A stretch of 64,000 bases of DNA from Actinomycetospora corticicola (GTDB taxonomy: Bacteria; Actinomycetota; Actinomycetes; Mycobacteriales; Pseudonocardiaceae), in NCBI RefSeq assembly GCF_013409505.1, contig NZ_JACCBN010000001.1, forward strand, positions 4,712,001 through 4,776,000, written 5' to 3'. The notes below the pieces were generated by a model. It worked only from the letters and a program-made list of their open reading frames with translations. It did no database searches and had not been told where the DNA came from. Shown here piece after piece: positions 1 through 64,000 of the stretch. Within the stretch, counting starts at the first letter, position 1. Every line of letters begins with the position of its first letter. The position numbers and the translations under genes were made by a program.

Positions 1-1298
1 CGTGCGACGGCAGCTTCGAGTGCGCCCAGATCACCGTGCCGGTCGACTACTCCGTGCCCACCGGCCCCACCATCACGATCGGCATCGTCCGGCAGCCCGC
101 GAGCGACCAGGCGAACAAGCTGGGCGTGCTGCTGGTCAACCCCGGTGGCCCCGGCGGCTCGGGGATCGAGACGGTGGAGAGCGGGCAGGTCCCGGCCGCG
201 GTCGCCGCCCGCTTCGACGTCATCGGCTTCGACCCGCGCGGCGTCGGCCGCAGCGCGAACCTGGCCTGCCCGATCGGTCCGGACACCCCGTACTACGGCG
301 ACCCCGACCCGGGCGACCCGGCGGGCGAGGCGTCCACGGCGCAGGCCGTCGACCGCTACGACCAGGCGTGCGGTGACGCCAACCGGCAGCTGCTGCCCCA
401 CCTCGGGACGCGGGACGTCGCGCGGGACATGGACGCGATCCGCGCGTCGCTCGGCCAGCAGCAGATCTCCTACCTGGGCTACTCCTACGGCACGTCGATC
501 GGGCAGGTCTACGGCGAGCAGTTCCCGCAGCGCGTCCGTGCGATGGTGCTCGACGGCGTCGTCGACGTGACGCTGCCGGGCCTCGACCCCAGCCAGGCCG
601 AGAGCTTCGAGAACTCGCTGCGCCAGTTCGCCGCCGACTGCGCCACGCGCCCGGACTGCGAGGCGGGCCCGGACGCGATCGCGATGCTCGACCGGGTGCG
701 CGCCCGCGTGGAGGCCGCCCCGCTCCCGGTGCCGGGGATGTCGCCCCTGTCGCCGGGGCTGCTCGAGCTCGGCGTCGTGCTGCCGCTGTACTCCAAGGGC
801 AACTGGCCGACCCTGGCCAAGGCGCTCAAGGCCGCCGACGGCGGCGACGGCGGGCCCTTCCGGCGGCTGGCCGCCACGTACTTCGAAGGCTCGAACTCCG
901 ACACCTACAACGCGGTGACCTGCCTGGACAACTCCTGGCCCCGCAACCCCGACGACGTGTTCGCGCAGGCGCGCGCGGCCGAGCTCCGGGCGCCGCACTT
1001 CAGCGGCAACGTGCTCGTGTCCGGGCTGACGTGCGCGAAGTGGCCGGTCCCGCAGGACCCGCTGACCCCGCCGACCGGGGCCGGCCTGCCGCCGACGCTG
1101 ATCATCGGCACCACGAACGACCCGGCCACGCCGTACGCCAACAGCCAGAACCTGGCCCGCCGGCTCCCCGGCTCGGCGCTGCTCACCTACCGCGGGGACG
1201 GGCACACGATCTACGGGCAGGGCCAGACCTGCGTCGACGACCAGGTCAACCGCTACCTCATCTCGCTCACGCTGCCGTCGGCGATCGCGGTCTGCTGA
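1..1298 (+). CDS. alpha/beta hydrolase, tripeptidyl-aminopeptidase-like (5' end outside window)
   Basis: The reading frame is already open at base 3 (it reads CDGSFECAQITVPVDY), so the start and probable signal peptide lie before the window. The visible 431 residues show an alpha/beta hydrolase fold. The oxyanion segment is NPGGPGGSG (near bases 138-164). The nucleophile elbow is GYSYG (near 477-491). The acid and histidine positions fit NDPATPY (near 1116) and GDGHTIY (near 1197), in a C-terminal part that matches the TAP-like domain. Actinobacterial members are secreted or lipid-anchored exo-peptidases that remove tripeptides. The four or more cysteines fit an exported protein. The substrate is not known. 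No operon partner is visible; nhaA follows after about 250 bases. The family is confident, the exact specificity is not. Confidence 0.88.
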   Translation, partial: CDGSFECAQITVPVDYSVPTGPTITIGIVRQPASDQANKLGVLLVNPGGPGGSGIETVESGQVPAAVAARFDVIGFDPRGVGRSANLACPIGPDTPYYGDPDPGDPAGEASTAQAVDRYDQACGDANRQLLPHLGTRDVARDMDAIRASLGQQQISYLGYSYGTSIGQVYGEQFPQRVRAMVLDGVVDVTLPGLDPSQAESFENSLRQFAADCATRPDCEAGPDAIAMLDRVRARVEAAPLPVPGMSPLSPGLLELGVVLPLYSKGNWPTLAKALKAADGGDGGPFRRLAATYFEGSNSDTYNAVTCLDNSWPRNPDDVFAQARAAELRAPHFSGNVLVSGLTCAKWPVPQDPLTPPTGAGLPPTLIIGTTNDPATPYANSQNLARRLPGSALLTYRGDGHTIYGQGQTCVDDQVNRYLISLTLPSAIAVC

Positions 1299-1337
1299 GC
1301 TCCCGGGGAGGCGAAGCCGACGTCCCCGGCGCATCCG

Positions 1338-1350
1338 GGTCACGGTGACT
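1338..1350. promoter_or_regulatory. candidate operator, GTCACSGTGAC palindrome upstream of nhaA
   Basis: GGTCACGGTGACT lies about 200 bases upstream of the nhaA start. The same inverted-repeat core occurs twice more in this window, both times in the emb/aftA intergenic region (19608-19620 and 19756-19768). The match is direct; a regulatory role is inferred. Confidence 0.3.
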
Positions 1351-1544
1351 CGGATGGTCGGGGGCACTCGCGAGCGCAGGCGTCCGGCTAGCGCGAGGGT
1401 CACGTGAGGCACGCCGACGCGGGGCAGACGCTGCGTGGCGTGTGCCTCGCCGGCGGGAACGGCGCCCTGATCGCCGGTAGGGTCGGACACGGTGTGCCGG
1501 GAAGTCTGGTCGGCGGTCGTGCCCGCCTGCCCGGAGGTAATCCC

Positions 1545-2816
1545 GTGACCGAGCCCGCCACCGGCACTCCCCGCCGTGACCGCCTGCGCCGCAGCCGTGC
1601 CGGGCGGCTGTTCGTCCCGCCGTCGCCCGGGGAGTCCACCCGGATCGGCGAGATCCTCCGCAAGGAGACCGTCGGGGGCGCGCTGCTGATCGGTGCCGCG
1701 GCGCTGGCGCTGATCTGGGCGAACACGCCGTGGCGGGACGCCTACACCGGTCTCGCGAACCTGACGGTGGGGCCGGCCGCGCTGCACCTCGACCTCAGCC
1801 TCTCGACCTGGGCGGCCGACGGTCTGCTCGCGATCTTCTTCTTCGTCGCCGGCCTGGAACTCAAGCGCGAGTTCGTCGCGGGCGACCTCCGGGAGCCGGC
1901 CCGCGCGGTGCTGCCCGTGGCGGCGGCGGTCGGGGGCATGGCGGTACCGGCCGTCATCTACACGGTGATCAACCTGAGCAACCCGGACGGTCTCGTCGGG
2001 TGGGCCGTCCCCACCGCCACCGACATCGCCTTCGCGCTCGCGATCCTCGCCGTCATCGGCCGCGGCCTCCCCACGGCGTTGCGCACGTTCCTGCTGACGC
2101 TGGCGGTCGTCGACGACCTGCTGGCGATCACGATCATCGCGATCTTCTACACCGCCGACCTCGCGGTCGGCCCCCTGCTGCTTGCCCTGATCCCGCTCGT
2201 GCTGTTCACGGTCCTGGTGCAACGGCGGGTGCGCTCCTGGTGGCTGCTGCTGCCGCTCGCGGCGATCACGTGGGTCCTCGTCCACGAGTCGGGCGTGCAC
2301 GCCACCGTGGCCGGTGTGCTGCTCGGGTTCGCCGTCCCGGTGGTGCGGCGGAGCCCGGGTGACGGGCCGGGCCTGTCCGAGTGGTTCGAGCACCGCTGGC
2401 GCCCCATCTCCTCCGGCGTCGCCGTGCCGGTCTTCGCCTTCTTCGCCGCCGGGGTCACCGTGGTCGGGCAGTCGGACCTGGCGGCGACGTTCGTCAACCC
2501 GATCACGATCGGGGTGGTCGCGGGGCTCGTCGCCGGGAAGGCGATCGGAGTAACCGGGGCGACGTGGCTCGTCCAGCGGTTCACCCGCGCGCAGCTCGAC
2601 GAGTCCCTGCGCTGGGTCGACGTGTTCGGCCTGGCGCTGCTCGCCGGCATCGGGTTCACGGTGTCGCTGCTCATCGGCGAGCTCGCGTTCGGGGGCGGAA
2701 CCGAGGCCGACGACCACGTCAAGGTCGGCATCGTGGTCGCCTCGCTGCTCGCGGCACTGCTGGCCGCGGCGGTGCTGCGACTCAGTGCCCGCTCCCGCGC
2801 CGTCGCGTCGGACTGA
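1545..2816 (+). CDS. nhaA: Na+/H+ antiporter NhaA
   Basis: This inner-membrane antiporter exchanges Na+ (or Li+) for protons and supports pH and sodium homeostasis. The 423-residue product has about 11-12 membrane segments. It carries the NhaA signature GLELKRE near residue 103. It also has the paired aspartates in [12 protein letters not shown] near residue 190, which equal the ion-binding Asp163-Asp164 of E. coli NhaA. The GTG at 1545 was chosen because GGAGGT ends 6 bases upstream. The frame is open to 1404, but the upstream part is Gly/Arg-rich and unlike NhaA. Residues 1-40 are a basic cytoplasmic tail, longer than in E. coli. It appears to be a single-gene unit. Confidence 0.95.
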
Positions 2817-2904
2817 GACCGCAGCGTCCACATCAGGCCCGGAGGCGTCAAGGAGCCGTCAAGGTCGTCGCCGGACGGCGACCGCGCGCGGCACCGTCGA
2901 GGAC

Positions 2905-2994
2905 GTGACCGACCTCCCGGGACTCCTGCTCGTGCTGTCCTACGTCCTCCTCGCCGTGCTCGCGGCGCGGGCCGTGCTGCGCCGCCGATCCTGA
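2905..2994 (+). CDS. possible 29-residue single-span membrane peptide, KdpF-like
   Basis: A GTG at 2905 opens a 29-codon frame (begins VTDLPGLLLVLSYVL, ends RRRS) that forms one hydrophobic helix with a basic C-terminus. Size and shape recall KdpF, the small stabilising subunit of the Kdp potassium ATPase, but no kdpA, kdpB or kdpC follows. The GAGGA upstream is only one base from the GTG, so translation is doubtful. It may be a remnant of a lost kdp operon or chance coding. Confidence 0.25.
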   Translation: MTDLPGLLLVLSYVLLAVLAARAVLRRRS

Positions 2995-3086
2995 CGGCCG
3001 CACCAGCAATCCCCGGGCAGCAGCCCGGCCACGATCGTGCTGCGTGGCTCCGCACGAGGGCGGGCACGAGCGGGTACACCGGGGGC

Positions 3087-3518
3087 ATGACCGCACCGAC
3101 GCCGCCCCTGCCCCCCACCGACCCCATCGCCGTCACCGGCACCACCGAGGTCCTCCCCGCCGTCGTGCAGAAGGTCGTCGCCTTCGCCACCCGCGAGATC
3201 CCCGGGATCGCGGGCCTGGGCGGCAGCGCCGCGCGTGCGGTCGGCGCCGTGCGGCAGAGCCTGACCGGCTCGACGGAGAACGTCGCCGGCGTGCGCGTGA
3301 CGATGGAGGGCGACACCGCCACGGTCGGGCTCGACGTCGCGATCGAGTACGGCGCCGGGGCGCGGGAGCTGACCCGCGCGCTGCGCCGGCACGTGCCCGA
3401 GGCGGTCGACCAGATCGCGGGCGTGCGCGTGACCGAGCTGAACATCGTCGTCACCGACGTCGTCCTGCCCGGGGCGGAGCCGGAGGACCCCGCCGCCCCG
3501 CCGGTCGCCGCGGTCTGA
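3087..3518 (+). CDS. Asp23/Gls24 family envelope stress protein
   Basis: The 143-residue protein has the Asp23/Gls24 pattern: an N-terminal beta-alpha unit (residues 15-50), a central strand pair VAGVRVTMEGDTATVGLDVAI (split here at VTMEG, residues 70-90), and a C-terminal unit ending in VTELNIVVTDVVLP. Family members are small soluble proteins tied to envelope stress or alkaline shock. In actinobacteria they often sit beside small membrane proteins, as here (a 54-residue membrane protein follows on the other strand). The ATG at 3087 has no Shine-Dalgarno. A TACACC six bases upstream resembles the leaderless -10 boxes seen at other genes in the window, though it lacks the final T. The Pro-rich tail after residue 128 is variable in the family. 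Confidence 0.85.
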   Translation: MTAPTPPLPPTDPIAVTGTTEVLPAVVQKVVAFATREIPGIAGLGGSAARAVGAVRQSLTGSTENVAGVRVTMEGDTATVGLDVAIEYGAGARELTRALRRHVPEAVDQIAGVRVTELNIVVTDVVLPGAEPEDPAAPPVAAV

Positions 3519-3522
3519 GGCG

Positions 3523-3687
3523 CTAGCCCGGCGCGATACCGCGGAGGAACGTGATCAGCGACGAGCCGGCGGAGGCCAGGCTGTCGAGAATCCCGTTCAC
3601 CGTCCCCGCGGCCGTGCCGGGGGAGCTGATGATCCAGAAGACGACGAGGATCGCGACGAGCACGCCGACGGCCTTCTGCACGTTCAC
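3523..3687 (-). CDS. 54-residue single-span membrane protein, conserved actinobacterial type
   Basis: The GTG at 3687 gives a 54-residue product that begins VNVQKAVGVLVAILVVFW. One membrane helix (residues 5-22) is followed by an outer segment with small residues (SSPGTAAGTVNGILDSLAS) and a hydrophobic tail ITFLRGIAPG. Small proteins of this build are common in actinobacteria and have no assigned function. A GGTGA motif lies about four bases upstream of the start. It converges with the Asp23-like gene (4 bases between stops) and diverges from the flippase gene. Confidence 0.6.
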   Translation of the reverse strand: MNVQKAVGVLVAILVVFWIISSPGTAAGTVNGILDSLASAGSSLITFLRGIAPG

Positions 3688-3792
3688 AGCGTCACCGTAC
3701 CCATACACACGGTGGACCACACAGGGGTCCGACCCCACCATCACGCGGATGGTCGAGAACGCGCGGAAGGTCGGGCGAGGGGCGGGGGGCAC

Positions 3793-5100
3793 GTGGAGCA
3801 CCGCTATCGTCCTCCCATCAGCACCACGACCGATCCGCCCCGCTCGCAGTCCCGCGAGGGGCCCGGCGCGCGGCGGCTCGTGGGCTCGGCGGGGCTCGGC
3901 GTGGTCATCTCCGGCCTCCTCGTCAACGTCTACCTCGCGGTCGTCGCCCGCGGGCTGACCCCCTCGGAGTACGCGACGTTCGGCGCCTTCTGGGCGCTGG
4001 CGCTCGTGCTCGGGTTCGGCCCGTTCCTCCCGCTGGAGCAGGAGCTCGCGCGCCGGCTCGCCATGCGGGAGTCCCGACGCCGGGTCCTGGTCGCGGGGGC
4101 GGGCACGGCCGCCATCCTCGGCGGGCTCGCGCTCGCGGTACTCGGCGCGGCGTCGCCGCTCGTGTGGAGTTCGCTCGACGCCCACGCGAACGCCTTCGCG
4201 GCGCTCGTCGCGCTCTGCGTCGTCTCGGCCGGCCAGTTCCTGCTGCGCGGCATCCTCATCGGCACCGACCGCCTGGTGCGCCACGGCGCGGTGATGGTCC
4301 TCGACGCGCTGCTGCGTCTGACCTTCGCCGTGGTGCTGGTGGTCCTCGGGACCGACCGGGCCGCGCTCTACTGCTGGGCCCTCGTGGCCGCGATCGCCCT
4401 GGCGCACCTGCCGCTGATCCCGGCGGTCTGGCGACGGGCCGAGCGGGAGTACCCCGAGCACGGTGCCACCGACCACCGCACCCGGGCGCTGACCACCTCG
4501 GCCCTGCCCCTGCTGGTGGGGTCGGTCTGCGCGCAGCTGCTGCTCAACGGTCTCCCGGTCGTCGTCGTCGCGCTCGCCCAGGGGCCGGCGCAGGCGGCGG
4601 CAGGGGTCTTCGTCGCCGCATTCACCATCGCGAAGGCGCCCCTGTCGATGGTGGTGCCGCTGCAGTCCGCGGTGGTGCCGACGCTGACCCGGCTGCTCGC
4701 CGCGGGCCGCCGTCGGGAGGTGGTCCGGCTCCTCAGTCGGGGGGCCGCCGGGCTGCTCGCGCTCGTCGTCGTGGGCGTCCCGCTGGCCTGGTGGATCGGG
4801 CCGCTCCTGGTGCGCCTGATCTTCGGGTCCGCCTACCGCATCGACGGCGTGGAGCTCGCGATCATCGTGGCGGGCGTCCTCGCGCACGTGGGCCTGGTGG
4901 TGGTCACCCAGGTGCACGTCGCCCGGGACCGCCACACCGACGTCGCCCTGAGCTGGCTCGCCGGGCTCGCCGTGGCGGGGCTGACGTTCTGGTTGGCCCC
5001 GGGGGTCGTGGTCGCGGGCGAGGTGGCGTTCGGGGTGGGGTCCCTGGTGGGAGCGGTGGTGAGCACGCTGTTGTTGGCACGTGGAACCGGGAGACGTTGA
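3793..5100 (+). CDS. polysaccharide flippase, MOP (Wzx-like) superfamily
   Basis: The product (about 430 residues) is highly hydrophobic, with 12-14 predicted membrane helices spaced as in Wzx-type O-antigen and polysaccharide exporters. The first helix pair reads GLGVVISGLLVNVYLAVVARG, followed by LTPSEYATFGAFWAL, which is typical of the family. The likely role is to flip a lipid-linked oligosaccharide across the membrane. The stop codon overlaps the ATG of the methyltransferase gene downstream (TGATG), so the two are translationally coupled. The start is uncertain. GTG at 3793 is the canonical choice, but a TATCGT -10 box at 3805-3810 lies inside that frame, six bases before an ATC at 3817 that would give (M)STTTDPPRSQ. 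The substrate is unknown. Confidence 0.83.
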   Translation: MEHRYRPPISTTTDPPRSQSREGPGARRLVGSAGLGVVISGLLVNVYLAVVARGLTPSEYATFGAFWALALVLGFGPFLPLEQELARRLAMRESRRRVLVAGAGTAAILGGLALAVLGAASPLVWSSLDAHANAFAALVALCVVSAGQFLLRGILIGTDRLVRHGAVMVLDALLRLTFAVVLVVLGTDRAALYCWALVAAIALAHLPLIPAVWRRAEREYPEHGATDHRTRALTTSALPLLVGSVCAQLLLNGLPVVVVALAQGPAQAAAGVFVAAFTIAKAPLSMVVPLQSAVVPTLTRLLAAGRRREVVRLLSRGAAGLLALVVVGVPLAWWIGPLLVRLIFGSAYRIDGVELAIIVAGVLAHVGLVVVTQVHVARDRHTDVALSWLAGLAVAGLTFWLAPGVVVAGEVAFGVGSLVGAVVSTLLLARGTGRR

Positions 5101-5810
5101 TGACGTTCGAGCCCCACCAGGGCGAGGCCGAGCACTACGACGCGGCCTACTACGACGCCAACGGACAGGCCGGCGACCGGCCCGCGCTCGGGTACTACAC
5201 CCGCCTCGTCGGTCGCTACTGCGACGGCGGGCCGTACCTCGACTTCGGCTGCGGCACCGGGCACCTGGTGCGCCGCCTCTCCGCGCTCGGCCCGGCCGCG
5301 GGCTTCGAGCTCTCGGAGTGGTCGGCCGCCGCGGCCCGGCGCAACGCGCCCGGCGCCACGATCTCCACGGCGGTCGAGGACCTTCCCGACGACGGGTTCG
5401 GCGCGCTGACCGCGATCCACGTCCTCGAGCACCTGGCCGACGACGTCGTCGAGGAGGTGCTCGGCACCTGGCGGCGCATCCTGCGCCCCGGTGGGTACGC
5501 GTTCGTCGTCATGCCGGACCCCTCCGGCCGGGGCCGCGCCCTGGCCGGCGCGGACTGGATGGGCTTCGCGGACCCCACGCACATCAACCTGAAGACGCAC
5601 GCCGAGTGGCGCGGGGTCCTCGTCGACCACGGCTTCACCGTCGAGCGCGAGGGCACCGACGGCCTGTGGAACGTGCCCTACTCGCGGCTGCCGAAGCTCC
5701 TCGACGCCGCGCGCTACGCGGTGCCGGCCTTCGCGCAGTTCCTCTCGGGCCGCATGATGCTGCGCCCGGGCGCGGGCGAGTCGTCGATGTTCGTGCTCCA
5801 CGCCACCTGA
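5100..5810 (+). CDS. class I SAM-dependent methyltransferase
   Basis: The 236-residue soluble protein has a Rossmann-type methyltransferase core. The SAM-binding motif I is LDFGCGTGHL near residue 45, with an acidic partner in GFELSEWS. The motif IHVLEHLADD lies near residue 105 and the post-motif LRPGGYAFVVMPDP near residue 130. The C-terminal part (DPTHINLKTHAEW) resembles methyltransferases of cell-surface glycan clusters. The ATG overlaps the flippase stop, so both are co-expressed. It probably methylates a sugar or lipid carrier of the exported glycan; this is inferred from context. It converges with the emb gene four bases away. Confidence 0.85.
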   Translation: MTFEPHQGEAEHYDAAYYDANGQAGDRPALGYYTRLVGRYCDGGPYLDFGCGTGHLVRRLSALGPAAGFELSEWSAAAARRNAPGATISTAVEDLPDDGFGALTAIHVLEHLADDVVEEVLGTWRRILRPGGYAFVVMPDPSGRGRALAGADWMGFADPTHINLKTHAEWRGVLVDHGFTVEREGTDGLWNVPYSRLPKLLDAARYAVPAFAQFLSGRMMLRPGAGESSMFVLHAT

Positions 5811-5814
5811 CGGA

Positions 5815-8800
5815 CTACTGCGACAGGCCGGACACCACCCGGGAGCCCGGCTCCAGGGTGTAGCGCCCGGTCGGGTACGGCTGCTCGAAGAGCATGAGCA
5901 GCACGTCGTCGTCGACGTCCGGGAAGTCGCGGAACCGGGTGCGCAGCTCGGTGACGTCGGCCTCGCGGTAGGCGTTGCCGACGATGCCGCCGCTGTCGGT
6001 CTTCGCGACGAAGTCGGCGAGGGCGGATCCCCGCGTCTCGCCGTAGCCCAGGAAGCCGTCCATCGGCTGGGTGACGCCGTCCTGCTGGATCGGCTGGGTG
6101 ATGCACGGGAAGAGGAACGCGTTCTCCCACGCGACGGTGTACACCCCGGCGCGCGGTAGCGCGCTGGTCATCGGGGCCCAGCGCTGGAACAGGGGCGCCG
6201 AGAAGGCCAGCCATCCGCCCACGTCGGTGGCCCCGTCGGTGGCGGCGAGGCGGACGAGCGTGGCGTCGGCGGGTGCGCTCTGCGACTTCGTGATGTCGAC
6301 GGGACGCCACGCCGTGTCGTCACTGGTCTCCTGGACGGTCCGCACCCCGAGGGACGCCACCCCGCCCGGACCGGGTCGACCGAACTCGACCGCGAGCGTG
6401 TTGCCCTCGCCGATGCGGCCGGAGACCTCGGAGGTGATCGCCACGGCGTTGGGGGGCCCGGGCGGGAGCCGGTACCAGCCGGTGGTGAACGACCCGGTCC
6501 GCGCGTCGGGCGACCGGCCCGGGGACGGGGCCTCGAAGCTGCCCCACACCGGCAGGTCCCGGCCGAGGTCGGCGGGCGGCGGGCTGGTGGGCAGGTAGGC
6601 GTCGCGCGGGAAGGCCTGCCCCCCGAGCTCCCCGTCGGACCCGCCGTCGGGACCCACACCGAACGCCCCGGGCGGGGGGACCGGCACGAGCGGTGCGAGC
6701 GGGTAGCGCTGCGGGGTGAGCACGTCGATCGCCTGCTCCGCGCCGCACCGGGTGGCCGACGGGTCCCGCCACGCGTCACCGGCCGGGGAGTAGGTCGTGG
6801 CGGTCCGGTCGGCGGCGAGCGCGAAGTCGGCGATCGTGCGGGTCGTGCTGGCGGCCATGGCCAGGACGCAGAGCATCGGGATGGCGACGAGCACGGACCA
6901 CGGCCGCCAGCCCTTTCCCCGGAACGACGTCACGAGGGCGACGAGCAGGGTCAGGACGACGAGCAGCACCGCCCAGTACTGCGGCTGGTCGAAGTAGAAG
7001 CCCTTGACCGAGGGGTAGTCGAGCCAGGACGGCTGGCCGAGCCCCCACATGAAGCCCCACCGGTTGCGACCGTGCCCGGACAGCGCGATCACCGCGATCG
7101 CCGCGGCGGCGGCGGACAGGATCGCGGCGACGGGCACCCGCCCCTTCCCGGCGCGCACGGAGTCGCGCACCAGCCCGGGTGCGGCGACCAGCAGCAGGGC
7201 GAGGAAGGGGGCGCCGACCCCGACGATCGCGCCGAAGTGGTGCGAGGGCTTCGACGGGGTGGGCAGCAGGAGGACGAACGCGAGGATCGTCGACCAGCCC
7301 GCGAGCATGAGCCGGCCGGGGACCGGGAGCTCCCGCACCCGCGCCACGACCGCCGTCATGAGGAACCAGACCAGGGCGAGCAGGCACAGCAGCACCGTGA
7401 TGCGCTTGGTGTAGGTGCCGAAGCGGGACGTCTCGTCCAGCAGCGAGGCGTAACGCTGGAACTCGAGGTACCAGGTCTGGGCGCGCTGGATCGGCGCGAA
7501 GATCGCCTGGGAGCGCGCGAAGTCGCCGAAGGTGCCGTCGGCGAAGCCGAACACGGCCCCGAGCGCCCCGGGCGCGATGACGACCAGGAACCGCGGCGGG
7601 ATCTCCCACCAGTGCGCCGAACGCTCCCGGATCAGCCGCCAGACCGTCGGGGTCGCCGCGAGCAGCGGGGCGAGGCAGATGAAGCCGGTCGGCGCGGTCA
7701 TCAGGCCGATCGAGCCCACTCCCACCGCGATCCCGAGCAGGTCGAGCCGCCGTCGCTCGACGCCCTCGGCGACGAGCGCGAGCGCACCGGCCGCGAACAC
7801 GGCGGTGTAGGGCTCCGGCCGGGTGCCGACGTCATAGGCGAGCCACCAGGTCAGGAAGGCGACGCAGAGCGTCACGCGGGAGGCGGTGGCGAGCCACCGG
7901 TGCTCCTTCCAGGGGTGGGTGAGCCCGGGGCAGCGGGCGACGAACACCCGGATCGCGATCCAGGTGAGCAGGCCCAGGACCACCGACGGCACCCGGAGCG
8001 CCACCGGCGAGAAGCCGGCCTGCTGCTGCCACCACGAGAGCAGGTAGTACGGCCAGGAGAACGGCGTGAAGCCCTGGTTGTAGAGCTGGTAGTAGTTCGC
8101 GACGTAGCCGTTGTGCGGCACGTTGGCCGCCATCGCCGAGTAGTACCCGTCGTCGTCGGTCAGCGGCGCGAGGTAGAGCCACGACCAGAGCGCGACCACG
8201 ACGACGGCGTCCACCAGCCGCGGCCGCCAGGTGGACAGGCGGGCGAGCAGGATCCGGTCGACCCGGGCCCACCACGGCGTCGGTCGCAGCGCCTCGGGGC
8301 CGCTCCTGCGCCGCTTACGGCGGGCCAGCAGGATCGACGCCGTGGAGGCGAGCCCGCCGAGCACGACGGCCACGATCGCGGCCGTGATGAGGCCGTGCTT
8401 GAACGGCGTCGGGGTGCTCGCGTAGCGGTCGTCGGCGGTGATGCTGACCGACAGGTCCTGCGGACCGGCGCCCGGCAGCGTGGTGAGCGAGGTCGACAGC
8501 ACGTCGACGTCGGGCAGCGCGCTGATCGGCTTCGGATCGGGCAGGGAGTTCGGCGGGGTGTTCTTGACCTCGTCCGGGTCGGCCTCCCCGAAGCGCGGCA
8601 CGAGCCGGCCGAGGTCGCGGCCGTCGCGGTCGACCTGCACGGCCGCCGCGTCGCCCCGCACCTGGTAGGAGCAGTCGCCCGGGGGCAACGGCTCCGCCAC
8701 GATGTCCTGCCCGCCGCTGCGCACCGTGAGCGTGTCCGACCGCACCCGGACGGCGAGGGCCTTGTCGTCGAACCCGCCGGCGCGGGGGTCCATCGTCGTG

Positions 8801-9300
8801 AGGACGTAGCCGTCGGCCGTGGCACCCGCCTCGCGTGCCGTCCGGCAGCTGAAGCGCACCGAGAACGACTCGGGCTGGTAGGCCGTGAGCATCAGCATCG
8901 TCGACTCGGGCCGGTTCACGTCCAGCGGCCACCGGATCTCCGGCGAGTTCTGGACGACGGGCGCGAACGGCAACAGCAGCCCGCACACCACGGCCACGAC
9001 GGCCGACGCGACCGCGATCACCCGGGCGACGAGCAGCCCGTCGAGTCCCCAGTCCTCGGGCCCCCAGCGGTCGGGGCGCTCGTCGTCGGGGGTGAAGGCG
9101 TCCCGCGCGTCGACGTCCGGCGCGTCGGACTCCGGGGGCAGGCGCTCGGTCCCCGCGTCGAGCGCACCGCGGTCGGCGCGGGGGACGAGCCGCACCGTCG
9201 AGAGCTTGCGGCGCAGCAGGCGCAGCGGGGTGGTCGTCGTGCTCCCCGACCCCGACGGCTGCGGCGAGTCCTCGACACCCCGATCGGTGTCCTCTGCCAC
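5815..9300 (-). CDS. arabinosyltransferase, Emb family (subtype with DDGYY motif)
   Basis: This 1161-residue GT-C membrane enzyme belongs to the EmbA/B/C family, which adds arabinofuranose from decaprenyl-phospho-arabinose to arabinan. A cytoplasmic N-terminal tail of about 90 residues is longer than in the other Embs here. Then come a first helix (about 95-120), an extracellular jelly-roll region, the catalytic loop DDDGYYSAMAANVP near residue 382, many helices, and a C-terminal carbohydrate-binding region. The conserved PTKWTHHFG segment reads PSKPSHHFG near residue 683, so Trp is replaced by Pro. It pairs with the 16484-19594 Emb, sharing DDGYYSAMAANVP and YQLY-Q-FTP. The start is GTG at 9300 with GGAG nine bases upstream and a TAGCGT -10 box at 9342-9337. 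It diverges from the next gene. Confidence 0.92.
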   Translation of the reverse strand: MAEDTDRGVEDSPQPSGSGSTTTTPLRLLRRKLSTVRLVPRADRGALDAGTERLPPESDAPDVDARDAFTPDDERPDRWGPEDWGLDGLLVARVIAVASAVVAVVCGLLLPFAPVVQNSPEIRWPLDVNRPESTMLMLTAYQPESFSVRFSCRTAREAGATADGYVLTTMDPRAGGFDDKALAVRVRSDTLTVRSGGQDIVAEPLPPGDCSYQVRGDAAAVQVDRDGRDLGRLVPRFGEADPDEVKNTPPNSLPDPKPISALPDVDVLSTSLTTLPGAGPQDLSVSITADDRYASTPTPFKHGLITAAIVAVVLGGLASTASILLARRKRRRSGPEALRPTPWWARVDRILLARLSTWRPRLVDAVVVVALWSWLYLAPLTDDDGYYSAMAANVPHNGYVANYYQLYNQGFTPFSWPYYLLSWWQQQAGFSPVALRVPSVVLGLLTWIAIRVFVARCPGLTHPWKEHRWLATASRVTLCVAFLTWWLAYDVGTRPEPYTAVFAAGALALVAEGVERRRLDLLGIAVGVGSIGLMTAPTGFICLAPLLAATPTVWRLIRERSAHWWEIPPRFLVVIAPGALGAVFGFADGTFGDFARSQAIFAPIQRAQTWYLEFQRYASLLDETSRFGTYTKRITVLLCLLALVWFLMTAVVARVRELPVPGRLMLAGWSTILAFVLLLPTPSKPSHHFGAIVGVGAPFLALLLVAAPGLVRDSVRAGKGRVPVAAILSAAAAAIAVIALSGHGRNRWGFMWGLGQPSWLDYPSVKGFYFDQPQYWAVLLVVLTLLVALVTSFRGKGWRPWSVLVAIPMLCVLAMAASTTRTIADFALAADRTATTYSPAGDAWRDPSATRCGAEQAIDVLTPQRYPLAPLVPVPPPGAFGVGPDGGSDGELGGQAFPRDAYLPTSPPPADLGRDLPVWGSFEAPSPGRSPDARTGSFTTGWYRLPPGPPNAVAITSEVSGRIGEGNTLAVEFGRPGPGGVASLGVRTVQETSDDTAWRPVDITKSQSAPADATLVRLAATDGATDVGGWLAFSAPLFQRWAPMTSALPRAGVYTVAWENAFLFPCITQPIQQDGVTQPMDGFLGYGETRGSALADFVAKTDSGGIVGNAYREADVTELRTRFRDFPDVDDDVLLMLFEQPYPTGRYTLEPGSRVVSGLSQ

Positions 9301-9336
9301 TGCACGTGCTCCGTCCGCCGCCGCCCGGTCGCGGAA

Positions 9337-9342
9337 ACGCTA
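9337..9342 (-). promoter_or_regulatory. -10 box TAGCGT of the emb gene at 5815-9300
   Basis: TAGCGT on the minus strand lies about 37 bases before the GTG start. The leader would be about 30 bases and contains GGAG. It forms the left half of a divergent promoter region with the TACGCT at 9394-9399. Confidence 0.45.
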
Positions 9343-9393
9343 ACAACCGGTGCTGCGGGCCCGTCGTGAAGCCACGCCCGCGCCGGGTCCGAC

Positions 9394-9399
9394 TACGCT
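9394..9399 (+). promoter_or_regulatory. -10 box TACGCT of the GT-C gene at 9433
   Basis: TACGCT matches TANNNT. It would start an mRNA near 9406 that carries the GGAGGAGGG Shine-Dalgarno at 9421-9429, just before the CTG proposed as start codon. Confidence 0.45.
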
Positions 9400-9432
9400 C
9401 GGGATCACCCGTGTCACCCAGGAGGAGGGTCG

Positions 9433-11211
9433 CTGACCACCACCAGGACCCCCTCCGCGCCCCCCGTCGTCACCGGCCCGCCGTCGGGGAGGCGCCCCTC
9501 CTGGCAGCCGCTCGTGGCGGAGGCCGGGATCCTCCTGACCTATCTCGCGGCCTCGGTCTGGCTGTTCCACCGCGCCCTGGGGGCGCTCGGGGGTCGCGCC
9601 ACCGGGGTGGTCGCCTCCGACTCCTCGCTGTTCACCTGGTGGCTGGGCTGGACCTGGTACGCGATCTCGCACGGCCTCGACCCGTTCGTCTCCACCTGGC
9701 AGAACGCGCCCGCGGGCGTCAACGGCATGTGGAACACGGGCGTGCCGGTGCTCGGCGTGCTCCTGGCGCCGGTGACGGCGACGGTCGGGCCGGTCGTGGC
9801 GGACAACGTCGCGATGATCCTCGGGCCGGTGGCGTCCGCGTACCTCGCGCACCGCTGCCTCGCGGTGCTCGTGCGGCCGCGGTGGATCCGGGCGCTGGCC
9901 GGGCTGGTCTACGGGTTCTCGCCGTTCCTCATCGCCCACGCCTGGGTCGGGCACGTGAACCTGGTGTGGTCGGTCTTCCCGCCGATCGTGCTCTGGGCGT
10001 CCGTGCGCGTCCTGGCCGCGCCGCGCCGGCCCTGGCTCGCCGGTGCCCTGCTCGGTGTCGCGTTCTCCCTGCAGATGGGGCTCTACACGCAGACCGTCGC
10101 GCTGGGTGCCCTCGCGCTCGTGGTGGTCGCGCTCGTCCTCGCCCTGTCCGCCCCGCGCGCCGCGCTGCGCCGGGTGCCCGCGCTGCTGCGGTCGCTCACG
10201 GCGACGGCCGGGGTGATCGCCGTGCTGTGCGCCTATCCGGTGTGGGTGCTCCTCGCGGGGCCGTCCCGTCCCCGGACGTCGATCCGGGAGGCGACCGAAA
10301 CCGGTGCGGACGCCGCCAACCTGCTGATCCCCTCGCCGCTGACCGCGATCCGCCCGGGCACCGACGCCCTCGCCGCCCAGCTCCGCGTCTACCCCGGGGA
10401 GCAGGGCTCGTACCTCGGCGTGGCGATGCTGCTGGTCGTCCTCGCGGCCGTCGTCGTGGTGGCGTCCCGCACCGTCCTGGTGACGTTCGTGGTGACGATC
10501 GTGCTCGGCGTGCTCTCCCTGGGCACCTCGCTCGCGGTGCTCGACCGCGACACCGGGGTGTGGCTGCCGTGGCGGCTGCTGGTGGATCTGCCGCTCCTCG
10601 GGCAGGCGGAGCCAGGCCGGCTCGCGCCGTTCGTGGCCCTCGGCGTCGTCACGATCTGGGCCCTGGCCCTGGCGCACCTCACTCGGCCCCGTCCCGACGG
10701 CCGGTGGGTGCGGGCCGGGCGGTTCGTCGCAGCAGGGCTGGTGCTCGCCGCCGCCGTCACCTGGGTCCCCGGCGGTGACCACCAGGGGACGACCGACGCC
10801 TCGGCGCCGGCCTTCTTCCGCGCGGGCACTCCGGGGATCCCGCCCGGCGCGATCGTCGAACTGGTCCCGCGACCATCCCAGGACTGGGTGCGCGACGGCG
10901 GCGTGCCGGTGCGCTGGCAGGCCGTCGCCGGCTTCTCCTACCGCCAGACCGGCGGCTACTTCATCGGGGGGAGCGACCGGTTCCCCGTGCTGCACGACGG
11001 CGAGATCGGGGCCTTCCAGCAGGGCGTCCTCGACGGCGGGCGAGGGGATGTCGCGGCGGCCCGCGCCGACCTGGCGGCGAAGCAGGTCGACGTCATCGTG
11101 ATCGTCCCCGACCAGGTGCCCGACCCCGACGGCGCACTGGCCTGGTCCCGCGCGGTCGCCGGCAGTCCCGGGCGGCTGGTGGAGGGCAGCTGGGTGATCC
11201 CGCTGCGCTGA
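9433..11211 (+). CDS. GT-C-like polytopic membrane glycosyltransferase (unassigned family)
   Basis: The product (about 592 residues) has roughly 11 membrane helices and an exported C-terminal domain. The first extracytoplasmic loop has acidic and aromatic residues (SDSSLFTWWLGWTWY) where GT-C enzymes bind the polyprenyl-phosphate sugar. A strong GGAGGAGGG precedes a CTG at 9433 that would give (M)TTTRTPSAPP. The first ATG/GTG in frame is GTG at 9514, which falls directly at the first helix. I prefer CTG. It lies between an Emb gene and GT-C genes and diverges from the Emb, so an arabinan or related surface-glycan role is likely. The fold class is reasonably supported; donor and acceptor are unknown. 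Confidence 0.72.
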   Translation: MTTTRTPSAPPVVTGPPSGRRPSWQPLVAEAGILLTYLAASVWLFHRALGALGGRATGVVASDSSLFTWWLGWTWYAISHGLDPFVSTWQNAPAGVNGMWNTGVPVLGVLLAPVTATVGPVVADNVAMILGPVASAYLAHRCLAVLVRPRWIRALAGLVYGFSPFLIAHAWVGHVNLVWSVFPPIVLWASVRVLAAPRRPWLAGALLGVAFSLQMGLYTQTVALGALALVVVALVLALSAPRAALRRVPALLRSLTATAGVIAVLCAYPVWVLLAGPSRPRTSIREATETGADAANLLIPSPLTAIRPGTDALAAQLRVYPGEQGSYLGVAMLLVVLAAVVVVASRTVLVTFVVTIVLGVLSLGTSLAVLDRDTGVWLPWRLLVDLPLLGQAEPGRLAPFVALGVVTIWALALAHLTRPRPDGRWVRAGRFVAAGLVLAAAVTWVPGGDHQGTTDASAPAFFRAGTPGIPPGAIVELVPRPSQDWVRDGGVPVRWQAVAGFSYRQTGGYFIGGSDRFPVLHDGEIGAFQQGVLDGGRGDVAAARADLAAKQVDVIVIVPDQVPDPDGALAWSRAVAGSPGRLVEGSWVIPLR

Positions 11212-11293
11212 CCGCACGTCCGCCCGGTGGCGACACGCCGCCCACGGTCACCCTGGGCGTGGAGGCCGACCGGCTTCCGGCAGGCTGTCGCGC

Positions 11294-12799
11294 ATGACGA
11301 TGACCGGGGGGACGGTCCTCGTGGGCGGAGTCCTGCGACGGTCCGTGGACGCGGGGACGTCGGGACGTCGAGCCCACCTGGTCGGCGCTGCCCTCGGGGG
11401 TGCCCTCGGCGCCGTCGTCTGGTGGATCATGCACGACGCGCTGGGAGACGACGCGTTGATCTCGGTCGCGTACGCCCGGACGCTGGCCGAGTCCGGGACC
11501 TGGGGCGTGTTCCCGGGGATCACCGCCAACACCCAGACCAGCCCGCTGAACGTGTGGTTGCTCGCCGGAGGCATGTGGCTCCTGCCCCGCCCGATCGTGG
11601 TCGTCGGCCTCCTGCTCGTGGTCTGCCTCGCGGTCCTGGGATGGCTCCTGGTCGACCTCGTCCGCCGGGCGGGAGCCCGGGACGGTGCGGGATGGCTCGC
11701 GGTCGCCGTCGTCGGTACGTCGCCCGTCCTGGCCTCGACCGTCGGACTCGAGGCGTATCTGGGAGCGACCGTCCTCGTCGCGGTCTGCCTTGCAGCTTCG
11801 GGCGGGAGGGTCGTGCTCACCGGACTCGGCGTCGGCCTCGCCGTCCTCACCCGCCCCGACCTCGCGGTGCCGGCCGGGGTCCTGGCCCTCGCCCTGGTCC
11901 TGGTCGCCCGTCGTCGAGTCGTCACGCTGGCCGCCGCGGCCCTGGTGGCGGCCGCCGTGGCGCTCCCGTGGCACGTCTGGTCCTGGTTCGCGCTCGGCGA
12001 CGCGGTCCCGGACACGACGTGGGTGCGCACCGGGGACAGGTCGGGCTCGACCATCCTCGGCTCGGTCCCGGGATGGATCGAGGCGTTCCCGGCAGCCGGG
12101 ATCGGGAGCGTCCTCCCGGTCGCGGTGGCGCTGGGCGCGGCCGTCCTCGCCGTCATCCACCGTGCGCGGGCCTGGGCGCGCACGGCGCTCCTGCTGGTCG
12201 CGGCCGGCTGGGCGCACCTCGGAGCCATGGAGACGATCCACGCCCAGGGCGCGGGGTGGTACTACGCGCCGGTCGTCGCGTGTTCCGCGGCCGCGGCCGC
12301 TCTGGCGATCGGTGCGCTGGCGCCACGACGGACCCCGGAACTGCTGACGGGCGCGGTCGTCGTGGCCGCCCTCGGCGCGACGCTCGTCGCCGGTCCGGTG
12401 CCGTGGCGATCGGCACCCCTCGTCGCGAACATGGCGCTCACCTCGGAGTACGCGCAGATCGGGCAGGAGTTGTCGGGCCTGACCGGGGGCCGCCCCGTGC
12501 AGGGTCCCGGCGAGCTGGGTGCCCTCGCGTTCCACTCGACGGTGCCGGTCCTCGACTTCCTGTCCGAGCCGGCGCGCACCGACGCCGTCATGGCCCGTCG
12601 GGCGGCCGAGGGCGGCCTCCGGACCACCCTCATGCGGTGGAGCACCGAGCACCGCCGGCCGTCGACGCCGATCGAGACGCGCTGGCGGTTGCGCTTCATC
12701 GACCCGCGCACATCGTCCGACCGCGTGGTGAAGGTGTGGCCGGTCGTGAGCCCCCGGGGGCACACCGGGCAGGTCGTCCTCGTCGAATCCGGTCCCTGA
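11294..12799 (+). CDS. GT-C membrane glycosyltransferase, AftB-like
   Basis: The 501-residue protein has about 10 helices and a soluble C-terminal part. The catalytic first loop reads DDALISVAYARTLAESG near residue 51, followed by PGITANTQTSPLNVWLLA. Acidic pairs plus an Asn-Thr/Ser-Ser-Pro-Leu segment of this kind occur in AftB and related GT-C enzymes that use decaprenyl-phospho-sugars outside the membrane. The 14935-16464 product is a close paralogue (DDALIHASYARN, NTATSPLWVWLLAGG). The two copies flank a GT4 and a methyltransferase gene. A terminal arabinosyl or similar transfer is inferred; AftB identity is not proven. The start is ATG at 11294 with a weak GGCAGG upstream. Confidence 0.75.
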   Translation: MTMTGGTVLVGGVLRRSVDAGTSGRRAHLVGAALGGALGAVVWWIMHDALGDDALISVAYARTLAESGTWGVFPGITANTQTSPLNVWLLAGGMWLLPRPIVVVGLLLVVCLAVLGWLLVDLVRRAGARDGAGWLAVAVVGTSPVLASTVGLEAYLGATVLVAVCLAASGGRVVLTGLGVGLAVLTRPDLAVPAGVLALALVLVARRRVVTLAAAALVAAAVALPWHVWSWFALGDAVPDTTWVRTGDRSGSTILGSVPGWIEAFPAAGIGSVLPVAVALGAAVLAVIHRARAWARTALLLVAAGWAHLGAMETIHAQGAGWYYAPVVACSAAAAALAIGALAPRRTPELLTGAVVVAALGATLVAGPVPWRSAPLVANMALTSEYAQIGQELSGLTGGRPVQGPGELGALAFHSTVPVLDFLSEPARTDAVMARRAAEGGLRTTLMRWSTEHRRPSTPIETRWRLRFIDPRTSSDRVVKVWPVVSPRGHTGQVVLVESGP

Positions 12800-12950
12800 G
12801 CCGCCTCGGCGAGTTCTCACGGCCCGTGACGGGAACCGCAACCCGCGACCGCTACCGTGGGTGGTGCATCGAGAAATCGACCGAAACCGGACGGGTCGTC
12901 GCCGACGCCGTCCGGAGGGTCGATCGTCGCCGAGCAGGGAGGGCACGGCC

Positions 12951-14081
12951 ATCGCTCGCACCGAGGAGCCTGCCGAGAACGACCTGGTCATCGTCCTGAC
13001 CTACTACTCCCCGTACGTGTCGGGCCTGACCAACGTGGCCCGGGACGTGGCCGAGGGGTTGGCGGCACGCGGGTGGCGGGTGTGCGTCATGGCGAGCAAG
13101 CACGACCCGTCGCTGCCCAACACCGAGATCCTCAACGGGGTCCGGGTGGTGCGTGCCCCGGTGCTCGCCAAGGTCGGCAAGGGCACCCTCGGCATCAATC
13201 TCACCCGCCTCGCGCTGCGGGAGATGCGGCGCTCGCGCGTGGCGAACCTGCACCTGCCCCTCATCGAGGCCGGGCTGCTCACCCGCTTCGCGCCGATCCC
13301 GGTCGTCTCCACCTACCACTGCGACGTCAGCCTGCCGCCCGGCATGGTCAACGTCGCCCAGCGCGAGGCGGTCGACCGCTCGAACCGCTCCGGGCTCCGA
13401 CGATCGGTCGCCACCGTCGTGACGAGCGAGGACTACGCGCGCCAGAGTCGGCTGTGGCCGGAGATCGCGCCGCACATGGTCGCGATCCCGCCGCCCTGCC
13501 TGCCCGTGGCCGAGGCCGAACCGACCTATCGCCGTGGCGACGGCTTCCACGTCGGCTTCCTGGGCCGGATCGTCGAGGAGAAGGGCGTCGAGCACCTCGT
13601 CGACGCGTTCCTGGCCCTCGACGACCCCGACGCCCGCCTTCTGATCGGCGGCGACCACAGTCGGATCGCGGGCGGTAGCGTCGTCGACCGCGTCCGCGCC
13701 CACATCGGTGACGACCCCCGGGTCGAGCTCCTCGGCTTCGTGCCCGACGAGCGGCTCGGCGAGTTCTACGCGTCGATCGACGTCTTCGCGCTGCCCTCGG
13801 TCAACGCCTTCGAGGCGTTCGGGATCGTCCAGGTCGTCGGCATGCTCGCCGGCGTCCCCGCGCTGGTGAGCGACCTCCCCGGGGTGCGGCTGCCCGTCGA
13901 GCGGACCGGGTTCGGCCGGATCGCGGCGCCCGCGGACGTCCCCGCCCTCCGCGACGGGCTCGAGGCCCTGCGCGACACCCCGCCGGACCCCGCGGCCGGT
14001 CGAGCCGCCGCGGCCACGAACTTCAGCGTCGACGCCGTGCTCGACGCCTACGAGGCGGTCTTCACCAAGGCCGCCGGCTGA
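12951..14081 (+). CDS. glycosyltransferase family 4
   Basis: This cytoplasmic GT-B enzyme has an N-terminal acceptor domain opening with LVIVLTYYSPYVSGLTN. Its C-terminal nucleotide-sugar domain has GFLGRIVEEKGVEHLVDAF near residue 195, followed by the E-x7-E region EAFGIVQVVGMLAGVPALVS. It probably adds a hexose or related sugar to a lipid-linked glycan. The start is a problem. A GGAGGG at 12938-12943 sits seven bases before an ATC at 12951 that gives (M)ARTEEPAENDLVIVL. The only canonical starts in frame (GTG 12861 or 12864) add a 30-residue Arg-rich segment with no Shine-Dalgarno. A TACCGT box at 12853-12858 would start the mRNA near 12865. The methyltransferase gene follows 29 bases downstream. 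Confidence 0.85.
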   Translation: MARTEEPAENDLVIVLTYYSPYVSGLTNVARDVAEGLAARGWRVCVMASKHDPSLPNTEILNGVRVVRAPVLAKVGKGTLGINLTRLALREMRRSRVANLHLPLIEAGLLTRFAPIPVVSTYHCDVSLPPGMVNVAQREAVDRSNRSGLRRSVATVVTSEDYARQSRLWPEIAPHMVAIPPPCLPVAEAEPTYRRGDGFHVGFLGRIVEEKGVEHLVDAFLALDDPDARLLIGGDHSRIAGGSVVDRVRAHIGDDPRVELLGFVPDERLGEFYASIDVFALPSVNAFEAFGIVQVVGMLAGVPALVSDLPGVRLPVERTGFGRIAAPADVPALRDGLEALRDTPPDPAAGRAAAATNFSVDAVLDAYEAVFTKAAG

Positions 14082-14110
14082 CCATCCCCGACCCTCTGGA
14101 GCCACCCCCC

Positions 14111-14836
14111 GTGACCACCGACCGCGACATCGACGACGTCTCCCGTACCTGGACGAAGCTGGGCGACGAGGACCCGATGTGGGCGGTGCTCACGGACAAG
14201 GGCAAGGACAAGAACCGCTGGGAGCCGGCGGACTTCCTGGCCACCGGTGTCGAGGAGATCGCCGCCCTGGTCGAGCGTCTCGACGCGCTGGGGCTCCGGC
14301 CGGGACGGGGGCGCGCCGTCGACTTCGGCTGCGGCGCCGGGCGGCTCAGCCACGGCCTCGCGCAGGCCGGCTTCGAGGAGGTCCTCGGCTGCGACATCTC
14401 GCCGACGATGCTTGCCAAGGCCCGCGAACTCGTGACCGATGACGCCTGTCGGTTCGTGCAGGTGATGGGCACCGACCTCGCCGCGGTCGAGACCGACTCG
14501 GTCGACCTCGTCTACTCCTGCCGCGTCCTGCAGCACATGCCGCCGGCGCTGGCGCACGGCTACATCCGCGAGTTCTGGCGGGTGGCCAGGCCGGGCGCCG
14601 TGGTGGTCTTCCAGATGCCCACCCAGCCGTCGTCGTCCCTCGCCGGCCGCGTTCTCTCGGCCCTCCCGGTGTCGGTGGCCCGTCTGCTGCGCCGGGGGAT
14701 GGAGATGCACGGGACCCCGGAGCCCCAGGTGCACCGCCTGGTCGAGTCGCTGGGCGCGCGCGTCGTCGCGGCCGACCCCGACACGAGCGCGGGCCCGCGC
14801 TGGGACAGCCGGCTCTACATCACGACGACGGCCTGA
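14111..14836 (+). CDS. class I SAM-dependent methyltransferase
   Basis: The 241-residue soluble protein shows SAM motif I VDFGCGAGRLSHGLA near residue 76, then GCDISPTMLAKAREL, the acidic motif for adenine binding DLVYSCRVLQHMPP near residue 132, and a typical post-core RVARPGAVVVFQMP. It lies directly after the GT4 gene and before the second AftB-like gene, so it probably acts on the same surface glycan or its carrier. The GTG at 14111 follows CTGGAG about 10 bases upstream. Substrate and methylated atom are unknown. Confidence 0.85.
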   Translation: MTTDRDIDDVSRTWTKLGDEDPMWAVLTDKGKDKNRWEPADFLATGVEEIAALVERLDALGLRPGRGRAVDFGCGAGRLSHGLAQAGFEEVLGCDISPTMLAKARELVTDDACRFVQVMGTDLAAVETDSVDLVYSCRVLQHMPPALAHGYIREFWRVARPGAVVVFQMPTQPSSSLAGRVLSALPVSVARLLRRGMEMHGTPEPQVHRLVESLGARVVAADPDTSAGPRWDSRLYITTTA

Positions 14837-14934
14837 CCCACCTGGCGTCGTCCGGCCCGACGGGGGACTCCGACACGCCGCTGAGGAAGTAGCCTTCGCG
14901 CCCCCGTCCGGATGCGTGGGCACCCTCCTGGTCC

Positions 14935-16464
14935 ATGACGCTGCTCGGGGGGGCTGCGCCACCGATCACGGTGCGCAGTGGACGAACGTTGGTCATCGAA
15001 CGACCTCGATCGGGCACAGGTCGGTCCTCGACGTCGAGCTCCTGGTGGTGCGCCGCAGGCGGGGCCGCCGCGGGGCTCGTGTTGTTCGCGGCGGCGCACC
15101 AGGCGATGCCGGACGACGCGCTCATCCACGCGAGCTACGCGCGCAACCTGATCGAACGCGGCGAGTGGGGGCTCGTCCCGGGCATCCCGGCCAACACCGC
15201 GACCTCTCCGTTGTGGGTCTGGCTGCTCGCCGGCGGGGCGCTGGTGACGGGATCGGTCATCACAGCCGTCGCGCTCCTCCTCGCCGGCTGCCTGGCCGCG
15301 CTGGCGGTGTGCCTCTGTCGACTCGGCGGGCCGGTGGCCGCCGTACTCGGGACGCTGCTGGTGGCGTCGGCGCCGGTCATGTCCTCGGCGGTGGGCATGG
15401 AGAGCTTCCTCGCCGTGTCGCTGCTCGCCTGGCTGGTGGAACGGACGCTCGTCGTGCACGTCGTCGACACGGCGGTCCCGGCCCTGCTCATCGGCGGGAT
15501 GGTCCTCACCCGCCCGGACCTGGCGGCCGCAGCGCTCGTCGTCGTGGGGACAGCTGCGGCGACCGCCAGGTCGACGGCCGACCGTCGCCGGCTGCTGGTG
15601 GTCCCGGTCCTCGGTGGTGCGGCGACCGTGCCGTGGTTCGCGTACTCATGGTTGCGGCTCGGGTCGGCCTGGCCTGACACCGTGCCCCTGAAGGGCACCA
15701 TGCCCGGATGGGGGGACGGCACGGTCCACCTGCTCGGGTCGGTCCCGCTCTACGCAGCGTCGTGGCCGGCTGCCACCTGGCTCTCGGTCGGCCTCCTGAT
15801 CCTCGGTGCGCTCGCCCTCCCGGTGGCCGTCGAGCGCAAGGCCTGGCCCGCGGTTGCCCTGGCGGCGGGGGGTATCGCCGATCTCGCCTTCGTCGCAGCT
15901 GCCGCCGGGCCCCCGGCGTCCTACTACGCAGCGCCCGCCGTGGCGGCGCTCGGACTCGCCGCGGTCCTCGTCGGGGTGCAGGGCCGCTGCGGTTGGGTGC
16001 CCGTGTCGGGCGTGGTTCTCGTGGCCGTCCTGTTCTCGGGTCAGTTCGGCGGATGGTCGGCGGGCTTCGCACCGCTGCGGACGAACTGGGCGTCGAACGC
16101 GCAGTACGCGGCGATCGCCGACGCGCTGCCCGACGACGGGCTCGTGCTGAATCGGGGCGAGATCGGTGCCCTGGCCTTCTTCTGCCTGGACCGCGGCTGC
16201 CGGGTGGTCGACGACCTCCTCGCCGATCCGCACGCCACCGATCGGTTCGTGACGACCTGGCGGACCGAGCACCCCTGGACCGCCACCAACTACCGGTTCC
16301 GCGAGCCACATCCCGCTCTGCCGTACCGCTACGTCATCACCTACGGGGACAGGCCGCGTCCTGGAACGAGCCCCCTCGGGACCTGGCCGGTCACCGGGGC
16401 CGACGGTCGGACCCGTCTGGCGGTGCTCACCCGGGCGCCGGAGGGCCTGCCGAGCGCCGGGTGA
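14935..16464 (+). CDS. GT-C membrane glycosyltransferase, AftB-like (paralogue of 11294-12799)
   Basis: The product has 509 residues and about 10 helices. The catalytic loop is DDALIHASYARNLIERG near residue 60, then PGIPANTATSPLWVWLLAGG; this nearly repeats the first paralogue. A C-terminal soluble segment contains a Cys pair (FFCLDRGCRV). About 45 N-terminal residues before the first helix are rich in Ser/Thr/Arg. It converges with an Emb gene; a strong hairpin lies between the two stops. Likely role: polyprenyl-phosphate-sugar-dependent transfer outside the membrane. Donor and linkage are not known. Confidence 0.74.
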   Translation: MTLLGGAAPPITVRSGRTLVIERPRSGTGRSSTSSSWWCAAGGAAAGLVLFAAAHQAMPDDALIHASYARNLIERGEWGLVPGIPANTATSPLWVWLLAGGALVTGSVITAVALLLAGCLAALAVCLCRLGGPVAAVLGTLLVASAPVMSSAVGMESFLAVSLLAWLVERTLVVHVVDTAVPALLIGGMVLTRPDLAAAALVVVGTAAATARSTADRRRLLVVPVLGGAATVPWFAYSWLRLGSAWPDTVPLKGTMPGWGDGTVHLLGSVPLYAASWPAATWLSVGLLILGALALPVAVERKAWPAVALAAGGIADLAFVAAAAGPPASYYAAPAVAALGLAAVLVGVQGRCGWVPVSGVVLVAVLFSGQFGGWSAGFAPLRTNWASNAQYAAIADALPDDGLVLNRGEIGALAFFCLDRGCRVVDDLLADPHATDRFVTTWRTEHPWTATNYRFREPHPALPYRYVITYGDRPRPGTSPLGTWPVTGADGRTRLAVLTRAPEGLPSAG

Positions 16465-16473
16465 GGCGCGCCT

Positions 16474-16496
16474 CGTCCGGCCCTCAGGGCCGGACG
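16474..16496. terminator. bidirectional hairpin between convergent GT-C and emb genes
   Basis: A perfect 10-bp stem (CGTCCGGCCC / GGGCCGGACG) encloses the three-base loop TCA. That loop is the stop codon (TGA, minus strand) of the emb gene. No T-tract follows on either side, as is common in GC-rich actinobacteria. Confidence 0.65.
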
Positions 16497-19400
16497 ACGG
16501 CGTCCGGGCCGACGGGCACGGAGAACGACGTGTTCGGCGGCGCCTGCCAGCCCGGCACCACCTCGGAGCGTCGGTCGAGGTCGTAGCGGCCGGACGGCAG
16601 CGGGTTCCGCAGGGTGTAGACCTCGATACCGACGGTGGCGGGCGCGTCGCGGAACCGGGCCGAGAGCTGGGTGACCGCGGAGTTGCGGTAGCTCGGCACG
16701 AACAGTCCGCCCCGCTGGGGGAGGAACGCGCTGTCGGCGACCCCGGACAGCGGGTCCCCGCCCCAGGTGACCACCGTGGACACCGGCTCGTTGACACCGT
16801 CCGCCTGGACCGGGGCGCGGAGACACGGGAACAGGAATGCGGTCGGCCAGCCGACCGCCGTCGCCGACCCGGGTGGGATCAGGTCGAGCAGTGGGATCCA
16901 GCGCTGGACGACCGGGGCGGTGGCCGCGATCCACCCGCCCACGTCGTCCGACTCGTCGGCGACGACCAGCCGGACCGCCGTCGCACCGGCCGGGGGCGCG
17001 AGCGTCACCGACCGCCACTCGCGGGCGTCGACGGCGTCGCCATCGCGCTTCTGACCCAGGTCGTCGACCCGGTCGACGGCGCCGCCGACCTGGTACTCGG
17101 CCGTCAACTCGTTGCCGTTCCCGGTGCGGCCGGCGACGTAGACGGACGTCGCGTCGGCCGGGGTGGACGGCGGCAACGCGAACCACGGGGTCGTGACGCT
17201 TCCGGAACCCGCACCGTCGGGCGGGGTCGCCCCGTCCGGCCCGGGGCGGTGGCTCCCCCAGACCGGGACGCCGGCCACCGGCGGTGGGCTGGACGGCGAC
17301 CAGTTGCCGCCGGTGAACGCGTCGCCGGTCGTCACCACGGCCCCCGAGAGCGCGGGCAGGGCGCGCGCGGTCCGCGGATCGAGGGCCTCGACGGCCTGCG
17401 CCGCGCCGCAGTTGCTCGCGAGGGGATCGCGGAGAGCATCGGCGCCGGGCGAGTACGTGCCGGCCGTCCGCACGGCCGCCAACCCGAAGCTGCCGAGCAG
17501 GTAGGTCAGCGAGACCAGCAGCGCGACCGTCGCGACCACGGGCACGGCGACGAGGGCCGAGCTGCTCCCCAGTCCCGTCCCGCGCCGCCGGGAGACGACG
17601 GCGAGGCCCGTCGTCACGATCGCCGCACCGAGCAGCCACCACACCGGCGACCCGAACCGGACGACGGACACCTGGGGCGGCTCGGTGGGGTGGGGCATCC
17701 CGAGCATCCACGAGTAGGCCCAGGAGTTGGCCCCGTTCATCGCGAGGGCGACGACGAACGCCAGCCCGACCAGCGCCCCGACCCCGACCGGCCACCGGAC
17801 GGGTCGGTCGGCGAGGCCCCGGGCCAACCCGGGCCCGAGGACGAGGACGCCCGCCAGGACCACGGTGCCGATCCCGGCCAGCGAGCCGAAGTGGTGGGTC
17901 CACTTGCTCGGGGTCATCCACAGCAGCAGGAACCCCAGCAGGGTGTTGAGCCCGGCGAACCGCAGCCGGGCCGGCCAGCCGCGCCGCCCCGCCGTCAGGA
18001 AGAGCAGGAACCCGACGAGCGCGAGGAGCGTGAGCAGGACCGGGAGCCGCTTGGCGTAGTTGCCCATCGGGGCGGTGTCGCTGAAGAGGTAGTTCCAGCG
18101 GACGATCTCGGTGGACCAGCTCTCCGGGTACTGCAGGCCACGGAAGATCTGCTGGGCGCGGACGAAGTCGCGCAGCGAGCCGTCCGCGAAGGCCAGGACG
18201 GCCACCACGCCACCGGCCGCCAGCAGCCCGAGCGCGGCGGGCAGGGCGACCCGCCACCCGCGCGAGCGCAGCACCCGCCAGCAGCCCGGGGCAGCCGCGA
18301 GGAGCGGCGCGAGCGCGACGAAGCCGGTGGTCCCGGCGGTGAACCCGATGCCGGCCGCGACGACGGCGAGACCCATGGGGAGGAGCCGCTCGCGTTCCAC
18401 CGCGATCATCAGCGCGACCGCGCTCGCCATGACACTCGCGGCGACGACGGCCTCGGGTCGCACCCCCATGTCGTAGGGGAGCCACCAGCCCAGGAAGGCG
18501 ACGCCGAGGACGACGGGGAGGACGCGCGACACGACCGGTCCGTCGAGGAGCGGTCGGGTGAAGGCGCGGACGAGGAACCAGGTCAGCAGGCCGAACGCCA
18601 GCGCGGGCAGGCGGAGGACGACGGGGCTCGTGCCGGCGAGGTCCTGCCACCAGGAGAGCGCGTAGTAGATCCACGTGTACGGCGTGAACGCCTGGTCGTA
18701 GAGCTGGTAGAAGTTCCCGACGAAGCCCGAGAACGGCACGTTGGCCGCCATGGCGGAGTAGTAGCCGTCGTCGTCGGTGGTCGGCGCGATGAACGTCCAC
18801 ACCACCATGACGACGGGGACGGCGAGGTCCACCACCGCGGGCCGGCGCAGCCGTGGTCCCCGGCGCCGTCCGTCGGTGCCGCTCGACGCGCCCTCGCGGT
18901 CGAGCAGCGCCAGTCCGGCGAGCGCCGCGAGGACGGCGAGGCCCAGCACCACGGTGACGACGAGCTTGAGGACGGTCGGCGAGGTCGCGAACTCGTCGTC
19001 CGGGGACAGGCGCACCTGGAGTCCCGGGGCCGTGGTCGCCGAGCTGACCAGGGCGTCGACGTCGGGCTGCGAGGTGCCGGGCAGCCGGCTGACGACCGCT
19101 CCGTCCACCCGGGCCTCGACCCCGCCGAGGTCGCCGTGGATCGCGACGTCGCACGCCGCCGCCGGCCCGTCGACGAGCGTCTCCCCGCGCGTCGTCACCA
19201 GGAGCCGGTCGCCCCGGACCGAGGCGATCAGGCCGGCGCTCTCGGCGGCGGGGAAGCCGGGCCGGAAGGTCGCGACGACCACGCCGTCGGGTGTGGCGGC
19301 CGCGGCCGCGACGTCCGCGCACCCGAAGCGGACGTCGAGCTCGAGCGGACGCTGAGCGGTGAGCCCGAGGTTCGTCGACTGGGGCACGCCGGGCTGCTGC

Positions 19401-19594
19401 GGCCAGGAGATCACGGGTCGCTCGACCGAGACCGGGAGCAGCGGCATCAGGACCGCACAGACGACCGCGACCACCCCGCCGATCGCGGCGAGCAGGGCGC
19501 CCGCCGACCGGGCCGCAGGTCCACCGGGACGGGCCGGCGGGTCGTCGACGACGGACGAACCGGCGGCCGGGGTGTCCTGCGAGGTGGAGGTCAA
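16484..19594 (-). CDS. arabinosyltransferase, Emb family (subtype with DDGYY motif)
   Basis: The 1036-residue Emb-type GT-C enzyme has its first helix near residues 32-55 and an extracellular N-terminal domain. The catalytic loop DDDGYYSAMAANVP is near residue 273, the PSKWTHHFG segment near residue 563, and a C-terminal carbohydrate-binding domain follows. With the 5815-9300 product it forms a subtype distinct from the three Embs at 50-62 kb: DDGYY instead of DDGYI, and Y-Q-L-Y in place of the R-W-F/L after the loop. The start is TTG at 19594 with GGAG about 12 bases upstream; translation from it gives MTSTSQDTPAAG. It diverges from aftA and ends at a hairpin facing the GT-C gene. Expected substrate: decaprenyl-phospho-arabinose. 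Confidence 0.92.
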   Translation of the reverse strand: MTSTSQDTPAAGSSVVDDPPARPGGPAARSAGALLAAIGGVVAVVCAVLMPLLPVSVERPVISWPQQPGVPQSTNLGLTAQRPLELDVRFGCADVAAAAATPDGVVVATFRPGFPAAESAGLIASVRGDRLLVTTRGETLVDGPAAACDVAIHGDLGGVEARVDGAVVSRLPGTSQPDVDALVSSATTAPGLQVRLSPDDEFATSPTVLKLVVTVVLGLAVLAALAGLALLDREGASSGTDGRRRGPRLRRPAVVDLAVPVVMVVWTFIAPTTDDDGYYSAMAANVPFSGFVGNFYQLYDQAFTPYTWIYYALSWWQDLAGTSPVVLRLPALAFGLLTWFLVRAFTRPLLDGPVVSRVLPVVLGVAFLGWWLPYDMGVRPEAVVAASVMASAVALMIAVERERLLPMGLAVVAAGIGFTAGTTGFVALAPLLAAAPGCWRVLRSRGWRVALPAALGLLAAGGVVAVLAFADGSLRDFVRAQQIFRGLQYPESWSTEIVRWNYLFSDTAPMGNYAKRLPVLLTLLALVGFLLFLTAGRRGWPARLRFAGLNTLLGFLLLWMTPSKWTHHFGSLAGIGTVVLAGVLVLGPGLARGLADRPVRWPVGVGALVGLAFVVALAMNGANSWAYSWMLGMPHPTEPPQVSVVRFGSPVWWLLGAAIVTTGLAVVSRRRGTGLGSSSALVAVPVVATVALLVSLTYLLGSFGLAAVRTAGTYSPGADALRDPLASNCGAAQAVEALDPRTARALPALSGAVVTTGDAFTGGNWSPSSPPPVAGVPVWGSHRPGPDGATPPDGAGSGSVTTPWFALPPSTPADATSVYVAGRTGNGNELTAEYQVGGAVDRVDDLGQKRDGDAVDAREWRSVTLAPPAGATAVRLVVADESDDVGGWIAATAPVVQRWIPLLDLIPPGSATAVGWPTAFLFPCLRAPVQADGVNEPVSTVVTWGGDPLSGVADSAFLPQRGGLFVPSYRNSAVTQLSARFRDAPATVGIEVYTLRNPLPSGRYDLDRRSEVVPGWQAPPNTSFSVPVGPDAVVRP

Positions 19595-19607
19595 GCGACG
19601 TGCTCCA

Positions 19608-19620
19608 GGTCACCGTGACG
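19608..19620. promoter_or_regulatory. candidate operator GGTCACCGTGAC in emb leader
   Basis: GGTCACCGTGACG lies between the -10 box (TACGTT, minus strand, 19641-19636) and the TTG start of the emb gene. A second copy overlaps the aftA promoter at 19756-19768 and a third lies at 1338-1350. The paired arrangement suggests one regulator for both divergent genes; this is inferred. Confidence 0.4.
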
Positions 19621-19635
19621 ATCGTGGGTCGATCG

Positions 19636-19641
19636 AACGTA
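19636..19641 (-). promoter_or_regulatory. -10 box TACGTT of the emb gene at 16484-19594
   Basis: TACGTT on the minus strand lies 41 bases before the TTG start, which predicts a leader of about 35 bases containing the GTCACCGTGAC palindrome and GGAG. Confidence 0.45.
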
Positions 19642-19752
19642 GCAATGTGCCGCGGGACCACCGGGGGCAGGTCGGCGCTGCAGCCCACGGCCCCGGTCGT
19701 GCGGGTTCCGACGGTCGACCGGCCCCGCCCCGGGCGCCCGACACCACCTTCG

Positions 19753-19768
19753 TAGGGTCACCGTGACC
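19753..19768 (+). promoter_or_regulatory. aftA promoter: TAGGGT -10 box overlapping GGTCACCGTGACC palindrome
   Basis: The -10 box TAGGGT (19753-19758) overlaps the 13-bp near-perfect palindrome GGTCACCGTGACC (19756-19768). A protein bound there would block or recruit polymerase directly. The AGGAGG of aftA lies just downstream at 19772-19777. Confidence 0.42.
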
Positions 19769-19778
19769 GGCAGGAGGG

Positions 19779-21653
19779 GTGATCCCGATCGACGTCGCAG
19801 AGCCCGCTCCGCGGACCGCGGTACGCAGCGTGATCCTGCACGCGGGTGGCCTGGTCGCCGCGGGCGCGACGTGCGTCGTCCTCCTCGCTCTGCTCGGCCG
19901 GCTGCGGCTGCCCTTCCCCACCTACGCCGGGGTCGCCGTCGCCGCGACGGCGAGCGCGGTGCTCGTGGCCGTGCTCGTGTGGCTCGGATCCGCCGAGCGG
20001 CGGGCGCGCTCCGCCGTCGCGACCGTCGGGGTCCCGGCCCTGCTCGCCGCCCTGGTGACCCTCTGGCTCGGGCTGCTGCTGCAGGGGACCCGCTGGTACC
20101 TCGGCGGGATCTCGATCGACCAGAGCTTCCGGACGCAGATCCTCACGCGCTTCGCCTCGACGCCCGCCCTGGTCGACATGAACTACGTCGACCTCCCGTC
20201 GTACTACCCGGCGGCCTGGTTCTGGCTGGGCGGACGTCTCGCGGACCTCGGCGGCATCCCGGGCTGGGCCTTCTACAAGCCCTGGTCGATCCTCACGCTC
20301 TGCGTGGCCGCGTGGGCCGCGTCCGTGGCGTGGCGGCTCGTGGTGTCGCCGGCCCGCGCGGTGCTCGTCGCCCTGGCCACGGCCGTCGTCGGGCTCGGGG
20401 TGTCCGCTGCCGAGCCCTACGCGTGGCTGCTCGTCGCCCCGATGCCCGCCGTCGCGATCCTCGTGTGGCGGGCGGTCCGCGCCGACGACGCCGGTCACCG
20501 GCCCGCGGCGCTCGCGGGCGGTGGCGTGTTCCTCGGGGTCGCCGCGATGACGTACTCGCTGCACGCGGGCTTCTTCGGGGTCTTCGTGGTGCTCGCGGCC
20601 GTCGTCCCGACCCGCGGTCGACGGATCGCCACGATGGTGCCGCGGCTCGCGCGGGCCGGGCTCGTCGTCCTGATCGGACTGGCGCTCGCCCTGGTCGTCT
20701 GGGCGCCCTACGTCCTGGCGGTCCTGTCCGGCGACCCGACCCGCAGCTACGCCCAGCGCTACCTGCCCTCGGACGGGGCCTTCTGGTCCCTGCCGATGCT
20801 GCAGCCGACCCCGCTCGGGGCGCTCTGCCTCGTCGGGCTGATCGGGATCGTGCTCGGGTGGACGACCCGGGCACGGCTCGCGCGCCCGCTCGGCGTGCTG
20901 GCGCTGCTCGTCCTCGCCTGGTTCGCCCTCACGGTCCCGCTCCTGCTGGTGGGACAGACGAGTCTCGCCTTCCGGCTCGCCCCGGTCATCGAGCTCGTCC
21001 TGGTCTGCGCCGGGGTGCTGACGGCGATCGACCTCGCCCTGCGTGTGCGGGACCACCGACCCGAGGTGCGGGCCGCCGGAGGGGTCCTCGCCGCCCTGGT
21101 GCTGTTCGCCGCGGCCCAGGGGGCGATCTCGCCGGACAGCGGCCCGGTCGCCGAGGCCTACGTCGACCCCTACCCGACCGGGGCGACCCCGACCGGCGGC
21201 GTCGACCGCTCGCGCATCGACGCCTGGACCCCGGAGCTCCTGGCCGCGGTGCACGCGGCGACCGCCACTCCGGCGACGGACCTGGTGACGCTCGGCGGAC
21301 CGACCCAGTTCTACGTCGCGGAGCCCTTCCACGGCTTCCAGCAGTCCACCCCGCACTACGCGAACCCGCTCGCGCAGTACGAGGACCGCAACGAGGAGAT
21401 CCGCTCCTGGGCGGGCGCCGCCGACGCGGCGGAGCTCGTGCGTCGGCTCGACGCGTCGCCCTGGCCCGCGCCGCGCGTGTTCGTGCTGCTCCGTCAACCC
21501 GACGGGTCGGGGACCACCCGGCTGGTCGAGGACGTGTTCCCCGCGACGCCCAATGTCGCGTTCACGACGGCGAGCTTCCCGGCGCGGCTCTTCGCGTCCC
21601 CGGCGTTCACGGTCCGCGACGTCGGGCCCTACCTCGTGGCCGTCCGCCGCTGA
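19779..21653 (+). CDS. aftA: galactan 5-O-arabinofuranosyltransferase AftA
   Basis: AftA adds the first arabinofuranose from decaprenyl-phospho-arabinose to galactan and so primes arabinan. The 624-residue protein has about 11 helices and an exported C-terminal domain. The loop DQSFRTQILTRFAST near residue 115, then MNYVDLPSYYPAAWFWLGGR and WAFYKPWSI, follow the mycobacterial AftA pattern closely. In M. tuberculosis aftA lies between dprE2 and embC; here it is about 27 kb away and diverges from another emb. GTG at 19779 is the first canonical start, but AGGAGG ends only one base upstream. An ATC at 19788 has better spacing. It converges with the GlfT2-like gene, 16 bases between stops. Confidence 0.9.
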   Translation: MIPIDVAEPAPRTAVRSVILHAGGLVAAGATCVVLLALLGRLRLPFPTYAGVAVAATASAVLVAVLVWLGSAERRARSAVATVGVPALLAALVTLWLGLLLQGTRWYLGGISIDQSFRTQILTRFASTPALVDMNYVDLPSYYPAAWFWLGGRLADLGGIPGWAFYKPWSILTLCVAAWAASVAWRLVVSPARAVLVALATAVVGLGVSAAEPYAWLLVAPMPAVAILVWRAVRADDAGHRPAALAGGGVFLGVAAMTYSLHAGFFGVFVVLAAVVPTRGRRIATMVPRLARAGLVVLIGLALALVVWAPYVLAVLSGDPTRSYAQRYLPSDGAFWSLPMLQPTPLGALCLVGLIGIVLGWTTRARLARPLGVLALLVLAWFALTVPLLLVGQTSLAFRLAPVIELVLVCAGVLTAIDLALRVRDHRPEVRAAGGVLAALVLFAAAQGAISPDSGPVAEAYVDPYPTGATPTGGVDRSRIDAWTPELLAAVHAATATPATDLVTLGGPTQFYVAEPFHGFQQSTPHYANPLAQYEDRNEEIRSWAGAADAAELVRRLDASPWPAPRVFVLLRQPDGSGTTRLVEDVFPATPNVAFTTASFPARLFASPAFTVRDVGPYLVAVRR

Positions 21654-21669
21654 CCGCGTCCGCCCTCGG

Positions 21670-23547
21670 TCAGCCGATGCCGAACAGCCGGCGCCAGTTG
21701 CCGGCACCGGTCAGCTCCGGCGTCGCGGCCCGCCAGCGGGCGGCGACCCCGTCGCCCTCGCGCACGAGGCGCCACAGCACCTTCGCGCCGTCGCGGCCGA
21801 GCCGCTTCAGACGCTCGGGGTCGCGTTGCCGCACGCGGACGCCTGCCTGCCCGGCGTCGGTGACCGCGACCCGGTCGAAGAGGGCCACGTGCCACCAGTG
21901 CGCCTCGCCGGAGCCGACGAGTCCCTCGTGGAACGGCACCCGACCGGTCACCTGCTGGACGATGCGCTTGGCCCACACGGCCTTCATCCGGGTCGGCTTG
22001 CCGCCGGCGCGGACGACGGGCATCTGGGCGGTCCCGAGCGCCGGCGCCTCGGAGATCGGGTGCATGACCGTCTCCCCGTACGCCGACCGCTCCGCCCGGA
22101 TCCGCGCGGTCGCGTCGACCCCGCCGTCGTGCAGCACCTCCGGGCCGGCGAGGAAGTCCTCGACCGCGCGGATCAGGGTCGCGGCGAGCCCGTAGTTCAT
22201 CGAGAGCAGGTAGCGCCCCAGCAGTTCACCGAGGGTCGCCGCGACGTGCCGCACCGGGAACCCGCTGTGCAGCGCCGAGGTGATCATGGCGTTACGCAGG
22301 TTGAAGTAGCGGTGCCAGTCGTCCCAGTCCTTCCACGGGAAGTCGGCGTGCCACAGGCCGGCGCCGGGCAGCGTCACCGTCGGGAAGCCGTAGGCGCGGC
22401 CGCGGTAGCTGTACTCGACGTCGTCCCACTGGAAGAACAGCGGCAGCGGATAGCCCATGGTCCGCGTGACCTCGACCGGGATGAGGCACGACCACCAGCC
22501 GGTGTAGCCCGCGTCGACCCGGCGGTCCTGGACGTTCTTCGTGCCGTCCGGCAGGTACGCGGTCACGTCGGACTCCCCGACCGCGCCCGGGGACACGTGG
22601 CCGTTGGTCAGGTCCTCGAGCACGGCGTACTCGGCGCCGGCCAGCACCTGGGTGGGATGCAGCAGGTTGAGCATCTGCGCGCCGACGATCGTCGGGTGCG
22701 CCGTGTACTGCGCGAAGGTCGAGAGGCGGACGACGACCTCGGGCTCGCACCGCACGTCGTCGTCCATGAAGAGGGCGTCGGTCGGGAGGTTCCCGGCCCG
22801 GGTCACGACCTCGTGCAGGCCGCGCGTGAAGCCGCCGGAGCCACCGAGGTTGGGCTGCCGGATGTACCGGAGCTGGGCCCCCAGGGTCTCGCTCACCGCA
22901 GCGAAGGCGGGACGGCTCTCCACGGGATCGGTGCCCTGGTCGACGACGATGATCTCGTCGACCAGCGCGGTGGCCGCGGGGTCCCCGGCGAGCGCGGTGA
23001 GGGTCGCGGCGCAGTCGTCCGCACGGTTGTGGGTGCAGATGACGATGCTGGTGTGCCGCCGGGTCGGCGGGGCGTCGACGGTCCAGCGGGCGTCGCGCAG
23101 CAGGAGCTCGGTGTCGTCGGTGACGACCTCGACCCAGAGGCCGCCGCCGTCGAGGAAGCGGTCGAGCCGGGCCTCGAGGCGGATCTCCTCGGCCTCGGCG
23201 TCGTGCACCGCGATCGTGCGCGGGACGCCGTTGGTGTCCGAGGCCCGCAGCAGCACTCGCCCGGCGCCGCTGACCCGGCCCTCGAAGCGCACGGTGCGCG
23301 CGGTGGTCCACCGCTGCCAGTAGGCGGCGGGGAAGCGGCCGAAGTAGGTGTTGGTGGAGACGCGGGCGAAGGCCCCCACCCGGACGTGCCCGCGGCGGCG
23401 CTCGGCGTGGCCGGCGGCGACCTCGACGTACATCTCGTCGGGGATGTCGGCGGTCGGCCCGCTGAACAGACCCCGTTGCACGACGAGCCGCCCGGCCGGA
23501 GCGGACGCATGCCCGGGCGTCCTCGTTGCGGTCTGCAGGTCCGTCAC
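21670..23547 (-). CDS. GlfT2-like galactofuranosyltransferase (second paralogue)
   Basis: The 625-residue protein has the architecture of GlfT2: an N-terminal beta-barrel-like domain, a GT-A (GT2) domain and a helical C-terminal domain. Motifs are QPNLGGSGGF near residue 230, the metal-binding FMDDDV near residue 262, WWSCLIPVEV, the catalytic WDDVEYSYR near residue 370, and a His in LWHADFPWKDW. GlfT2 is the cytoplasmic processive enzyme that extends galactan with alternating 1,5 and 1,6 links. The other copy is at 37572-39575; this one is shorter and clearly diverged. The GTG at 23547 follows a minus-strand TACCCT box. It is the last gene of a likely operon with the TylF-like methyltransferase and the acyltransferase. 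Confidence 0.9.
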   Translation of the reverse strand: MTDLQTATRTPGHASAPAGRLVVQRGLFSGPTADIPDEMYVEVAAGHAERRRGHVRVGAFARVSTNTYFGRFPAAYWQRWTTARTVRFEGRVSGAGRVLLRASDTNGVPRTIAVHDAEAEEIRLEARLDRFLDGGGLWVEVVTDDTELLLRDARWTVDAPPTRRHTSIVICTHNRADDCAATLTALAGDPAATALVDEIIVVDQGTDPVESRPAFAAVSETLGAQLRYIRQPNLGGSGGFTRGLHEVVTRAGNLPTDALFMDDDVRCEPEVVVRLSTFAQYTAHPTIVGAQMLNLLHPTQVLAGAEYAVLEDLTNGHVSPGAVGESDVTAYLPDGTKNVQDRRVDAGYTGWWSCLIPVEVTRTMGYPLPLFFQWDDVEYSYRGRAYGFPTVTLPGAGLWHADFPWKDWDDWHRYFNLRNAMITSALHSGFPVRHVAATLGELLGRYLLSMNYGLAATLIRAVEDFLAGPEVLHDGGVDATARIRAERSAYGETVMHPISEAPALGTAQMPVVRAGGKPTRMKAVWAKRIVQQVTGRVPFHEGLVGSGEAHWWHVALFDRVAVTDAGQAGVRVRQRDPERLKRLGRDGAKVLWRLVREGDGVAARWRAATPELTGAGNWRRLFGIG

Positions 23548-23599
23548 AAGCCCAACCCTCTCGCCGACAGTGCTCCTCGCAGGGTAGGAGACGTGACGG

Positions 23600-24457
23600 T
23601 CAGGCCTGGCCGCCGGTGCCGGAGGTCCGTCGCGCGGTCGGCGCCTCGACCTGCCGGATCCCGGTGATCACCACGACGACCTGCTCGCTGTCGTGGGTGA
23701 ACGCCTCGTAGACGAACTCCACGTCGTGCGCGGCGACGAACTCGCGCCAGGCCCGGTGCTCGCCGTCCTGCCAGCCCGGGTGGTTGAGGTACTCGTCGAA
23801 GACGACGACCGAGCCCGGCCGCAGACGCGGCCCGACCAGCTCGAGCGCGGTCGTCGTGGAGGAGTAGAGATCGGCGTCGAGGTGGAGCAGGTCCACCGGG
23901 CCCGGGTGGGTGGCGAGGAAGTCGGGGAGGGTCTCGGAGAACCACCCGACGACGAGTTCGGCGCCCTCGACCTCCGGCAGCGCGTCGACGGCGAAGGTCC
24001 CCGCGCGGAAGCCGGCCCGCCAGTCCTCCGGCAGGCCCTCGAAGGAGTCGAACCCGTAGACCTCGGTCCCCGGGCGGGCCGCGGCGATCTGGCTCAGGGT
24101 CCGCCCGCTGTAGACGCCGAACTCCAGGGCCATCCCGCCGCTCGGCGCGAGCGACAGCGCGTGCGCGAGCGTCTGACGGGGCTCCGGGAACGTCCGCGCG
24201 CCCGTCATGGCCTCCCGGACGAACGCGGCGCTCGACTCCACCGCCTCCCGCTCGCCCGCCGCGAGCATGTCGCGCCGGTCCCGGACCTCCCTGTCGTGCA
24301 GCGCGTCGCGGAGGTCCTGCACCTGCGCGGAGAGCTCCTCGAAGCGCCGGTTCTGGTCGCGCCGCAGGTCCGCGACCAGGGGGGTCACGGCGTCCTGGAT
24401 CGCCTCGATCAGGCGGACGCGGAGGGCGTGCCGGGCGCGTCGGTGCAGGGGCTCCAC
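23600..24457 (-). CDS. TylF/MycF-type class I methyltransferase
   Basis: The 285-residue protein has a charged, coiled-coil-prone N-terminus (residues 15-75), then the methyltransferase core. SAM motif I is LEFGVYSGRTLSQIA near residue 130, followed by YGFDSFEGLPEDW, and the metal-binding segment DLLHLDADLYSST near residue 207. The last two are typical of macrocin O-methyltransferase (TylF) relatives, which methylate sugar hydroxyls. It lies between an acyltransferase and a galactofuranosyltransferase gene, so O-methylation of a surface galactan or its terminus is a fair inference. The start is GTG at 24457; no strong Shine-Dalgarno was seen. A 53-base gap separates it from the downstream gene. 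Confidence 0.84.
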   Translation of the reverse strand: MEPLHRRARHALRVRLIEAIQDAVTPLVADLRRDQNRRFEELSAQVQDLRDALHDREVRDRRDMLAAGEREAVESSAAFVREAMTGARTFPEPRQTLAHALSLAPSGGMALEFGVYSGRTLSQIAAARPGTEVYGFDSFEGLPEDWRAGFRAGTFAVDALPEVEGAELVVGWFSETLPDFLATHPGPVDLLHLDADLYSSTTTALELVGPRLRPGSVVVFDEYLNHPGWQDGEHRAWREFVAAHDVEFVYEAFTHDSEQVVVVITGIRQVEAPTARRTSGTGGQA

Positions 24458-24536
24458 GCGGTCATGGAAGCGCGTGCCGGCAGGTGCGTCGAGGTTCGGG
24501 GCGACCTCCGGCGCGCGAGAGGCGGCGGAGCGTCGC

Positions 24537-26585
24537 TCAGCGGTCGACGAGCGCTGCCAGTCGGGGACCGACGACGGGGGCGAGCGAGGCGGTGAAGGTC
24601 GCCGTCAGGTGGTTGTCGTCGAGGTACACCGTCACGTTGCCGACCTCCGGGTCGCAGGTGCGCGGCCCGCAGATCCAGTCCGCGAGGTCCAGGTAGGAGA
24701 CCGTCGGCGGCAGTTCCATCGAGCGGATCGGCGGCGTCGCGGGGTAGAGGTCGGTGCGGGGGACGTTGCACTCCGGGGCGCCGCGCCGGTAGTTGTCCAC
24801 GCAGCTCGACGGCGGGTAGCCGTAGCGCGGGTTGTCCCGCACGGCCAGGACCGGGATGTCGGCGCCGGCCAGGATCCGCCAGGCGTCGAGCATGCCCGGC
24901 CCGGTCGTCTCGGTATCGCCGGTCCGCACGTCGTGGCTGGCCGCCGCGACCACGGCGTCCGGGCGCGTCCGCAGGATGTCGTCGATCGCCGCGCGGTTGT
25001 GGTCGATGCACGCCACCTCGCCGACGTTCGACTCCGAGGTCGTCGAGAAGGGGCACCCCGGCCGGATCAGGGTGTCGATCCGCCACCCCCGTTCCCGCGC
25101 GACCGGGGCGAGGGCGGGCAGGAACTGCTGCATGTGGGAGTCGCCGACCACGACGACCGTCGGTGCGTCCGGGCGCGGCGCGGCGACGTAGGTGCAGCGC
25201 TCGAGACCCGGCTCGGCGGCGGCGGAGGTGCAGTCGCCCTGGTACTGCACCCAGTCCTCGTAGGCCGACACGGCCGGGGGGATCGGCTTCGGGTCCGGCT
25301 CGCCGCGGTAGACGAAACCCGGTGCGAGCGCGGCCGCGCCCGGGTGGTTCGCGTCGCCGGGGACGCCCGAGGGCGTCGCGCGGGCGAGGGCGACCGCGTG
25401 CCAGCCCGCCGTCAGGAGCAGGACGGCGCAGATCGCGATCGCGCCCGAGCGGTAGCCGGCCCCGCGCCAGCGGCGTGCGCGGGCCATCGGCTGGTCGACG
25501 AACCGGTCGGTGAGGGCGGCCAGGGCGAGCGACACGGCGACCACCAGCACGCCGCCGACGAGGCCGGCCTGCTCGCGGTGCGTCGCCAGCAGCGCCAGCA
25601 GGAGCACCGGCCAGTGCCACAGGTAGAGCGGGAAGCTGATGCGTCCGAGGTACTGCATCGGCGCCGAGGACAACCAGCGGTCGGCGCCGATCGCCGAGCC
25701 GGTCCGCTCCGCCGCCAGCACCAGGCAGGCCGCGAGCACCGGCCAGAGCGCCAGGTAGCCGGGGAACCCGCCCTCCACGTCGAGCACGAGACCGCAGACG
25801 GACAGGGCCACGACGCCGATCCAGCCGGCGGCGACCCGGACGCCCGCCGGGAGCGCGACCCCGGCGATCAGCAGGCCGAGCAGCCCCCCGAGCGTGAACT
25901 CCCAGAGCCGGGTCAGGGAGTGGAAGTAGGCGAGCTTCTGGTCGGTGCCGGTCAGGTACACCGAGTACGCGAGCGAGACGACGGTGAGCCCGGCGAGCGC
26001 GCCGACGACGACATGGCGCACCGGCGTCCGCGACGACCGGGCGAGCAGGGCCAGCAGGCCGACGACCAGGGGGAACAGCAGGTAGAACTGTCCCTGGATC
26101 GACAGCGACCAGAGGTGCTGGACGATGCTCGCGGTGTTGTGCGCCGCGTAGTAGTCGACGGAGTCCGCCGCCAGCCGCCAGTTCTCCAGGAACAGCGCCG
26201 ACGCACCGACCTCGCGGATCGTCTGCGGCCAGCGGCTCTCGGGGACGACGAACCAGCCCGCGACGACGCAGCCCGCCAGCACCACGGCCGTCGTCGGGAC
26301 GAGGCGCCGCAGCATGCGGCCCCAGGTGGTGACGAGGTCGAGCGTGCCGCGTTCGGCGGCCCGGACCAGCTGCCCGGCGAAGAGGAACCCGGTGATGACG
26401 AAGAAGACGTCCACGCCGCCGGACACCCGGTCCGACCAGACGTGGTAGATCACGACGAGGGCGCAGGCCAGGGCCCGCAGGCCCTGCAGCTCGGGCCGCC
26501 AGCGGGACGGATCCTCGCGGGTGGTGGCACCCGGCGTCGGGACGACCCGGGCGATGCGGGCGGTCCGTGCCTCCGGAGCGAGCAC
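24537..26585 (-). CDS. acyltransferase-3 / SGNH fusion protein (OafA-type)
   Basis: The 682-residue protein joins an N-terminal acyltransferase-3 membrane domain to a C-terminal SGNH hydrolase-like domain. The first opens with RPELQGLRALACALVVIYHVW and has FFVITGFLF and about 10 helices. The second has VVVVGDSHMQQF near residue 478 (GDSH nucleophile) and DDNHLT near the C-terminus (Asp/His pair). Such fusions O-acetylate or O-acylate surface polysaccharides on the outer face. Arabinan or galactan acylation is inferred from its neighbours. The GTG at 26585 was chosen because GAGAGG lies eight bases upstream; the frame is open much further, into the divergent gene. Confidence 0.88.
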   Translation of the reverse strand: MLAPEARTARIARVVPTPGATTREDPSRWRPELQGLRALACALVVIYHVWSDRVSGGVDVFFVITGFLFAGQLVRAAERGTLDLVTTWGRMLRRLVPTTAVVLAGCVVAGWFVVPESRWPQTIREVGASALFLENWRLAADSVDYYAAHNTASIVQHLWSLSIQGQFYLLFPLVVGLLALLARSSRTPVRHVVVGALAGLTVVSLAYSVYLTGTDQKLAYFHSLTRLWEFTLGGLLGLLIAGVALPAGVRVAAGWIGVVALSVCGLVLDVEGGFPGYLALWPVLAACLVLAAERTGSAIGADRWLSSAPMQYLGRISFPLYLWHWPVLLLALLATHREQAGLVGGVLVVAVSLALAALTDRFVDQPMARARRWRGAGYRSGAIAICAVLLLTAGWHAVALARATPSGVPGDANHPGAAALAPGFVYRGEPDPKPIPPAVSAYEDWVQYQGDCTSAAAEPGLERCTYVAAPRPDAPTVVVVGDSHMQQFLPALAPVARERGWRIDTLIRPGCPFSTTSESNVGEVACIDHNRAAIDDILRTRPDAVVAAASHDVRTGDTETTGPGMLDAWRILAGADIPVLAVRDNPRYGYPPSSCVDNYRRGAPECNVPRTDLYPATPPIRSMELPPTVSYLDLADWICGPRTCDPEVGNVTVYLDDNHLTATFTASLAPVVGPRLAALVDR

Positions 26586-26783
26586 ACCCACCGCCTCTCG
26601 GGAGTCCGACGCGCCGTCCGCGACGACCCCTGTCCAGGTGAACGAGCGAACGGCCCTCCGGTCGCTCCCTTCCCGTCGAGCATGACCTCCACGCCTCGCC
26701 GACCCGACGGCCACCCCGACGGAGGAGGGGACGAGTCGGGCGTCCGGCTTGAAGCGGACCTGTCCGACTGATCTCATTCCTCC

Positions 26784-27248
26784 GTGCTGGAGGCCCACCG
26801 GGTGTCGTCGCTGCGTTCTCGCTGGGAGGTCCGCGAGGACGACGAGCCCCTGCTCGTCCTCGAGGCGAAGGGCTGGCGCTCGGCGGTCCGCTACACGCTC
26901 GACGGCCTGGACTACGAGGTGCAGTCGACCTGGACCGGCACCCAGTACACGCTCACCCGCGCGGGCAGCGAGCTCGCCCGGGCCGAACGGGTCGGGCGCA
27001 AGCGCTGGTCGATCGTGACGCCGGAGGGCACGTTCCACTTCCGGCGTCGGTCCATCTGGAAGGCCGACCAGGAGTGGGTGGCCGACCTGGAGACCGAGGA
27101 GCCGGTGGGCGCCATCCGCCGCACCGGCACGTGGCGGGGCGACGCCGAGGCGGAGCTCCCCGGCATGCCGACCCCGCTCGCCGTCTTCACCCTCGCCGTC
27201 GTGCTGCTCATGTGGGAACAGGCTGCCGCCGCCGCGGCGACGACCTGA
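26784..27248 (+). CDS. uncharacterised protein with tubby-like beta fold and C-terminal membrane helix
   Basis: The 154-residue product begins with beta-rich sequence (WEVREDD, LLVLEAKGWRSAVRYTL, YEVQSTW) whose repeated short strands resemble tubby/LURP-type phospholipid-scramblase-like barrels. A hydrophobic helix LAVFTLAVVLLMWEQAAA closes the protein. No catalytic motif is seen. The GTG at 26784 lacks a Shine-Dalgarno. Its 3' end overlaps the convergent membrane-protein gene by 41 bases. Function unknown; the fold is a guess from strand pattern. Confidence 0.6.
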   Translation: MLEAHRVSSLRSRWEVREDDEPLLVLEAKGWRSAVRYTLDGLDYEVQSTWTGTQYTLTRAGSELARAERVGRKRWSIVTPEGTFHFRRRSIWKADQEWVADLETEEPVGAIRRTGTWRGDAEAELPGMPTPLAVFTLAVVLLMWEQAAAAAATT

Positions 27249-27819
27249 CCGGCGAGGGCACCACGACCGCCAGGGCGGTCCAGCCCACCGCGAGCACCAC
27301 CATCGTCAGGACCCCCACGGGGTAGTAGATGTGGCTGGTCAGGAACGAGTAGGCCCCGCCGACGACGAGGACGGTCCCGACGACGGCCACGGCTCGCCCG
27401 GCGCCGGGCGCCACGAGGATCGCGGTGACGCCGCCGATGACCGCGGTCGCCAGGTAGGCGTAGACCCCCGGGACGACGAGCTGGTCGGCGATCGAGAAGA
27501 GCGTCGAGACCCACGGTCCCGGGCCGAGCGTCATCGTCTCGTGGCCGCCGCCGATCCCGGCCAGCACGTCGAGCGCGGTGTAGAAGCAGGCGTAGACCAG
27601 GCCGAGCACGATCACGACCCCCTCGAGCACCCGGCCGCGGCCCCGCACCACCACCCAGGGCCCGAGCGCCAGCAGCGGGAACGCCACCAGCCCGATCACG
27701 TGCAGGTCACGCCACCAGGGCGCGGTCTCCGGCGTGAGCACCGTCGGATGGGTCAGTCCGACCCCCGCGAGCAGCAGCGGAGGCAGTGCGGCGGCGGCGA
27801 GAGCGGCCGGGCGAGGCAT
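27208..27819 (-). CDS. uncharacterised six-helix membrane protein
   Basis: The 203-residue protein has about six predicted helices (for example LAAAALPPLLLAGVGL, LVAFPLLALGPWVVV, VLEGVVIVLGLVYACFY, YAYLATAVIGGVTAILV). Short polar loops include HETMTLGPGPW. No family was recognised. The ATG at 27819 has GGAAGG about ten bases upstream. It diverges from the lectin-lyase gene, and the shared intergenic region holds TGATCA repeats. Confidence 0.6.
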   Translation of the reverse strand: MPRPAALAAAALPPLLLAGVGLTHPTVLTPETAPWWRDLHVIGLVAFPLLALGPWVVVRGRGRVLEGVVIVLGLVYACFYTALDVLAGIGGGHETMTLGPGPWVSTLFSIADQLVVPGVYAYLATAVIGGVTAILVAPGAGRAVAVVGTVLVVGGAYSFLTSHIYYPVGVLTMVVLAVGWTALAVVVPSPVRSSPRRRQPVPT

Positions 27820-27841
27820 CGTCAGGGACCTTCCCCTGCCG

Positions 27842-27865
27842 TGATCATCCCGTGATCACCTGATC
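27842..27865. promoter_or_regulatory. TGATCA repeat cluster, candidate operator
   Basis: TGATCA occurs at 27842-27847 and 27853-27858, followed by TGATC at 27861-27865. The first two are 11 bp apart, one helical turn. They lie between a membrane-protein gene and the lectin-lyase gene, upstream of a TAATGC at 27883. A binding site is inferred. Confidence 0.3.
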
Positions 27866-27943
27866 GTGTACGGCCATTCGGGCTAATGCCGGGGCGGTGC
27901 GGAGCGAACCCCGGAGCGAACGGTCACGCAACGGAGGTACGGG

Positions 27944-29305
27944 ATGACGGACAGTGAGAGCGAGCGGGCGCGGGCGCCACACCGTCGCACATGGGCCCTC
28001 GTGTCCGTGTTGGGTGCTCTGGCACTCCTCGCGGGCGTGCTCGCCTCGGGCCTGACGGCGGGTCGGGCCGAGGCCGCCGTCGTCACCGGCCGGGTCGCGA
28101 ACACCGCGGGCGGCTGCCTCGAGAACGCGAACAACGTCGCGGCGGTGAACAACCCGCTGTGGCTCAACAACTGCGGCACGAACGCCGGGCAGCAGTGGTC
28201 GCGCTGGGCGGACGGCACGCTGCGCGTGCAGAACCTCTGTGCCGACACCGCCGGCGGCGCGACCGCGTCCGGCACCCGCGTCGTGCTCGCCGCGTGCTCC
28301 ACCGCGACCTCGCAGCGCTGGAACTTCTACGTCGCGGGCTACGTGCAGAACCAGAAGTCGGGTCTCTGCCTGGCGCCGCTGGCCAACCGCATCGCCGCCA
28401 AGGTCGTCATGACGATCGTGGCCTGCGCGAACGTCGCGGCCCACAAGTGGACGGTGCCGGGGCTCTCGTCCACGCCGACCACCACCACTCCGCCCCCGAC
28501 GACCACGACGCCGCCGCGCACCACCACGACGGCCCCGCCCCCGACGACCACGACGCCGCCGCGCACCACCACGACGGTGCCGCCGCCCACGACCACCACC
28601 ACGACCACGTCGCTGCCGGGTCAGACTCGCCAGGTGTGGGACGCGAACTTCACCGGCGCGGGCTTCGGCAACTTCGACGACACCCCGTGGAACAACGTCG
28701 GGGCGAGCGCGCCGGTGATCGTGTCCTCGCCGGTCACCTCCGGCGCGAAGGCCGCGCGCTTCACGATGCCCGGGGGCGGCACGCGCACCGAGATCGTCCC
28801 GACGACGGCGTCGTTCACCGAGGGGCAGGACCGCTACTTCCGGTTCTCCTTCTACCTGCCGGCGGGCTTCCCGACCCAGGTCACCTCGTGGCAGCTGCTC
28901 ACGCAGTGGAAGAACGACGGGACGGGCTCGCCGCCGCTGGAGTTGACGGTCGGCAACGGCAACCTGAACCTCTCCGGGGGCTACGGCCACCCGGCCGGCC
29001 CGCGGACCTTCTCGAAGGTCCTCGCGCCGGCGACGACGGGGCAGCGGATCGACCTGGTCGTCCACGTGTTCTTCTCGCGGGACGCGAGCAAGGGCGTCGT
29101 CGACGTCTGGCGCAACGGCACCCAGGTGCTCGCCGGCTTCAAGCCCCCGGGCGGGACGCTCTACCCGACGAACACCGCATCCACGGCGAGCCTCAGCTCC
29201 TACTGGAAGATGGGGCTCTACCGGGACTCGGCGATCACGCAGACCGCCCAGTACACGATCGAGAGCGCGAAGATCGGCAACACCTACGCGCAGGTCGCGA
29301 GCTAG
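27944..29305 (+). CDS. secreted ricin-type lectin fused to a polysaccharide-lyase-like domain (copy 1)
   Basis: The 453-residue exported protein has a signal peptide (residues 1-45, cleavage near GRAEA-A) and a beta-trefoil lectin domain (about 46-180) with QQW, QRW and HKW positions of the QxW repeats. A Thr/Pro linker follows (about 181-225), then a C-terminal domain (about 230-450) with RFSFYLPAGFP, WQLLTQWKNDG, LELTVGNGNLNL and YWKMGLYRDS. The last resembles the concanavalin-like fold of heparin-lyase-type polysaccharide lyases. It probably binds and cuts an acidic or other polysaccharide outside the cell. GGAGG lies six bases before the ATG. A close paralogue is at 30008-31426. Confidence 0.83.
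   Translation: MTDSESERARAPHRRTWALVSVLGALALLAGVLASGLTAGRAEAAVVTGRVANTAGGCLENANNVAAVNNPLWLNNCGTNAGQQWSRWADGTLRVQNLCADTAGGATASGTRVVLAACSTATSQRWNFYVAGYVQNQKSGLCLAPLANRIAAKVVMTIVACANVAAHKWTVPGLSSTPTTTTPPPTTTTPPRTTTTAPPPTTTTPPRTTTTVPPPTTTTTTTSLPGQTRQVWDANFTGAGFGNFDDTPWNNVGASAPVIVSSPVTSGAKAARFTMPGGGTRTEIVPTTASFTEGQDRYFRFSFYLPAGFPTQVTSWQLLTQWKNDGTGSPPLELTVGNGNLNLSGGYGHPAGPRTFSKVLAPATTGQRIDLVVHVFFSRDASKGVVDVWRNGTQVLAGFKPPGGTLYPTNTASTASLSSYWKMGLYRDSAITQTAQYTIESAKIGNTYAQVAS
28471..28617 (+). repeat. Thr/Pro linker repeats in lectin-lyase copy 1
   Basis: About 49 codons of Thr and Pro join the two domains. A 45-bp unit is directly repeated (28491-28532 and 28536-28577), so the linker can expand or shrink by whole codons. 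Confidence 0.7.
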
Positions 29306-29315
29306 GGCTCGGGAG

Positions 29316-29882
29316 TCAGGACCGACGCGGGTCCCGGCCGATGAACGCCATCAGCCGGGACACCGCGTCGGCGTCCGGGTCGATCTCGACCTTGGGGCCG
29401 AACTGACCCGACGCCCGCAGCATCTCGTCCATCGGGGTCATGCCCTCGAGGATCGCGGCGCAGCGGTCGGGATCGAGCCCGGCGTCCTGACCCGTCGCCC
29501 GCGCGAGGTCCCACGAGTGCATGAAGACGTCGGTGGTGAAGAAGCGCGACACCGCCTCGGGTAGCGGGACCGTGCCGATGTAGGGGTTGACGAGCTCCTT
29601 GTCCGCCGACGCCGGATCGTCGAGGAGGGCCTGGACGCCGTCGCTCATCGCCCGCCACGCCCCCTCGGGGTCCTCGTCCACGGGAGGTCCCGACGGCAGG
29701 TCGATGCCGGTCCCGCCCGCGAGGAACGGGGGGAACCACTCCACGAGGTGGCGGACGACGTCCCGGGCGGTCCACTCCGGCACGGGTGACCGCCGTTCCC
29801 AGGTGGCAGCGTCGGGCACGCCGGCCACGAGTTCCCCGAACCGGCCCGCGGTCTCCCGGTACTGCTGTGCTGCGTCGCTCAT
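29316..29882 (-). CDS. TIGR03086-type DinB-fold protein (mycothiol-dependent maleylpyruvate isomerase family)
   Basis: The 188-residue protein has the four-helix DinB pattern. Features are WTARDVVRHLVEWFPPF near residue 40 and DVFMHSWDLARATG near residue 135, which are typical of the TIGR03086 subgroup. These histidines are candidate metal ligands. Family members are often mycothiol-dependent transferases or of unknown function. The ATG at 29882 has AGGAG eight bases upstream. It lies in reverse orientation between the two lectin-lyase paralogues, so it was either present before their duplication or inserted between them. Confidence 0.85.
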   Translation of the reverse strand: MSDAAQQYRETAGRFGELVAGVPDAATWERRSPVPEWTARDVVRHLVEWFPPFLAGGTGIDLPSGPPVDEDPEGAWRAMSDGVQALLDDPASADKELVNPYIGTVPLPEAVSRFFTTDVFMHSWDLARATGQDAGLDPDRCAAILEGMTPMDEMLRASGQFGPKVEIDPDADAVSRLMAFIGRDPRRS

Positions 29883-30007
29883 GTCGTCGCTCCTCTGCAG
29901 TGGTCGTCGTCGGTCGTCGATCCTGGACGCGGATTTTCGACACCCCGTCACGAAGTAGGGCCGTCCGGGTGAGTGTCGGCCGTAATGTTCCGCGAGACCC
30001 AGGCGAC

Positions 30008-31426
30008 ATGACCACCGGACGTGAGATTCCGGGGGGCGATGTGGTGCGGTCAGGACGACGGGTGTTCGCAGGGATCGGGGCGGTGGCGCTCCTGGTCGGC
30101 CTGCTGGTGGGGCTCGGTGGCCAGGCGTCGGCCGCCACCGTGACGGGGCAGATCGGCAACGTCGGCGGCGGGTGTCTGGAGAACTCCAACAACTCGACCG
30201 CGACGAACAACGCCCAGTGGCTGAACACGTGCGGCACCAACCTCGGGCAGCAGTGGTCCCGGTGGTCCGACGGCACGATCCGCGTGCAGGGCCGGTGCAT
30301 CGACACGCTGAACGGCGGGACCGCCAACGGCACCCGCGTCGTGCTCGTCGTCTGCTCGACCACGTCGACCTCGCAGAAGTGGACGCCGTACGCGGCGGGC
30401 TACGTGCAGAACCAGAAGTCGAAGCTGTGCCTGGCGCCGCAGAACAACAAGATCGCCGCCAAGGTCGTCATCACCATCGCCACGTGCGCGAACGTCAACC
30501 CGCAGAAATGGACGCTGCCCGCGCTCTCGACGCCGGACACCACGACGACCCCGCCGCCGACCACGACCACCGCGCCGCCGGTCACCACCACGACGAGCGC
30601 CCCGCCGGTGACCACCACGACCGCCCCGCCGGTCACGACGACCACCGCGCCGCCCGTGACCACGACGACCACCGCGCCGCCGGTCACCACCACGACCACG
30701 GCCCCACCGACGACGACCACCACGACGTCGACCAGCCTGCCGACGCAGACCACCCAGTCCTGGGACGCGAGCTTCACCTCGTCGGGCTTCGGCACGTTCG
30801 ACGACACCCCGTGGAACAACGTGGGCGCGAGCGCGCCGGTCATCGTCGACTCGCCGGTGACCTCCGGTGCGAAGGCCGCGCAGTTCACGATGCCGGGCGG
30901 CGGCACGCGCTCGGAGATCGTCCCGACGACGGCGGAGTTCACCGAGGGCCAGGACCGCTGGTTCCGGTTCTCCTTCTACCTGCCCGCGGGCTTCCCGACG
31001 CAGGTGACCACCTGGCAGGTGATCACCCAGTGGAAGAACGACGGGACGGGGTCGCCGCCCCTGGAGATCACCGTCGGCGGGGGCAACCTCAACCTCGAGG
31101 GCGGCTACGGCTACCCGGCCGGGCCCCGGACCTTCGCCCAGCCCCTGGCCCCGGCGGTGACCGGGCAGCGGACCGACCTCGTACTGCACGTGTTCTTCTC
31201 CCGCGACCCGAGCAAGGGCACGGTCGACGTCTGGAACAACGGGACCCAGGTGCTCGCGGGCTACAAGCCGGCCGGCGGGACGCTGTACCCCACCGACAAG
31301 AAGAACACCGCCACGAGCAGCTCGTACTGGAAGATGGGCATCTACCGCGACTCGGCGATCACCCAGCAGGCCCAGTACACGATCGAGGGCGCGAAGGTCG
31401 GGAACACCCGGGACCAGGTCAACTGA
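30008..31426 (+). CDS. secreted ricin-type lectin fused to a polysaccharide-lyase-like domain (copy 2)
   Basis: The 472-residue product has the same plan as 27944-29305: signal peptide ending near ASA-A (residue 40), beta-trefoil lectin (QQW, QKW, QKW), a longer Thr/Pro/Val linker, and the lyase-like domain with RFSFYLPAGFP, WQVITQWKNDG, LEITVGGGNLNL and YWKMGIYRDS. The C-terminal domains are more alike than the lectins. Both genes have TAATG-type sequences upstream (TAATGT at 29983-29988 here). The ATG at 30008 was chosen because it starts the signal peptide. Different linker lengths and lectin changes suggest the copies bind different glycans. Confidence 0.83.
   Translation: MTTGREIPGGDVVRSGRRVFAGIGAVALLVGLLVGLGGQASAATVTGQIGNVGGGCLENSNNSTATNNAQWLNTCGTNLGQQWSRWSDGTIRVQGRCIDTLNGGTANGTRVVLVVCSTTSTSQKWTPYAAGYVQNQKSKLCLAPQNNKIAAKVVITIATCANVNPQKWTLPALSTPDTTTTPPPTTTTAPPVTTTTSAPPVTTTTAPPVTTTTAPPVTTTTTAPPVTTTTTAPPTTTTTTSTSLPTQTTQSWDASFTSSGFGTFDDTPWNNVGASAPVIVDSPVTSGAKAAQFTMPGGGTRSEIVPTTAEFTEGQDRWFRFSFYLPAGFPTQVTTWQVITQWKNDGTGSPPLEITVGGGNLNLEGGYGYPAGPRTFAQPLAPAVTGQRTDLVLHVFFSRDPSKGTVDVWNNGTQVLAGYKPAGGTLYPTDKKNTATSSSYWKMGIYRDSAITQQAQYTIEGAKVGNTRDQVN
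30535..30740 (+). repeat. Thr/Pro/Val linker repeats in lectin-lyase copy 2
   Basis: This low-complexity region encodes repeated PPVTTTTA units (about six), longer than in copy 1. It is a flexible spacer and probably length-variable. Confidence 0.7.
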
Positions 31427-31445
31427 GCCCGGGGACGACCAGGCG

Positions 31446-33129
<1,684 letters not shown>

Positions 33130-33132
33130 CTC

Positions 33133-33999
33133 ATGACCGGTCTCGCGGTCGCCCTCGCCCTGGTCGCGGCGTTGCTGCTGGCGGTCGGCTCGGTGGCCCA
33201 ACGCCGCGCGGCGGGGCAGGTTCCCGACGACGAGGCGGGTGGGCTCGGGCTGCTGCGTCGCCTCGTCCGGTCGCCGGTGTGGTGGGCGGGCTCCGTCGGC
33301 GACGCCGGCGGGTTCGTGGTGCAGGCGGCCGCGCTCGGGGTCGGCTCGCTGCTGCTGGTGCAGCCGCTGCTCGTCACCACGCTGCTGTTCGCCCTACCGC
33401 TCGAGGCGTGGACGGGCGGCCGCCGGATCGCCGTCCGCGACGGGGTGTGGGCGCTCGTCCTCGCCGCCGCCCTGGCCCTCTTCCTCGTGATCGGCGAGCC
33501 GACCCAGGGGCTGGACCGCGCGCCCGTCGCCACGTGGGTGCCCACCGGGTCGGTGCTGGTCGTCGTCCTGCTCGGCTGCCTGCTCCTCGCCGCGCGCCGG
33601 CACGGCCGGGTCCGGGCGGCCGCGCTCGCCGTCGCGACCGGCATCGCCTACGGGGTGCTCGCCGCCCTGACGAAGTCGGTCGTCGACCTGCTCACCGACG
33701 GCATCGTGCCGCTGCTGCTCGGCTGGGAGACCTGGGTGCTCGTGGTGGCCGCCGTCGGTGGGACCTACCTGCAGCAGGCCGCGTTCCAGGCCGGCGACCT
33801 CGCGACCACGCTCCCCGCCATCACCGTGGCCGAGCCCCTCGTCGCGGCGCTGCTGGGCCTCACGGTGCTCGGGGAGCAGGTCCGCGCCGACGGTGCCGAG
33901 TGGGTGCTGATCGGGCTGCTGGTGGTGGTGACCGTCGTGGCGACCACGGTGCTCGCGCGGTCGAGCGCGGCGGGCGCACCCGCGCCGGCCGCGGCGTGA
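33133..33999 (+). CDS. DMT-family transporter (EamA/NIPA-like)
   Basis: The 288-residue protein has about nine to ten helices. The first, ALALVAALLLAVGSVAQRRAAG, and repeated patterns near residues 60-80 and 245-265 (PAITVAEPLVAALLGLTVLGE) fit the drug/metabolite transporter superfamily. The last motif is typical of the second EamA repeat. It is co-transcribed with glf, so it might move a lipid-sugar intermediate, but this is only inferred from position. The ATG lies three bases after the glf stop. Confidence 0.8.
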   Translation: MTGLAVALALVAALLLAVGSVAQRRAAGQVPDDEAGGLGLLRRLVRSPVWWAGSVGDAGGFVVQAAALGVGSLLLVQPLLVTTLLFALPLEAWTGGRRIAVRDGVWALVLAAALALFLVIGEPTQGLDRAPVATWVPTGSVLVVVLLGCLLLAARRHGRVRAAALAVATGIAYGVLAALTKSVVDLLTDGIVPLLLGWETWVLVVAAVGGTYLQQAAFQAGDLATTLPAITVAEPLVAALLGLTVLGEQVRADGAEWVLIGLLVVVTVVATTVLARSSAAGAPAPAAA

Positions 34000-35198
34000 C
34001 CGACCGGACCACTCCTGCCGTCGGGACGCTGCGGCGGGTGCTCGCGGTGCTCGTCGGCGCGGTCGTGGTGCTGGTGGCGGTGCTGCTCGTGGCCGCGGGC
34101 GGGGACCCCCGCGACGTCCCGGTGACCGCGTGGCCGTTCCACGCGCTGCTGGCCGCGCTGCTGGTCCTCGCCGTGGTCGCGGCGGCCGCCGCCCGTCGTC
34201 GCAGCATCCGGGTACCGGCCGTGCTGGCCGCGGTGGTCGTTCTCCTGCTCAACCTCGCCGCGGCGGTCAACACCTACGTCGACTACGACCGCACCCTCGG
34301 CGCCGTCCTCGGCGTCGAGCCGGCCGACGAGGAGCCGCTGGCCCGGCTCCTGCGCCAGACCACCGTGCCCGCGAACGGCGAGATCGCCGCCGTCACGATC
34401 CCGACGCGGCGGTCCGGCTTCACGGCCCGGCAGGCGCTCGTCTACGTCCCGCCCGCCTGGTTCCACCGGCCCCGCCCGAAGCTGCCGGTGATCGTCCTGC
34501 TGCACGGCACGCCCGGGACCCCGTCGGACTGGTTCGGCCCGGGCCTCGCGGCCGCCACGGCCGACGCCTTCGCGGCGGCCCACGGCGGGACGGCTCCGAT
34601 CCTCGTGGCGCCCGACATCAACGGCACCGAGGACGCCGACACCGAGTGCGTGGACTCCCCGCTCGGCCGGGTGGAGACCGCGCTGACCGAGGACCTGCCC
34701 GCGTTCGTCACGTCCACCTTCCGCACGCAGCCCACCGGGCGGGCGTGGGCCGTGGCCGGCCTGTCGGAGGGCGGCGCGTGCGCGACGATGCTGGCCCTGC
34801 GCCACCCGACGACGTTCGAGACCTTCGGCGACTACGCGGGCCTCGCCGGCCCCCGCGTCGGCGACACCAACGCGGACACCGCGTCGACCGTGAGCGGGTT
34901 GTTCGGCGGATCGGAGCAGGCCTTCCGCGCGCACGAACCGTCGTCCCTGCTGCAGTCCCGCCGCTTCCCGCGGCTCGGCGGCTGGTTCGAGGTGGGCGAC
35001 GCGGACGCCGAGCCCCTCGCGGCGCAGCAGGCGCTGGTGCCGCTCGCGCGCCGGTCGGGGGTCGCCGTGTGCGCGGTGATCGTCCCCGGCGGCGGCCACA
35101 CCTTCGACGTCTTCTCGGCGGGGTTCGCCGACTCGCTGCCCTGGATGGCGGCCCGGCTCGGACTCCCCTCGCGCGCGGTCGGCTGTTCCTCGACGTGA
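33996..35198 (+). CDS. membrane-anchored esterase of the esterase D / antigen 85 type
   Basis: The 400-residue protein has three to four N-terminal helices (to about residue 90) and an exported alpha/beta hydrolase domain. Motifs are VIVLLHGTPGTPSDWFG near residue 163, the nucleophile elbow GLSEGGACA near residue 252, and a catalytic His in PGGGHTFDVF near residue 366. Esterase D/Ag85 relatives hydrolyse or transfer acyl groups. In mycobacteria fbp genes (antigen 85 mycolyltransferases) are close to glf and glfT2; here a related protein holds the same neighbourhood without mycolate genes. The GTG overlaps the upstream stop (GTGA), so the genes are coupled. The substrate is unknown. Confidence 0.8.
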   Translation: MTDRTTPAVGTLRRVLAVLVGAVVVLVAVLLVAAGGDPRDVPVTAWPFHALLAALLVLAVVAAAAARRRSIRVPAVLAAVVVLLLNLAAAVNTYVDYDRTLGAVLGVEPADEEPLARLLRQTTVPANGEIAAVTIPTRRSGFTARQALVYVPPAWFHRPRPKLPVIVLLHGTPGTPSDWFGPGLAAATADAFAAAHGGTAPILVAPDINGTEDADTECVDSPLGRVETALTEDLPAFVTSTFRTQPTGRAWAVAGLSEGGACATMLALRHPTTFETFGDYAGLAGPRVGDTNADTASTVSGLFGGSEQAFRAHEPSSLLQSRRFPRLGGWFEVGDADAEPLAAQQALVPLARRSGVAVCAVIVPGGGHTFDVFSAGFADSLPWMAARLGLPSRAVGCSST

Positions 35199-35214
35199 TC
35201 GGGTACCAGCCCGC

Positions 35215-35949
35215 GTGATCACCATGACCGTCTCCGGGGACCGCCCCGGCTACCTCGCCGAGACCCTCGACTCCTGGTCCGCGGTGCGCGGCCTGTCGAG
35301 CCGGCCGTTCCACTTCGTCGTCGAGCCGGGCGACGGGCTCGCGCGGTGCCGGGCGGTCATCGAGGATTTCTCCCGACGGCAGGTCGCCCGGGCCGTCGAG
35401 GTCGAGGTCAACGCCGAGCGCCGCGGCGTGCGGGCCAACCCGCACCACGCCCTCGCGACGGCGTTCGCCACCGGTGCGGCGTCGGTGGTGCTGTGCGAGG
35501 AGGACATCGTGGTGGGCGACGACGTCCTGGAGTGCCTCGAGGCCGTCCCCGACGACCCGGACGTGCTCGCCGCCTGCGCCTTCTCGACGCGGCCGGACCC
35601 GCAGCCCGAGGACGTCCTCGACGACACCGGGTTCTCCGCCTGGGTGTGGAGCACCTGGGCGGACCGGTGGTCCCGGTTCCTGTGCGACGACTGGTTCGAG
35701 GCCGCCCGGGCGCCGTGGGACGGGGCGGGCGCCGGGTGGGACTTCGGGGTCGAGCGGATCGCGGCACGGGCCGGGTTGCGATTCGTCGGGCCTCTCGCGA
35801 GCCGTAGCGACAACATCGGGCGCGACGGCGGTGTGCACGCGCTGCCGGAGGAGTTCGAGGCCAGCCGGGCGCCCACCTTCCGGTCCCACCGCGACCCGGT
35901 GGCCTGGCGGACCCCCCTCCCCGCGCGAGGGGAACCCTCAGCCCACTAG
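35215..35949 (+). CDS. GT-A type glycosyltransferase, family 2-like
   Basis: The 244-residue cytoplasmic protein starts with a nucleotide-sugar-binding pattern (MITMTVSGDRPGYLAETLDSW). It carries an acidic cluster LCEEDIVVGDD near residue 97, at the place of a DXD metal site, and WDFGVERIAARAG near residue 180. It is a fairly small GT2-like enzyme, last in the glf operon (16 bases after the esterase), so a role in galactan assembly or priming is plausible. The stop codon overlaps that of the convergent ATPase-like gene in a shared CTAG. Confidence 0.72.
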   Translation: MITMTVSGDRPGYLAETLDSWSAVRGLSSRPFHFVVEPGDGLARCRAVIEDFSRRQVARAVEVEVNAERRGVRANPHHALATAFATGAASVVLCEEDIVVGDDVLECLEAVPDDPDVLAACAFSTRPDPQPEDVLDDTGFSAWVWSTWADRWSRFLCDDWFEAARAPWDGAGAGWDFGVERIAARAGLRFVGPLASRSDNIGRDGGVHALPEEFEASRAPTFRSHRDPVAWRTPLPARGEPSAH

Positions 35950-37442
35950 AGCGGCCGAATTCTCCCCTCACCGACGGACCGGCGGCCCGCCCACGTGTTC
36001 ACCCCGAGGGCCGCCAGCGCCGCGAGCGTCACCGGGGCGTTGGTCCGCCCGGTGAGGCCCACGAGCGAGGACGTGACGGCGATCGGCGCACCGATCGCCG
36101 AGCCGGTCAGGGCGAGGACCGCCGCCCGCCAGGAGGCGGCCCGCGCCCCGGCGACGGCGAGCAGCACCGCCCGCGCCTGGTCGGCGTCGGCGCACCGCAG
36201 GTCCGCACTCCAGGGGAGCTCCGCGCCGAGCCCGATCCCGACGTCGGCGACCGCGAGGCCCTCGTCGTCGTCGGCGGAGACCAGCGCGACCCCGTGCCCG
36301 GCGGCCTGCAGCCGGACCACCGCGGCGGCCGTCGCGTCGTCGTCGACCACCACCACGCGCCCGACGGTCGCGGCCGCGTCCGCCAGCCGGTCGGCGAGCC
36401 CCTCGCCGAGGACGACCATGTCGACGCGGTCGGCCGTCCGCAGCGCCGCCGGGTCCATGCTGACCACCCCGAGGTCCGCGACGGCCCGGTGGGCGGCCGC
36501 GGCGTAGGCCTCGCGGCCCCAGCGGGCGGCCTTCGGCACGCCGGCCAGCAGCACGGCCGCGGCGCGCTCCGGCACCAGCGCCGCGACCGTGCCGAACGCG
36601 GCGAGGGCGGTGGCGCCGGAGGCGTCGCCGACGACGTCGACCGGGCCGCGGGGCAGCGACCCGGGCCGCTGCGTCGGGCCGAGGGGTTCCGCGGCGTGCG
36701 TGGCCAGCGGGGCGCGCGCGTCCCAGGCCGTCCACGCCGCGGTGCGCGCGGCGGCCTCGTCGGCGCGGACCACCCGGTAGCAGGCGTCCACGACGAGCCC
36801 GACCGGTCCGCGCCCGAGGGCCTGCAGGGTGGCGCTGCCGAGGGAGAACCAGGACTCGGTGGTCGCCCCGCCCGCGGTCCGCTCCGCCGCGGAGCGCGAG
36901 GAGGGTACGGCGTCGAGCAGGGAGAGCGTGCCGGTGAGCAGCGGCGGGATCGAGCGGGTCAGCGGCACCAGGCCGAGCCACCGTTCCACCCCGACGAGCC
37001 CGAGTCCCGCGAGGTCGACCCCGAGCGCGAGGACCTGCCGCGACCACGGCGTGACGTCGGCGGGGTGCTTGCCCGAGGTGTCGGCGGGGGCGCGGTCGAG
37101 CCCGTGGCGGCGTTCGACGTCCTCGACGACCCCGACGAGCCGCGCGAGCTCGACGTCGGGGGAGTGGTCGACGACCACCCGGCCGACCACAGCGTTCACC
37201 ACCGCGCCCTGCACGCCCGGCACGGCGAGCAGCTCCTCGACGAGGTCCTCGCGGGTCGACCGCTCGCCCGGGGTGGCGACCCCGCGGACCTCGATGTGGG
37301 TGCGTCCCGGCCGGCCGCTGTGCCGCCGGGCGGGGGCGAGGCCCAGGGCCCGGACGACGGGCCCGACCAGATCGCCGAGCACCCCCGTCGTCGGGCCGGG
37401 GGGACGGGACGACGTGGTGGCCACGGAGGCGGTCGAGGGCAT
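35946..37442 (-). CDS. degenerate P-type ATPase-like protein (pseudoenzyme)
   Basis: The 498-residue protein has an HMA-like N-terminal domain (about 45-115, HIEVRGV...VNAVVGRVVVDHSP). The rest keeps only traces of a CtpI-like P-type ATPase: VSMDPAALRTADRVDMVVL where DKTGTLT is expected, and VALVSADDDEGLAVADVGIG where TGDGxND is expected. The phosphorylated Asp motif and most membrane helices are missing, against about 1,500 residues in CtpI-type pumps. The frame is intact and has a good Shine-Dalgarno (GGGAAG eight bases before the ATG at 37442), so it looks maintained, not decaying. It diverges from glfT2. Role unknown. Confidence 0.7.
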   Translation of the reverse strand: MPSTASVATTSSRPPGPTTGVLGDLVGPVVRALGLAPARRHSGRPGRTHIEVRGVATPGERSTREDLVEELLAVPGVQGAVVNAVVGRVVVDHSPDVELARLVGVVEDVERRHGLDRAPADTSGKHPADVTPWSRQVLALGVDLAGLGLVGVERWLGLVPLTRSIPPLLTGTLSLLDAVPSSRSAAERTAGGATTESWFSLGSATLQALGRGPVGLVVDACYRVVRADEAAARTAAWTAWDARAPLATHAAEPLGPTQRPGSLPRGPVDVVGDASGATALAAFGTVAALVPERAAAVLLAGVPKAARWGREAYAAAAHRAVADLGVVSMDPAALRTADRVDMVVLGEGLADRLADAAATVGRVVVVDDDATAAAVVRLQAAGHGVALVSADDDEGLAVADVGIGLGAELPWSADLRCADADQARAVLLAVAGARAASWRAAVLALTGSAIGAPIAVTSSLVGLTGRTNAPVTLAALAALGVNTWAGRRSVGEGRIRPL

Positions 37443-37558
37443 GGCGCGTACTTCCCGTCGTCCGGACGGGAGGAAACGGACATTTGCCAGCAGAACGACA
37501 GGTTGGGCCGACCGGCCGTGCCGTGTGGGGGCGGACGGGTGCTGTCGGGGGTGGGCGC

Positions 37559-37564
37559 TACCGT
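37559..37564 (+). promoter_or_regulatory. leaderless promoter of glfT2, -10 box TACCGT
   Basis: TACCGT stands seven bases before the glfT2 ATG, with the same box and spacing as glf, which suggests matched expression of the two galactan genes. Confidence 0.65.
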
Positions 37565-37571
37565 CGGGTGC

Positions 37572-39575
37572 ATGACGAGCACGCAGGAGGCTCCCGTGGA
37601 GCTCAGCGCCCGCGAGCTGGAGTCCGCCCTGCTCCAGCGGATCATCCTGCCGCGCCCGGCCGACCCCACCACCGTGCGGTCGCTCTACCTCGACGAGGGC
37701 ACGGCGACGTCGCTGCGCTCGGCGGCGCCCACCGCGGAGCGTCCCGGCACGGTGAACGAGGAGCAGGACGAGTTCGTCCTGCACCTCACCACCGCCGGCG
37801 GGCGCCGGGCCGAGGTGCTCTCGCGGACGTCGGTCCGGGTGCCCGAGCACACCGAGACCTCGTTCGCGGCGTACTTCAACGCCTTCCCGGCGTCGTACTG
37901 GCGGCGCTGGTCGGTGCTCGACGCCGTGCACCTGCGGCTGCGGCTGCGGGGCGCCGGGCGGGTCGACGTCTACCGGTCCACCGCCCGCGGCGTGCCGGTC
38001 CACGTGCACGGCGAGGCCGTCACCGGTGAGGGTGCGATCGACGTGCCGGTCGCGCTGCGCCCGTTCGAGGACGGCGGGTGGATCTGGTTCGACCTGTCGA
38101 GCGGGGCGGAGCCGCTCGAGCTGCTCGACGGCGGGTGGTACGCCGACCGGCCCGCGCCGGGGCGGGCGGCGGTGACGGTCGGGATGCCGACGTTCAACCG
38201 GCCGTCGGACTGCGTGAACACGCTGCGCGCGCTCGGCGAGGACCCGCTGGTGCGCGACGTGCTCACCGCCGTCGTGATCCCCGACCAGGGCACCTCGAAG
38301 GTCCGCGAGCAGGACGGCTTCTCCGACGCGGCGGCGCTGCTCGGCGACCGGCTGCGGATCATCGACCAGCCGAACCTCGGCGGGTCGGGCGGCTACAGCC
38401 GGATCATGTACGAGGCCCTCGAGCACACCGATGCCGAGTACATCCTCTTCATGGACGACGACGTCGTCCTCGAGCCCGACTCGGTGCTGCGCGCCCTCGC
38501 CTTCGCCCGGTTCGCCCGCGCGCCGATGCTCGTGGGCGGGCAGATGCTCTCCCTGCAGGCGCGCTCGCACCTGCACGCCATGGGCGAGGTGGTCGACCGG
38601 CACACCTTCTTCTGGCAGCTCGCGCCGAACACCGAGGACGACCACGACTTCGCGGTCGACTCGCTGCGCGAGACGCTGTGGATGCACCGGCGCACCGACG
38701 TCGACTACAACGCCTGGTGGATGTGCCTGATCCCCCGGGTCGTGGCCGAGCGGATCGGCCAGCCGCTACCGCTGTTCATCAAGTGGGACGACTGCGAGTA
38801 CGGCCTGCGTGCGGGCTCGCACGGCTTCCCGACGGCGACCGTGCCCGGCGTCGCGATCTGGCACATGAGCTTCGTCGAGAAGGACGACAGCTCCGACTGG
38901 CAGGCGTACTTCCACGCCCGCAACCGGCTGGTCGTCGCCGCGCTGCACGGGCCGGACGACCCGAAGGCGATGCTGGTCGACTCGCTCAAGCGCACCCTGC
39001 GCCACCTGTTCCTGCTCGAGTACTCGGCGATCGCGCTGCACCAGATGGCGATGCGCGACTTCCTGTCCGGGCCGAAGGCGCTGTTCGGCTCGCTGCCCAC
39101 CGCGCTCGGTGAGGTCCGGGCGCTGCGGGCGCGCTACCCCGACGGGAAGGTCGTCGCGAGCGCCCGCGACCTGCCCGAGCCCGCGATCGGGGCGCTGGCG
39201 GCGCAGCTGTGGCCGGAGCCGCCGCAGGGCAGGGTCGCCCAGGTGAAGGCGCTCGCCGGCGCCCTGCGCCACCAGCTGCGGCCCACCGACCCGGGCGCCG
39301 CCGAGCGCCCGCAGCGCAACGTCCCCGCCGAGCACGGCACGTGGTTCCTGCTGTCCCGGCTCGACGGGGTCACCGTCTCCACCTCCGACGGCACCGGCGT
39401 CACCTTCCGGCACCGTGACCGCGCGGAGTTCTGGCGGCTGCTGCGGACCTCGCTCGCGATGCACCGCGAGGTCCAGCGGTCGTGGCCGTCGCTGCGCCGG
39501 CGCTACCGGGAGAACATGGGCGAGCTCGTCAGCCGGGAGGCGTGGGAGGCCCAGGTCTTCTCGCGGTTCCGCTAA
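37572..39575 (+). CDS. glfT2: galactofuranosyltransferase GlfT2
   Basis: GlfT2 extends galactan in the cytoplasm with UDP-galactofuranose, alternating 1,5 and 1,6 links. The 667-residue protein has the N-terminal beta domain, the GT-A core with VGMPTFNRPSDC near residue 207, QPNLGGSGGYSR near 270, the metal-binding FMDDDV near 294, WWMCLIPRVV, and the catalytic WDDCEYGLRAG near residue 405 with a His in IWHMSFVEKDD. A helical C-terminal domain follows. Residue pattern and length match mycobacterial GlfT2 better than the second copy at 21670-23547. The promoter is leaderless. The stop overlaps that of the convergent flavoprotein gene in a shared CTAA. Confidence 0.95.
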   Translation: MTSTQEAPVELSARELESALLQRIILPRPADPTTVRSLYLDEGTATSLRSAAPTAERPGTVNEEQDEFVLHLTTAGGRRAEVLSRTSVRVPEHTETSFAAYFNAFPASYWRRWSVLDAVHLRLRLRGAGRVDVYRSTARGVPVHVHGEAVTGEGAIDVPVALRPFEDGGWIWFDLSSGAEPLELLDGGWYADRPAPGRAAVTVGMPTFNRPSDCVNTLRALGEDPLVRDVLTAVVIPDQGTSKVREQDGFSDAAALLGDRLRIIDQPNLGGSGGYSRIMYEALEHTDAEYILFMDDDVVLEPDSVLRALAFARFARAPMLVGGQMLSLQARSHLHAMGEVVDRHTFFWQLAPNTEDDHDFAVDSLRETLWMHRRTDVDYNAWWMCLIPRVVAERIGQPLPLFIKWDDCEYGLRAGSHGFPTATVPGVAIWHMSFVEKDDSSDWQAYFHARNRLVVAALHGPDDPKAMLVDSLKRTLRHLFLLEYSAIALHQMAMRDFLSGPKALFGSLPTALGEVRALRARYPDGKVVASARDLPEPAIGALAAQLWPEPPQGRVAQVKALAGALRHQLRPTDPGAAERPQRNVPAEHGTWFLLSRLDGVTVSTSDGTGVTFRHRDRAEFWRLLRTSLAMHREVQRSWPSLRRRYRENMGELVSREAWEAQVFSRFR

Positions 39576-40000
39576 CCCGCCGCGAGCTCGTCGAGGACGA
39601 GGTCGCGCAGGACCACGTCCGCGACGTCGAACCCGGACGCCCGCACCCGCGCGACGTCGAGCCCCAGCGACGGGCCGACCAGCCGGGCGCCGGCCTCCCG
39701 GAGGGCGTCGCGGGCGTCCTCCAGCGCGTACCGCGCGCGGGTCCGCCCGCCGTAGCCGACCAGGCCGACCGTGCGGCCCGACCACCGGGCGGTCGCGAGG
39801 TCGGCCAGGAGTGTCCGCGGCGCGCCGTGCAGGTACTCCGGGACGATCACGACGGCGGGTCGGATGTGCTCGTCGCGAGCGTCCGCGTGGTGGGTCGCGA
39901 TGCCCTCCCCGAGCCAGAGGGCGAGCTCCGCGGCGAACGGGGCGTCGCGCAGGGCGGGGCGGATGACGCTCACGGGCGGGGTCGTCGCGGTGCCGGTCAC
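39572..40000 (-). CDS. short NAD(P)H-dependent FMN-reductase-like protein
   Basis: The 142-residue protein has a flavodoxin-like pattern. VVIVPEYLHGAPRTLLADL (near residue 50) matches the flavin-contacting PEYN segment of NADPH-dependent FMN reductases, and TVGLVGYGGRTRARYALEDAR matches the next strand and helix. It is shorter than usual (about 180). The N-terminal phosphate-binding loop GSLR-x-x-S is replaced by VIRPALRDAPF, so FMN binding is doubtful. The GTG at 40000 has AGGAGGG about eight bases upstream. Function unknown. Confidence 0.65.
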   Translation of the reverse strand: MTGTATTPPVSVIRPALRDAPFAAELALWLGEGIATHHADARDEHIRPAVVIVPEYLHGAPRTLLADLATARWSGRTVGLVGYGGRTRARYALEDARDALREAGARLVGPSLGLDVARVRASGFDVADVVLRDLVLDELAAG

Positions 40001-40142
40001 GGTGCGGCCCTCCTGCGCCTCGGTGCGGTTCACGGTCGTCACACCGTCGCCGAGGACACCGGCCCGTCTCAACCGATTTCGCTCGGAGCGTCGTCCCCCC
40101 GGTCGTGGGGATTCGGATGGCAGGCGGTGCCAGAATCGGCGG

Positions 40143-40877
40143 ATGGCGCAGCAGGGGACCGACGAGCAGACGTCCGACCAACAGTCCTCTGACGAGGCGG
40201 CCGGGAAACACCGGGCGAGCGACGAGGGGGCCGACCAGACGTCGGGGTCGTCGGAGTCCGACGGTTCGTCGAAGGAGGCGGAGTCGTCGGGGGAGCAGTC
40301 CACCGAGTCGTCGGAGCAGCAGTCAGCCTCGTCGGAGCAGCAGTCAGCCCCGTCGGAGGCGAAGACGGAGAAGCAGGCGGCCTCGTCGGAGTCGAAGACG
40401 GAGAAGCAGGCGGCTCCGTCGGAGTCGAAGACGGAGAAGCAGTCGTCCCCGTCGGAGGCGAAGACGGAGAAGCAGTCGGCCCCGGACGACGCGCCGACCG
40501 AGCAGCACCGGCGCGGCTCCGCCGACACCTCGTGGGCCGAGCCCGAGACCCAGCGTCGCCACGTGGACGTCGGGGAGATCGTCTGGCGCGCCGGCAACGT
40601 CATCGCGACCGTCGTGCGCACACTCGCGTTCCTGTTCGCCCTGGTGCTGATCGTCAACGTGGTGCTCGTGCTCGTCGGGGTGAACCCGGCGAACGGGGTG
40701 GCCCAGTTCATCGGCGGCGTCGCGGACACCGTGATCCTGGGCTTCCGGGACCTCTTCGTACCGAGCGACCCGAAGATCGCGCTGATCGTGAACTCCCTGG
40801 TCGCCGCCGTGTTCTGGGTGTTCGTCGGCGAACTGTTCTCCCGTCTGATCCGCTTCATCGCCGCCCGCGTCAAGTAG
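40143..40877 (+). CDS. membrane protein with Ser/Glu/Lys repeat N-terminus
   Basis: The 244-residue protein has a long disordered N-terminus (residues 1-140) made of Ser, Glu, Gln and Lys. This includes four 11-residue repeats with the core SE-[AS]-KTEKQ. Two membrane helices follow (about 155-182 and 215-240) with the loop NPANGVAQFIGGVADTVILGFRDLF. The helical part resembles small conserved actinobacterial membrane proteins. The repeat is highly charged and may bind the wall or a protein partner. The ATG at 40143 has no Shine-Dalgarno; a CAGAAT six bases upstream resembles a leaderless -10 box. Function unknown. Confidence 0.72.
   Translation: MAQQGTDEQTSDQQSSDEAAGKHRASDEGADQTSGSSESDGSSKEAESSGEQSTESSEQQSASSEQQSAPSEAKTEKQAASSESKTEKQAAPSESKTEKQSSPSEAKTEKQSAPDDAPTEQHRRGSADTSWAEPETQRRHVDVGEIVWRAGNVIATVVRTLAFLFALVLIVNVVLVLVGVNPANGVAQFIGGVADTVILGFRDLFVPSDPKIALIVNSLVAAVFWVFVGELFSRLIRFIAARVK
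40350..40481 (+). repeat. four 33-bp tandem repeats in coding sequence
   Basis: Units start at 40350, 40383, 40416 and 40449, each encoding 11 residues with the core SE-[AS]-KTEKQ. They differ at few positions. Just upstream an 18-bp unit encoding SEQQSA is repeated twice. Copy number is probably variable among strains. Confidence 0.85.
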
Positions 40878-40886
40878 GCCGACCAC

Positions 40887-40920
40887 CCTGCCCCACGAGA
40901 TGTACGTGGGGCAGGTTCTT
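40887..40920. terminator. hairpin after the Ser/Glu/Lys-repeat gene, fused to the first 47-bp repeat
   Basis: An 11-bp perfect stem (CCTGCCCCACG / CGTGGGGCAGG) with a seven-base loop is followed by TTCTT. Its right arm is the first 11 bases of the first unit of the 47-bp repeat array, so the left arm can also pair with the other units. Confidence 0.6.
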
Positions 40921-41628
40921 GGCCCGCCCGGGATGCCTGGTGTGCACCTCGCCCAGGAGGGTCCGCGCAGGGCGGTCCGGACCCGCCGTCAAGAAGGGAC
41001 AGCCGAGTCCCGCCGCCGCGAGACTCACGTGGGGCAGGTTCCGGGCGCGCCAGCCCTGCCTGGTGTGCACCTCGAGTGGGCCGGGCCGCGGCGCGGCTCC
41101 GAGAGTGACGTGGGGCAGGTTCTTGGCCCGCCCGGGATGCCTGGTGTGCACCTCGGCGGTGGGCCGGGCTGCGGCGCGGCCGCGAGATGTACGTGGGACA
41201 GGTTCTTGGCCCGCCCGGGATGCCTGGTGTGCACCTCGCCCAGGAGGGTCCGCGCAGGGCGGTCCCGATCCGCCGTCAAGAAGGGACAGCCGAGTCCCGC
41301 CGCCGCGAGACTCACGTGGGGCAGGTTCCGGGCGTGCCAGCCCTGCCTGGTGTGCACCTCGGCGGTGGGCCGGGCTGCGGCGCGGCTCCGAGAGTGACGT
41401 GGGGCAGGTTCTTGGTCCGCCCGGGATGCCTGGTGTGCACCTCGTCCGGAAGGGTCCGCACGTGGCCGACCCCGACCCGTCGTCGGGAAGGGGTAGCCGA
41501 GTCCCGCCGCCGCGAGACTCACGTGGGGCAGGTTCCGCGCCCGCGAGCCATGCCTGGTGTGCACCTCGCCGGGCGGGCCGGGCCGCAGCGCGGCTCCGAG
41601 AGTGACGTGGAGCAGGTTCCGGGCGCGG
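40905..41628. repeat. array of 47-bp repeats with two alternating spacer types
   Basis: Seven full units lie at 40905-40951, 41028-41074, 41109-41155, 41192-41238, 41315-41361, 41398-41444 and 41522-41568, with a partial eighth from 41606. Each starts CGTGGGGCAGGTTC and ends TGGTGTGCACCTCG. Spacers are of two kinds, about 76 bases and about 34-36 bases, and each kind is itself repeated. Start-to-start distances run 123, 81, 83, 123, 83, 124 and 84 bases. The whole fills the gap between two convergent genes. No cas gene is present and spacers are not unique, so it is not a CRISPR array. No protein is likely encoded, although frames stay open because of the base composition. Confidence 0.9.
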
Positions 41629-41631
41629 CGA

Positions 41632-42975
41632 TCAGCTCTCCGCGGCGGCGCTCCCGGCGCCGGCCGCCCCCGGCACCCCGCGCACGGGGATGAGGGCGAG
41701 CAGGCCGACGAGCAGCACGATCCCGATGCCGAGGATGCCCCACCGCTGCTCGCCGAACAGGGTGATGAAGAGCCCGAAGAGGGCGGGGGCGAGGAAGCTG
41801 ACGGCGCGGCCGGTCGTGGCGTACAGGCCGAAGATCTCGCCCTCGCGTCCGGGCGGGACGAGGCGGGCGAGGTAGCTGCGCGAGCACGCCTGGGCGGGTC
41901 CGACGAACAGGCAGAGGACGAGCCCACCGATCCAGAACGCGGTCTTCCCCGACGCCGGCAGCAGCGCCGCGGCGACCACGACGAGCGCCGCGAGGGACAC
42001 GAGGATCACCGGCTTGGGGCCGATCCGGTCGTCCAGGCGGCCGCCGACGACCGCGCCGATCGCGGAAACGACGTTGGCGACGATCGCGAAGATGATGACC
42101 TCGGACGCGTCGAGCCCGAACGTGCCGGCCGCAAGGACGCCGCCGAACGTGAAGACGGCGGTCAGGCCGTCGCGGTAGACGGCGCTCGCGACGAGGAACC
42201 CGAGCAGGTGCGGGTCGGAGTGGTAGAGCCGGATCAGGCGCCGGACCAGCAGCTTGTACGAGCCGACCCAGCTCACCGACGCGGCCTCGGCGTCCCCGGG
42301 CGGGGCGGGGAAGGGGAAGCGCATGAAGAGCACGGGGATCGCGAAGAGCCCGAACCACACCGCGGCCAGCAGGGCGACGACCCGCGGCGCGAGGTCCTCC
42401 GACCCGAACGTGATCACCCCGATCGGCGGGATGAACAGGAAGAGGCAGGCGGCGAGCAGCACGATGCCGCCGAGGTAGCCCGCCGACCAGCCGACCCCCG
42501 AGACCCAGCCGGTCCGCCCGGGCGGGGCGAGCCGGTAGATCATCGCGTTGTACTCGACCTGCGCGAGCTCGTAGGCGAAGGTCCCGACGCCGAGCAGGAT
42601 CAGTCCGAGCAGCAGATAGTCCGGTGCGCCCTGCACCAGGAACATCAGGGCGCTCGCCACGACGATGACCGCGGTCAGCACCCCGAGCCGACGCTGCCGC
42701 CCCTGCTCCGCCCCGGTCGCGTCGCTGCGCTGGCCGTAGACGGGCGCCGTCAGGGCGACGAGCACCCCGGCGATCGCGATCGTGGTGGCGAGCGCGGCGG
42801 ACCCGCTGGCCTCGTCGGCCGCCACCCCGTTGGTGAGGTAGACGGTGAAGACGAACGTCGTGATGACGGCGTTGAACGCGGCCGATCCCCAGTCCCACGC
42901 CGCCCAGCGGACGAGTGCCCCGGTGGTGCGCGGCGTGGGAGCGGGAGTGAGCGGCACGGCCGACCCGGTGGACAC
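41632..42975 (-). CDS. MFS transporter, UMF1/Atg22-like family
   Basis: The 447-residue protein has 12 predicted helices. The opening ALVRWAAWDWGSAAFNAVITTFVFTVYLT is a hallmark of the UMF1 (Atg22-like) branch of the major facilitator superfamily. GRLDDRIGPKPVILVSL near residue 310 matches the loop between helices of the second half. Related proteins export small molecules or amino acids; the substrate is unknown. The start is GTG at 42975, placed exactly seven bases after a TAGCGT -10 box, so the mRNA is probably leaderless. Its 3' end borders the repeat array. Confidence 0.87.
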   Translation of the reverse strand: MSTGSAVPLTPAPTPRTTGALVRWAAWDWGSAAFNAVITTFVFTVYLTNGVAADEASGSAALATTIAIAGVLVALTAPVYGQRSDATGAEQGRQRRLGVLTAVIVVASALMFLVQGAPDYLLLGLILLGVGTFAYELAQVEYNAMIYRLAPPGRTGWVSGVGWSAGYLGGIVLLAACLFLFIPPIGVITFGSEDLAPRVVALLAAVWFGLFAIPVLFMRFPFPAPPGDAEAASVSWVGSYKLLVRRLIRLYHSDPHLLGFLVASAVYRDGLTAVFTFGGVLAAGTFGLDASEVIIFAIVANVVSAIGAVVGGRLDDRIGPKPVILVSLAALVVVAAALLPASGKTAFWIGGLVLCLFVGPAQACSRSYLARLVPPGREGEIFGLYATTGRAVSFLAPALFGLFITLFGEQRWGILGIGIVLLVGLLALIPVRGVPGAAGAGSAAAES

Positions 42976-43322
42976 GCCCCGGACGCTAGCCCACCCGGGC
43001 CTCGAACCGCCCTTTCCCGACGACGGGCGACACGCACTGCCCCGCCCGGCGCGCGTCTTCCTCCGTTCGGCGCAGTCGTCATGCTGCGGCGAAGCGGTGG
43101 TGGGTGCGGGCCGTGACGAGGATGCGTCGCACGGGCGTGGTGGGCGTCGAGAAGGGTGTCGCGGTTCTTCACGGTGCGGCGCCGACGTCACGGGGACGGG
43201 GCACGGAGGGCGTGCGCGGACGGGTGACCGCTCCGCCTCACCTGCTTCCGACACGTTTCGCGCACGCCTGATTACGTTCCGGTCACGCGATCGATCCCGA
43301 TCGCGGACTCGATCGGAAGGAC
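42976..43322. other. intergenic region without gene, divergent promoters
   Basis: This 347-base stretch holds the leaderless promoter of the MFS gene (TAGCGT, minus strand, 42988-42983), a TACGTT near 43273 that could serve the small secreted protein, and an inverted repeat GCGATCG / CGATCGC (43287-43304) in its leader. Nothing else with coding character was seen. Confidence 0.5.
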
Positions 43323-43640
43323 ATGATGGTGGGAGTCATCCGCAAGGCCCTGCTGGCGACGTCGCTCATCGGCGCGGGCCTCGCGAGCACGACGGGCGCC
43401 GCGTTCGCACACGAGGGTGGGGACGACGTGACGGTGCAGAAGGGGCTGATCAACTCCAGCGACTTCGCGCCCAACACCCCGATCAACGTCTGCAACAACG
43501 ACGTGCCGGTCAACGTCCTGGGCGTCCAGGTCCCGGTGCAGGACAACGCCGGGTCGATCCCGCTGCTGTCGAAGGCCGGCAAGGGCAACTCGGCGGGCAT
43601 CGCGAAGTCCTGCGCGAACCCGATCCACGCCGACAACTGA
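43323..43640 (+). CDS. small secreted protein, chaplin-like
   Basis: The 105-residue precursor has a signal peptide (MVGVIRKALLATSLIGAGLA, cleavage near AFA-H, residue 29). The mature part of about 75 residues has two cysteines (VCNND, SCANP), likely disulfide-bonded, and a hydrophobic VNVLGVQVPVQD segment. Small secreted proteins of this look, rich in Asn/Val with one Cys pair, resemble chaplins, which coat aerial surfaces in actinomycetes, but true chaplin spacing is not met. GGAAGG lies two bases before the first ATG and five before the second (43326), which may be the real start. Confidence 0.68.
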   Translation: MMVGVIRKALLATSLIGAGLASTTGAAFAHEGGDDVTVQKGLINSSDFAPNTPINVCNNDVPVNVLGVQVPVQDNAGSIPLLSKAGKGNSAGIAKSCANPIHADN

Positions 43641-43784
43641 GCTCGGCCGCGCCGCTGACGGCGCCCTGAACCACCACGACGCGCCCGTCCCGCCGGCCCC
43701 ACCGGCGTGGCGGGCGCGTCCGTGCGTGGAAATTCGGTTACGCTCGGTGTGCGTTTGTGGCATTCCAGCGAGACGGAGGACCCG

Positions 43785-44222
43785 GTGCTGAAGGGGTTCA
43801 AGGACTTCCTGCTCCGCGGCAACGTGGTCGACCTCGCGGTGGCGGTGGTGATCGGAGCCGCGTTCACCGCGGTCGTCACCGCGTTCACCAGCGCGTTCCT
43901 CAAGCCGCTCATCCAGCTCGCCACGGGCGGCGGCGGGCAGCTCGCGGGGACGTTCACGGTCAACGGCGTCGTGTTCGACTACGCGTCGTTCATCAACGCC
44001 CTCATCACGTTCGTCATCACCGCGGCCGTCATCTACTTCCTCGTGGTCCTGCCGCTCAAGATCGTCGCGGAGCGCCGCAAGCGGGGCGAGGAGGCCGGGC
44101 CGGCCGAGCCCACCGACGTGGAGCTGCTCACCGAGATCCGCGACCTGCTCCGCGAGCAGTCCCGGGGCCCCCGGCGCGACGACGGCGGCACCGCCGGGCG
44201 GATCCCGCACCAGGACAGGTAG
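43785..44222 (+). CDS. mscL: large-conductance mechanosensitive channel MscL
   Basis: MscL is a homopentameric channel that opens under membrane tension and releases solutes on osmotic downshock. The 145-residue protein starts MLKGFKDFLLRGNVVDLAVAVVIGAAF, the N-terminal amphipathic helix and TM1 gate region, then has a periplasmic loop and TM2 (LITFVITAAVIYFLVV), and a charged C-terminal bundle (VELLTEIRDLLRE). All follow the M. tuberculosis MscL pattern. The GTG at 43785 has GGAGG five bases upstream. The TAG stop is the outer end of a palindrome shared with the convergent GT-C gene. Confidence 0.96.
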   Translation: MLKGFKDFLLRGNVVDLAVAVVIGAAFTAVVTAFTSAFLKPLIQLATGGGGQLAGTFTVNGVVFDYASFINALITFVITAAVIYFLVVLPLKIVAERRKRGEEAGPAEPTDVELLTEIRDLLREQSRGPRRDDGGTAGRIPHQDR

Positions 44223-44291
44223 GTGCTCCGCGTGTGAGCACTAACGGTCGTGATAGCGACCTTTTCTGCTCACGTGCGCGCAGCGCACCTA
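44220..44291. terminator. palindromic element between mscL and GT-C gene, stop codons at both ends
   Basis: The element begins TAGGTGC and ends GCACCTA. Both terminal TAG triplets (44220-44222 plus strand, 44291-44289 minus strand) are the stop codons of the convergent genes. Inside, GTGAGCA pairs with TGCTCAC, and GGTCG with CGACC around a six-base loop; the CTAAC/TTTTC part is unpaired. It is one of four related elements in the window. Confidence 0.7.
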
Positions 44292-46538
44292 CTGCGCCAC
44301 CCAGTACGAGAAGGACCGGTAGTCGGGGTACGGCGCGAGGAACGGCTGGCGCGGCCCCAACGACACGGTGATCTCCGGCGCGGTCACCGCCGACGCCGGG
44401 ATCGTGAACGACGACTGCGCCCAGGAGTGTTCGGCCCCCGCCGGGAGCCCCGGCACCTCGGTGGCGAACGCCCAGTCGCCCACGCCACGCCCGTCGACCC
44501 CCACCGCCACGACGCCCGCCCCGGTGTTCCGGTCCTCGACCGGCTCCCGGGCGTCGACCCGCGCGGTCAGCGTCACGGGGCGCCCCGGCGTGAGGCCGCG
44601 CAGCGTGAAGTGCTCGCCGCCCACCACGTGGCGTCCGCTGTCGACGACCACGCGGCCGGCCACGTCCTGGTTGCGGATCTCGCTCTTCGGGACGATCCCG
44701 ACGAGGGCCCGGTCCACGCCGTAGCCGTGTGCGGCCTCGTCGGACGGGTCGCCGACGTTGACCCGGTCCACGATCCGCCCGGGCACCGGGTCATCGGGCA
44801 GGTCGCCGCTGCCGACGTGTGACCAGTCGGCGCGCCACACGCTGATCAGGGGGCACCCGCCGGCGGTCTGGCAGATGCCGCCGAACGGCGCGTCGTCCCG
44901 GACGGGGCTCTTGAGCTGGAACGAGGTCAGCGGCTCGTCGCCGAGGATGCGGGCCTTCGGGAGTTCACCGACCGACACCAGCCCGTTGTCCTCGAAGATC
45001 GAGAAGTAGGTGGGGCGCTGCGCCGGGGGCAGGTGGGCCAGCTGCTCGTACATCGCGCCCGGGCCGTCGAGCGCGGCGCGCGCGAAGCCGGGCGTGACCA
45101 GGCCGACGAGGTCGACGATCCGTCGGTCGGAGAAGTAGGCGGTGGCTCCCACGTCGTTCACCGCGACGATGGCGTCCGGCGGCGTGTTGCCCTTGAGCCA
45201 CTGCGCCACCGACACCGCCGACTCACGGATGCCCGCGGCCTGCTCGCCCTGGCGCAGCGCCCACGTCGGTGTCGAGACCACGGCGAACGCGGCGAGCACC
45301 GCGACCAGACCCGTCGTCAGGACCCGGCCGGTGCGGCGGTCGGCGGCCGCACGGCCGATCGCCCGGACGCCGAGCACGGAGAGCAGGACGACGACGGGCA
45401 GGAACGGCTGGAGGTAGCGGCCGTCGTGCCAGAGGGCGGTCTGCAACGTCGACACGGCGAACAGCACCCCGGCGAGCCCGAGCACCAGGACGCCGGCGAC
45501 GGCCGGTCGTCGGGACGCGACCGCCGCGAGCCCGATCGCGGCCAGGACGACGACGCCGGGCCCGACCACCAGGGTCGTCGTGACCCCACCGACGAGCTCG
45601 AGCGCCGTCCGCGCGGTGGTCGTCACGCGGTCGACGACCTCCAGCGGCGACCCCAGCGGCAGGCTCAGGATCGACTTGGCCTCGACGCCGGTGTTCTCCG
45701 CCGAACCGGTCAGCAGCCGGTACAGCCCGAACTGCGCGAGCGCGACCAGCAGGGGCAGCACCAGCAGGAGGGCGTTCTTCCCGACAGAGCAGTTGAGCAC
45801 GCCGATAGGAGGTCGGCGCCGGCGGCGCACGAGCGTCACCACGGCGCCGGCGAGCACGGCGACGACGAGGACGAGGCCCTCGGGCCGGGTGATCACGAGC
45901 GGGACCGCGACCACCGGGGTGACGACGAAGTGCCCGACCGGCTGCTCCCGCACGAACGCGAGCAGCAGCGCGGCGACGAGCAGCGCGACGAGCGCGACCT
46001 CCATCCCGCTCGTGGCGCCCCACAGCAGGGGGCCGCACAGGGCGGTGAGCACCCCCGCGACGGTGCCCACGTTCCTCGAGCCGAGCTCCCGGCCGAGCAG
46101 GGCGACGAGGACGACGGTCACGACGAAGCAGACGACGCCGAACGCGACCGCCGCGTAGAGCAGCAGCCCCGCCGGCAGCACCACCGAGGCCGCGCCCAGG
46201 AGCAGGACGTAGAGCAGGCTGCTCGCGCCCGTCGTCCGCGGGGCGCCCGCCTGGTAGCGCAGGAACTCGCCGAGGCCGATCTGGCGGGCGTACTGCAGGT
46301 GGATGTAGACGTCGTCGAGCGGGGGCACGAAGCGGCCCTGGTTGTGCGCCGCGTCCACCGCGAGGAACGCGAGCGCCGCCAGCAGGGCGAGCGCGCCGAC
46401 CCCCACGAGCGCGCGGTCACCGACCAGGCGCCTCCAGTGGGGCTGCACCCGTTCCCCGTGTGGGTGATCCGCACGGGCGGCCGGGCGCGTCGGGTCCGGC
46501 TCGAGGTCGGGATCGGAGATCGTCGGGCCCCTGGTCAC
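44289..46538 (-). CDS. large GT-C membrane glycosyltransferase with exported C-terminal domain
   Basis: The 749-residue protein has a first helix near residues 45-62 and a catalytic-type loop DDVYIHLQYARQIGLG near residue 76, followed by TTGASSLLYVLLLG. About 11 helices run to about residue 440. A periplasmic C-terminal domain has FTLRGLTPGRPVTLTARVD and a Cys pair (ICQTAGGCP). The loop is like those of AftB and the two paralogues at 11-16 kb. It probably uses a decaprenyl-phospho-sugar for arabinan or another wall glycan; exact role unknown. GTG at 46538 has AGGAGGA nine bases upstream, and a minus-strand TACCGT box lies at 46591-46586. Confidence 0.76.
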   Translation of the reverse strand: MTRGPTISDPDLEPDPTRPAARADHPHGERVQPHWRRLVGDRALVGVGALALLAALAFLAVDAAHNQGRFVPPLDDVYIHLQYARQIGLGEFLRYQAGAPRTTGASSLLYVLLLGAASVVLPAGLLLYAAVAFGVVCFVVTVVLVALLGRELGSRNVGTVAGVLTALCGPLLWGATSGMEVALVALLVAALLLAFVREQPVGHFVVTPVVAVPLVITRPEGLVLVVAVLAGAVVTLVRRRRRPPIGVLNCSVGKNALLLVLPLLVALAQFGLYRLLTGSAENTGVEAKSILSLPLGSPLEVVDRVTTTARTALELVGGVTTTLVVGPGVVVLAAIGLAAVASRRPAVAGVLVLGLAGVLFAVSTLQTALWHDGRYLQPFLPVVVLLSVLGVRAIGRAAADRRTGRVLTTGLVAVLAAFAVVSTPTWALRQGEQAAGIRESAVSVAQWLKGNTPPDAIVAVNDVGATAYFSDRRIVDLVGLVTPGFARAALDGPGAMYEQLAHLPPAQRPTYFSIFEDNGLVSVGELPKARILGDEPLTSFQLKSPVRDDAPFGGICQTAGGCPLISVWRADWSHVGSGDLPDDPVPGRIVDRVNVGDPSDEAAHGYGVDRALVGIVPKSEIRNQDVAGRVVVDSGRHVVGGEHFTLRGLTPGRPVTLTARVDAREPVEDRNTGAGVVAVGVDGRGVGDWAFATEVPGLPAGAEHSWAQSSFTIPASAVTAPEITVSLGPRQPFLAPYPDYRSFSYWVAQ

Positions 46539-46920
46539 GACAGCTGTTCCTCCTCGTCACACGCCTCCTGCGCGGCGACCCCGCCACGGTAGGCGGCCCG
46601 CCGACACCGCCGGCGGTCGGGGGCGGGGGACACACGGTGCGTGACCAGGAGCGATGGCTCACGACGCCGGGCTCGACCCCTCCACCGGGGAGGGGCCGTC
46701 CACCGCTCGGTCGGGTCGGTTCCCGGGGTTCCGGGCGCCGTTCCCGTCACCGTGCGTGCCGACGTCACCCGGGTCGCTGACCGCGACCGGACGGCCGTCG
46801 CTCGATCCACTGAATGGCCTATCAGGATTCGGACGAGCCGTGCCGTTCCTCAGGTCGAGCACCGCGGTCGACCTGATCGGGGAGCTCGTCGGGGAAGTAC
46901 GGGGTCGGGGAGGCAGCACG
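46539..46920. other. intergenic region without gene, divergent promoters
   Basis: This 382-base gap separates the GT-C gene and the acyltransferase gene. It holds a minus-strand TACCGT box (46591-46586) and a plus-strand TATCAG-type sequence near 46820. The acyltransferase frame is open upstream of its chosen start, but the residues there are Pro/Ser/Arg-rich and not protein-like. Confidence 0.45.
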
Positions 46921-48333
46921 ATGGGAACGCTGACGTCGCTCACGTCGCGGACGCGTGCGGACGGGTCGGTGGCGGAGCCGGCCCGGGTCTCCACGTTGCG
47001 CACGACGCCGCTCGTCGCCGTGCCCCTCTCGTCCGCGGAGGCCCTCGCGCCCTCCCCAGTCGGCTTCCGGACGCCGGGTGCGGGGAGCGGGACCGTCCTC
47101 CCGCTCCCCCGGACCCGGGGGACCTCGCCGACCCCCGCCGTCGTCCCGCCGGCGGCCGGGCGCCCGACCGGCACCGACCCGGCGTCGGGAACCAAGCCGC
47201 AGGACATCGCCCAGTTGACCGGGCTGCGCTTCGTCGCCGCGGTGTGGGTGCTGCTGCTGCACGCTTCCTACATCCCGGGTGACGTGTTCAGCCGGTGGAC
47301 CGCCCCGATCGCGCCGCTGGTGGCGGCGGGACCGCTCGGGGTGGACCTGTTCTTCGTGCTCTCCGGGCTGGTGCTGACCCGCTCGTACCTCGCGCGGATG
47401 GGGACCCGGCCGTCGGTCGGTGGGACGGCCCGGTTCCTGCGCGCACGGATCGCCCGGGTGTGGCCGCTGTACGCGGCGGTGACGGTCGCGTTCGGCTGCT
47501 GGTGCGCGGCGCGGCTGGTGTTCGGGCGCGACGGGATCGTCGCGTGGCAGACCCCGCAGCCCTCGCTCGGCCCGCTCGGCTGGATCCGGCAGCTGACGAT
47601 GACCCAGATGTGGACCTCGTCCGGCATCGAGGGCGTCTCGTTCGTGCTGCCGGCCTGGTCGGTGAGCGCGGAGTGGCTCGCCTACCTGTGCTTCCCGCTG
47701 CTGGTGCTGGGCGCGTGGCGCATCCGGTCGTGGCCCCTGCCGGTGCTGTCGGTCCTCGCGGTGCTGGCCGCGTCCCCGGTCGCGGTGGTCCCGTTCCTGA
47801 CGGCGGGCTCCGGCGAGTCGGGCGCGTGGGTGTGGCTGCTGCGCATCGCCGGCGGGTTCACCGCCGGGATGCTCACGTGGCTGGTGGTCGACCGGCTGCC
47901 GCGCACGCCCGTCGTCGAGCTGTGGGCGGGCCGGCTGGTGCTCGCCGTCCTCGCCGAGACCGTGCTCGTGGCCTACTGGGCGGCGTCCGCCCCGGCGACG
48001 GCGTCGGTGCCCGCCGCCGACCGGCTCTGGCTCGCCGTCCCGATGTTCCCGGTGCTGCTCGGCGCCCTGTGCGTGGCCCGGGGTCGGCTCGTGGACTGGC
48101 TGTCCTCGCCGCGCCTGCAGCACGGTGGCCGCATCTCCTACGCGATCTACCTGGTGCACTTCCCGCTGATCGAGATCACGGTCGTGGCCATGACCCGGTT
48201 CCCGGCGCTGGCCCCGAACTCCTCGCTCGCGGCTCTCGCGATCCCGCACGTGCTCGTCGCGTCGGTGCTCCTGGCCCACCTGGCGTACCGGTGGATCGAG
48301 GAGCCGGCCCGGGGTGCGCTGACGCGCAGGTGA
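46921..48333 (+). CDS. acyltransferase-3 family membrane protein
   Basis: The 470-residue protein has a long Pro/Thr-rich N-terminal tail (about 95 residues) before the acyltransferase-3 domain. The domain has DIAQLTGLRFVAAVWVLLLHASYI, LGVDLFFVLSGLVLTRSYL and RARIARVWPLY, then about nine more helices and the ending YLVHFPLIEI...YRWIEEPARG. The active-site His is in LLLHASY. It lacks an SGNH domain, unlike the 24537-26585 protein. It probably O-acylates a surface glycan; arabinan is the likely one, as dprE2/dprE1 converge with it. The ATG at 46921 has GGGGAGG seven bases upstream. Its TGA stop is part of a 40-bp palindrome. Confidence 0.86.
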   Translation: MGTLTSLTSRTRADGSVAEPARVSTLRTTPLVAVPLSSAEALAPSPVGFRTPGAGSGTVLPLPRTRGTSPTPAVVPPAAGRPTGTDPASGTKPQDIAQLTGLRFVAAVWVLLLHASYIPGDVFSRWTAPIAPLVAAGPLGVDLFFVLSGLVLTRSYLARMGTRPSVGGTARFLRARIARVWPLYAAVTVAFGCWCAARLVFGRDGIVAWQTPQPSLGPLGWIRQLTMTQMWTSSGIEGVSFVLPAWSVSAEWLAYLCFPLLVLGAWRIRSWPLPVLSVLAVLAASPVAVVPFLTAGSGESGAWVWLLRIAGGFTAGMLTWLVVDRLPRTPVVELWAGRLVLAVLAETVLVAYWAASAPATASVPAADRLWLAVPMFPVLLGALCVARGRLVDWLSSPRLQHGGRISYAIYLVHFPLIEITVVAMTRFPALAPNSSLAALAIPHVLVASVLLAHLAYRWIEEPARGALTRR

Positions 48334-48369
48334 GCACTAACGGCCGCTATAGCGACCGTTAGTGCTCAC
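48330..48369. terminator. 40-bp palindrome between acyltransferase gene and dprE2
   Basis: Arms GTGAGCACTAACGG / CCGTTAGTGCTCAC enclose CGCTATAGCG, itself a palindrome; a single C-A mismatch breaks symmetry. The TGA stop of the acyltransferase gene (48331-48333) is part of the left arm. It belongs to the same family as the elements at 44220, 57195 and 58219. Confidence 0.75.
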
Positions 48370-48380
48370 ATGAGCGGAGC

Positions 48381-49136
48381 TCACACGGGCAGGCGCCGGA
48401 AGATCGGCCGCGGGATGTGGCGGAGCACGCTCATCACGTAGCGGAACTGCGCGGGGGCCCAGACCAGCTCGCGGCGCTTCGTCACCGCGTCGACCGTGAT
48501 CCGGGCGACCTCCTCCGGCGTTGTCGCGAGGGGCGCGGAGTCCATGCCGGCGGTCATCTTCGTCTTCACGAAGCCGGGGCGGACGATCGTCACGCCGATC
48601 CCCTCGCCGCGCAGCGCCTCGGTGAGCCCGGTGTAGAAGGCGTCCATCCCGGCCTTGGTGGAGCCGTAGACGAAGTTCGAGCGGCGGGCGCGCTCCCCGG
48701 CGACGGAGGACAACGCGACGACGTGACCGTGGCCCTGGCGGCGGAACTCGGCGGCGAGCGCCACCCCGACCGACACCGTCGCGACGTAGTTGACCTCGGC
48801 CAGCTCGACGGCGACGTCGATGTCCTGCCAGGCCTTCTCCTGGTCGCCCAGCAGCCCGAACGCGACCACTGCGACGTCGATGTCCCCGCCTGCGAACGCC
48901 TTGCGGACGGCCTCGGTGTGGACGGCGGCGTCCTTGGCGTCGAACTCGACGGTCTCGACGTGCCCGCCGGCGCGCTGGAGGCGGGCGGCGGCGTCGGCGA
49001 GGCGCGGCGACTGGCGCCCGGCCAGCACGACCCGCACCGGCCCGTCGGCGAGGTAGCGCTCGGCGATCGCCAGCCCGATCTCGGAGGTGCCCCCGAGCAG
49101 GAGGAGGGAGGACGGGTGCCCGACGGCGTCGATCAT
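48381..49136 (-). CDS. dprE2: decaprenylphospho-2-keto-arabinose reductase DprE2
   Basis: DprE2 reduces the 2-keto intermediate made by DprE1 to decaprenyl-phospho-arabinose, the only arabinose donor for the Emb and Aft enzymes. The 251-residue short-chain dehydrogenase has the NAD(H)-binding LLLGGTSEIGLAIAERYL near residue 12, the catalytic Ser in VALSSVAGERAR near residue 142, and the YGSTKAG Tyr/Lys pair near residue 156. It ends FRYVMSVLRHIPRPIFRRLP, as in Rv3791. The ATG at 49136 follows dprE1 by 19 bases, so the two form an operon. Confidence 0.95.
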   Translation of the reverse strand: MIDAVGHPSSLLLLGGTSEIGLAIAERYLADGPVRVVLAGRQSPRLADAAARLQRAGGHVETVEFDAKDAAVHTEAVRKAFAGGDIDVAVVAFGLLGDQEKAWQDIDVAVELAEVNYVATVSVGVALAAEFRRQGHGHVVALSSVAGERARRSNFVYGSTKAGMDAFYTGLTEALRGEGIGVTIVRPGFVKTKMTAGMDSAPLATTPEEVARITVDAVTKRRELVWAPAQFRYVMSVLRHIPRPIFRRLPV

Positions 49137-49155
49137 GGGTCTCCAGTCGAGAGGA

Positions 49156-50526
49156 TCAGCTGGTCAGCGCGAGCCGACGCGACATGTCCGAGGCGAACAC
49201 GCCGTCCGGGTCGGCCGCGTCGCGCACCTTGCGCCACTCGTCGAGCCGCGGGTACATCGCGGCGAACGTCGCGGCGTCGGTGCGGGAGTCCTTGGCGGTG
49301 TAGAGGCGGCCACCCATCGCGAGCACCCGGCGGTCGAGGTCGCGGCAGAAACGGCCGAGCCCGTCGACGATCGGGAAGTCCACGCAGATGTTCCAGCCCG
49401 GCATGGGGAACGAGAGCGGCGCCCGGTTCCCCTCCCCGAACTTCTTGAACACGTTGAGGAAGGAGACGTGCCCGGACGCCGCGATGTCGGCGATGATCGA
49501 GCGGAACTCCGCCTCGGCGGCCAGCGGAACGATGAACTGGTACTGCAGGAAGCCCTTCGAGCCGTAGGCCCGGTTCCAGTCCCCGAACAGGTCCAGCGGG
49601 TGGTAGAAGGCCGTGAGGTTCTGGATCTGGCCGCGCTTGTTCTTCGTCTTCCGGTAGTACAGCTCGCCGATCGCGGAGAACGAGAGCTTGTTCGCGAGGC
49701 CGTTCGGGAAGACGTCCGGCAGGTCGAGCAGCGTGGGCGCGTCGAACTTCAGCGGGTCCCGGCGCAGCTTCTCCGGCAGCTCGTCGAGCCGCGCCAGCGA
49801 GCCGCGGCCCAGGGCGGCGCGACCCAGCTTCGGCCCGGTGGAGATGGAGTCGAACCAGGCCGAGGAGTAGTCGTAGGCCTCGTCGGAGCCGTCGGAGAAC
49901 CGCTCGATCGTCTCGTCGAGGTTCGCGGTGCGCTCGGTGTCGGCGACGAAGTAGGCGGTCTCGGTCTTCGTCATCCGGACCGTCGCGCGCAGGATGATCC
50001 CGGTCAGCCCGATCCCACCGACGGTCGCCCAGAACAGCTCCGACTCGGGGCCGTCGGGCTCGAGATGGCGGACGTCACCGGTGCCGGTCAGCAGGTCCAT
50101 CGACACGACGTGGTTGCCGAAGCTGCCGTTCGTGTGGTGGTTCTTGCCGTGGATGTCGCTCGCGATCGCGCCGCCGATCGTCACCTGGCGGGTGCCGGGC
50201 AGCACCGGGACCCACAGGCCGAAGGGCAGCGCGACCTTCATCAGCGTGTCCAGCGAGACGCCGGCGTCGACGTCGACGAGCCCGCTCTCCGCGTCGATCG
50301 CGTGCACGCGGTGGCGGGAGGTCATGTCGACCACGAGCCCGCCCGCGTTGACCGCCGGGTCGCCGTAGGAGCGGCCGAGGCCGCGCGCGATGACGCCGCG
50401 CGGACCCGCCGTCGTGACGGCCTCGGCGAGCTGGGTGTCGGAGGCGACCTCGTCGCCGGAGAGCACGGTTGCCCGGCTCGGGGCGGTGCGGGCCCATCCG
50501 ACCAGGGTCTTCACGGTGCGAGCCAT
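49156..50526 (-). CDS. dprE1: decaprenylphosphoryl-ribose 2'-oxidase DprE1
   Basis: DprE1 is a FAD-dependent oxidase that converts decaprenyl-phospho-ribose to the 2-keto sugar. The 456-residue sequence has the FAD-binding [17 protein letters not shown] near residue 48 and [20 protein letters not shown] near residue 107. The substrate-site motif [10 protein letters not shown] near residue 382 includes the Cys equal to Cys387 of M. tuberculosis, the target of benzothiazinones. YTAKDSR supplies the conserved Lys. The ATG at 50526 stands eight bases after a TAGCCT box, so the mRNA is leaderless. It lies 44 bases downstream of an emb gene. Confidence 0.97.
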
Positions 50527-50534
50527 CGGTATCG

Positions 50535-50540
50535 AGGCTA
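50535..50540 (-). promoter_or_regulatory. leaderless promoter of dprE1, -10 box TAGCCT
   Basis: TAGCCT on the minus strand is eight bases before the dprE1 ATG, inside the 44-base gap after the emb stop. It gives dprE1-dprE2 their own transcript. Confidence 0.55.
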
Positions 50541-50570
50541 GCGCGCGACTGTCCGGGCCGGCTGCCAGGG

Positions 50571-53555
50571 CTAGCTCTCCCCGATCGAGAGCGGACCCGG
50601 GGTCGAGAACCCGCTGAGGGAGACCTCGCGGGAGGTGACCGCGGGCGGGACCAGCGGCGTCGTCGGGACCCAGCGCTCGAGGCTCGCGATGTCGGTCAGG
50701 GGCAGTCCCGGCAGGTAGACCGCGTAGCGCACCTGCCGGACCAGTGCCCGGGCGGTAAGCCACGGCCCGCCCTGCGAGGCGGTGTAGCTGATGTAGCCGG
50801 ACTGCGCCTCGCTGCGGGCGTCGGTGGACACCCGCCAGCCGGGGAGCTCGGCGACACCGTCGCGCAGGGTCGGGAACGGGGTGCACGGGAAGAGGAACGC
50901 GCCCGGCCAGTCGACGGCGGCGGGGGTGCCGGGGGTGAGGACGTCGTTCCACGGCACGAGGCGGGCGATCCGTGGGACGGAGAAGCCCTGCGACTCCGGG
51001 GTGTCGCGGCTGCTGACCAGGCGGACCGCGACCTGGTCGACGGAGAGCGCGGGGTCGAGGCGCAGGTCGCGCGAGCGCGGGGCGTCGACGCTCGCCGACT
51101 CCGCGTACTGGGTCGCGCCCTCGTCGAGCGGCACGCGCGTGACCTGCCCGTCCGCGGCGCGGAACTCGGCCACGACGTCGCCCGTCAGGACGGGACCGGT
51201 CAGGGTCACGACGACGGGTCCGGGCGCCGCGGGCTCCTCACCCGGCGGGTAGGTCGCGGAGTCCCGGCCGGGGAGGCGGTACCAGCCGGTCGTGACGGCG
51301 GGTCCGCGCCAGGCGGGGAGGTCGGCGCCGGCCATGCTCGGGCCGTCGGGTCCGGTCGTCGGGAGGGCGCCCGGTTGCTCGGCGGGCAGCAGGCCCGCGA
51401 GCGGGTCGCGCTCGACGCGCAGCCGGTCGGCGATGCCGCACGAGTGGCCCGTCAACGACGCGACCGAGTCCGACGCCAACGTGTACGAGTCCCGCCGCTG
51501 GTAGGCGGTGCGGGCGAACGAGAGCACCTCGATGGCGACGACCAGCACGACGACGCCGATCGCGAGGGCGGGCCCCCACTCGGTGGCAGCTCCTCCTCTC
51601 ATGACAGGAAAGCGTCGTTGCTGCCGTCCAGTGGCAGGTTCGCCGCTTCGTCGCAGCGCCAGGACCGCCAGGACGACCGCCACGACCGCGCCGAGCACCA
51701 GCACGGCATCGGCGAACCGGACCCCACCGAGCTGCGGCGACAGCGTCGACCACGTGATCGCGTAGCTCGAGATCCAGTGCCACTGGTTGTAGCCCGCGAG
51801 CGTCAGCCCCGACACGCCCGCGGCCACCGCGACCCCGACCGACGCGCGGCGCAGCCGCCGCGACCCGTCGTCGGGAACAGAGCGCCGCCAGGCCTCGAGG
51901 GCGAGCAGCGTGGTGGCCGTGCCGAGGACGGCGAAGGCGCCGAAGTGGTGCGTCCACTTCGTCGGGGTGAAGGCGAGCGAGACGAGGGAGAGCAGGGTGA
52001 CCACGACGACGCGGCGGCTCGTCCCGGTCAGCCGGTCGCGGGCGCCGAAGGCGAGGGCGGCGAACGCGAGGACGAGCAGGAGCACGGGCGCGCGGCGGCC
52101 GAGGTTGCCCTCCGCGTCGCCGACGGTGAGCAGCGAGGCGTAGCGGACGTACTCGTCGGTCCAGGGCCGGTCGCCGCCGATGAGGGTGCGGATGCCGACG
52201 GAGTCGAGCACGGAGGCCCATGTCTGCCCCGCGTAGACCAGCACGAGGGTGAGGCCGAGGGCCGCGATCCCGACGACGAGCGTGGTCGGCTTCAGCAGCC
52301 GCAGGAGCGCGGCCGCGCCGACGAGGAGGGGGACGAAGGCCATCAGTCCGGTCGGGGTGACGGCGAGCGTGAACCCGGCGATCGCGAGCGCCCCGACGAG
52401 GGCGACCGGGCTCGACCGCTCGATCGCCCGCTCCACCAGCACGAACACCAGCGCCGACCCGACGAGCACCCACGGTTCGGGGCGGACGCCGAGGTCGTAC
52501 GGCAGCCACCAGGCCAGGTAGACGACGCCGGCGAGCAGGGGCATCGACGGGGCGGTCAGGCGGGGCAGCACGCAACGGGAGAGCAGGAACCAGCCGACGA
52601 TGCCCAACGCCGTGGCGGGCAGGCGCAGCCAGAACGGGGCCGGGTCGACGCCGGCGATCAGCGCCAGCACCTCGTAGAACCAGCCGAACGGCGTCTCCGG
52701 GGAGTTCAGCCAGCGGAAGACCGTGCCGACCTGCCCGTTCTGGCCGAGCGACCGGACGATCCCGGCGATGTACCCGTCGTCGACCGTCAGCGGCCCGATC
52801 ACCTGCCACAGCAGCAGGCCGCCGACAACGCCGAGGTCGGCCAGGCGGGCGCGCGGACCCCTCGACGATGTGGCGTTCCTGCCACTGGACGACAGCAACG
52901 ACGCTTTCCTGCCACGGAGCAGGAGCAGCGCCCCGAGGGCCACGAGGAACGCCAGGACCGCGACGACCCCGAGCGCGACCTTCCACCCGCCCGCCGTCGT
53001 CTGGAACCGGGTGTCGCCGACCGCCGAGAAGCTCAGGCCGGCCGAGGTCGCCGCGCCGGTGAACGCCCCCGCCACGGCCGGGCGGACGTCCCCGTCGGCC
53101 CGGGCGACCTCGCGACCGTCCACGGACAGGGTGGTCGCGGCGATCGTGGACTCCACGCGCAGGGAGCCGGGCGGCACCGGGTCGAACGTCCGCCCGCCGG
53201 AGGTGACGTCGAGCGTCCGGTCCGCGTCCACCCGCACCGTGAGGCCCTGGAGCGGCTCGGCGAGCGGGTCGGCCACGAGCGGCGCGGTGGAGAACAGGAC
53301 GGTGCCGGGACCCGTCGCCCGCGCCGCGTCGGCGGACACCGTCACGGTCAGCGACTGCGGCTGGTAGGGCAGCATCGGGATCGCCGCGCCGGTCGGCGCC
53401 GCGGAGGTCGGCCACGCGTACGTGACGACCGGCTGGCTCACCGGCGCGAACGGGAACGCCAGGGCTGCGAGCACCGACACCAGACCGGCGACGAGGGCGA
53501 CGAGCCCGAGCCGCCCCGACCTGTCGTCGGGAACAGGATCAGCCGAGGTACTCAC
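50571..53555 (-). CDS. arabinosyltransferase, Emb family (carries in-frame repeats)
   Basis: The 994-residue Emb-type GT-C enzyme has a first helix near residues 15-38 and the catalytic loop [18 protein letters not shown] near residue 258. [13 protein letters not shown] is near residue 531, and a C-terminal carbohydrate-binding domain ends the protein. Two 46-bp repeat elements lie in frame, in opposite orientations. They encode [18 protein letters not shown] near residue 214 and [15 protein letters not shown] near residue 637, both in loops between helices. The GTG at 53555 overlaps the end of the upstream emb gene by 17 bases. Position next to dprE1 parallels emb genes of M. tuberculosis, but the A/B/C type cannot be assigned. 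Confidence 0.93.
51601..51646 (+). repeat. 46-bp repeat element within emb, copy 1
   Basis: It reads ATGACAGGAAAGCGTCGT at its left end and ends GGCAGGTTCGCCGC. It matches the reverse complement of 52870-52915 at 40 of 46 positions. The insertion keeps the emb frame. Confidence 0.8.
51861..51880. repeat. 20-bp repeat within emb (pair with 53517-53536)
   Basis: This sequence (core CCCGTCGTCGGGAACAG) is repeated at 53517-53536 with one mismatch, both inside the same emb gene and encoding VPDD-[GR]-S. A shorter match lies at 41473-41489 in the 47-bp repeat array. Confidence 0.6.
52870..52915 (-). repeat. 46-bp repeat element within emb, copy 2 (inverted)
   Basis: Its minus-strand reading starts GTGGCAGGAAAGCGTCGT and ends GGCAGGAACGCCAC; ends GTGGC/GCCAC are complementary. 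It is the inverted partner of 51601-51646. No other copy was seen in this window. Confidence 0.8.
53517..53536. repeat. 20-bp repeat within emb (pair with 51861-51880)
   Basis: It differs from 51861-51880 at one base and encodes PVPDDRSGR at the extreme N-terminus of the 50571-53555 product. Confidence 0.6.
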
Positions 53556-56500
53556 GGCCCGAGTAGGCCTCCGTCGCGAGGGTGGGGAACCGGGTCAGGC
53601 CGCTGCGGATGACCGAGCCGACGGTGAGGTCGTAGTTGTCGGTCGGGTGGTCGTAGACGATCCGGTCGACGTTGCCCCACTGCAGCGTGGGCGGGCCGCC
53701 CGCGGTCACGGTCGAGTAGATGCGCACCGTCGCCCAGGTCCGCTCGGACTGCACCATCGTCCCGCCCCACGACTCGTAGGTCGGGTTGGTGAGGATGAAT
53801 TCGGGCGTGTTCTCGGCGGCCTGCAGCCGGACGACGGGGGTCGGGGCGATCCCGTGGGCCACGGCCACCTGGTTCACGCACGGCCAGAGGACGGCGGAGA
53901 GCTGGTCGGCGAAGACCGGCGGGCCGGTCTCCGGGTCGTGGCCGTAGGAGTCGGGCCCGACCAGCGACTGCACCGGCTGCATCGCCGCGAGGTGCGGCGG
54001 GGCGACGGCGAGGGCGGTGTCCGGGCCGGCGACGCGGTCCTCGGCGACCAGACGCACCGCGGTGGGCCGCTCGCCGGGCAGCAGGACCGGGACCTCCTGC
54101 CACTGGCGGGCGGTCAGCCCGGGCGCGGGGTTGACGGTGACGGCTGTGGTGCGTGTGGGCGCCGCGGCGGGCCCGTAGCCGAACTCGAGGACGATGCGCT
54201 GGGAGTTCGGGTCGTTGCCCGCGACCGGCACCACCACGTGCGTCGCGGTCGACTGCGCGGGCACCGGGTACCAGCCCGTCGTCAGGGTCCCGAGGCCCGT
54301 GCCCTGCTGCGGGAGGTTCGGGTCGCTGGTCACGGCGTCGTGCCACAGCTCCGGGCCGCTGCCGCCGGGCGCGGGCCCGGGCGGGGGCACCGGGGCCTCG
54401 TCGGGGCCGCCGTTGCCCGGCTGCGTCAGCGCGAAGTCCCCGGTCGCGACGGCGGGGGTGACCGGCCCGCCGAGGTCGGCGGGGGTCCGCTCCATCACCT
54501 CGACGGAGTTCGACAGCTGGCACGGACGCCCGACGAGTGCCTGCAGCTGCGCGCCCGCGACCGACCAGCCCGGCGCCTGGATCACCGGCGCGTAGACCAT
54601 CACGGCCACCATGAGCAGGGCGGTCATGACGACGGAGGGGACCAGCACGGCCCGGTCGGGGGTGATGCCGAAGGTCGGCCTCCGGTTCCGGCGCCGCCAC
54701 GCCACGAACAGCGCGGCCAGGAGCGCGAGGCCGATCCACCAGAAGAACTGCCGCAGGAAGAACGGGCCGATGTGCGGGGCGAGGCCCTCCATGTCGAGCA
54801 TCGACATGTCGGGGTCGAGGTGCTTGCCGAACGGCTGGCCGCGGTCGGAGTAGGGCTTCCAGACGTTCGGGCCCGCGAACCCGAGCACGGTCGCCCCGGT
54901 GAGCAGGGCGACGCCCGCGCCGGTCACGAGCGCGCCCGGTCGGCGCGGCAGCGGGGTCTGCAGCATCGCCAGCGTCAGCAGCAGCGTGCCCGGCGCGGCG
55001 ATCGCGCCGAAGTGGTTCACCCACTTCGTCGGGCCGAGGGCCAGCAGGAACAGCGCCACCGCCGTCGTCACCGCGGTGGAGAGCGTGTAGGCGTGGATCG
55101 GGCCGTCGCTGCGGCCCCGTCGTCCGGAGCCGATGGAGACGATCACGAGCAGGACCAGGGTGAGCAGCACCGGCAGCCGGCGTCCCCACGTCCCGGTCTC
55201 GATCAGCGTCCGGTAGTGCGCCCACTCCTCGTACCAGGGGAAGGTCACGTAGTACCAGGAGTGCACGCCGGTGGCCTCGACGACGTCGCCGAAGGTCGCG
55301 TCCCCGAACCCGACCGGGATCGCGATCGTCCCTGCCGCGATCACCGCGCCGACGACCCCGAGCCGCGTCCGCCAGCTCGTCGTCTTCAGCCACCGGAAGA
55401 GCCAGGGCAGGGTCACGACGACGGGTGCGGCCGAGACCAGGCCCGACGGCGAGATCGTCACCGACAGCGCCGCGAGGGCGGTGGCCAGGATCAGCGGGCC
55501 GACGGCCTCCCGGCGCCGCGCGATCTCCGCGAGCAGGAGCACCGCGGCGAACACGGGGACGATGAACACCTCGGGCCGCAGCGCCATGCCGTAGGGCAGG
55601 AACCAGGCCAGGTGCGCGCCGAGCAGGGTCCACGGCACCCAACGGCGGCGTTCGATACGCCCCAGCGCCGTCGAGAGCACCCCGCGCAGCAGGAACCACG
55701 TGAGCAGGCCCAGGAGCAGCGGCAGGCACCGCATCCAGAGCAGGCCCCAGCCGGGCATGCCGAGCCAGTTCCCGACCGACCCCCACATCGACATCAGGTA
55801 CTGGCTGCCGACGAACGGGTTCTCCGTCGTGTCGAACATGTAGATCTGGTTGCCGACGTATCCCGTGGCCCCGGCGTTGCGGGCCATGAGCAGGTACCAG
55901 GAGTCGTCGTTCTGCAGCGGGCTGAGGATCACCCACGCCGCGCTGACGACCCCGACCGCCACGTCCGCGCCGTGGAACCGCGGCCGGACGAAGCCGTGCC
56001 CGCCCCGGCCCCACCAGCGGCGTCCGGCGAGCACGAGGGTCGCGGCGAGCGCGAGGACGTGCAGGATCAGCAGCGTCAGCTTCAGGCCCGACGGGACGCT
56101 CGAGTACCGGTCGTCGGGATGGATCGTGGCAGCGAGGCCGGGCGTCCCGGGGGCGTCGGTGGCGAGTTCGGCGACCTGCGGGGCCTGGCCCGGCGCGGCG
56201 TAGAGCTGCTGTCCGTCGCGGCTCAGCGTGGTGGTGGTGCCGTCGTTGGCGAAGCGGTACACGCAGGGCGTGAGGGGGAGGACCTCGTCGACGAGGGTGG
56301 CGCCGTCGCTGGTGACCGTGACGCGGCCGCCCGAGTTCGACACGGTGAGCCCGCGCCCCGGGGTGCCGGCGCTCGTCGGCTGGGTGCGCAGGGCGTCCCC
56401 GCCGCCGCGGAGGGCCTGGCACGGCACCTCGGCGGTCATCGCCAGCGGGCGGTACGGCACGAGCGGGACGCTCGTCGAGGCCGCGGGCTGCCCCGCCTTC

Positions 56501-56676
56501 GGCCACGTGACGACCGGGTCGTCCGCCGTGACCGGCGCGAACGGGATCGCCACGCCCAGCAGCACGGTCACCGCCGCGAGCGCCGCGAGGAACCACCCGG
56601 ACCGCACCGTCGTGCCGGGGGTGGATCGCGGCGGACCCTCCGTGGCGCGCACAGGGGTGTCCTCGACGACGGCCAT
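53539..56676 (-). CDS. arabinosyltransferase, Emb family, with altered catalytic motif
   Basis: The 1045-residue Emb-family protein has a first helix near residues 28-50 and many further helices. The catalytic loop near residue 257 reads LQNDDSWYLLMARNAGATG, in place of DDGY, so Gly and Tyr after the acidic pair are Ser and Trp. The other hallmark is GPTKWVNHFG (near residue 548) instead of [10 protein letters not shown]. The C-terminal carbohydrate-binding region is present. It may have another acceptor, or work as the partner in a heterodimer as EmbA does with EmbB. The ATG at 56676 is eight bases after a TACCGT box (leaderless). Its end overlaps the next emb start. It diverges from gtrA. 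Confidence 0.9.
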   Translation of the reverse strand: MAVVEDTPVRATEGPPRSTPGTTVRSGWFLAALAAVTVLLGVAIPFAPVTADDPVVTWPKAGQPAASTSVPLVPYRPLAMTAEVPCQALRGGGDALRTQPTSAGTPGRGLTVSNSGGRVTVTSDGATLVDEVLPLTPCVYRFANDGTTTTLSRDGQQLYAAPGQAPQVAELATDAPGTPGLAATIHPDDRYSSVPSGLKLTLLILHVLALAATLVLAGRRWWGRGGHGFVRPRFHGADVAVGVVSAAWVILSPLQNDDSWYLLMARNAGATGYVGNQIYMFDTTENPFVGSQYLMSMWGSVGNWLGMPGWGLLWMRCLPLLLGLLTWFLLRGVLSTALGRIERRRWVPWTLLGAHLAWFLPYGMALRPEVFIVPVFAAVLLLAEIARRREAVGPLILATALAALSVTISPSGLVSAAPVVVTLPWLFRWLKTTSWRTRLGVVGAVIAAGTIAIPVGFGDATFGDVVEATGVHSWYYVTFPWYEEWAHYRTLIETGTWGRRLPVLLTLVLLVIVSIGSGRRGRSDGPIHAYTLSTAVTTAVALFLLALGPTKWVNHFGAIAAPGTLLLTLAMLQTPLPRRPGALVTGAGVALLTGATVLGFAGPNVWKPYSDRGQPFGKHLDPDMSMLDMEGLAPHIGPFFLRQFFWWIGLALLAALFVAWRRRNRRPTFGITPDRAVLVPSVVMTALLMVAVMVYAPVIQAPGWSVAGAQLQALVGRPCQLSNSVEVMERTPADLGGPVTPAVATGDFALTQPGNGGPDEAPVPPPGPAPGGSGPELWHDAVTSDPNLPQQGTGLGTLTTGWYPVPAQSTATHVVVPVAGNDPNSQRIVLEFGYGPAAAPTRTTAVTVNPAPGLTARQWQEVPVLLPGERPTAVRLVAEDRVAGPDTALAVAPPHLAAMQPVQSLVGPDSYGHDPETGPPVFADQLSAVLWPCVNQVAVAHGIAPTPVVRLQAAENTPEFILTNPTYESWGGTMVQSERTWATVRIYSTVTAGGPPTLQWGNVDRIVYDHPTDNYDLTVGSVIRSGLTRFPTLATEAYSGREYLG

Positions 56677-56684
56677 GGGTGGCA

Positions 56685-56690
56685 ACGGTA
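56685..56690 (-). promoter_or_regulatory. leaderless promoter of the emb pair, -10 box TACCGT
   Basis: TACCGT on the minus strand lies eight bases before the ATG at 56676. The divergent gtrA box (56728-56733) is only 37 bases away, so both may share control. Confidence 0.6.
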
Positions 56691-56727
56691 TCGACGGTGC
56701 GGTGACGCACCGGTGGGGGGCGGCTCC

Positions 56728-56733
56728 TACCAT
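56728..56733 (+). promoter_or_regulatory. leaderless promoter of gtrA-like gene, -10 box TACCAT
   Basis: TACCAT is eight bases before the GTG at 56742. No Shine-Dalgarno is visible. Confidence 0.58.
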
Positions 56734-56741
56734 CGGCAGGC

Positions 56742-57197
56742 GTGAGTGTCGAGGAGAACGCCGTGGGCCCCGCGGAAGCGGCGGTCGCCCCGGTCGCGCT
56801 GGGCCTGAGGGCGCAGCTGGTGCGCTTCGTGCTGATCGGCGGCGTCGCGGCCTGCGTCGACCTGGGCATCTACCAGCTGCTCCTGGCCCTCGGGGTGTGG
56901 GCGCCCCTGGCCAAGGGGGTGTCGTTCATCCTCGGAACGACCACGGCCTACCTGCTCAACCGGCGCTTCACGTTCGCCTCGTCCTCCGGCGGCGGCGCGA
57001 AGTTCCTGGGCTTCGTGGTGCTCTACGGCTCGACCTTCGCCGTGAACGTCGGCGTCGCGTCGCTGGTGCTGCACCTCATGGACGCCCCGTCGGTGAACCC
57101 GCCCCTCATCGCGTCCCTGCTGTCCTGGTTCGTCGCCCAGGCGTGCGCGACCACGATCAACTTCGTGGTGATGAAGTGGGTCCTCTTCAGGAGCTAG
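56742..57197 (+). CDS. GtrA family membrane protein (Rv3789-like)
   Basis: The 151-residue protein has four membrane helices, with RFVLIGGVAACVDLGIYQLLL, the hallmark TTTAYLLNRRFTF near residue 66, and VAQACATTINFVVMKWVLF at the end. GtrA proteins are thought to help move polyprenyl-phospho-sugars across the membrane. The M. tuberculosis relative Rv3789 lies beside dprE1 and was tied to decaprenyl-phospho-arabinose and to wall-enzyme assembly. Here it is likewise next to emb and dprE genes, but on the opposite strand. The TAG stop begins a palindromic element (57195). Confidence 0.9.
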   Translation: MSVEENAVGPAEAAVAPVALGLRAQLVRFVLIGGVAACVDLGIYQLLLALGVWAPLAKGVSFILGTTTAYLLNRRFTFASSSGGGAKFLGFVVLYGSTFAVNVGVASLVLHLMDAPSVNPPLIASLLSWFVAQACATTINFVVMKWVLFRS

Positions 57198-57264
57198 GTG
57201 CGCTTCGCGCCTGTGAGTAGTAATCCGTGCTGGGGCACGGATTACTACTCACAGGCAGCGCACC
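57195..57264. terminator. palindromic element between gtrA-like and AbiEi-like genes
   Basis: It starts TAGGTGCGC, whose TAG is the gtrA stop, and ends GCGCACC. The core is a perfect 22-bp stem (57209-57230 / 57235-57256, arm CTGTGAGTAGTAATCC) with the four-base loop TGGG. The stop of the AbiEi-like gene (57247-57245) is in the right arm. It is nearly identical to the element at 58219-58288. Confidence 0.8.
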
Positions 57265-58183
57265 TCGTGAGCTCTCCCTCCCAGCCCAGCTGCACCATGC
57301 GGCGAGCGAGGAGCGCCGCGGTACGACAGGCGTCGCCGACCTCCTCGGTGCCGAACGTGAGCCGGGCCCGGCCCTCCAGCTCGGCAGCGTTGTCCCGCTG
57401 GCGGTCGGCGTGGGCGGTCCGCCGGTTGGCGTGGAACCGCCACCCGTCGAGGCGCGCGGTCAGCGTGCCCCGCGGCAGCTCCCACTCGTGGTCCTCGATG
57501 CGACGCCGGCCCTCGACGATCCGCGGGACCTGGCGGACTCCGGTCGGGAGCCCGTGGGCGGCGAGGACGTCGGTCGAGAAGTCCGCCTCGAGCGTGGACT
57601 CGACCCCGTCCACCAGGAGGTTCGCCGCTGCCAGCAGGACCTTCCCGTAGCGCCGTGGTGGCCGGTCCGTGAGCTCCCGGAGGAGCTCCGCCGCGTCCAC
57701 CCGACGCGCGGCGGCACCTGCCGTCAGGATGCGCATCGCCTCGCGCGGGCTGCAGGCCTCGGCGGCGAGGTCGACGAGGGTCCGGACCTTCGTCGTCACC
57801 GGTGGATCGGCGTCCGCGACGATGTACCGGTAGGCACGGCTGCGGTGGACGACGACGCCCTCGCAGCCGCGCGCCGAGGACGTGTAGGGGACGGTCACGT
57901 GTACGGGCCCCTCGTCGGTGCAGCCGGGGAAGTTCCAGAGGGCGCCGGCCGAGGAGTGGCTCAACGTCGCCGCCCCGCGCACGAAGAGCAGCGCGGCCCG
58001 GCGACGCGCGTGCGGGGTCAGCTCTCCGGTGGTCAGGGCGTACACCCCGTGGAACACCGGCACCCAGCGGCGGGCGGCGACGTTCGCCTCGATCATCTCG
58101 TCGGTCATGCCGTGGCGGAGCATCTGCTCACGCGTCAGCAGCTGGTCCTGCTCGGCGGCCAGTTCCAGGAGTTCAACCCTCAC
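57245..58183 (-). CDS. AbiEi-type antitoxin / DUF559-like nuclease-fold protein
   Basis: The 312-residue protein has an N-terminal winged-helix AbiEi domain (LLTREQMLRHGMTDEMIEA, WVPVFHGVYAL, LSHSSAGALW, residues 1-90) as in type IV antitoxins. Its C-terminal region (about 195-300) has VESTLEADFSTDVL, RLDGWRFHANRRTAHADRQRDN and ARLTFGTEEV, which follow the DUF559/Vsr-like endonuclease pattern. Such stand-alone proteins are common in actinobacteria; their role is unknown. No toxin gene is adjacent. Near-identical palindromes bracket it at both ends, and it splits the emb cluster, so it looks inserted. Start GTG at 58183. Confidence 0.78.
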   Translation of the reverse strand: MRVELLELAAEQDQLLTREQMLRHGMTDEMIEANVAARRWVPVFHGVYALTTGELTPHARRRAALLFVRGAATLSHSSAGALWNFPGCTDEGPVHVTVPYTSSARGCEGVVVHRSRAYRYIVADADPPVTTKVRTLVDLAAEACSPREAMRILTAGAAARRVDAAELLRELTDRPPRRYGKVLLAAANLLVDGVESTLEADFSTDVLAAHGLPTGVRQVPRIVEGRRRIEDHEWELPRGTLTARLDGWRFHANRRTAHADRQRDNAAELEGRARLTFGTEEVGDACRTAALLARRMVQLGWEGELTRCAACE

Positions 58184-58218
58184 AGGGGCTTGGAGTGCCG
58201 GACCGGCGATTCGGTTCC

Positions 58219-58288
58219 AGGTGCCTGCGGCCTGTGAGTACTAATCCGTGTTCTGACACGGATTAGTACTCACAGGACGAAGTCACCT
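58219..58288. terminator. palindromic element between emb and AbiEi-like gene
   Basis: A perfect 21-bp stem (58231-58251 / 58256-58276, arm CTGTGAGTACTAATCC) with the loop TCTG is framed by outer AGGTG / CACCT. The emb stop (58285-58283) is in the outer right arm. It ends the emb transcript and lies upstream of the AbiEi-like start. Confidence 0.8.
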
Positions 58289-61200
58289 CTCCGGCGACGG
58301 AATCCCGGGCGGCGGGTCGCCGATCTCGCCCTCGCTGTGGTTGCCCCACACGGTCTTCTCGCCGCGCACGACGTCCGGGGCCACCGTCCCGGGCGCGTAG
58401 GGCTCGAGCCGCTCGATGCGGCCCCAGTCGAGCGAGGCCTCGCCCTCCAGGTAGGACGGCACGTCCTGCTGGCGCTCGAGGACCTCGATCCACCCCATCG
58501 GCCCGCCGGCCGAGGGCTGGGACCAGGTCTCGCCACCGATCCGGAACTGCGAGGCGTCGGCGATGAGTCGGTAGGTCGGCACCTCGGCGATGCCGTCGGA
58601 GACGTCGAACGGCCGCAGGCACGGCGAGGCGAACTGCACCGGCCACTCCAGGTAGCCCGGTTGGGTGCCGACCGCCTGCGTGAACGGCACCAGCTTCGGC
58701 CCGCGCATCGGGGCCACCGCGATCCACCCGTCCGGGCCCAGCGAGCGGTCCTGGGCGACGAGGCGGACCTCGTCGGCCGTGGCGCCCTTGGTGGTGTTCA
58801 GGTTGACCTTGATCTCGCGCCACGGCGGCTCGTTGCCGCCCCCGCCGCCGAGCTGGTCGGAGCCGAGGATCTGGATCCGGCCGTCGGGGAAGCGCTTGGC
58901 GTACTGCAGGAACAGGCTGTTCCCGCCGTCGAGCCGGCCCGCCACCGAGATCACCAGCGGCGTGTTCCCGGAGCGCAGCGAGTCGTCCACCGACTGCCAC
59001 GGCGTCCGCAGCACGCCGGTGGCCCGCCCGGTGGGGTCGTACGTGCCGAGGATCTGCGACGACAGGTCGTTGCGCAGCGTGTACTCGTAGCCCGACACCC
59101 CCGTGCCGCCACCGGTCGGCGGCACGGCGTCCTCGGCGTGGAAGCCGTCGTTCACCGGCGTCGGGTCGACGAGCTGCGCGAGCGGGCTGGACGCGGGGAC
59201 GGTGTCCGGCGGCAGCGGCGCGGGCTGCTGCCCGGGGGCGAGCGGCACCTGCGGCGCCACGATCGGCAGCACGCCGCGGGCCGAGGGCACGAGGCCGGTG
59301 GGCGCCGGCGCGTCCGGCAGGATCCCGGCGGCCGGGCTGCCCTCCACCTTGACGTCGTCGGCGAGCCCGCACGACGTGGAGAACCCGGTGCGCAGCACGT
59401 CGCCGCCCAGGGAGAAGCTGTCCCACTGCTTGTCGATCGCCTTGCCCATCGACGCCATCTGGAACAGCACGAGCGCCCCGCAGATCACCGCGATCGGCGC
59501 CGACCCGATCCGCAGCGCCCGCGCCCGTCGCTCCACGGCGCTCCCGGAGCGGGAGCCGCGGAGCTTCTTCAACGGTCCGCCGGCCGACGCGAGGAGCTTC
59601 GTCCACCGTCCCGACGACGGGTCGCGCGGCTCCTGCGGCACACCCCGCAGGTGCTCGATGGCGGCCACGACGAGGAAGACGAACGCGACCCCGAGGAGCA
59701 GCGTGGAGGCCTGGTAGCCGTGGTAGGAGGGCGGCTTGTCGTTCCAGGGCACGCCCCAGTTGTTCGTGTACCACCAGGTGTTCGGGCCGGTGAACGCGAG
59801 CGCGAGGGTCGCGAACACGGCGGCGAGGAACAGCGAGCGGTTGCGCCGCGAGCGCAGCACGTCCGACGACGTGGCGAGTGCGGTCAGTGCCGCCATGCCG
59901 GAGCCGAGCGCGGCGAACGCCCCGAAGTGGTGGGTCCACTTCGTCGGGGTCAGCGCGAGCACGAGGAAGCCCAGCAGCGTCGTGCCGATGAGCCGCTGCG
60001 ACGGGCCGAGGGCGGCGCCCTTGATGCGGTTGCGGCGCAGCAGCACCACCAGGCACACCACGAGCCCGAGGATCAGCAGCAGGACCGGCGCCCGGCGCTC
60101 CAGCGAGCCGTCCGCGGAGACCGAGAAGAGCGACTCGTAGCGGACCACCTCCTGGTACCAGGTGTAGTTCGGGCCCAGGAGGAAGCGGACCCGGTTCGCC
60201 TCCATCACCGCCGCGTAGGTCTGGTCGGCGAACACGGCGACGAGCACGATCAGGCCCGCCGAGAGGATCGGCAGCAGCACCGGCAGCCAGCCCAGGCGGC
60301 GGACCCGCTCCTGGACGAGGCGGAACAGGGGGCGGGCCGCGGCGAGGAACGGGGCGACCGCCATGAGGCCGGTCGGCGTGGCGGCGAGGGCGAACGCGGC
60401 GGCGACCAGGCCGAGCGCCACCGGCGCGAGCCGGCGGGTGGCCACGGCCCGCTCCACCGAGCAGAACGCGAGCAGCGCGGAGATGACGGCCACCGGCTCG
60501 GGGCGCAGCCCGTTGTTGAACGGCAGCCAGAACATCAGGAAGACCATCGCGGCGGCCCAGCCCGCGGCCTTGGAGCGCCGGACCTGCTGGCCGAGCCGGG
60601 GGAGCATCTCCCGGCTGATCAGCATCCAGGACACGATGCCCATGAACACCGACGGCAGGCGCATCCAGAGGACGTTGTCGCTGACCTGCACCCACACCGC
60701 GTACAGCTCGTAGAACCAGCCGAACGGCGCCTCGGGGACGTTGAACCAGCGGTAGTAGTTGCCGATGTAGCCGGCGCTCTCCCGGGCGCGGGCGATGCCG
60801 AGGATGTAGCCGTCGTCGGAGGTCTGGGACCCGATCACCGCCCAGACGGCGAGCCCGGCGACGACCACGCCGTCCCGCCAGGTCGGGAGCCACCAGCGGC
60901 GCGGTGCGAGCCGCGGGGCCCGGCGGCCGGCGCGGGTGTCGAGCACGTGCAGCGCCCACACCGCGCCGAGGAAGCACAGGATCGCGAGGATGCCGGCCAG
61001 GGTCTTGAACTCGGTCGCCGTCGTCTGGAAGCGCGTGTCCGGCGTGATCGAGACGCTGGTGCCGGAGACCGGGTCGCGGTTCTGGTCGAGGTCGGAGTAG
61101 ATCCCGACGACCTGCGGGCGGAAGTCCCCGCCCAGCACCGTGTCGGCGCCGGCGCCGAGGTTGATGACGGTCTCGGAGAAGTCCGAGGTGATCGTGACGT

Positions 61201-61663
61201 TGCAGGGACCGGTCGGGATCGGCTCCTGGGCGGCCTGCTGCCCGCGGTCCGCGACCGTGAGCTGACCGTCGTCGACGAAGAGCTGCATGCCGACCTGGGC
61301 GCCCTGCGGCGAGAGCGGCGGGGTCGTGGAGAGCACGGTCGCGCGCTGGGTGGCGCGGGCGTCGAGGCTGCGGATGGCCGCGCAGGGGATCGTCGCCGTC
61401 ATCGACTCCGGCCGGAACGCGACCAGGGGCGCGTCGACCGAGCGGGTCCCGTTCGCGGCGCTGGGCCACTGGATCGTCGCGGTGTCCTGCACGACCGGCA
61501 GGAACGGGTAGAGCACCGCGAGCACCGAGCCGAGCCCGCCGAGCACGATCGCGATCCAGCGCCAGCGGCGCAGCACGCGCTCGTCCCCGCCCGACGCCGG
61601 GGCGGGGCGGGTGCCGTTGCTCGTGGAGTGCGTGGTCGGCGGGACGGAGTCCGAGGTCAGCAC
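58283..61663 (-). CDS. arabinosyltransferase, Emb family (closest to mycobacterial EmbB/C)
   Basis: The 1126-residue protein follows mycobacterial Emb proteins best. It has a first helix near residues 36-58 and an extracellular N-terminal domain. The catalytic loop is SDDGYILGIARARESAGYIG near residue 282 with NYYRWFNVPEAPFGWFYEL just after. [37 protein letters not shown] near residue 572, and a large C-terminal carbohydrate-binding domain follow. The residue equal to EmbB Met306 is Ile. GTG at 61663 has AGGA nine bases upstream. It lies downstream of glfT1 (85 bases) and may be co-transcribed with the exporter genes. Confidence 0.94.
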   Translation of the reverse strand: MLTSDSVPPTTHSTSNGTRPAPASGGDERVLRRWRWIAIVLGGLGSVLAVLYPFLPVVQDTATIQWPSAANGTRSVDAPLVAFRPESMTATIPCAAIRSLDARATQRATVLSTTPPLSPQGAQVGMQLFVDDGQLTVADRGQQAAQEPIPTGPCNVTITSDFSETVINLGAGADTVLGGDFRPQVVGIYSDLDQNRDPVSGTSVSITPDTRFQTTATEFKTLAGILAILCFLGAVWALHVLDTRAGRRAPRLAPRRWWLPTWRDGVVVAGLAVWAVIGSQTSDDGYILGIARARESAGYIGNYYRWFNVPEAPFGWFYELYAVWVQVSDNVLWMRLPSVFMGIVSWMLISREMLPRLGQQVRRSKAAGWAAAMVFLMFWLPFNNGLRPEPVAVISALLAFCSVERAVATRRLAPVALGLVAAAFALAATPTGLMAVAPFLAAARPLFRLVQERVRRLGWLPVLLPILSAGLIVLVAVFADQTYAAVMEANRVRFLLGPNYTWYQEVVRYESLFSVSADGSLERRAPVLLLILGLVVCLVVLLRRNRIKGAALGPSQRLIGTTLLGFLVLALTPTKWTHHFGAFAALGSGMAALTALATSSDVLRSRRNRSLFLAAVFATLALAFTGPNTWWYTNNWGVPWNDKPPSYHGYQASTLLLGVAFVFLVVAAIEHLRGVPQEPRDPSSGRWTKLLASAGGPLKKLRGSRSGSAVERRARALRIGSAPIAVICGALVLFQMASMGKAIDKQWDSFSLGGDVLRTGFSTSCGLADDVKVEGSPAAGILPDAPAPTGLVPSARGVLPIVAPQVPLAPGQQPAPLPPDTVPASSPLAQLVDPTPVNDGFHAEDAVPPTGGGTGVSGYEYTLRNDLSSQILGTYDPTGRATGVLRTPWQSVDDSLRSGNTPLVISVAGRLDGGNSLFLQYAKRFPDGRIQILGSDQLGGGGGNEPPWREIKVNLNTTKGATADEVRLVAQDRSLGPDGWIAVAPMRGPKLVPFTQAVGTQPGYLEWPVQFASPCLRPFDVSDGIAEVPTYRLIADASQFRIGGETWSQPSAGGPMGWIEVLERQQDVPSYLEGEASLDWGRIERLEPYAPGTVAPDVVRGEKTVWGNHSEGEIGDPPPGIPSPER

Positions 61664-61748
61664 GTGGTGCGTCCTGACATGGGGCGAACCTCCGGGGGGA
61701 GACGGCGCGGCGCGGTGCGCGACCGTGTGGCGGGGAGGGGAGCGGGGC

Positions 61749-62648
61749 TCATGCCCGGCGGAACCTCTCGCGGCGACCGAGCCGGACGAGGCGCAGCCAG
61801 TCGCGCAGTGCCCGCGGGTCGCGTCGTTCCACGAGGAAGTACCAGCCGAAGCGCAGGTGCTCGATGGCGCCCAGCTTGCGCAGACCCGGCTGCGCGAGCA
61901 GGTAGCCGCGGTTGCGGTAGGTGTAGTAGCGCTTGGTCGCGTCGCCCGGATCCTGGGCGTGCAGCCGACCGCCGAGCATCGGTTTGAACTCGTCGGACCC
62001 GTCGGGGTGGACGTAGGCCGTCGTCAGGCACGTCCCGTAGGGAAGACCCGAGCGCATGAGGCGGCGGTGCAGTTCGACCTCGTCACCGCGCACGAACAGG
62101 CGGAGATCGGGGACGCCCACCACATCGAGTGTCCCGGCGCGGAAGAGCGCGCCGTTGAACAGGTGCGCGATGCCGGGCATCAGCTCGCCGTCGCCGAACC
62201 CGTCGAGGTCGCTGCGGCGCCGCACCCAGGTCAGGCCGCGGCGCAGCGGGAACGCGAGCCGCTCCGGGTCGGCGGCGTCCGCGATCACCGGCGAGACCTC
62301 CGCGAGGCCCCGGCGCTCGGCGACCTCGAGCAGCGTCGCGAGCACGTGCTCGTCGGCGGGGCGCCCGTCGTCGTCGGCCATCCAGAGCCAGTCCGCGCCC
62401 GCGGCGAGCGCGGTGAGCAGGCCGAGGGCGTAGCCGCCGGCGCCGCCGAGGTTGTGCTGCGAGGGCAGGTAGGTGACCGGCAGCCCGCAGGACTCGACCA
62501 CCTCGCGGGTCTTCTCGTCCGGCCCGTTGTCCACCACCACGAGATGGTCCGGACGGCGGGTCTGGCCCGCGATGACCGCGAGGCCGTCGGCCAGCAGCTC
62601 GGGGCGGTGCCGGGTGACGACGACCGCGTGGACGGTGCCGCCCGTCAC
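61749..62648 (-). CDS. glfT1: galactofuranosyltransferase GlfT1
   Basis: GlfT1 adds the first galactofuranose residues to the decaprenyl-linked disaccharide that starts galactan. The 299-residue GT2 enzyme opens VHAVVVTRHRPELLADGL. It has VVDNGPDEKT, HNLGGAGGYALGL near residue 63, the metal-binding WMADDDGRP near residue 87, LFVRGDEVELHRRL near residue 186 and a C-terminal RYYTYRNRGYL typical of Rv3782. The GTG at 62648 overlaps the stop of the ABC ATPase gene (GTGA), so the two are coupled. The same gene order, ATPase-glfT1-permease region, occurs in mycobacteria. Confidence 0.93.
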   Translation of the reverse strand: MTGGTVHAVVVTRHRPELLADGLAVIAGQTRRPDHLVVVDNGPDEKTREVVESCGLPVTYLPSQHNLGGAGGYALGLLTALAAGADWLWMADDDGRPADEHVLATLLEVAERRGLAEVSPVIADAADPERLAFPLRRGLTWVRRRSDLDGFGDGELMPGIAHLFNGALFRAGTLDVVGVPDLRLFVRGDEVELHRRLMRSGLPYGTCLTTAYVHPDGSDEFKPMLGGRLHAQDPGDATKRYYTYRNRGYLLAQPGLRKLGAIEHLRFGWYFLVERRDPRALRDWLRLVRLGRRERFRRA

Positions 62649-63460
62649 GGGTGCACCCGTCCGCCGTCCGGGGCCCGTCCCGCTCCGATCCGCTCGAGCG
62701 TCTCGGGGCTCAGGGTCTCGAAGAGATCCCGGCCCTTGTAGTGGCTGACCACCTCGCGCAGGGTGCCCTGCTCCTTGATCTCGCCCGTGTCCATCCAGAT
62801 CGCGGTGTCGCACAGCTCGACGAGGAACTCGTCGGAGTGCGAGGCGAACACGAGCATGCCGGAGCGGGCGACGAGGTCGCGGAGCCGGTCGCGCGCCTTC
62901 TCGAGGAAGGCCGCGTCGACCGCGCCGATGCCCTCGTCGAGGATGAGGATCTCGGGGTCGATCGAGGTGACGACGCCGAGCGCGAGCCGCACCCGCATGC
63001 CCGTCGAGTAGGTGCGCAGCGGCATCCGCAGGTAGTCGCCGAGCTCGGTGAACTCCGCGATCTCGTCGACCCGGCGTTCCATCTCGCGGCGGGTCATGCC
63101 GAGGAAGAGCCCGCGGATGAGGATGTTCTCCAACCCGGAGATCTCGGGATCCATCCCGACGGCGAGGTCGAAGACCGGGGCGACACGCCCCCGGATACGT
63201 GCGCGGCCGCGCGTCGGTTCGTAGATGCCGGCGAGCAGACGCAGCAGCGTGGACTTGCCCGCGCCGTTGTGCCCCACGAGCCCGACGCGGTCGCCGGCCT
63301 GCAGCGACAGGTCGATGTCGCGCAGGGCCTCCACCACCGGGACCTTCGCATCGGTGATGCGCCCGCCCGCCCGGCCGAGCACCGACTTCTTGAGGCTGCG
63401 GTTCTTCGCGTCGAAGATCGGGAAGTCGACGCTCGCGCCCTGGACCTCGATCGAGACCAT
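62645..63460 (-). CDS. ABC transporter ATPase, Wzt-like (Rv3781 type)
   Basis: This 271-residue ATPase drives export of a lipid-linked polysaccharide, probably the galactan precursor. It has Walker A GHNGAGKST near residue 63, the Q-loop-region AVGMDPEISGLENI, signature YSTGMRVRL near residue 149, Walker B ILILDE near residue 169, and a switch His in FASHSDE. There is no extra C-terminal carbohydrate-binding domain, so export should be coupled to lipid-linked intermediate recognition by other parts. The permease gene precedes it by six bases, and glfT1 follows with overlap. Confidence 0.93.
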   Translation of the reverse strand: MVSIEVQGASVDFPIFDAKNRSLKKSVLGRAGGRITDAKVPVVEALRDIDLSLQAGDRVGLVGHNGAGKSTLLRLLAGIYEPTRGRARIRGRVAPVFDLAVGMDPEISGLENILIRGLFLGMTRREMERRVDEIAEFTELGDYLRMPLRTYSTGMRVRLALGVVTSIDPEILILDEGIGAVDAAFLEKARDRLRDLVARSGMLVFASHSDEFLVELCDTAIWMDTGEIKEQGTLREVVSHYKGRDLFETLSPETLERIGAGRAPDGGRVHP

Positions 63461-63466
63461 GTCAGC

Positions 63467-64000
63467 TCACACCCAGTACGCGACGCGCGAGCGGTAGTTG
63501 CGCAGCGCGATCAGGGCCAGCGTCCAGCCGACCACGGTGATCACGCCGACGACCGCCCAGTGCGTCCAGCTCTGCACCTGCCCCACGAGCGGGGCCCGGA
63601 AGATCTCGATGAAGTGGTAGAAGGGGTTCAGCTTCGCGAGCTGCTCGACGATCGCCCGCGCGCTGCCGGGTTCGCCGCCGCGCAGCAGATCGGGGGTCCA
63701 GATGATCGGCGTCATCGTGAAGAACAGCTGCATGAAGCTGGAGACCACCGGCGGGATGTCCCGGAACCGGGTGGCGATGATGCCGAACAGCAGCGTCACC
63801 CAGAGGCCGTTCGCCACGATGAGGACGAAGGCGGGGATCGCGAGCAGCGCCGCCCAGGAGAGCCCGGGGTGCAGGGTGCCCGGCAGGTCCAGCGTCCCGG
63901 GCACCTTCGCGATCATCCGGTAGGGCTCGTCGAGCTGGTTGAAGAAGATCACCAGCACGATGACGTAGACGACCACGTTGTGGGCGAAGAAGAGGACCTG
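63467..64000 (-). CDS. ABC-2 type permease, Wzm-like (5' end outside window)
   Basis: The last 177 codons of the permease lie in the window; the start is beyond base 64000. Five helices are seen (VVVYVIVLVIFF, WAALLAIPAFVLIVANGLW, VVSSFMQLFFTMTPIIWTP, WTHWAVVGVITVVGWTLALIAL). The segment FGIIATRFRDIPPVVSSFMQ and the ending NPFYHFIEIFRAPL are typical of O-antigen/teichoic-acid ABC-2 permeases and of Rv3783. It forms the membrane channel for the ATPase 6 bases downstream. Confidence 0.9.
   Translation of the reverse strand, partial: QVLFFAHNVVVYVIVLVIFFNQLDEPYRMIAKVPGTLDLPGTLHPGLSWAALLAIPAFVLIVANGLWVTLLFGIIATRFRDIPPVVSSFMQLFFTMTPIIWTPDLLRGGEPGSARAIVEQLAKLNPFYHFIEIFRAPLVGQVQSWTHWAVVGVITVVGWTLALIALRNYRSRVAYWV

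Follow-up and report, generated by a model that had tools for sequence, protein, structure and literature searches.

The closest described relatives of the genes considered here are the mycobacterial proteins EmbA, EmbB and EmbC (PDB 7bvf, 7bvh, 7bwr), the GT53 enzymes at the end of the DPA pathway (Rv3806c, Rv3807c, DprE1, DprE2, Rv3789, Emb). In EmbB, residues E313 and D285 bracket the arabinose of DPA (PMC7305291, excerpt). Ribf systems offer a second point of comparison, combining a UbiA-type synthase, a flippase and a GT-C, with DprE1/E2 homologues accompanying arabinose (PMC11127046, excerpt). In the three-component pentofuranose systems represented by Citrobacter O1, a UbiA-type polyprenyl phosphoribose synthase and a HAD phosphatase are joined by a four-helix flippase and a GT-C of family GT136, and DprE1/E2 homologues occur only where arabinose is added (same excerpt). 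Among the open-licence papers searched, by these words, we found none joining GT53 with ribofuranosyl wording, and none joining Pseudonocardia, arabinogalactan and arabinosyltransferase; on ribofuranosyl wall glycopolymers of Microbacteriaceae one general review came up.

The window, the whole stretch of 64,000 nucleotides of Actinomycetospora corticicola DNA that was analysed, is a cell-wall galactan/arabinan locus with canonical glf, glfT1, glfT2 and dprE1/E2, an aftA-like gene, and the Emb gene E5 with its relatives. Its annotated features are as follows, with the supporting evidence in brackets; clade R is the separate Emb lineage described below.

3880..5100, plus strand: u388, MOP-superfamily flippase-like membrane protein, clade R partner (AlphaFold/Foldseek; synteny in other taxa)
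5097..5810, plus strand: MT2, methyltransferase (PF13489 1.2e-18)
5815..9300, minus strand: E1, GT53 of clade R, 1161 aa (PF04602 6.7e-66; SH-aLRT 100 for clade R; Phe at the EmbB E313 position)
12861..14081, plus strand: GT4 glycosyltransferase (PF13692 5.3e-19; synteny)
14111..14836, plus strand: methyltransferase (PF08241 5.9e-19)
16484..19594, minus strand: E2, GT53 of clade R, 1036 aa (PF04602 4.9e-76; AlphaFold model; Phe at the E313 position)
19779..21653, plus strand: AftA-like arabinofuranosyltransferase (PF12250 1.5e-96, PF12249 7.1e-39)
21670..23547, minus strand: GlfT2b, divergent second GlfT2-like galactofuranosyltransferase (PF19320 3e-23, PF17994 4.6e-22)
31864..33129, plus strand: Glf, UDP-galactopyranose mutase (TIGR00031, 332 bits, cut-off 304)
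36294..39575, plus strand: open reading frame containing GlfT2a, the canonical GlfT2 (PF19320 6.5e-72, PF17994 5.9e-47)
48381..49136, minus strand: DprE2 (NF053786, 401 bits, cut-off 250)
49156..50466, minus strand: DprE1 (NF053785, 744 bits, cut-off 500)
50571..53555, minus strand: E3, GT53, sister lineage of the EmbABC/E5 group, 994 aa (PF04602 6.7e-106; tree)
53539..56733, minus strand: E4, GT53 of the E4/E6 lineage, 1064 aa (PF04602 7.8e-54; tree)
56742..57197, plus strand: GtrA-family flippase-like protein (PF04138 1.5e-20)
58283..61663, minus strand: E5, canonical-type Emb grouping with EmbA/B/C, 1126 aa (PF04602 1.8e-192; tree)
61749..62648, minus strand: GlfT1 (NF050113, 502 bits, cut-off 330)
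62645..63976, minus strand: ABC transporter pair, ATPase 62645-63460 and permease from 63467 (PF00005 1.7e-22, PF01061 1.9e-6), which we take by analogy to hold the galactan-exporter position

The family match of GlfT2a begins at about residue 502, so the gene start lies within its open reading frame. The putative GT-C neighbours at 9514, 11294, 14935 and 44289 matched nothing in Pfam and nothing useful in NCBIfam, and the protein at 44289 had no useful match among solved structures. No Pfam match was obtained for u388 either; its AlphaFold model (pLDDT 92) is matched by Foldseek to MATE, WzxE and MurJ.

As the sequence-only reading of this DNA had claimed, five full-length Emb paralogues are present. 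In a Pfam profile search E1 to E5, all on the minus strand, each matched PF04602, PF14896 and PF17689 above cut-off, and the PF04602 E-values (7.8e-54 to 1.8e-192) exclude a chance match. The motifs reported earlier were also recovered: DDGYYSAMAANVP and YQLY-Q-FTP in E1/E2, DDGYI in E3/E5 and DDSWY in E4. For E4, the overlapping frame 53552-56869 was rejected, having no Pfam match, whereas 53539-56733 matches. An NCBIfam search named none of the five entries submitted, one of the five being this wrong E4 frame. Two further GT53 genes, E6 (C1:4690718) and E7 (C1:913654), lie outside the window and bring the genome total to seven; multiple copies are a trait of the genus, with 4-9 per genome in all 17 same-genus genomes examined. 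Identity is 40% between E1 and E2 and 25-32% for the other pairs among E1-E5, on which ground recent tandem duplication was rejected.

Phylogenetic analysis placed E5 with mycobacterial EmbA/B/C, E3 as sister of that group, E4 with E6, and E7 apart. E5 falls inside the wider EmbABC group, yet outside the mycobacterial A, B and C rows; its best solved-structure match is EmbC (687 bits). E3, E4 and E5 thus belong to three different lineages, and the earlier division of the five genes into two subtypes does not hold. E1 and E2 form the separate clade R (SH-aLRT 100); when they are compared with E5 and the EmbA/B/C rows, identity is 23-27%. Forcing them into the EmbABC/E5 group, a hypothesis taken from the sequence-only reading and tested on group rows picked after the tree was seen, cost 548 log-likelihood units and was rejected (p-AU 6.5e-38). 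Since both proteins fall outside EmbA, EmbB and EmbC, their status as a separate pair is supported. The likeness to these enzymes nevertheless extends over the whole protein: the AlphaFold model of E2 (pLDDT 83) is a full-length match to EmbA/B/C, with a query TM of 0.72-0.76 over the first nine chains (0.75-0.76 for 7bvf, 7bvh and 7bwr_A), and the three Emb domains, the Asp pair and the galactan/arabinan setting are shared.

Residue counts were taken over 64 aligned tree rows, 63 of them assigned to clades (L100_G033 is in no clade list). The catalytic Asp pair D285 and D286 is retained together with R389 and E391 in 17/17 clade R rows, and all four residues are kept in 63/63 rows counted by clade. 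A non-catalytic or regulatory role for E1 and E2 as Emb partners has to be considered, since it might be suggested by their strong divergence and by the dimeric working state of Emb proteins (indicated by the entry titles of the solved EmbA-EmbB and EmbC2 structures). We regard this as very improbable given the intact catalytic residues, and given that, of the 11 sampled genomes that have clade R but lack a canonical Emb, all except G203 yielded the clade R protein as their sole GT53.

The donor pocket, in contrast to the catalytic residues, is altered. At the position of EmbB Glu313, 17/17 clade R rows carry Phe or Tyr versus Glu in 46/46 rows of other clades, and Phe or Tyr also occupies it in each of the 65 named clade R rows that could be read; E3, E4 and E5 keep the Glu that E1 and E2 lack. 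Two further positions are replaced in clade R, Trp308 by Leu, Ile, Met or Val and Ser636 by Trp. One G033 protein also keeps Glu313, as do E7-type proteins in G195 and G203, all from genomes where DprE1 was not found, and Glu is therefore no strict marker of arabinose.

Clade R is widespread beyond Actinomycetospora. Outside this genus and Pseudonocardia it belongs to a cassette of a decaprenyl-phosphate phosphoribosyltransferase (UbiA-type), a PAP2 phosphatase, a GT4, a Wzx/MurJ-like flippase and the GT53, so that synthase, flippase and GT-C are encoded together. In 35 named loci UbiA was present in 32, GT4 in 33, u388 in 32 and PAP2 in 26, and DprE1/DprE2 were found near clade R in 0/35 of these stretches, unlike the setting of EmbA, EmbB and EmbC. 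GT4 is the best conserved partner (53-90% identity across taxa); the clade R genes of G091, G180 and G184 have no neighbouring GT4 or u388. Gene calls in genome loci were made with a home-made script that may miss small genes, and u388, missed in G098 and G207, turned up when the corresponding named loci were searched by tblastn. Compared with the Citrobacter O1 system (PMC11127046, excerpt), the clade R cassette has a GT53 rather than a GT136, PAP2 rather than a HAD phosphatase, a large MOP-type flippase rather than a four-helix one, an extra GT4, and a wall galactan setting in Gram-positive bacteria. In the Actinomycetospora genome u388 adjoins E1, and the donor synthase lies at C1:4699794, about 11-12 kb before the window. 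MT2 is a clade R partner in 14/14 Actinomycetospora and 11/13 Pseudonocardia named loci. The GT4, aftA and methyltransferase neighbours among which the pair had been described as scattered are confirmed, but its placement is not random, as GT4, the flippase-like gene and MT2 are conserved partners. AftA was rejected as a universal partner, being detected in only 7/17 same-genus relatives.

With canonical-type and divergent GT53 genomes split at 1e-115, a cut chosen after the list was seen, DprE1 occurs in 87/87 genomes with canonical-type Emb versus 1/11 with clade R but no canonical Emb. The exception, G184, combines clade R with DprE1/E2 and also has AftA; G211 and G221 have E3-type genes below the cut, yet DprE1 is present in both. 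DprE1 and DprE2 were not found in the other 10 of the 11, all of which do have the ribose-donor synthase, in most cases close to the clade R gene. In Lentzea aerocolonigenes a single GT53 was detected, a clade R member, and neither DprE1 nor DprE2. Nine of these 10 are Geodermatophilaceae, and few independent lineages are therefore represented. Further tests on 12 DprE1-less genomes with a GT53 found DprE2 in 0/12, AftA above cut-off in 0/12 and a UbiA-type synthase in 11/12. The proposed clade R pathway resembles the mycobacterial DPA pathway in its first two steps and its GT53 last step, and differs in the epimerase, which was not found in 10/11.

One alternative is that E1 and E2 are ordinary DPA-dependent Araf transferases whose paralogy lengthens the arabinan of the same arabinogalactan or alters its branching, with DprE1-less clade R proteins served by the arabinose donor of a hypothetical epimerase. 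Family and fold shared with EmbA/B/C, a place in an arabinogalactan locus with dprE1/E2, several GT53 genes in all 17 same-genus genomes and dprE1/E2 beside clade R in 5/13 Pseudonocardia loci all speak for it. We nonetheless think it unlikely, given the donor enzymes not found in 10/11 genomes and the pocket Glu absent from every readable clade R row. A local epimerase in the DprE1-less cassettes was also rejected: between GT53 and UbiA lie AMP-ligase-like, DUF1028, CoA-transferase and PAP2 genes (G051 and G091; G180 by cluster). In 12 Lentzea/Umezawaea loci PAP2 and UbiA directly follow the GT53, leaving no space for an epimerase there. An unrelated epimerase encoded elsewhere in the DprE1-less genomes is conceivable and would count against the ribose reading.

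The same gene order bears on another possible donor, a different polyprenyl-phosphate pentofuranose such as xylofuranose, which another kind of epimerase would form from the ribose lipid. An SDR epimerase does yield Xylf from the same entry lipid (PMC11127046, excerpt), and Geodermatophilus obscurus has xylose in its sugar listing, with a mention of it for G. saharensis as well (PMC5742155, excerpt). No SDR-type gene lies between GT53 and UbiA in G051, G091, G180 or the compact Lentzea/Umezawaea loci, longer gaps (14 kb in G188) falling outside the gene-by-gene check, and xylose is absent from the excerpted Lentzea and Klenkia listings; we judge this donor improbable.

Published wall-sugar listings cut in more than one direction. 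Ribose in whole-cell hydrolysates can derive from RNA. For Lentzea and Klenkia, arabinose does not figure in the excerpted species descriptions (PMC11092160, PMC5742155), which argues against ordinary Araf transferases. Counting against ribose, L. waywayandensis and L. kentuckyensis, both with clade R, have rhamnose and galactose as their sole listed sugars, without ribose (PMC11092160, excerpt), and arabinose is listed for several Geodermatophilaceae, in data not strain-matched to DprE1 status (PMC9686282, excerpt).

Ribose fits clade R better than arabinose, at least in DprE1-less genomes, because the arabinose-donor enzymes were not found in 10/11, the ribose-donor synthase is present in those 10, and the donor-flanking Glu is lost. 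As clade R elsewhere usually occurs with ribose-carrier genes and without the enzymes converting ribose to arabinose, E1 and E2 may build ribose into the wall. Actinomycetospora has DprE1/E2, so E1 and E2 could use arabinose in this genus, where it is a possible donor. Of the second arabinan-type or differently branched polymer proposed by the sequence-only reading, a second pentofuranose-type polymer or branch remains plausible, but "arabinan-type" is doubtful on the same grounds of donor enzymes and pocket.

We are now able to propose a mechanism, in which donor, acceptor, linkage and u388 cargo are inferred. Clade R proteins probably draw their pentofuranose from decaprenyl-phosphoryl-ribose and add it to wall galactan or a GT4-started glycan. 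The UbiA-type phosphoribosyltransferase and PAP2 phosphatase would make this lipid, which clade R would use directly, without epimerisation to arabinose; the Wzx/MurJ-like u388 may flip either the donor or the GT4-started glycan, and the pentofuranose would be added outside the membrane. The cassette, complete in other taxa, would have been merged into the arabinogalactan locus in Actinomycetospora and Pseudonocardia, where clade R may work beside the ordinary arabinan machinery as the GT53 version of the three-component pentofuranose systems. More tentatively, this whole branch of the Emb family could consist of decaprenyl-phosphoryl-ribose-using ribofuranosyltransferases that decorate wall galactan in many Actinobacteria, giving a mixed ribose/arabinose galactan in Actinomycetospora and Pseudonocardia, with E7-type proteins as a third donor class, supplied with a lipid-linked sugar that GT2/GtrA would make.

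GT53 genes or a donor synthase should accordingly not be taken as proof of arabinan. If the ribose reading is true, the Emb family, known for adding arabinose and as the target of the tuberculosis drug ethambutol, would switch donors, and clade R would offer a naturally occurring comparison of how the pocket discriminates ribose from arabinose. A ribose-bearing wall galactan would then be predicted in those genera where ribose of the wall may have passed for RNA.

E1 (5815-9300) and E2 (16484-19594) belong to a group of Emb-family (GT53) proteins that is larger than the sequence-only reading had indicated. The five full-length members it described in the window, E1 to E5, are borne out by family matches, and the observation is both real and understated, with two further genes in the same genome: E6 (C1:4690718) lies some 20 kb ahead of the window, and E7 is at C1:913654 (C1 being the 6.17 Mb contig on which the window spans 4712001-4776000). 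All 17 same-genus relatives examined carry four to nine copies, and the Emb expansion is thus a genus trait. The closest named loci are likewise from Actinomycetospora (E1, for example, has 89% identity in locus L210). Also in the window locus are glf, glfT1, dprE1 and dprE2, along with two glfT2-like genes, one like aftA, one of the GtrA family and a pair encoding an ABC transporter. The locus is preceded by two genes of lipid-linked pentose chemistry:

C1:4699243-4700825, some 11-13 kb ahead of the window: decaprenyl-phosphate phosphoribosyltransferase (UbiA-type synthase; 445 bits, cut-off 207) and PAP2 phosphatase

One of the two GlfT2-like galactofuranosyltransferases (21670-23547 and 36294-39575) is canonical and the other divergent. 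Seven other genera of our sample (G020, G025, G026, G028, G031, G032, G035) have divergent-type Glft2_N matches only, at 66-89 bits, and a second galactan-type step is therefore possible. The AftA_N family (19779-21653) was detected in only 7 of the 17 same-genus relatives, though all have several Emb proteins. Large cluster proteins at 9514-12799, 14935-16464 and 44289-46538, some of them previously labelled GT-C, have no Pfam match; relatives of the protein at 9514 are encoded close to dprE1 in some loci of Pseudonocardia (L203, L225, L230). The wall locus also holds two acyltransferase-3 genes (24537-27038 and 46969-48333), one fused to SGNH, making acyl decoration of the polymer possible.

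The pair E1 and E2 is a separate lineage. A FastTree tree of 112 proteins and an IQ-TREE tree of 64 recover the same groups and differ in their deepest forks. In both, E5 clusters with mycobacterial EmbA, EmbB and EmbC, E3 is sister to that whole group, E4 pairs with E6, and E7 stands apart; the proposed division of the five window proteins into two subtypes is not upheld, as E3, E4 and E5 group separately. The mycobacterial reference genes of locus L053 were identified as EmbC (first, 1863 bits) and EmbB (third, 1848 bits), the middle gene being taken as EmbA by position. E1 and E2 fall in a clade of 17 rows (clade R; SH-aLRT 100), and constraining them into the EmbABC/E5 group was rejected (p-AU 6.5e-38), which places them outside the EmbA, EmbB and EmbC clades, as the earlier reading had expected. 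Support at the deepest forks is low, at 17, so the trees do not fix the lineage nearest to clade R.

Clade R differs from canonical Emb proteins in the donor genes that accompany it. GT53 was present in 104 of 248 genomes of the order. DprE1, of the arabinose-donor epimerisation, occurs in 87/87 genomes whose best GT53 match is canonical-type, compared with 6 of the 17 with divergent GT53 only. Eleven of these 17 have clade R without canonical Emb (G233 being assigned by its cassette and by 41% identity in its match to E2 rather than by the tree; G203 also carries an E7-type gene), and only one, G184, has DprE1, together with AftA (1/11 against 87/87: Fisher p 8e-13, kinship ignored). Nine of the ten others are from one family and the tenth is a Lentzea; G024 gave only two weak partial DprE1 matches (58 and 44 bits). 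Among these ten plus G033 and G195, DprE2 was found in 0/12 (against 9/9 DprE1-positive genomes searched) and AftA above cut-off in 0/12, with weak sub-threshold matches in three. The UbiA-type synthase was found in 11/12; the exception, G195, has an E7-type GT53 only, and neither DprE1 nor the synthase was found there. G033 (L099, L100) has two long-branch GT53 proteins and the synthase, while DprE1, DprE2 and AftA were not found. DprE1 is present in 16 Geodermatophilaceae genomes of the sample, 11 of them with no GT53 match; AftA exceeds its cut-off in 3 of these 11, and in those without it some other transferase may draw on the arabinose donor.

Outside Actinomycetospora and Pseudonocardia, the clade R gene and its neighbours form a recurrent cassette. 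Neighbours were labelled in 62 named loci (of 65 from the scan; L227, L233 and L246 were left out). UbiA, PAP2, GT4 and u388, a flippase-like gene beside E1, occur in 12/12 Lentzea/Umezawaea loci; the 12 Geodermatophilaceae loci have them in 10, 8, 11 and 10 cases, and the other 11 loci outside Actinomycetospora and Pseudonocardia (Quadrisphaera, Isoptericola, Herbiconiux, Naasia, Clavibacter, Streptomyces NP160 and one Actinomycetales MAG) in 10, 6, 10 and 10. UbiA is missing from two Modestobacter loci and a 4.8 kb Clavibacter contig; in G188, the genome matching the Modestobacter loci, it lies about 14 kb from the GT53 gene. DprE1/E2 were found in none of the 35 stretches outside Actinomycetospora and Pseudonocardia, which span up to about 23 kb and, beyond the sampled genomes, cover the neighbourhood only. 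They occur in 5/13 Pseudonocardia stretches and within the same large locus in the window's genome. The presence of glfT2a- and glf-like genes near GT53 in 8 of the last-named 11 loci points to a galactan as the probable acceptor.

The active site is altered at a donor-flanking position (EmbB numbering; named residues from PMC7341804 and PMC7305291). D285, D286, R389, E391 and W504 are kept in 17/17 clade R rows. E313, which with D285 flanks the arabinose of DPA from either side according to PMC7305291, is Phe in 14 and Tyr in 3, and Glu in 46/46 rows of other clades (row L100_G033 is in neither list). The 78 named rows, preselected for part of this region by a DDDGYY-like scan pattern, have Phe/Tyr in 65, Glu in 11 (E3/E5-type genes of Pseudonocardia) and a gap in 2. 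Ser636 of other clades (40/47) is Trp in 17/17 clade R rows. Glu313 is kept by the E7-type proteins of the DprE1-less G195 and G203, so it is not by itself proof of an arabinose donor. E7-type genes recur in a conserved set of four, the others coding for a GT2, a GtrA-family protein and an amine-oxidase-like FAD protein, and this suggests another lipid-linked sugar donor:

L175:4638-10462 (G195): E7-type locus
L177 (G203): E7-type locus
L149-L150 (G022): E7-type loci
L041 (G029): E7-type locus

The predicted E2 fold (pLDDT 83) best matches EmbA, EmbB and EmbC from end to end, the first nine chains giving query TM values of 0.72-0.76. The u388 model (pLDDT 92) matches transporters of the MATE, WzxE and MurJ kinds, with a best E of 4e-7 and a TM of up to 0.77 for WzxE, and by predicted fold u388 would be a MOP-superfamily flippase. 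In pentofuranose chemistry as set out in PMC11127046, phosphoribose is added to polyprenyl phosphate and dephosphorylated; an optional epimerisation follows, carried out by DprE1/E2 where arabinose is made, before the lipid-linked sugar is flipped and a GT-C enzyme transfers it. Clade R has each piece, but with GT53 in place of GT136, another phosphatase type and another flippase size.

On the simplest reading, clade R enzymes would use decaprenyl-phosphoryl-ribose directly, and we regard this as somewhat favoured for the clade overall. For E1 and E2 the proposal is carried over from relatives and would be less secure for Actinomycetospora alone. Since this genome has genes for both ribose and arabinose lipids, arabinose is still a possible donor for the pair. 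Actinomycetospora walls contain arabinose and galactose.

Published wall chemistry bears on the same question. Klenkia is listed with ribose, mannose, glucose and often galactose, and for Geodermatophilus ruber DSM 45317 the listed sugars are ribose and glucose. Lentzea descriptions in PMC11092160 give galactose, mannose and ribose; its table of seven Lentzea species has arabinose in 0/7 and ribose in 5/7, L. waywayandensis and L. kentuckyensis being listed with rhamnose and galactose only. An older arabinose record for G. nigrescens was not confirmed in PMC5742155, and arabinose is often listed for Blastococcus strains in PMC9686282. The ribose in such lists may be RNA-derived. Overall, the main difference of the E1 and E2 pair is most likely the sugar donor, and not branching alone.
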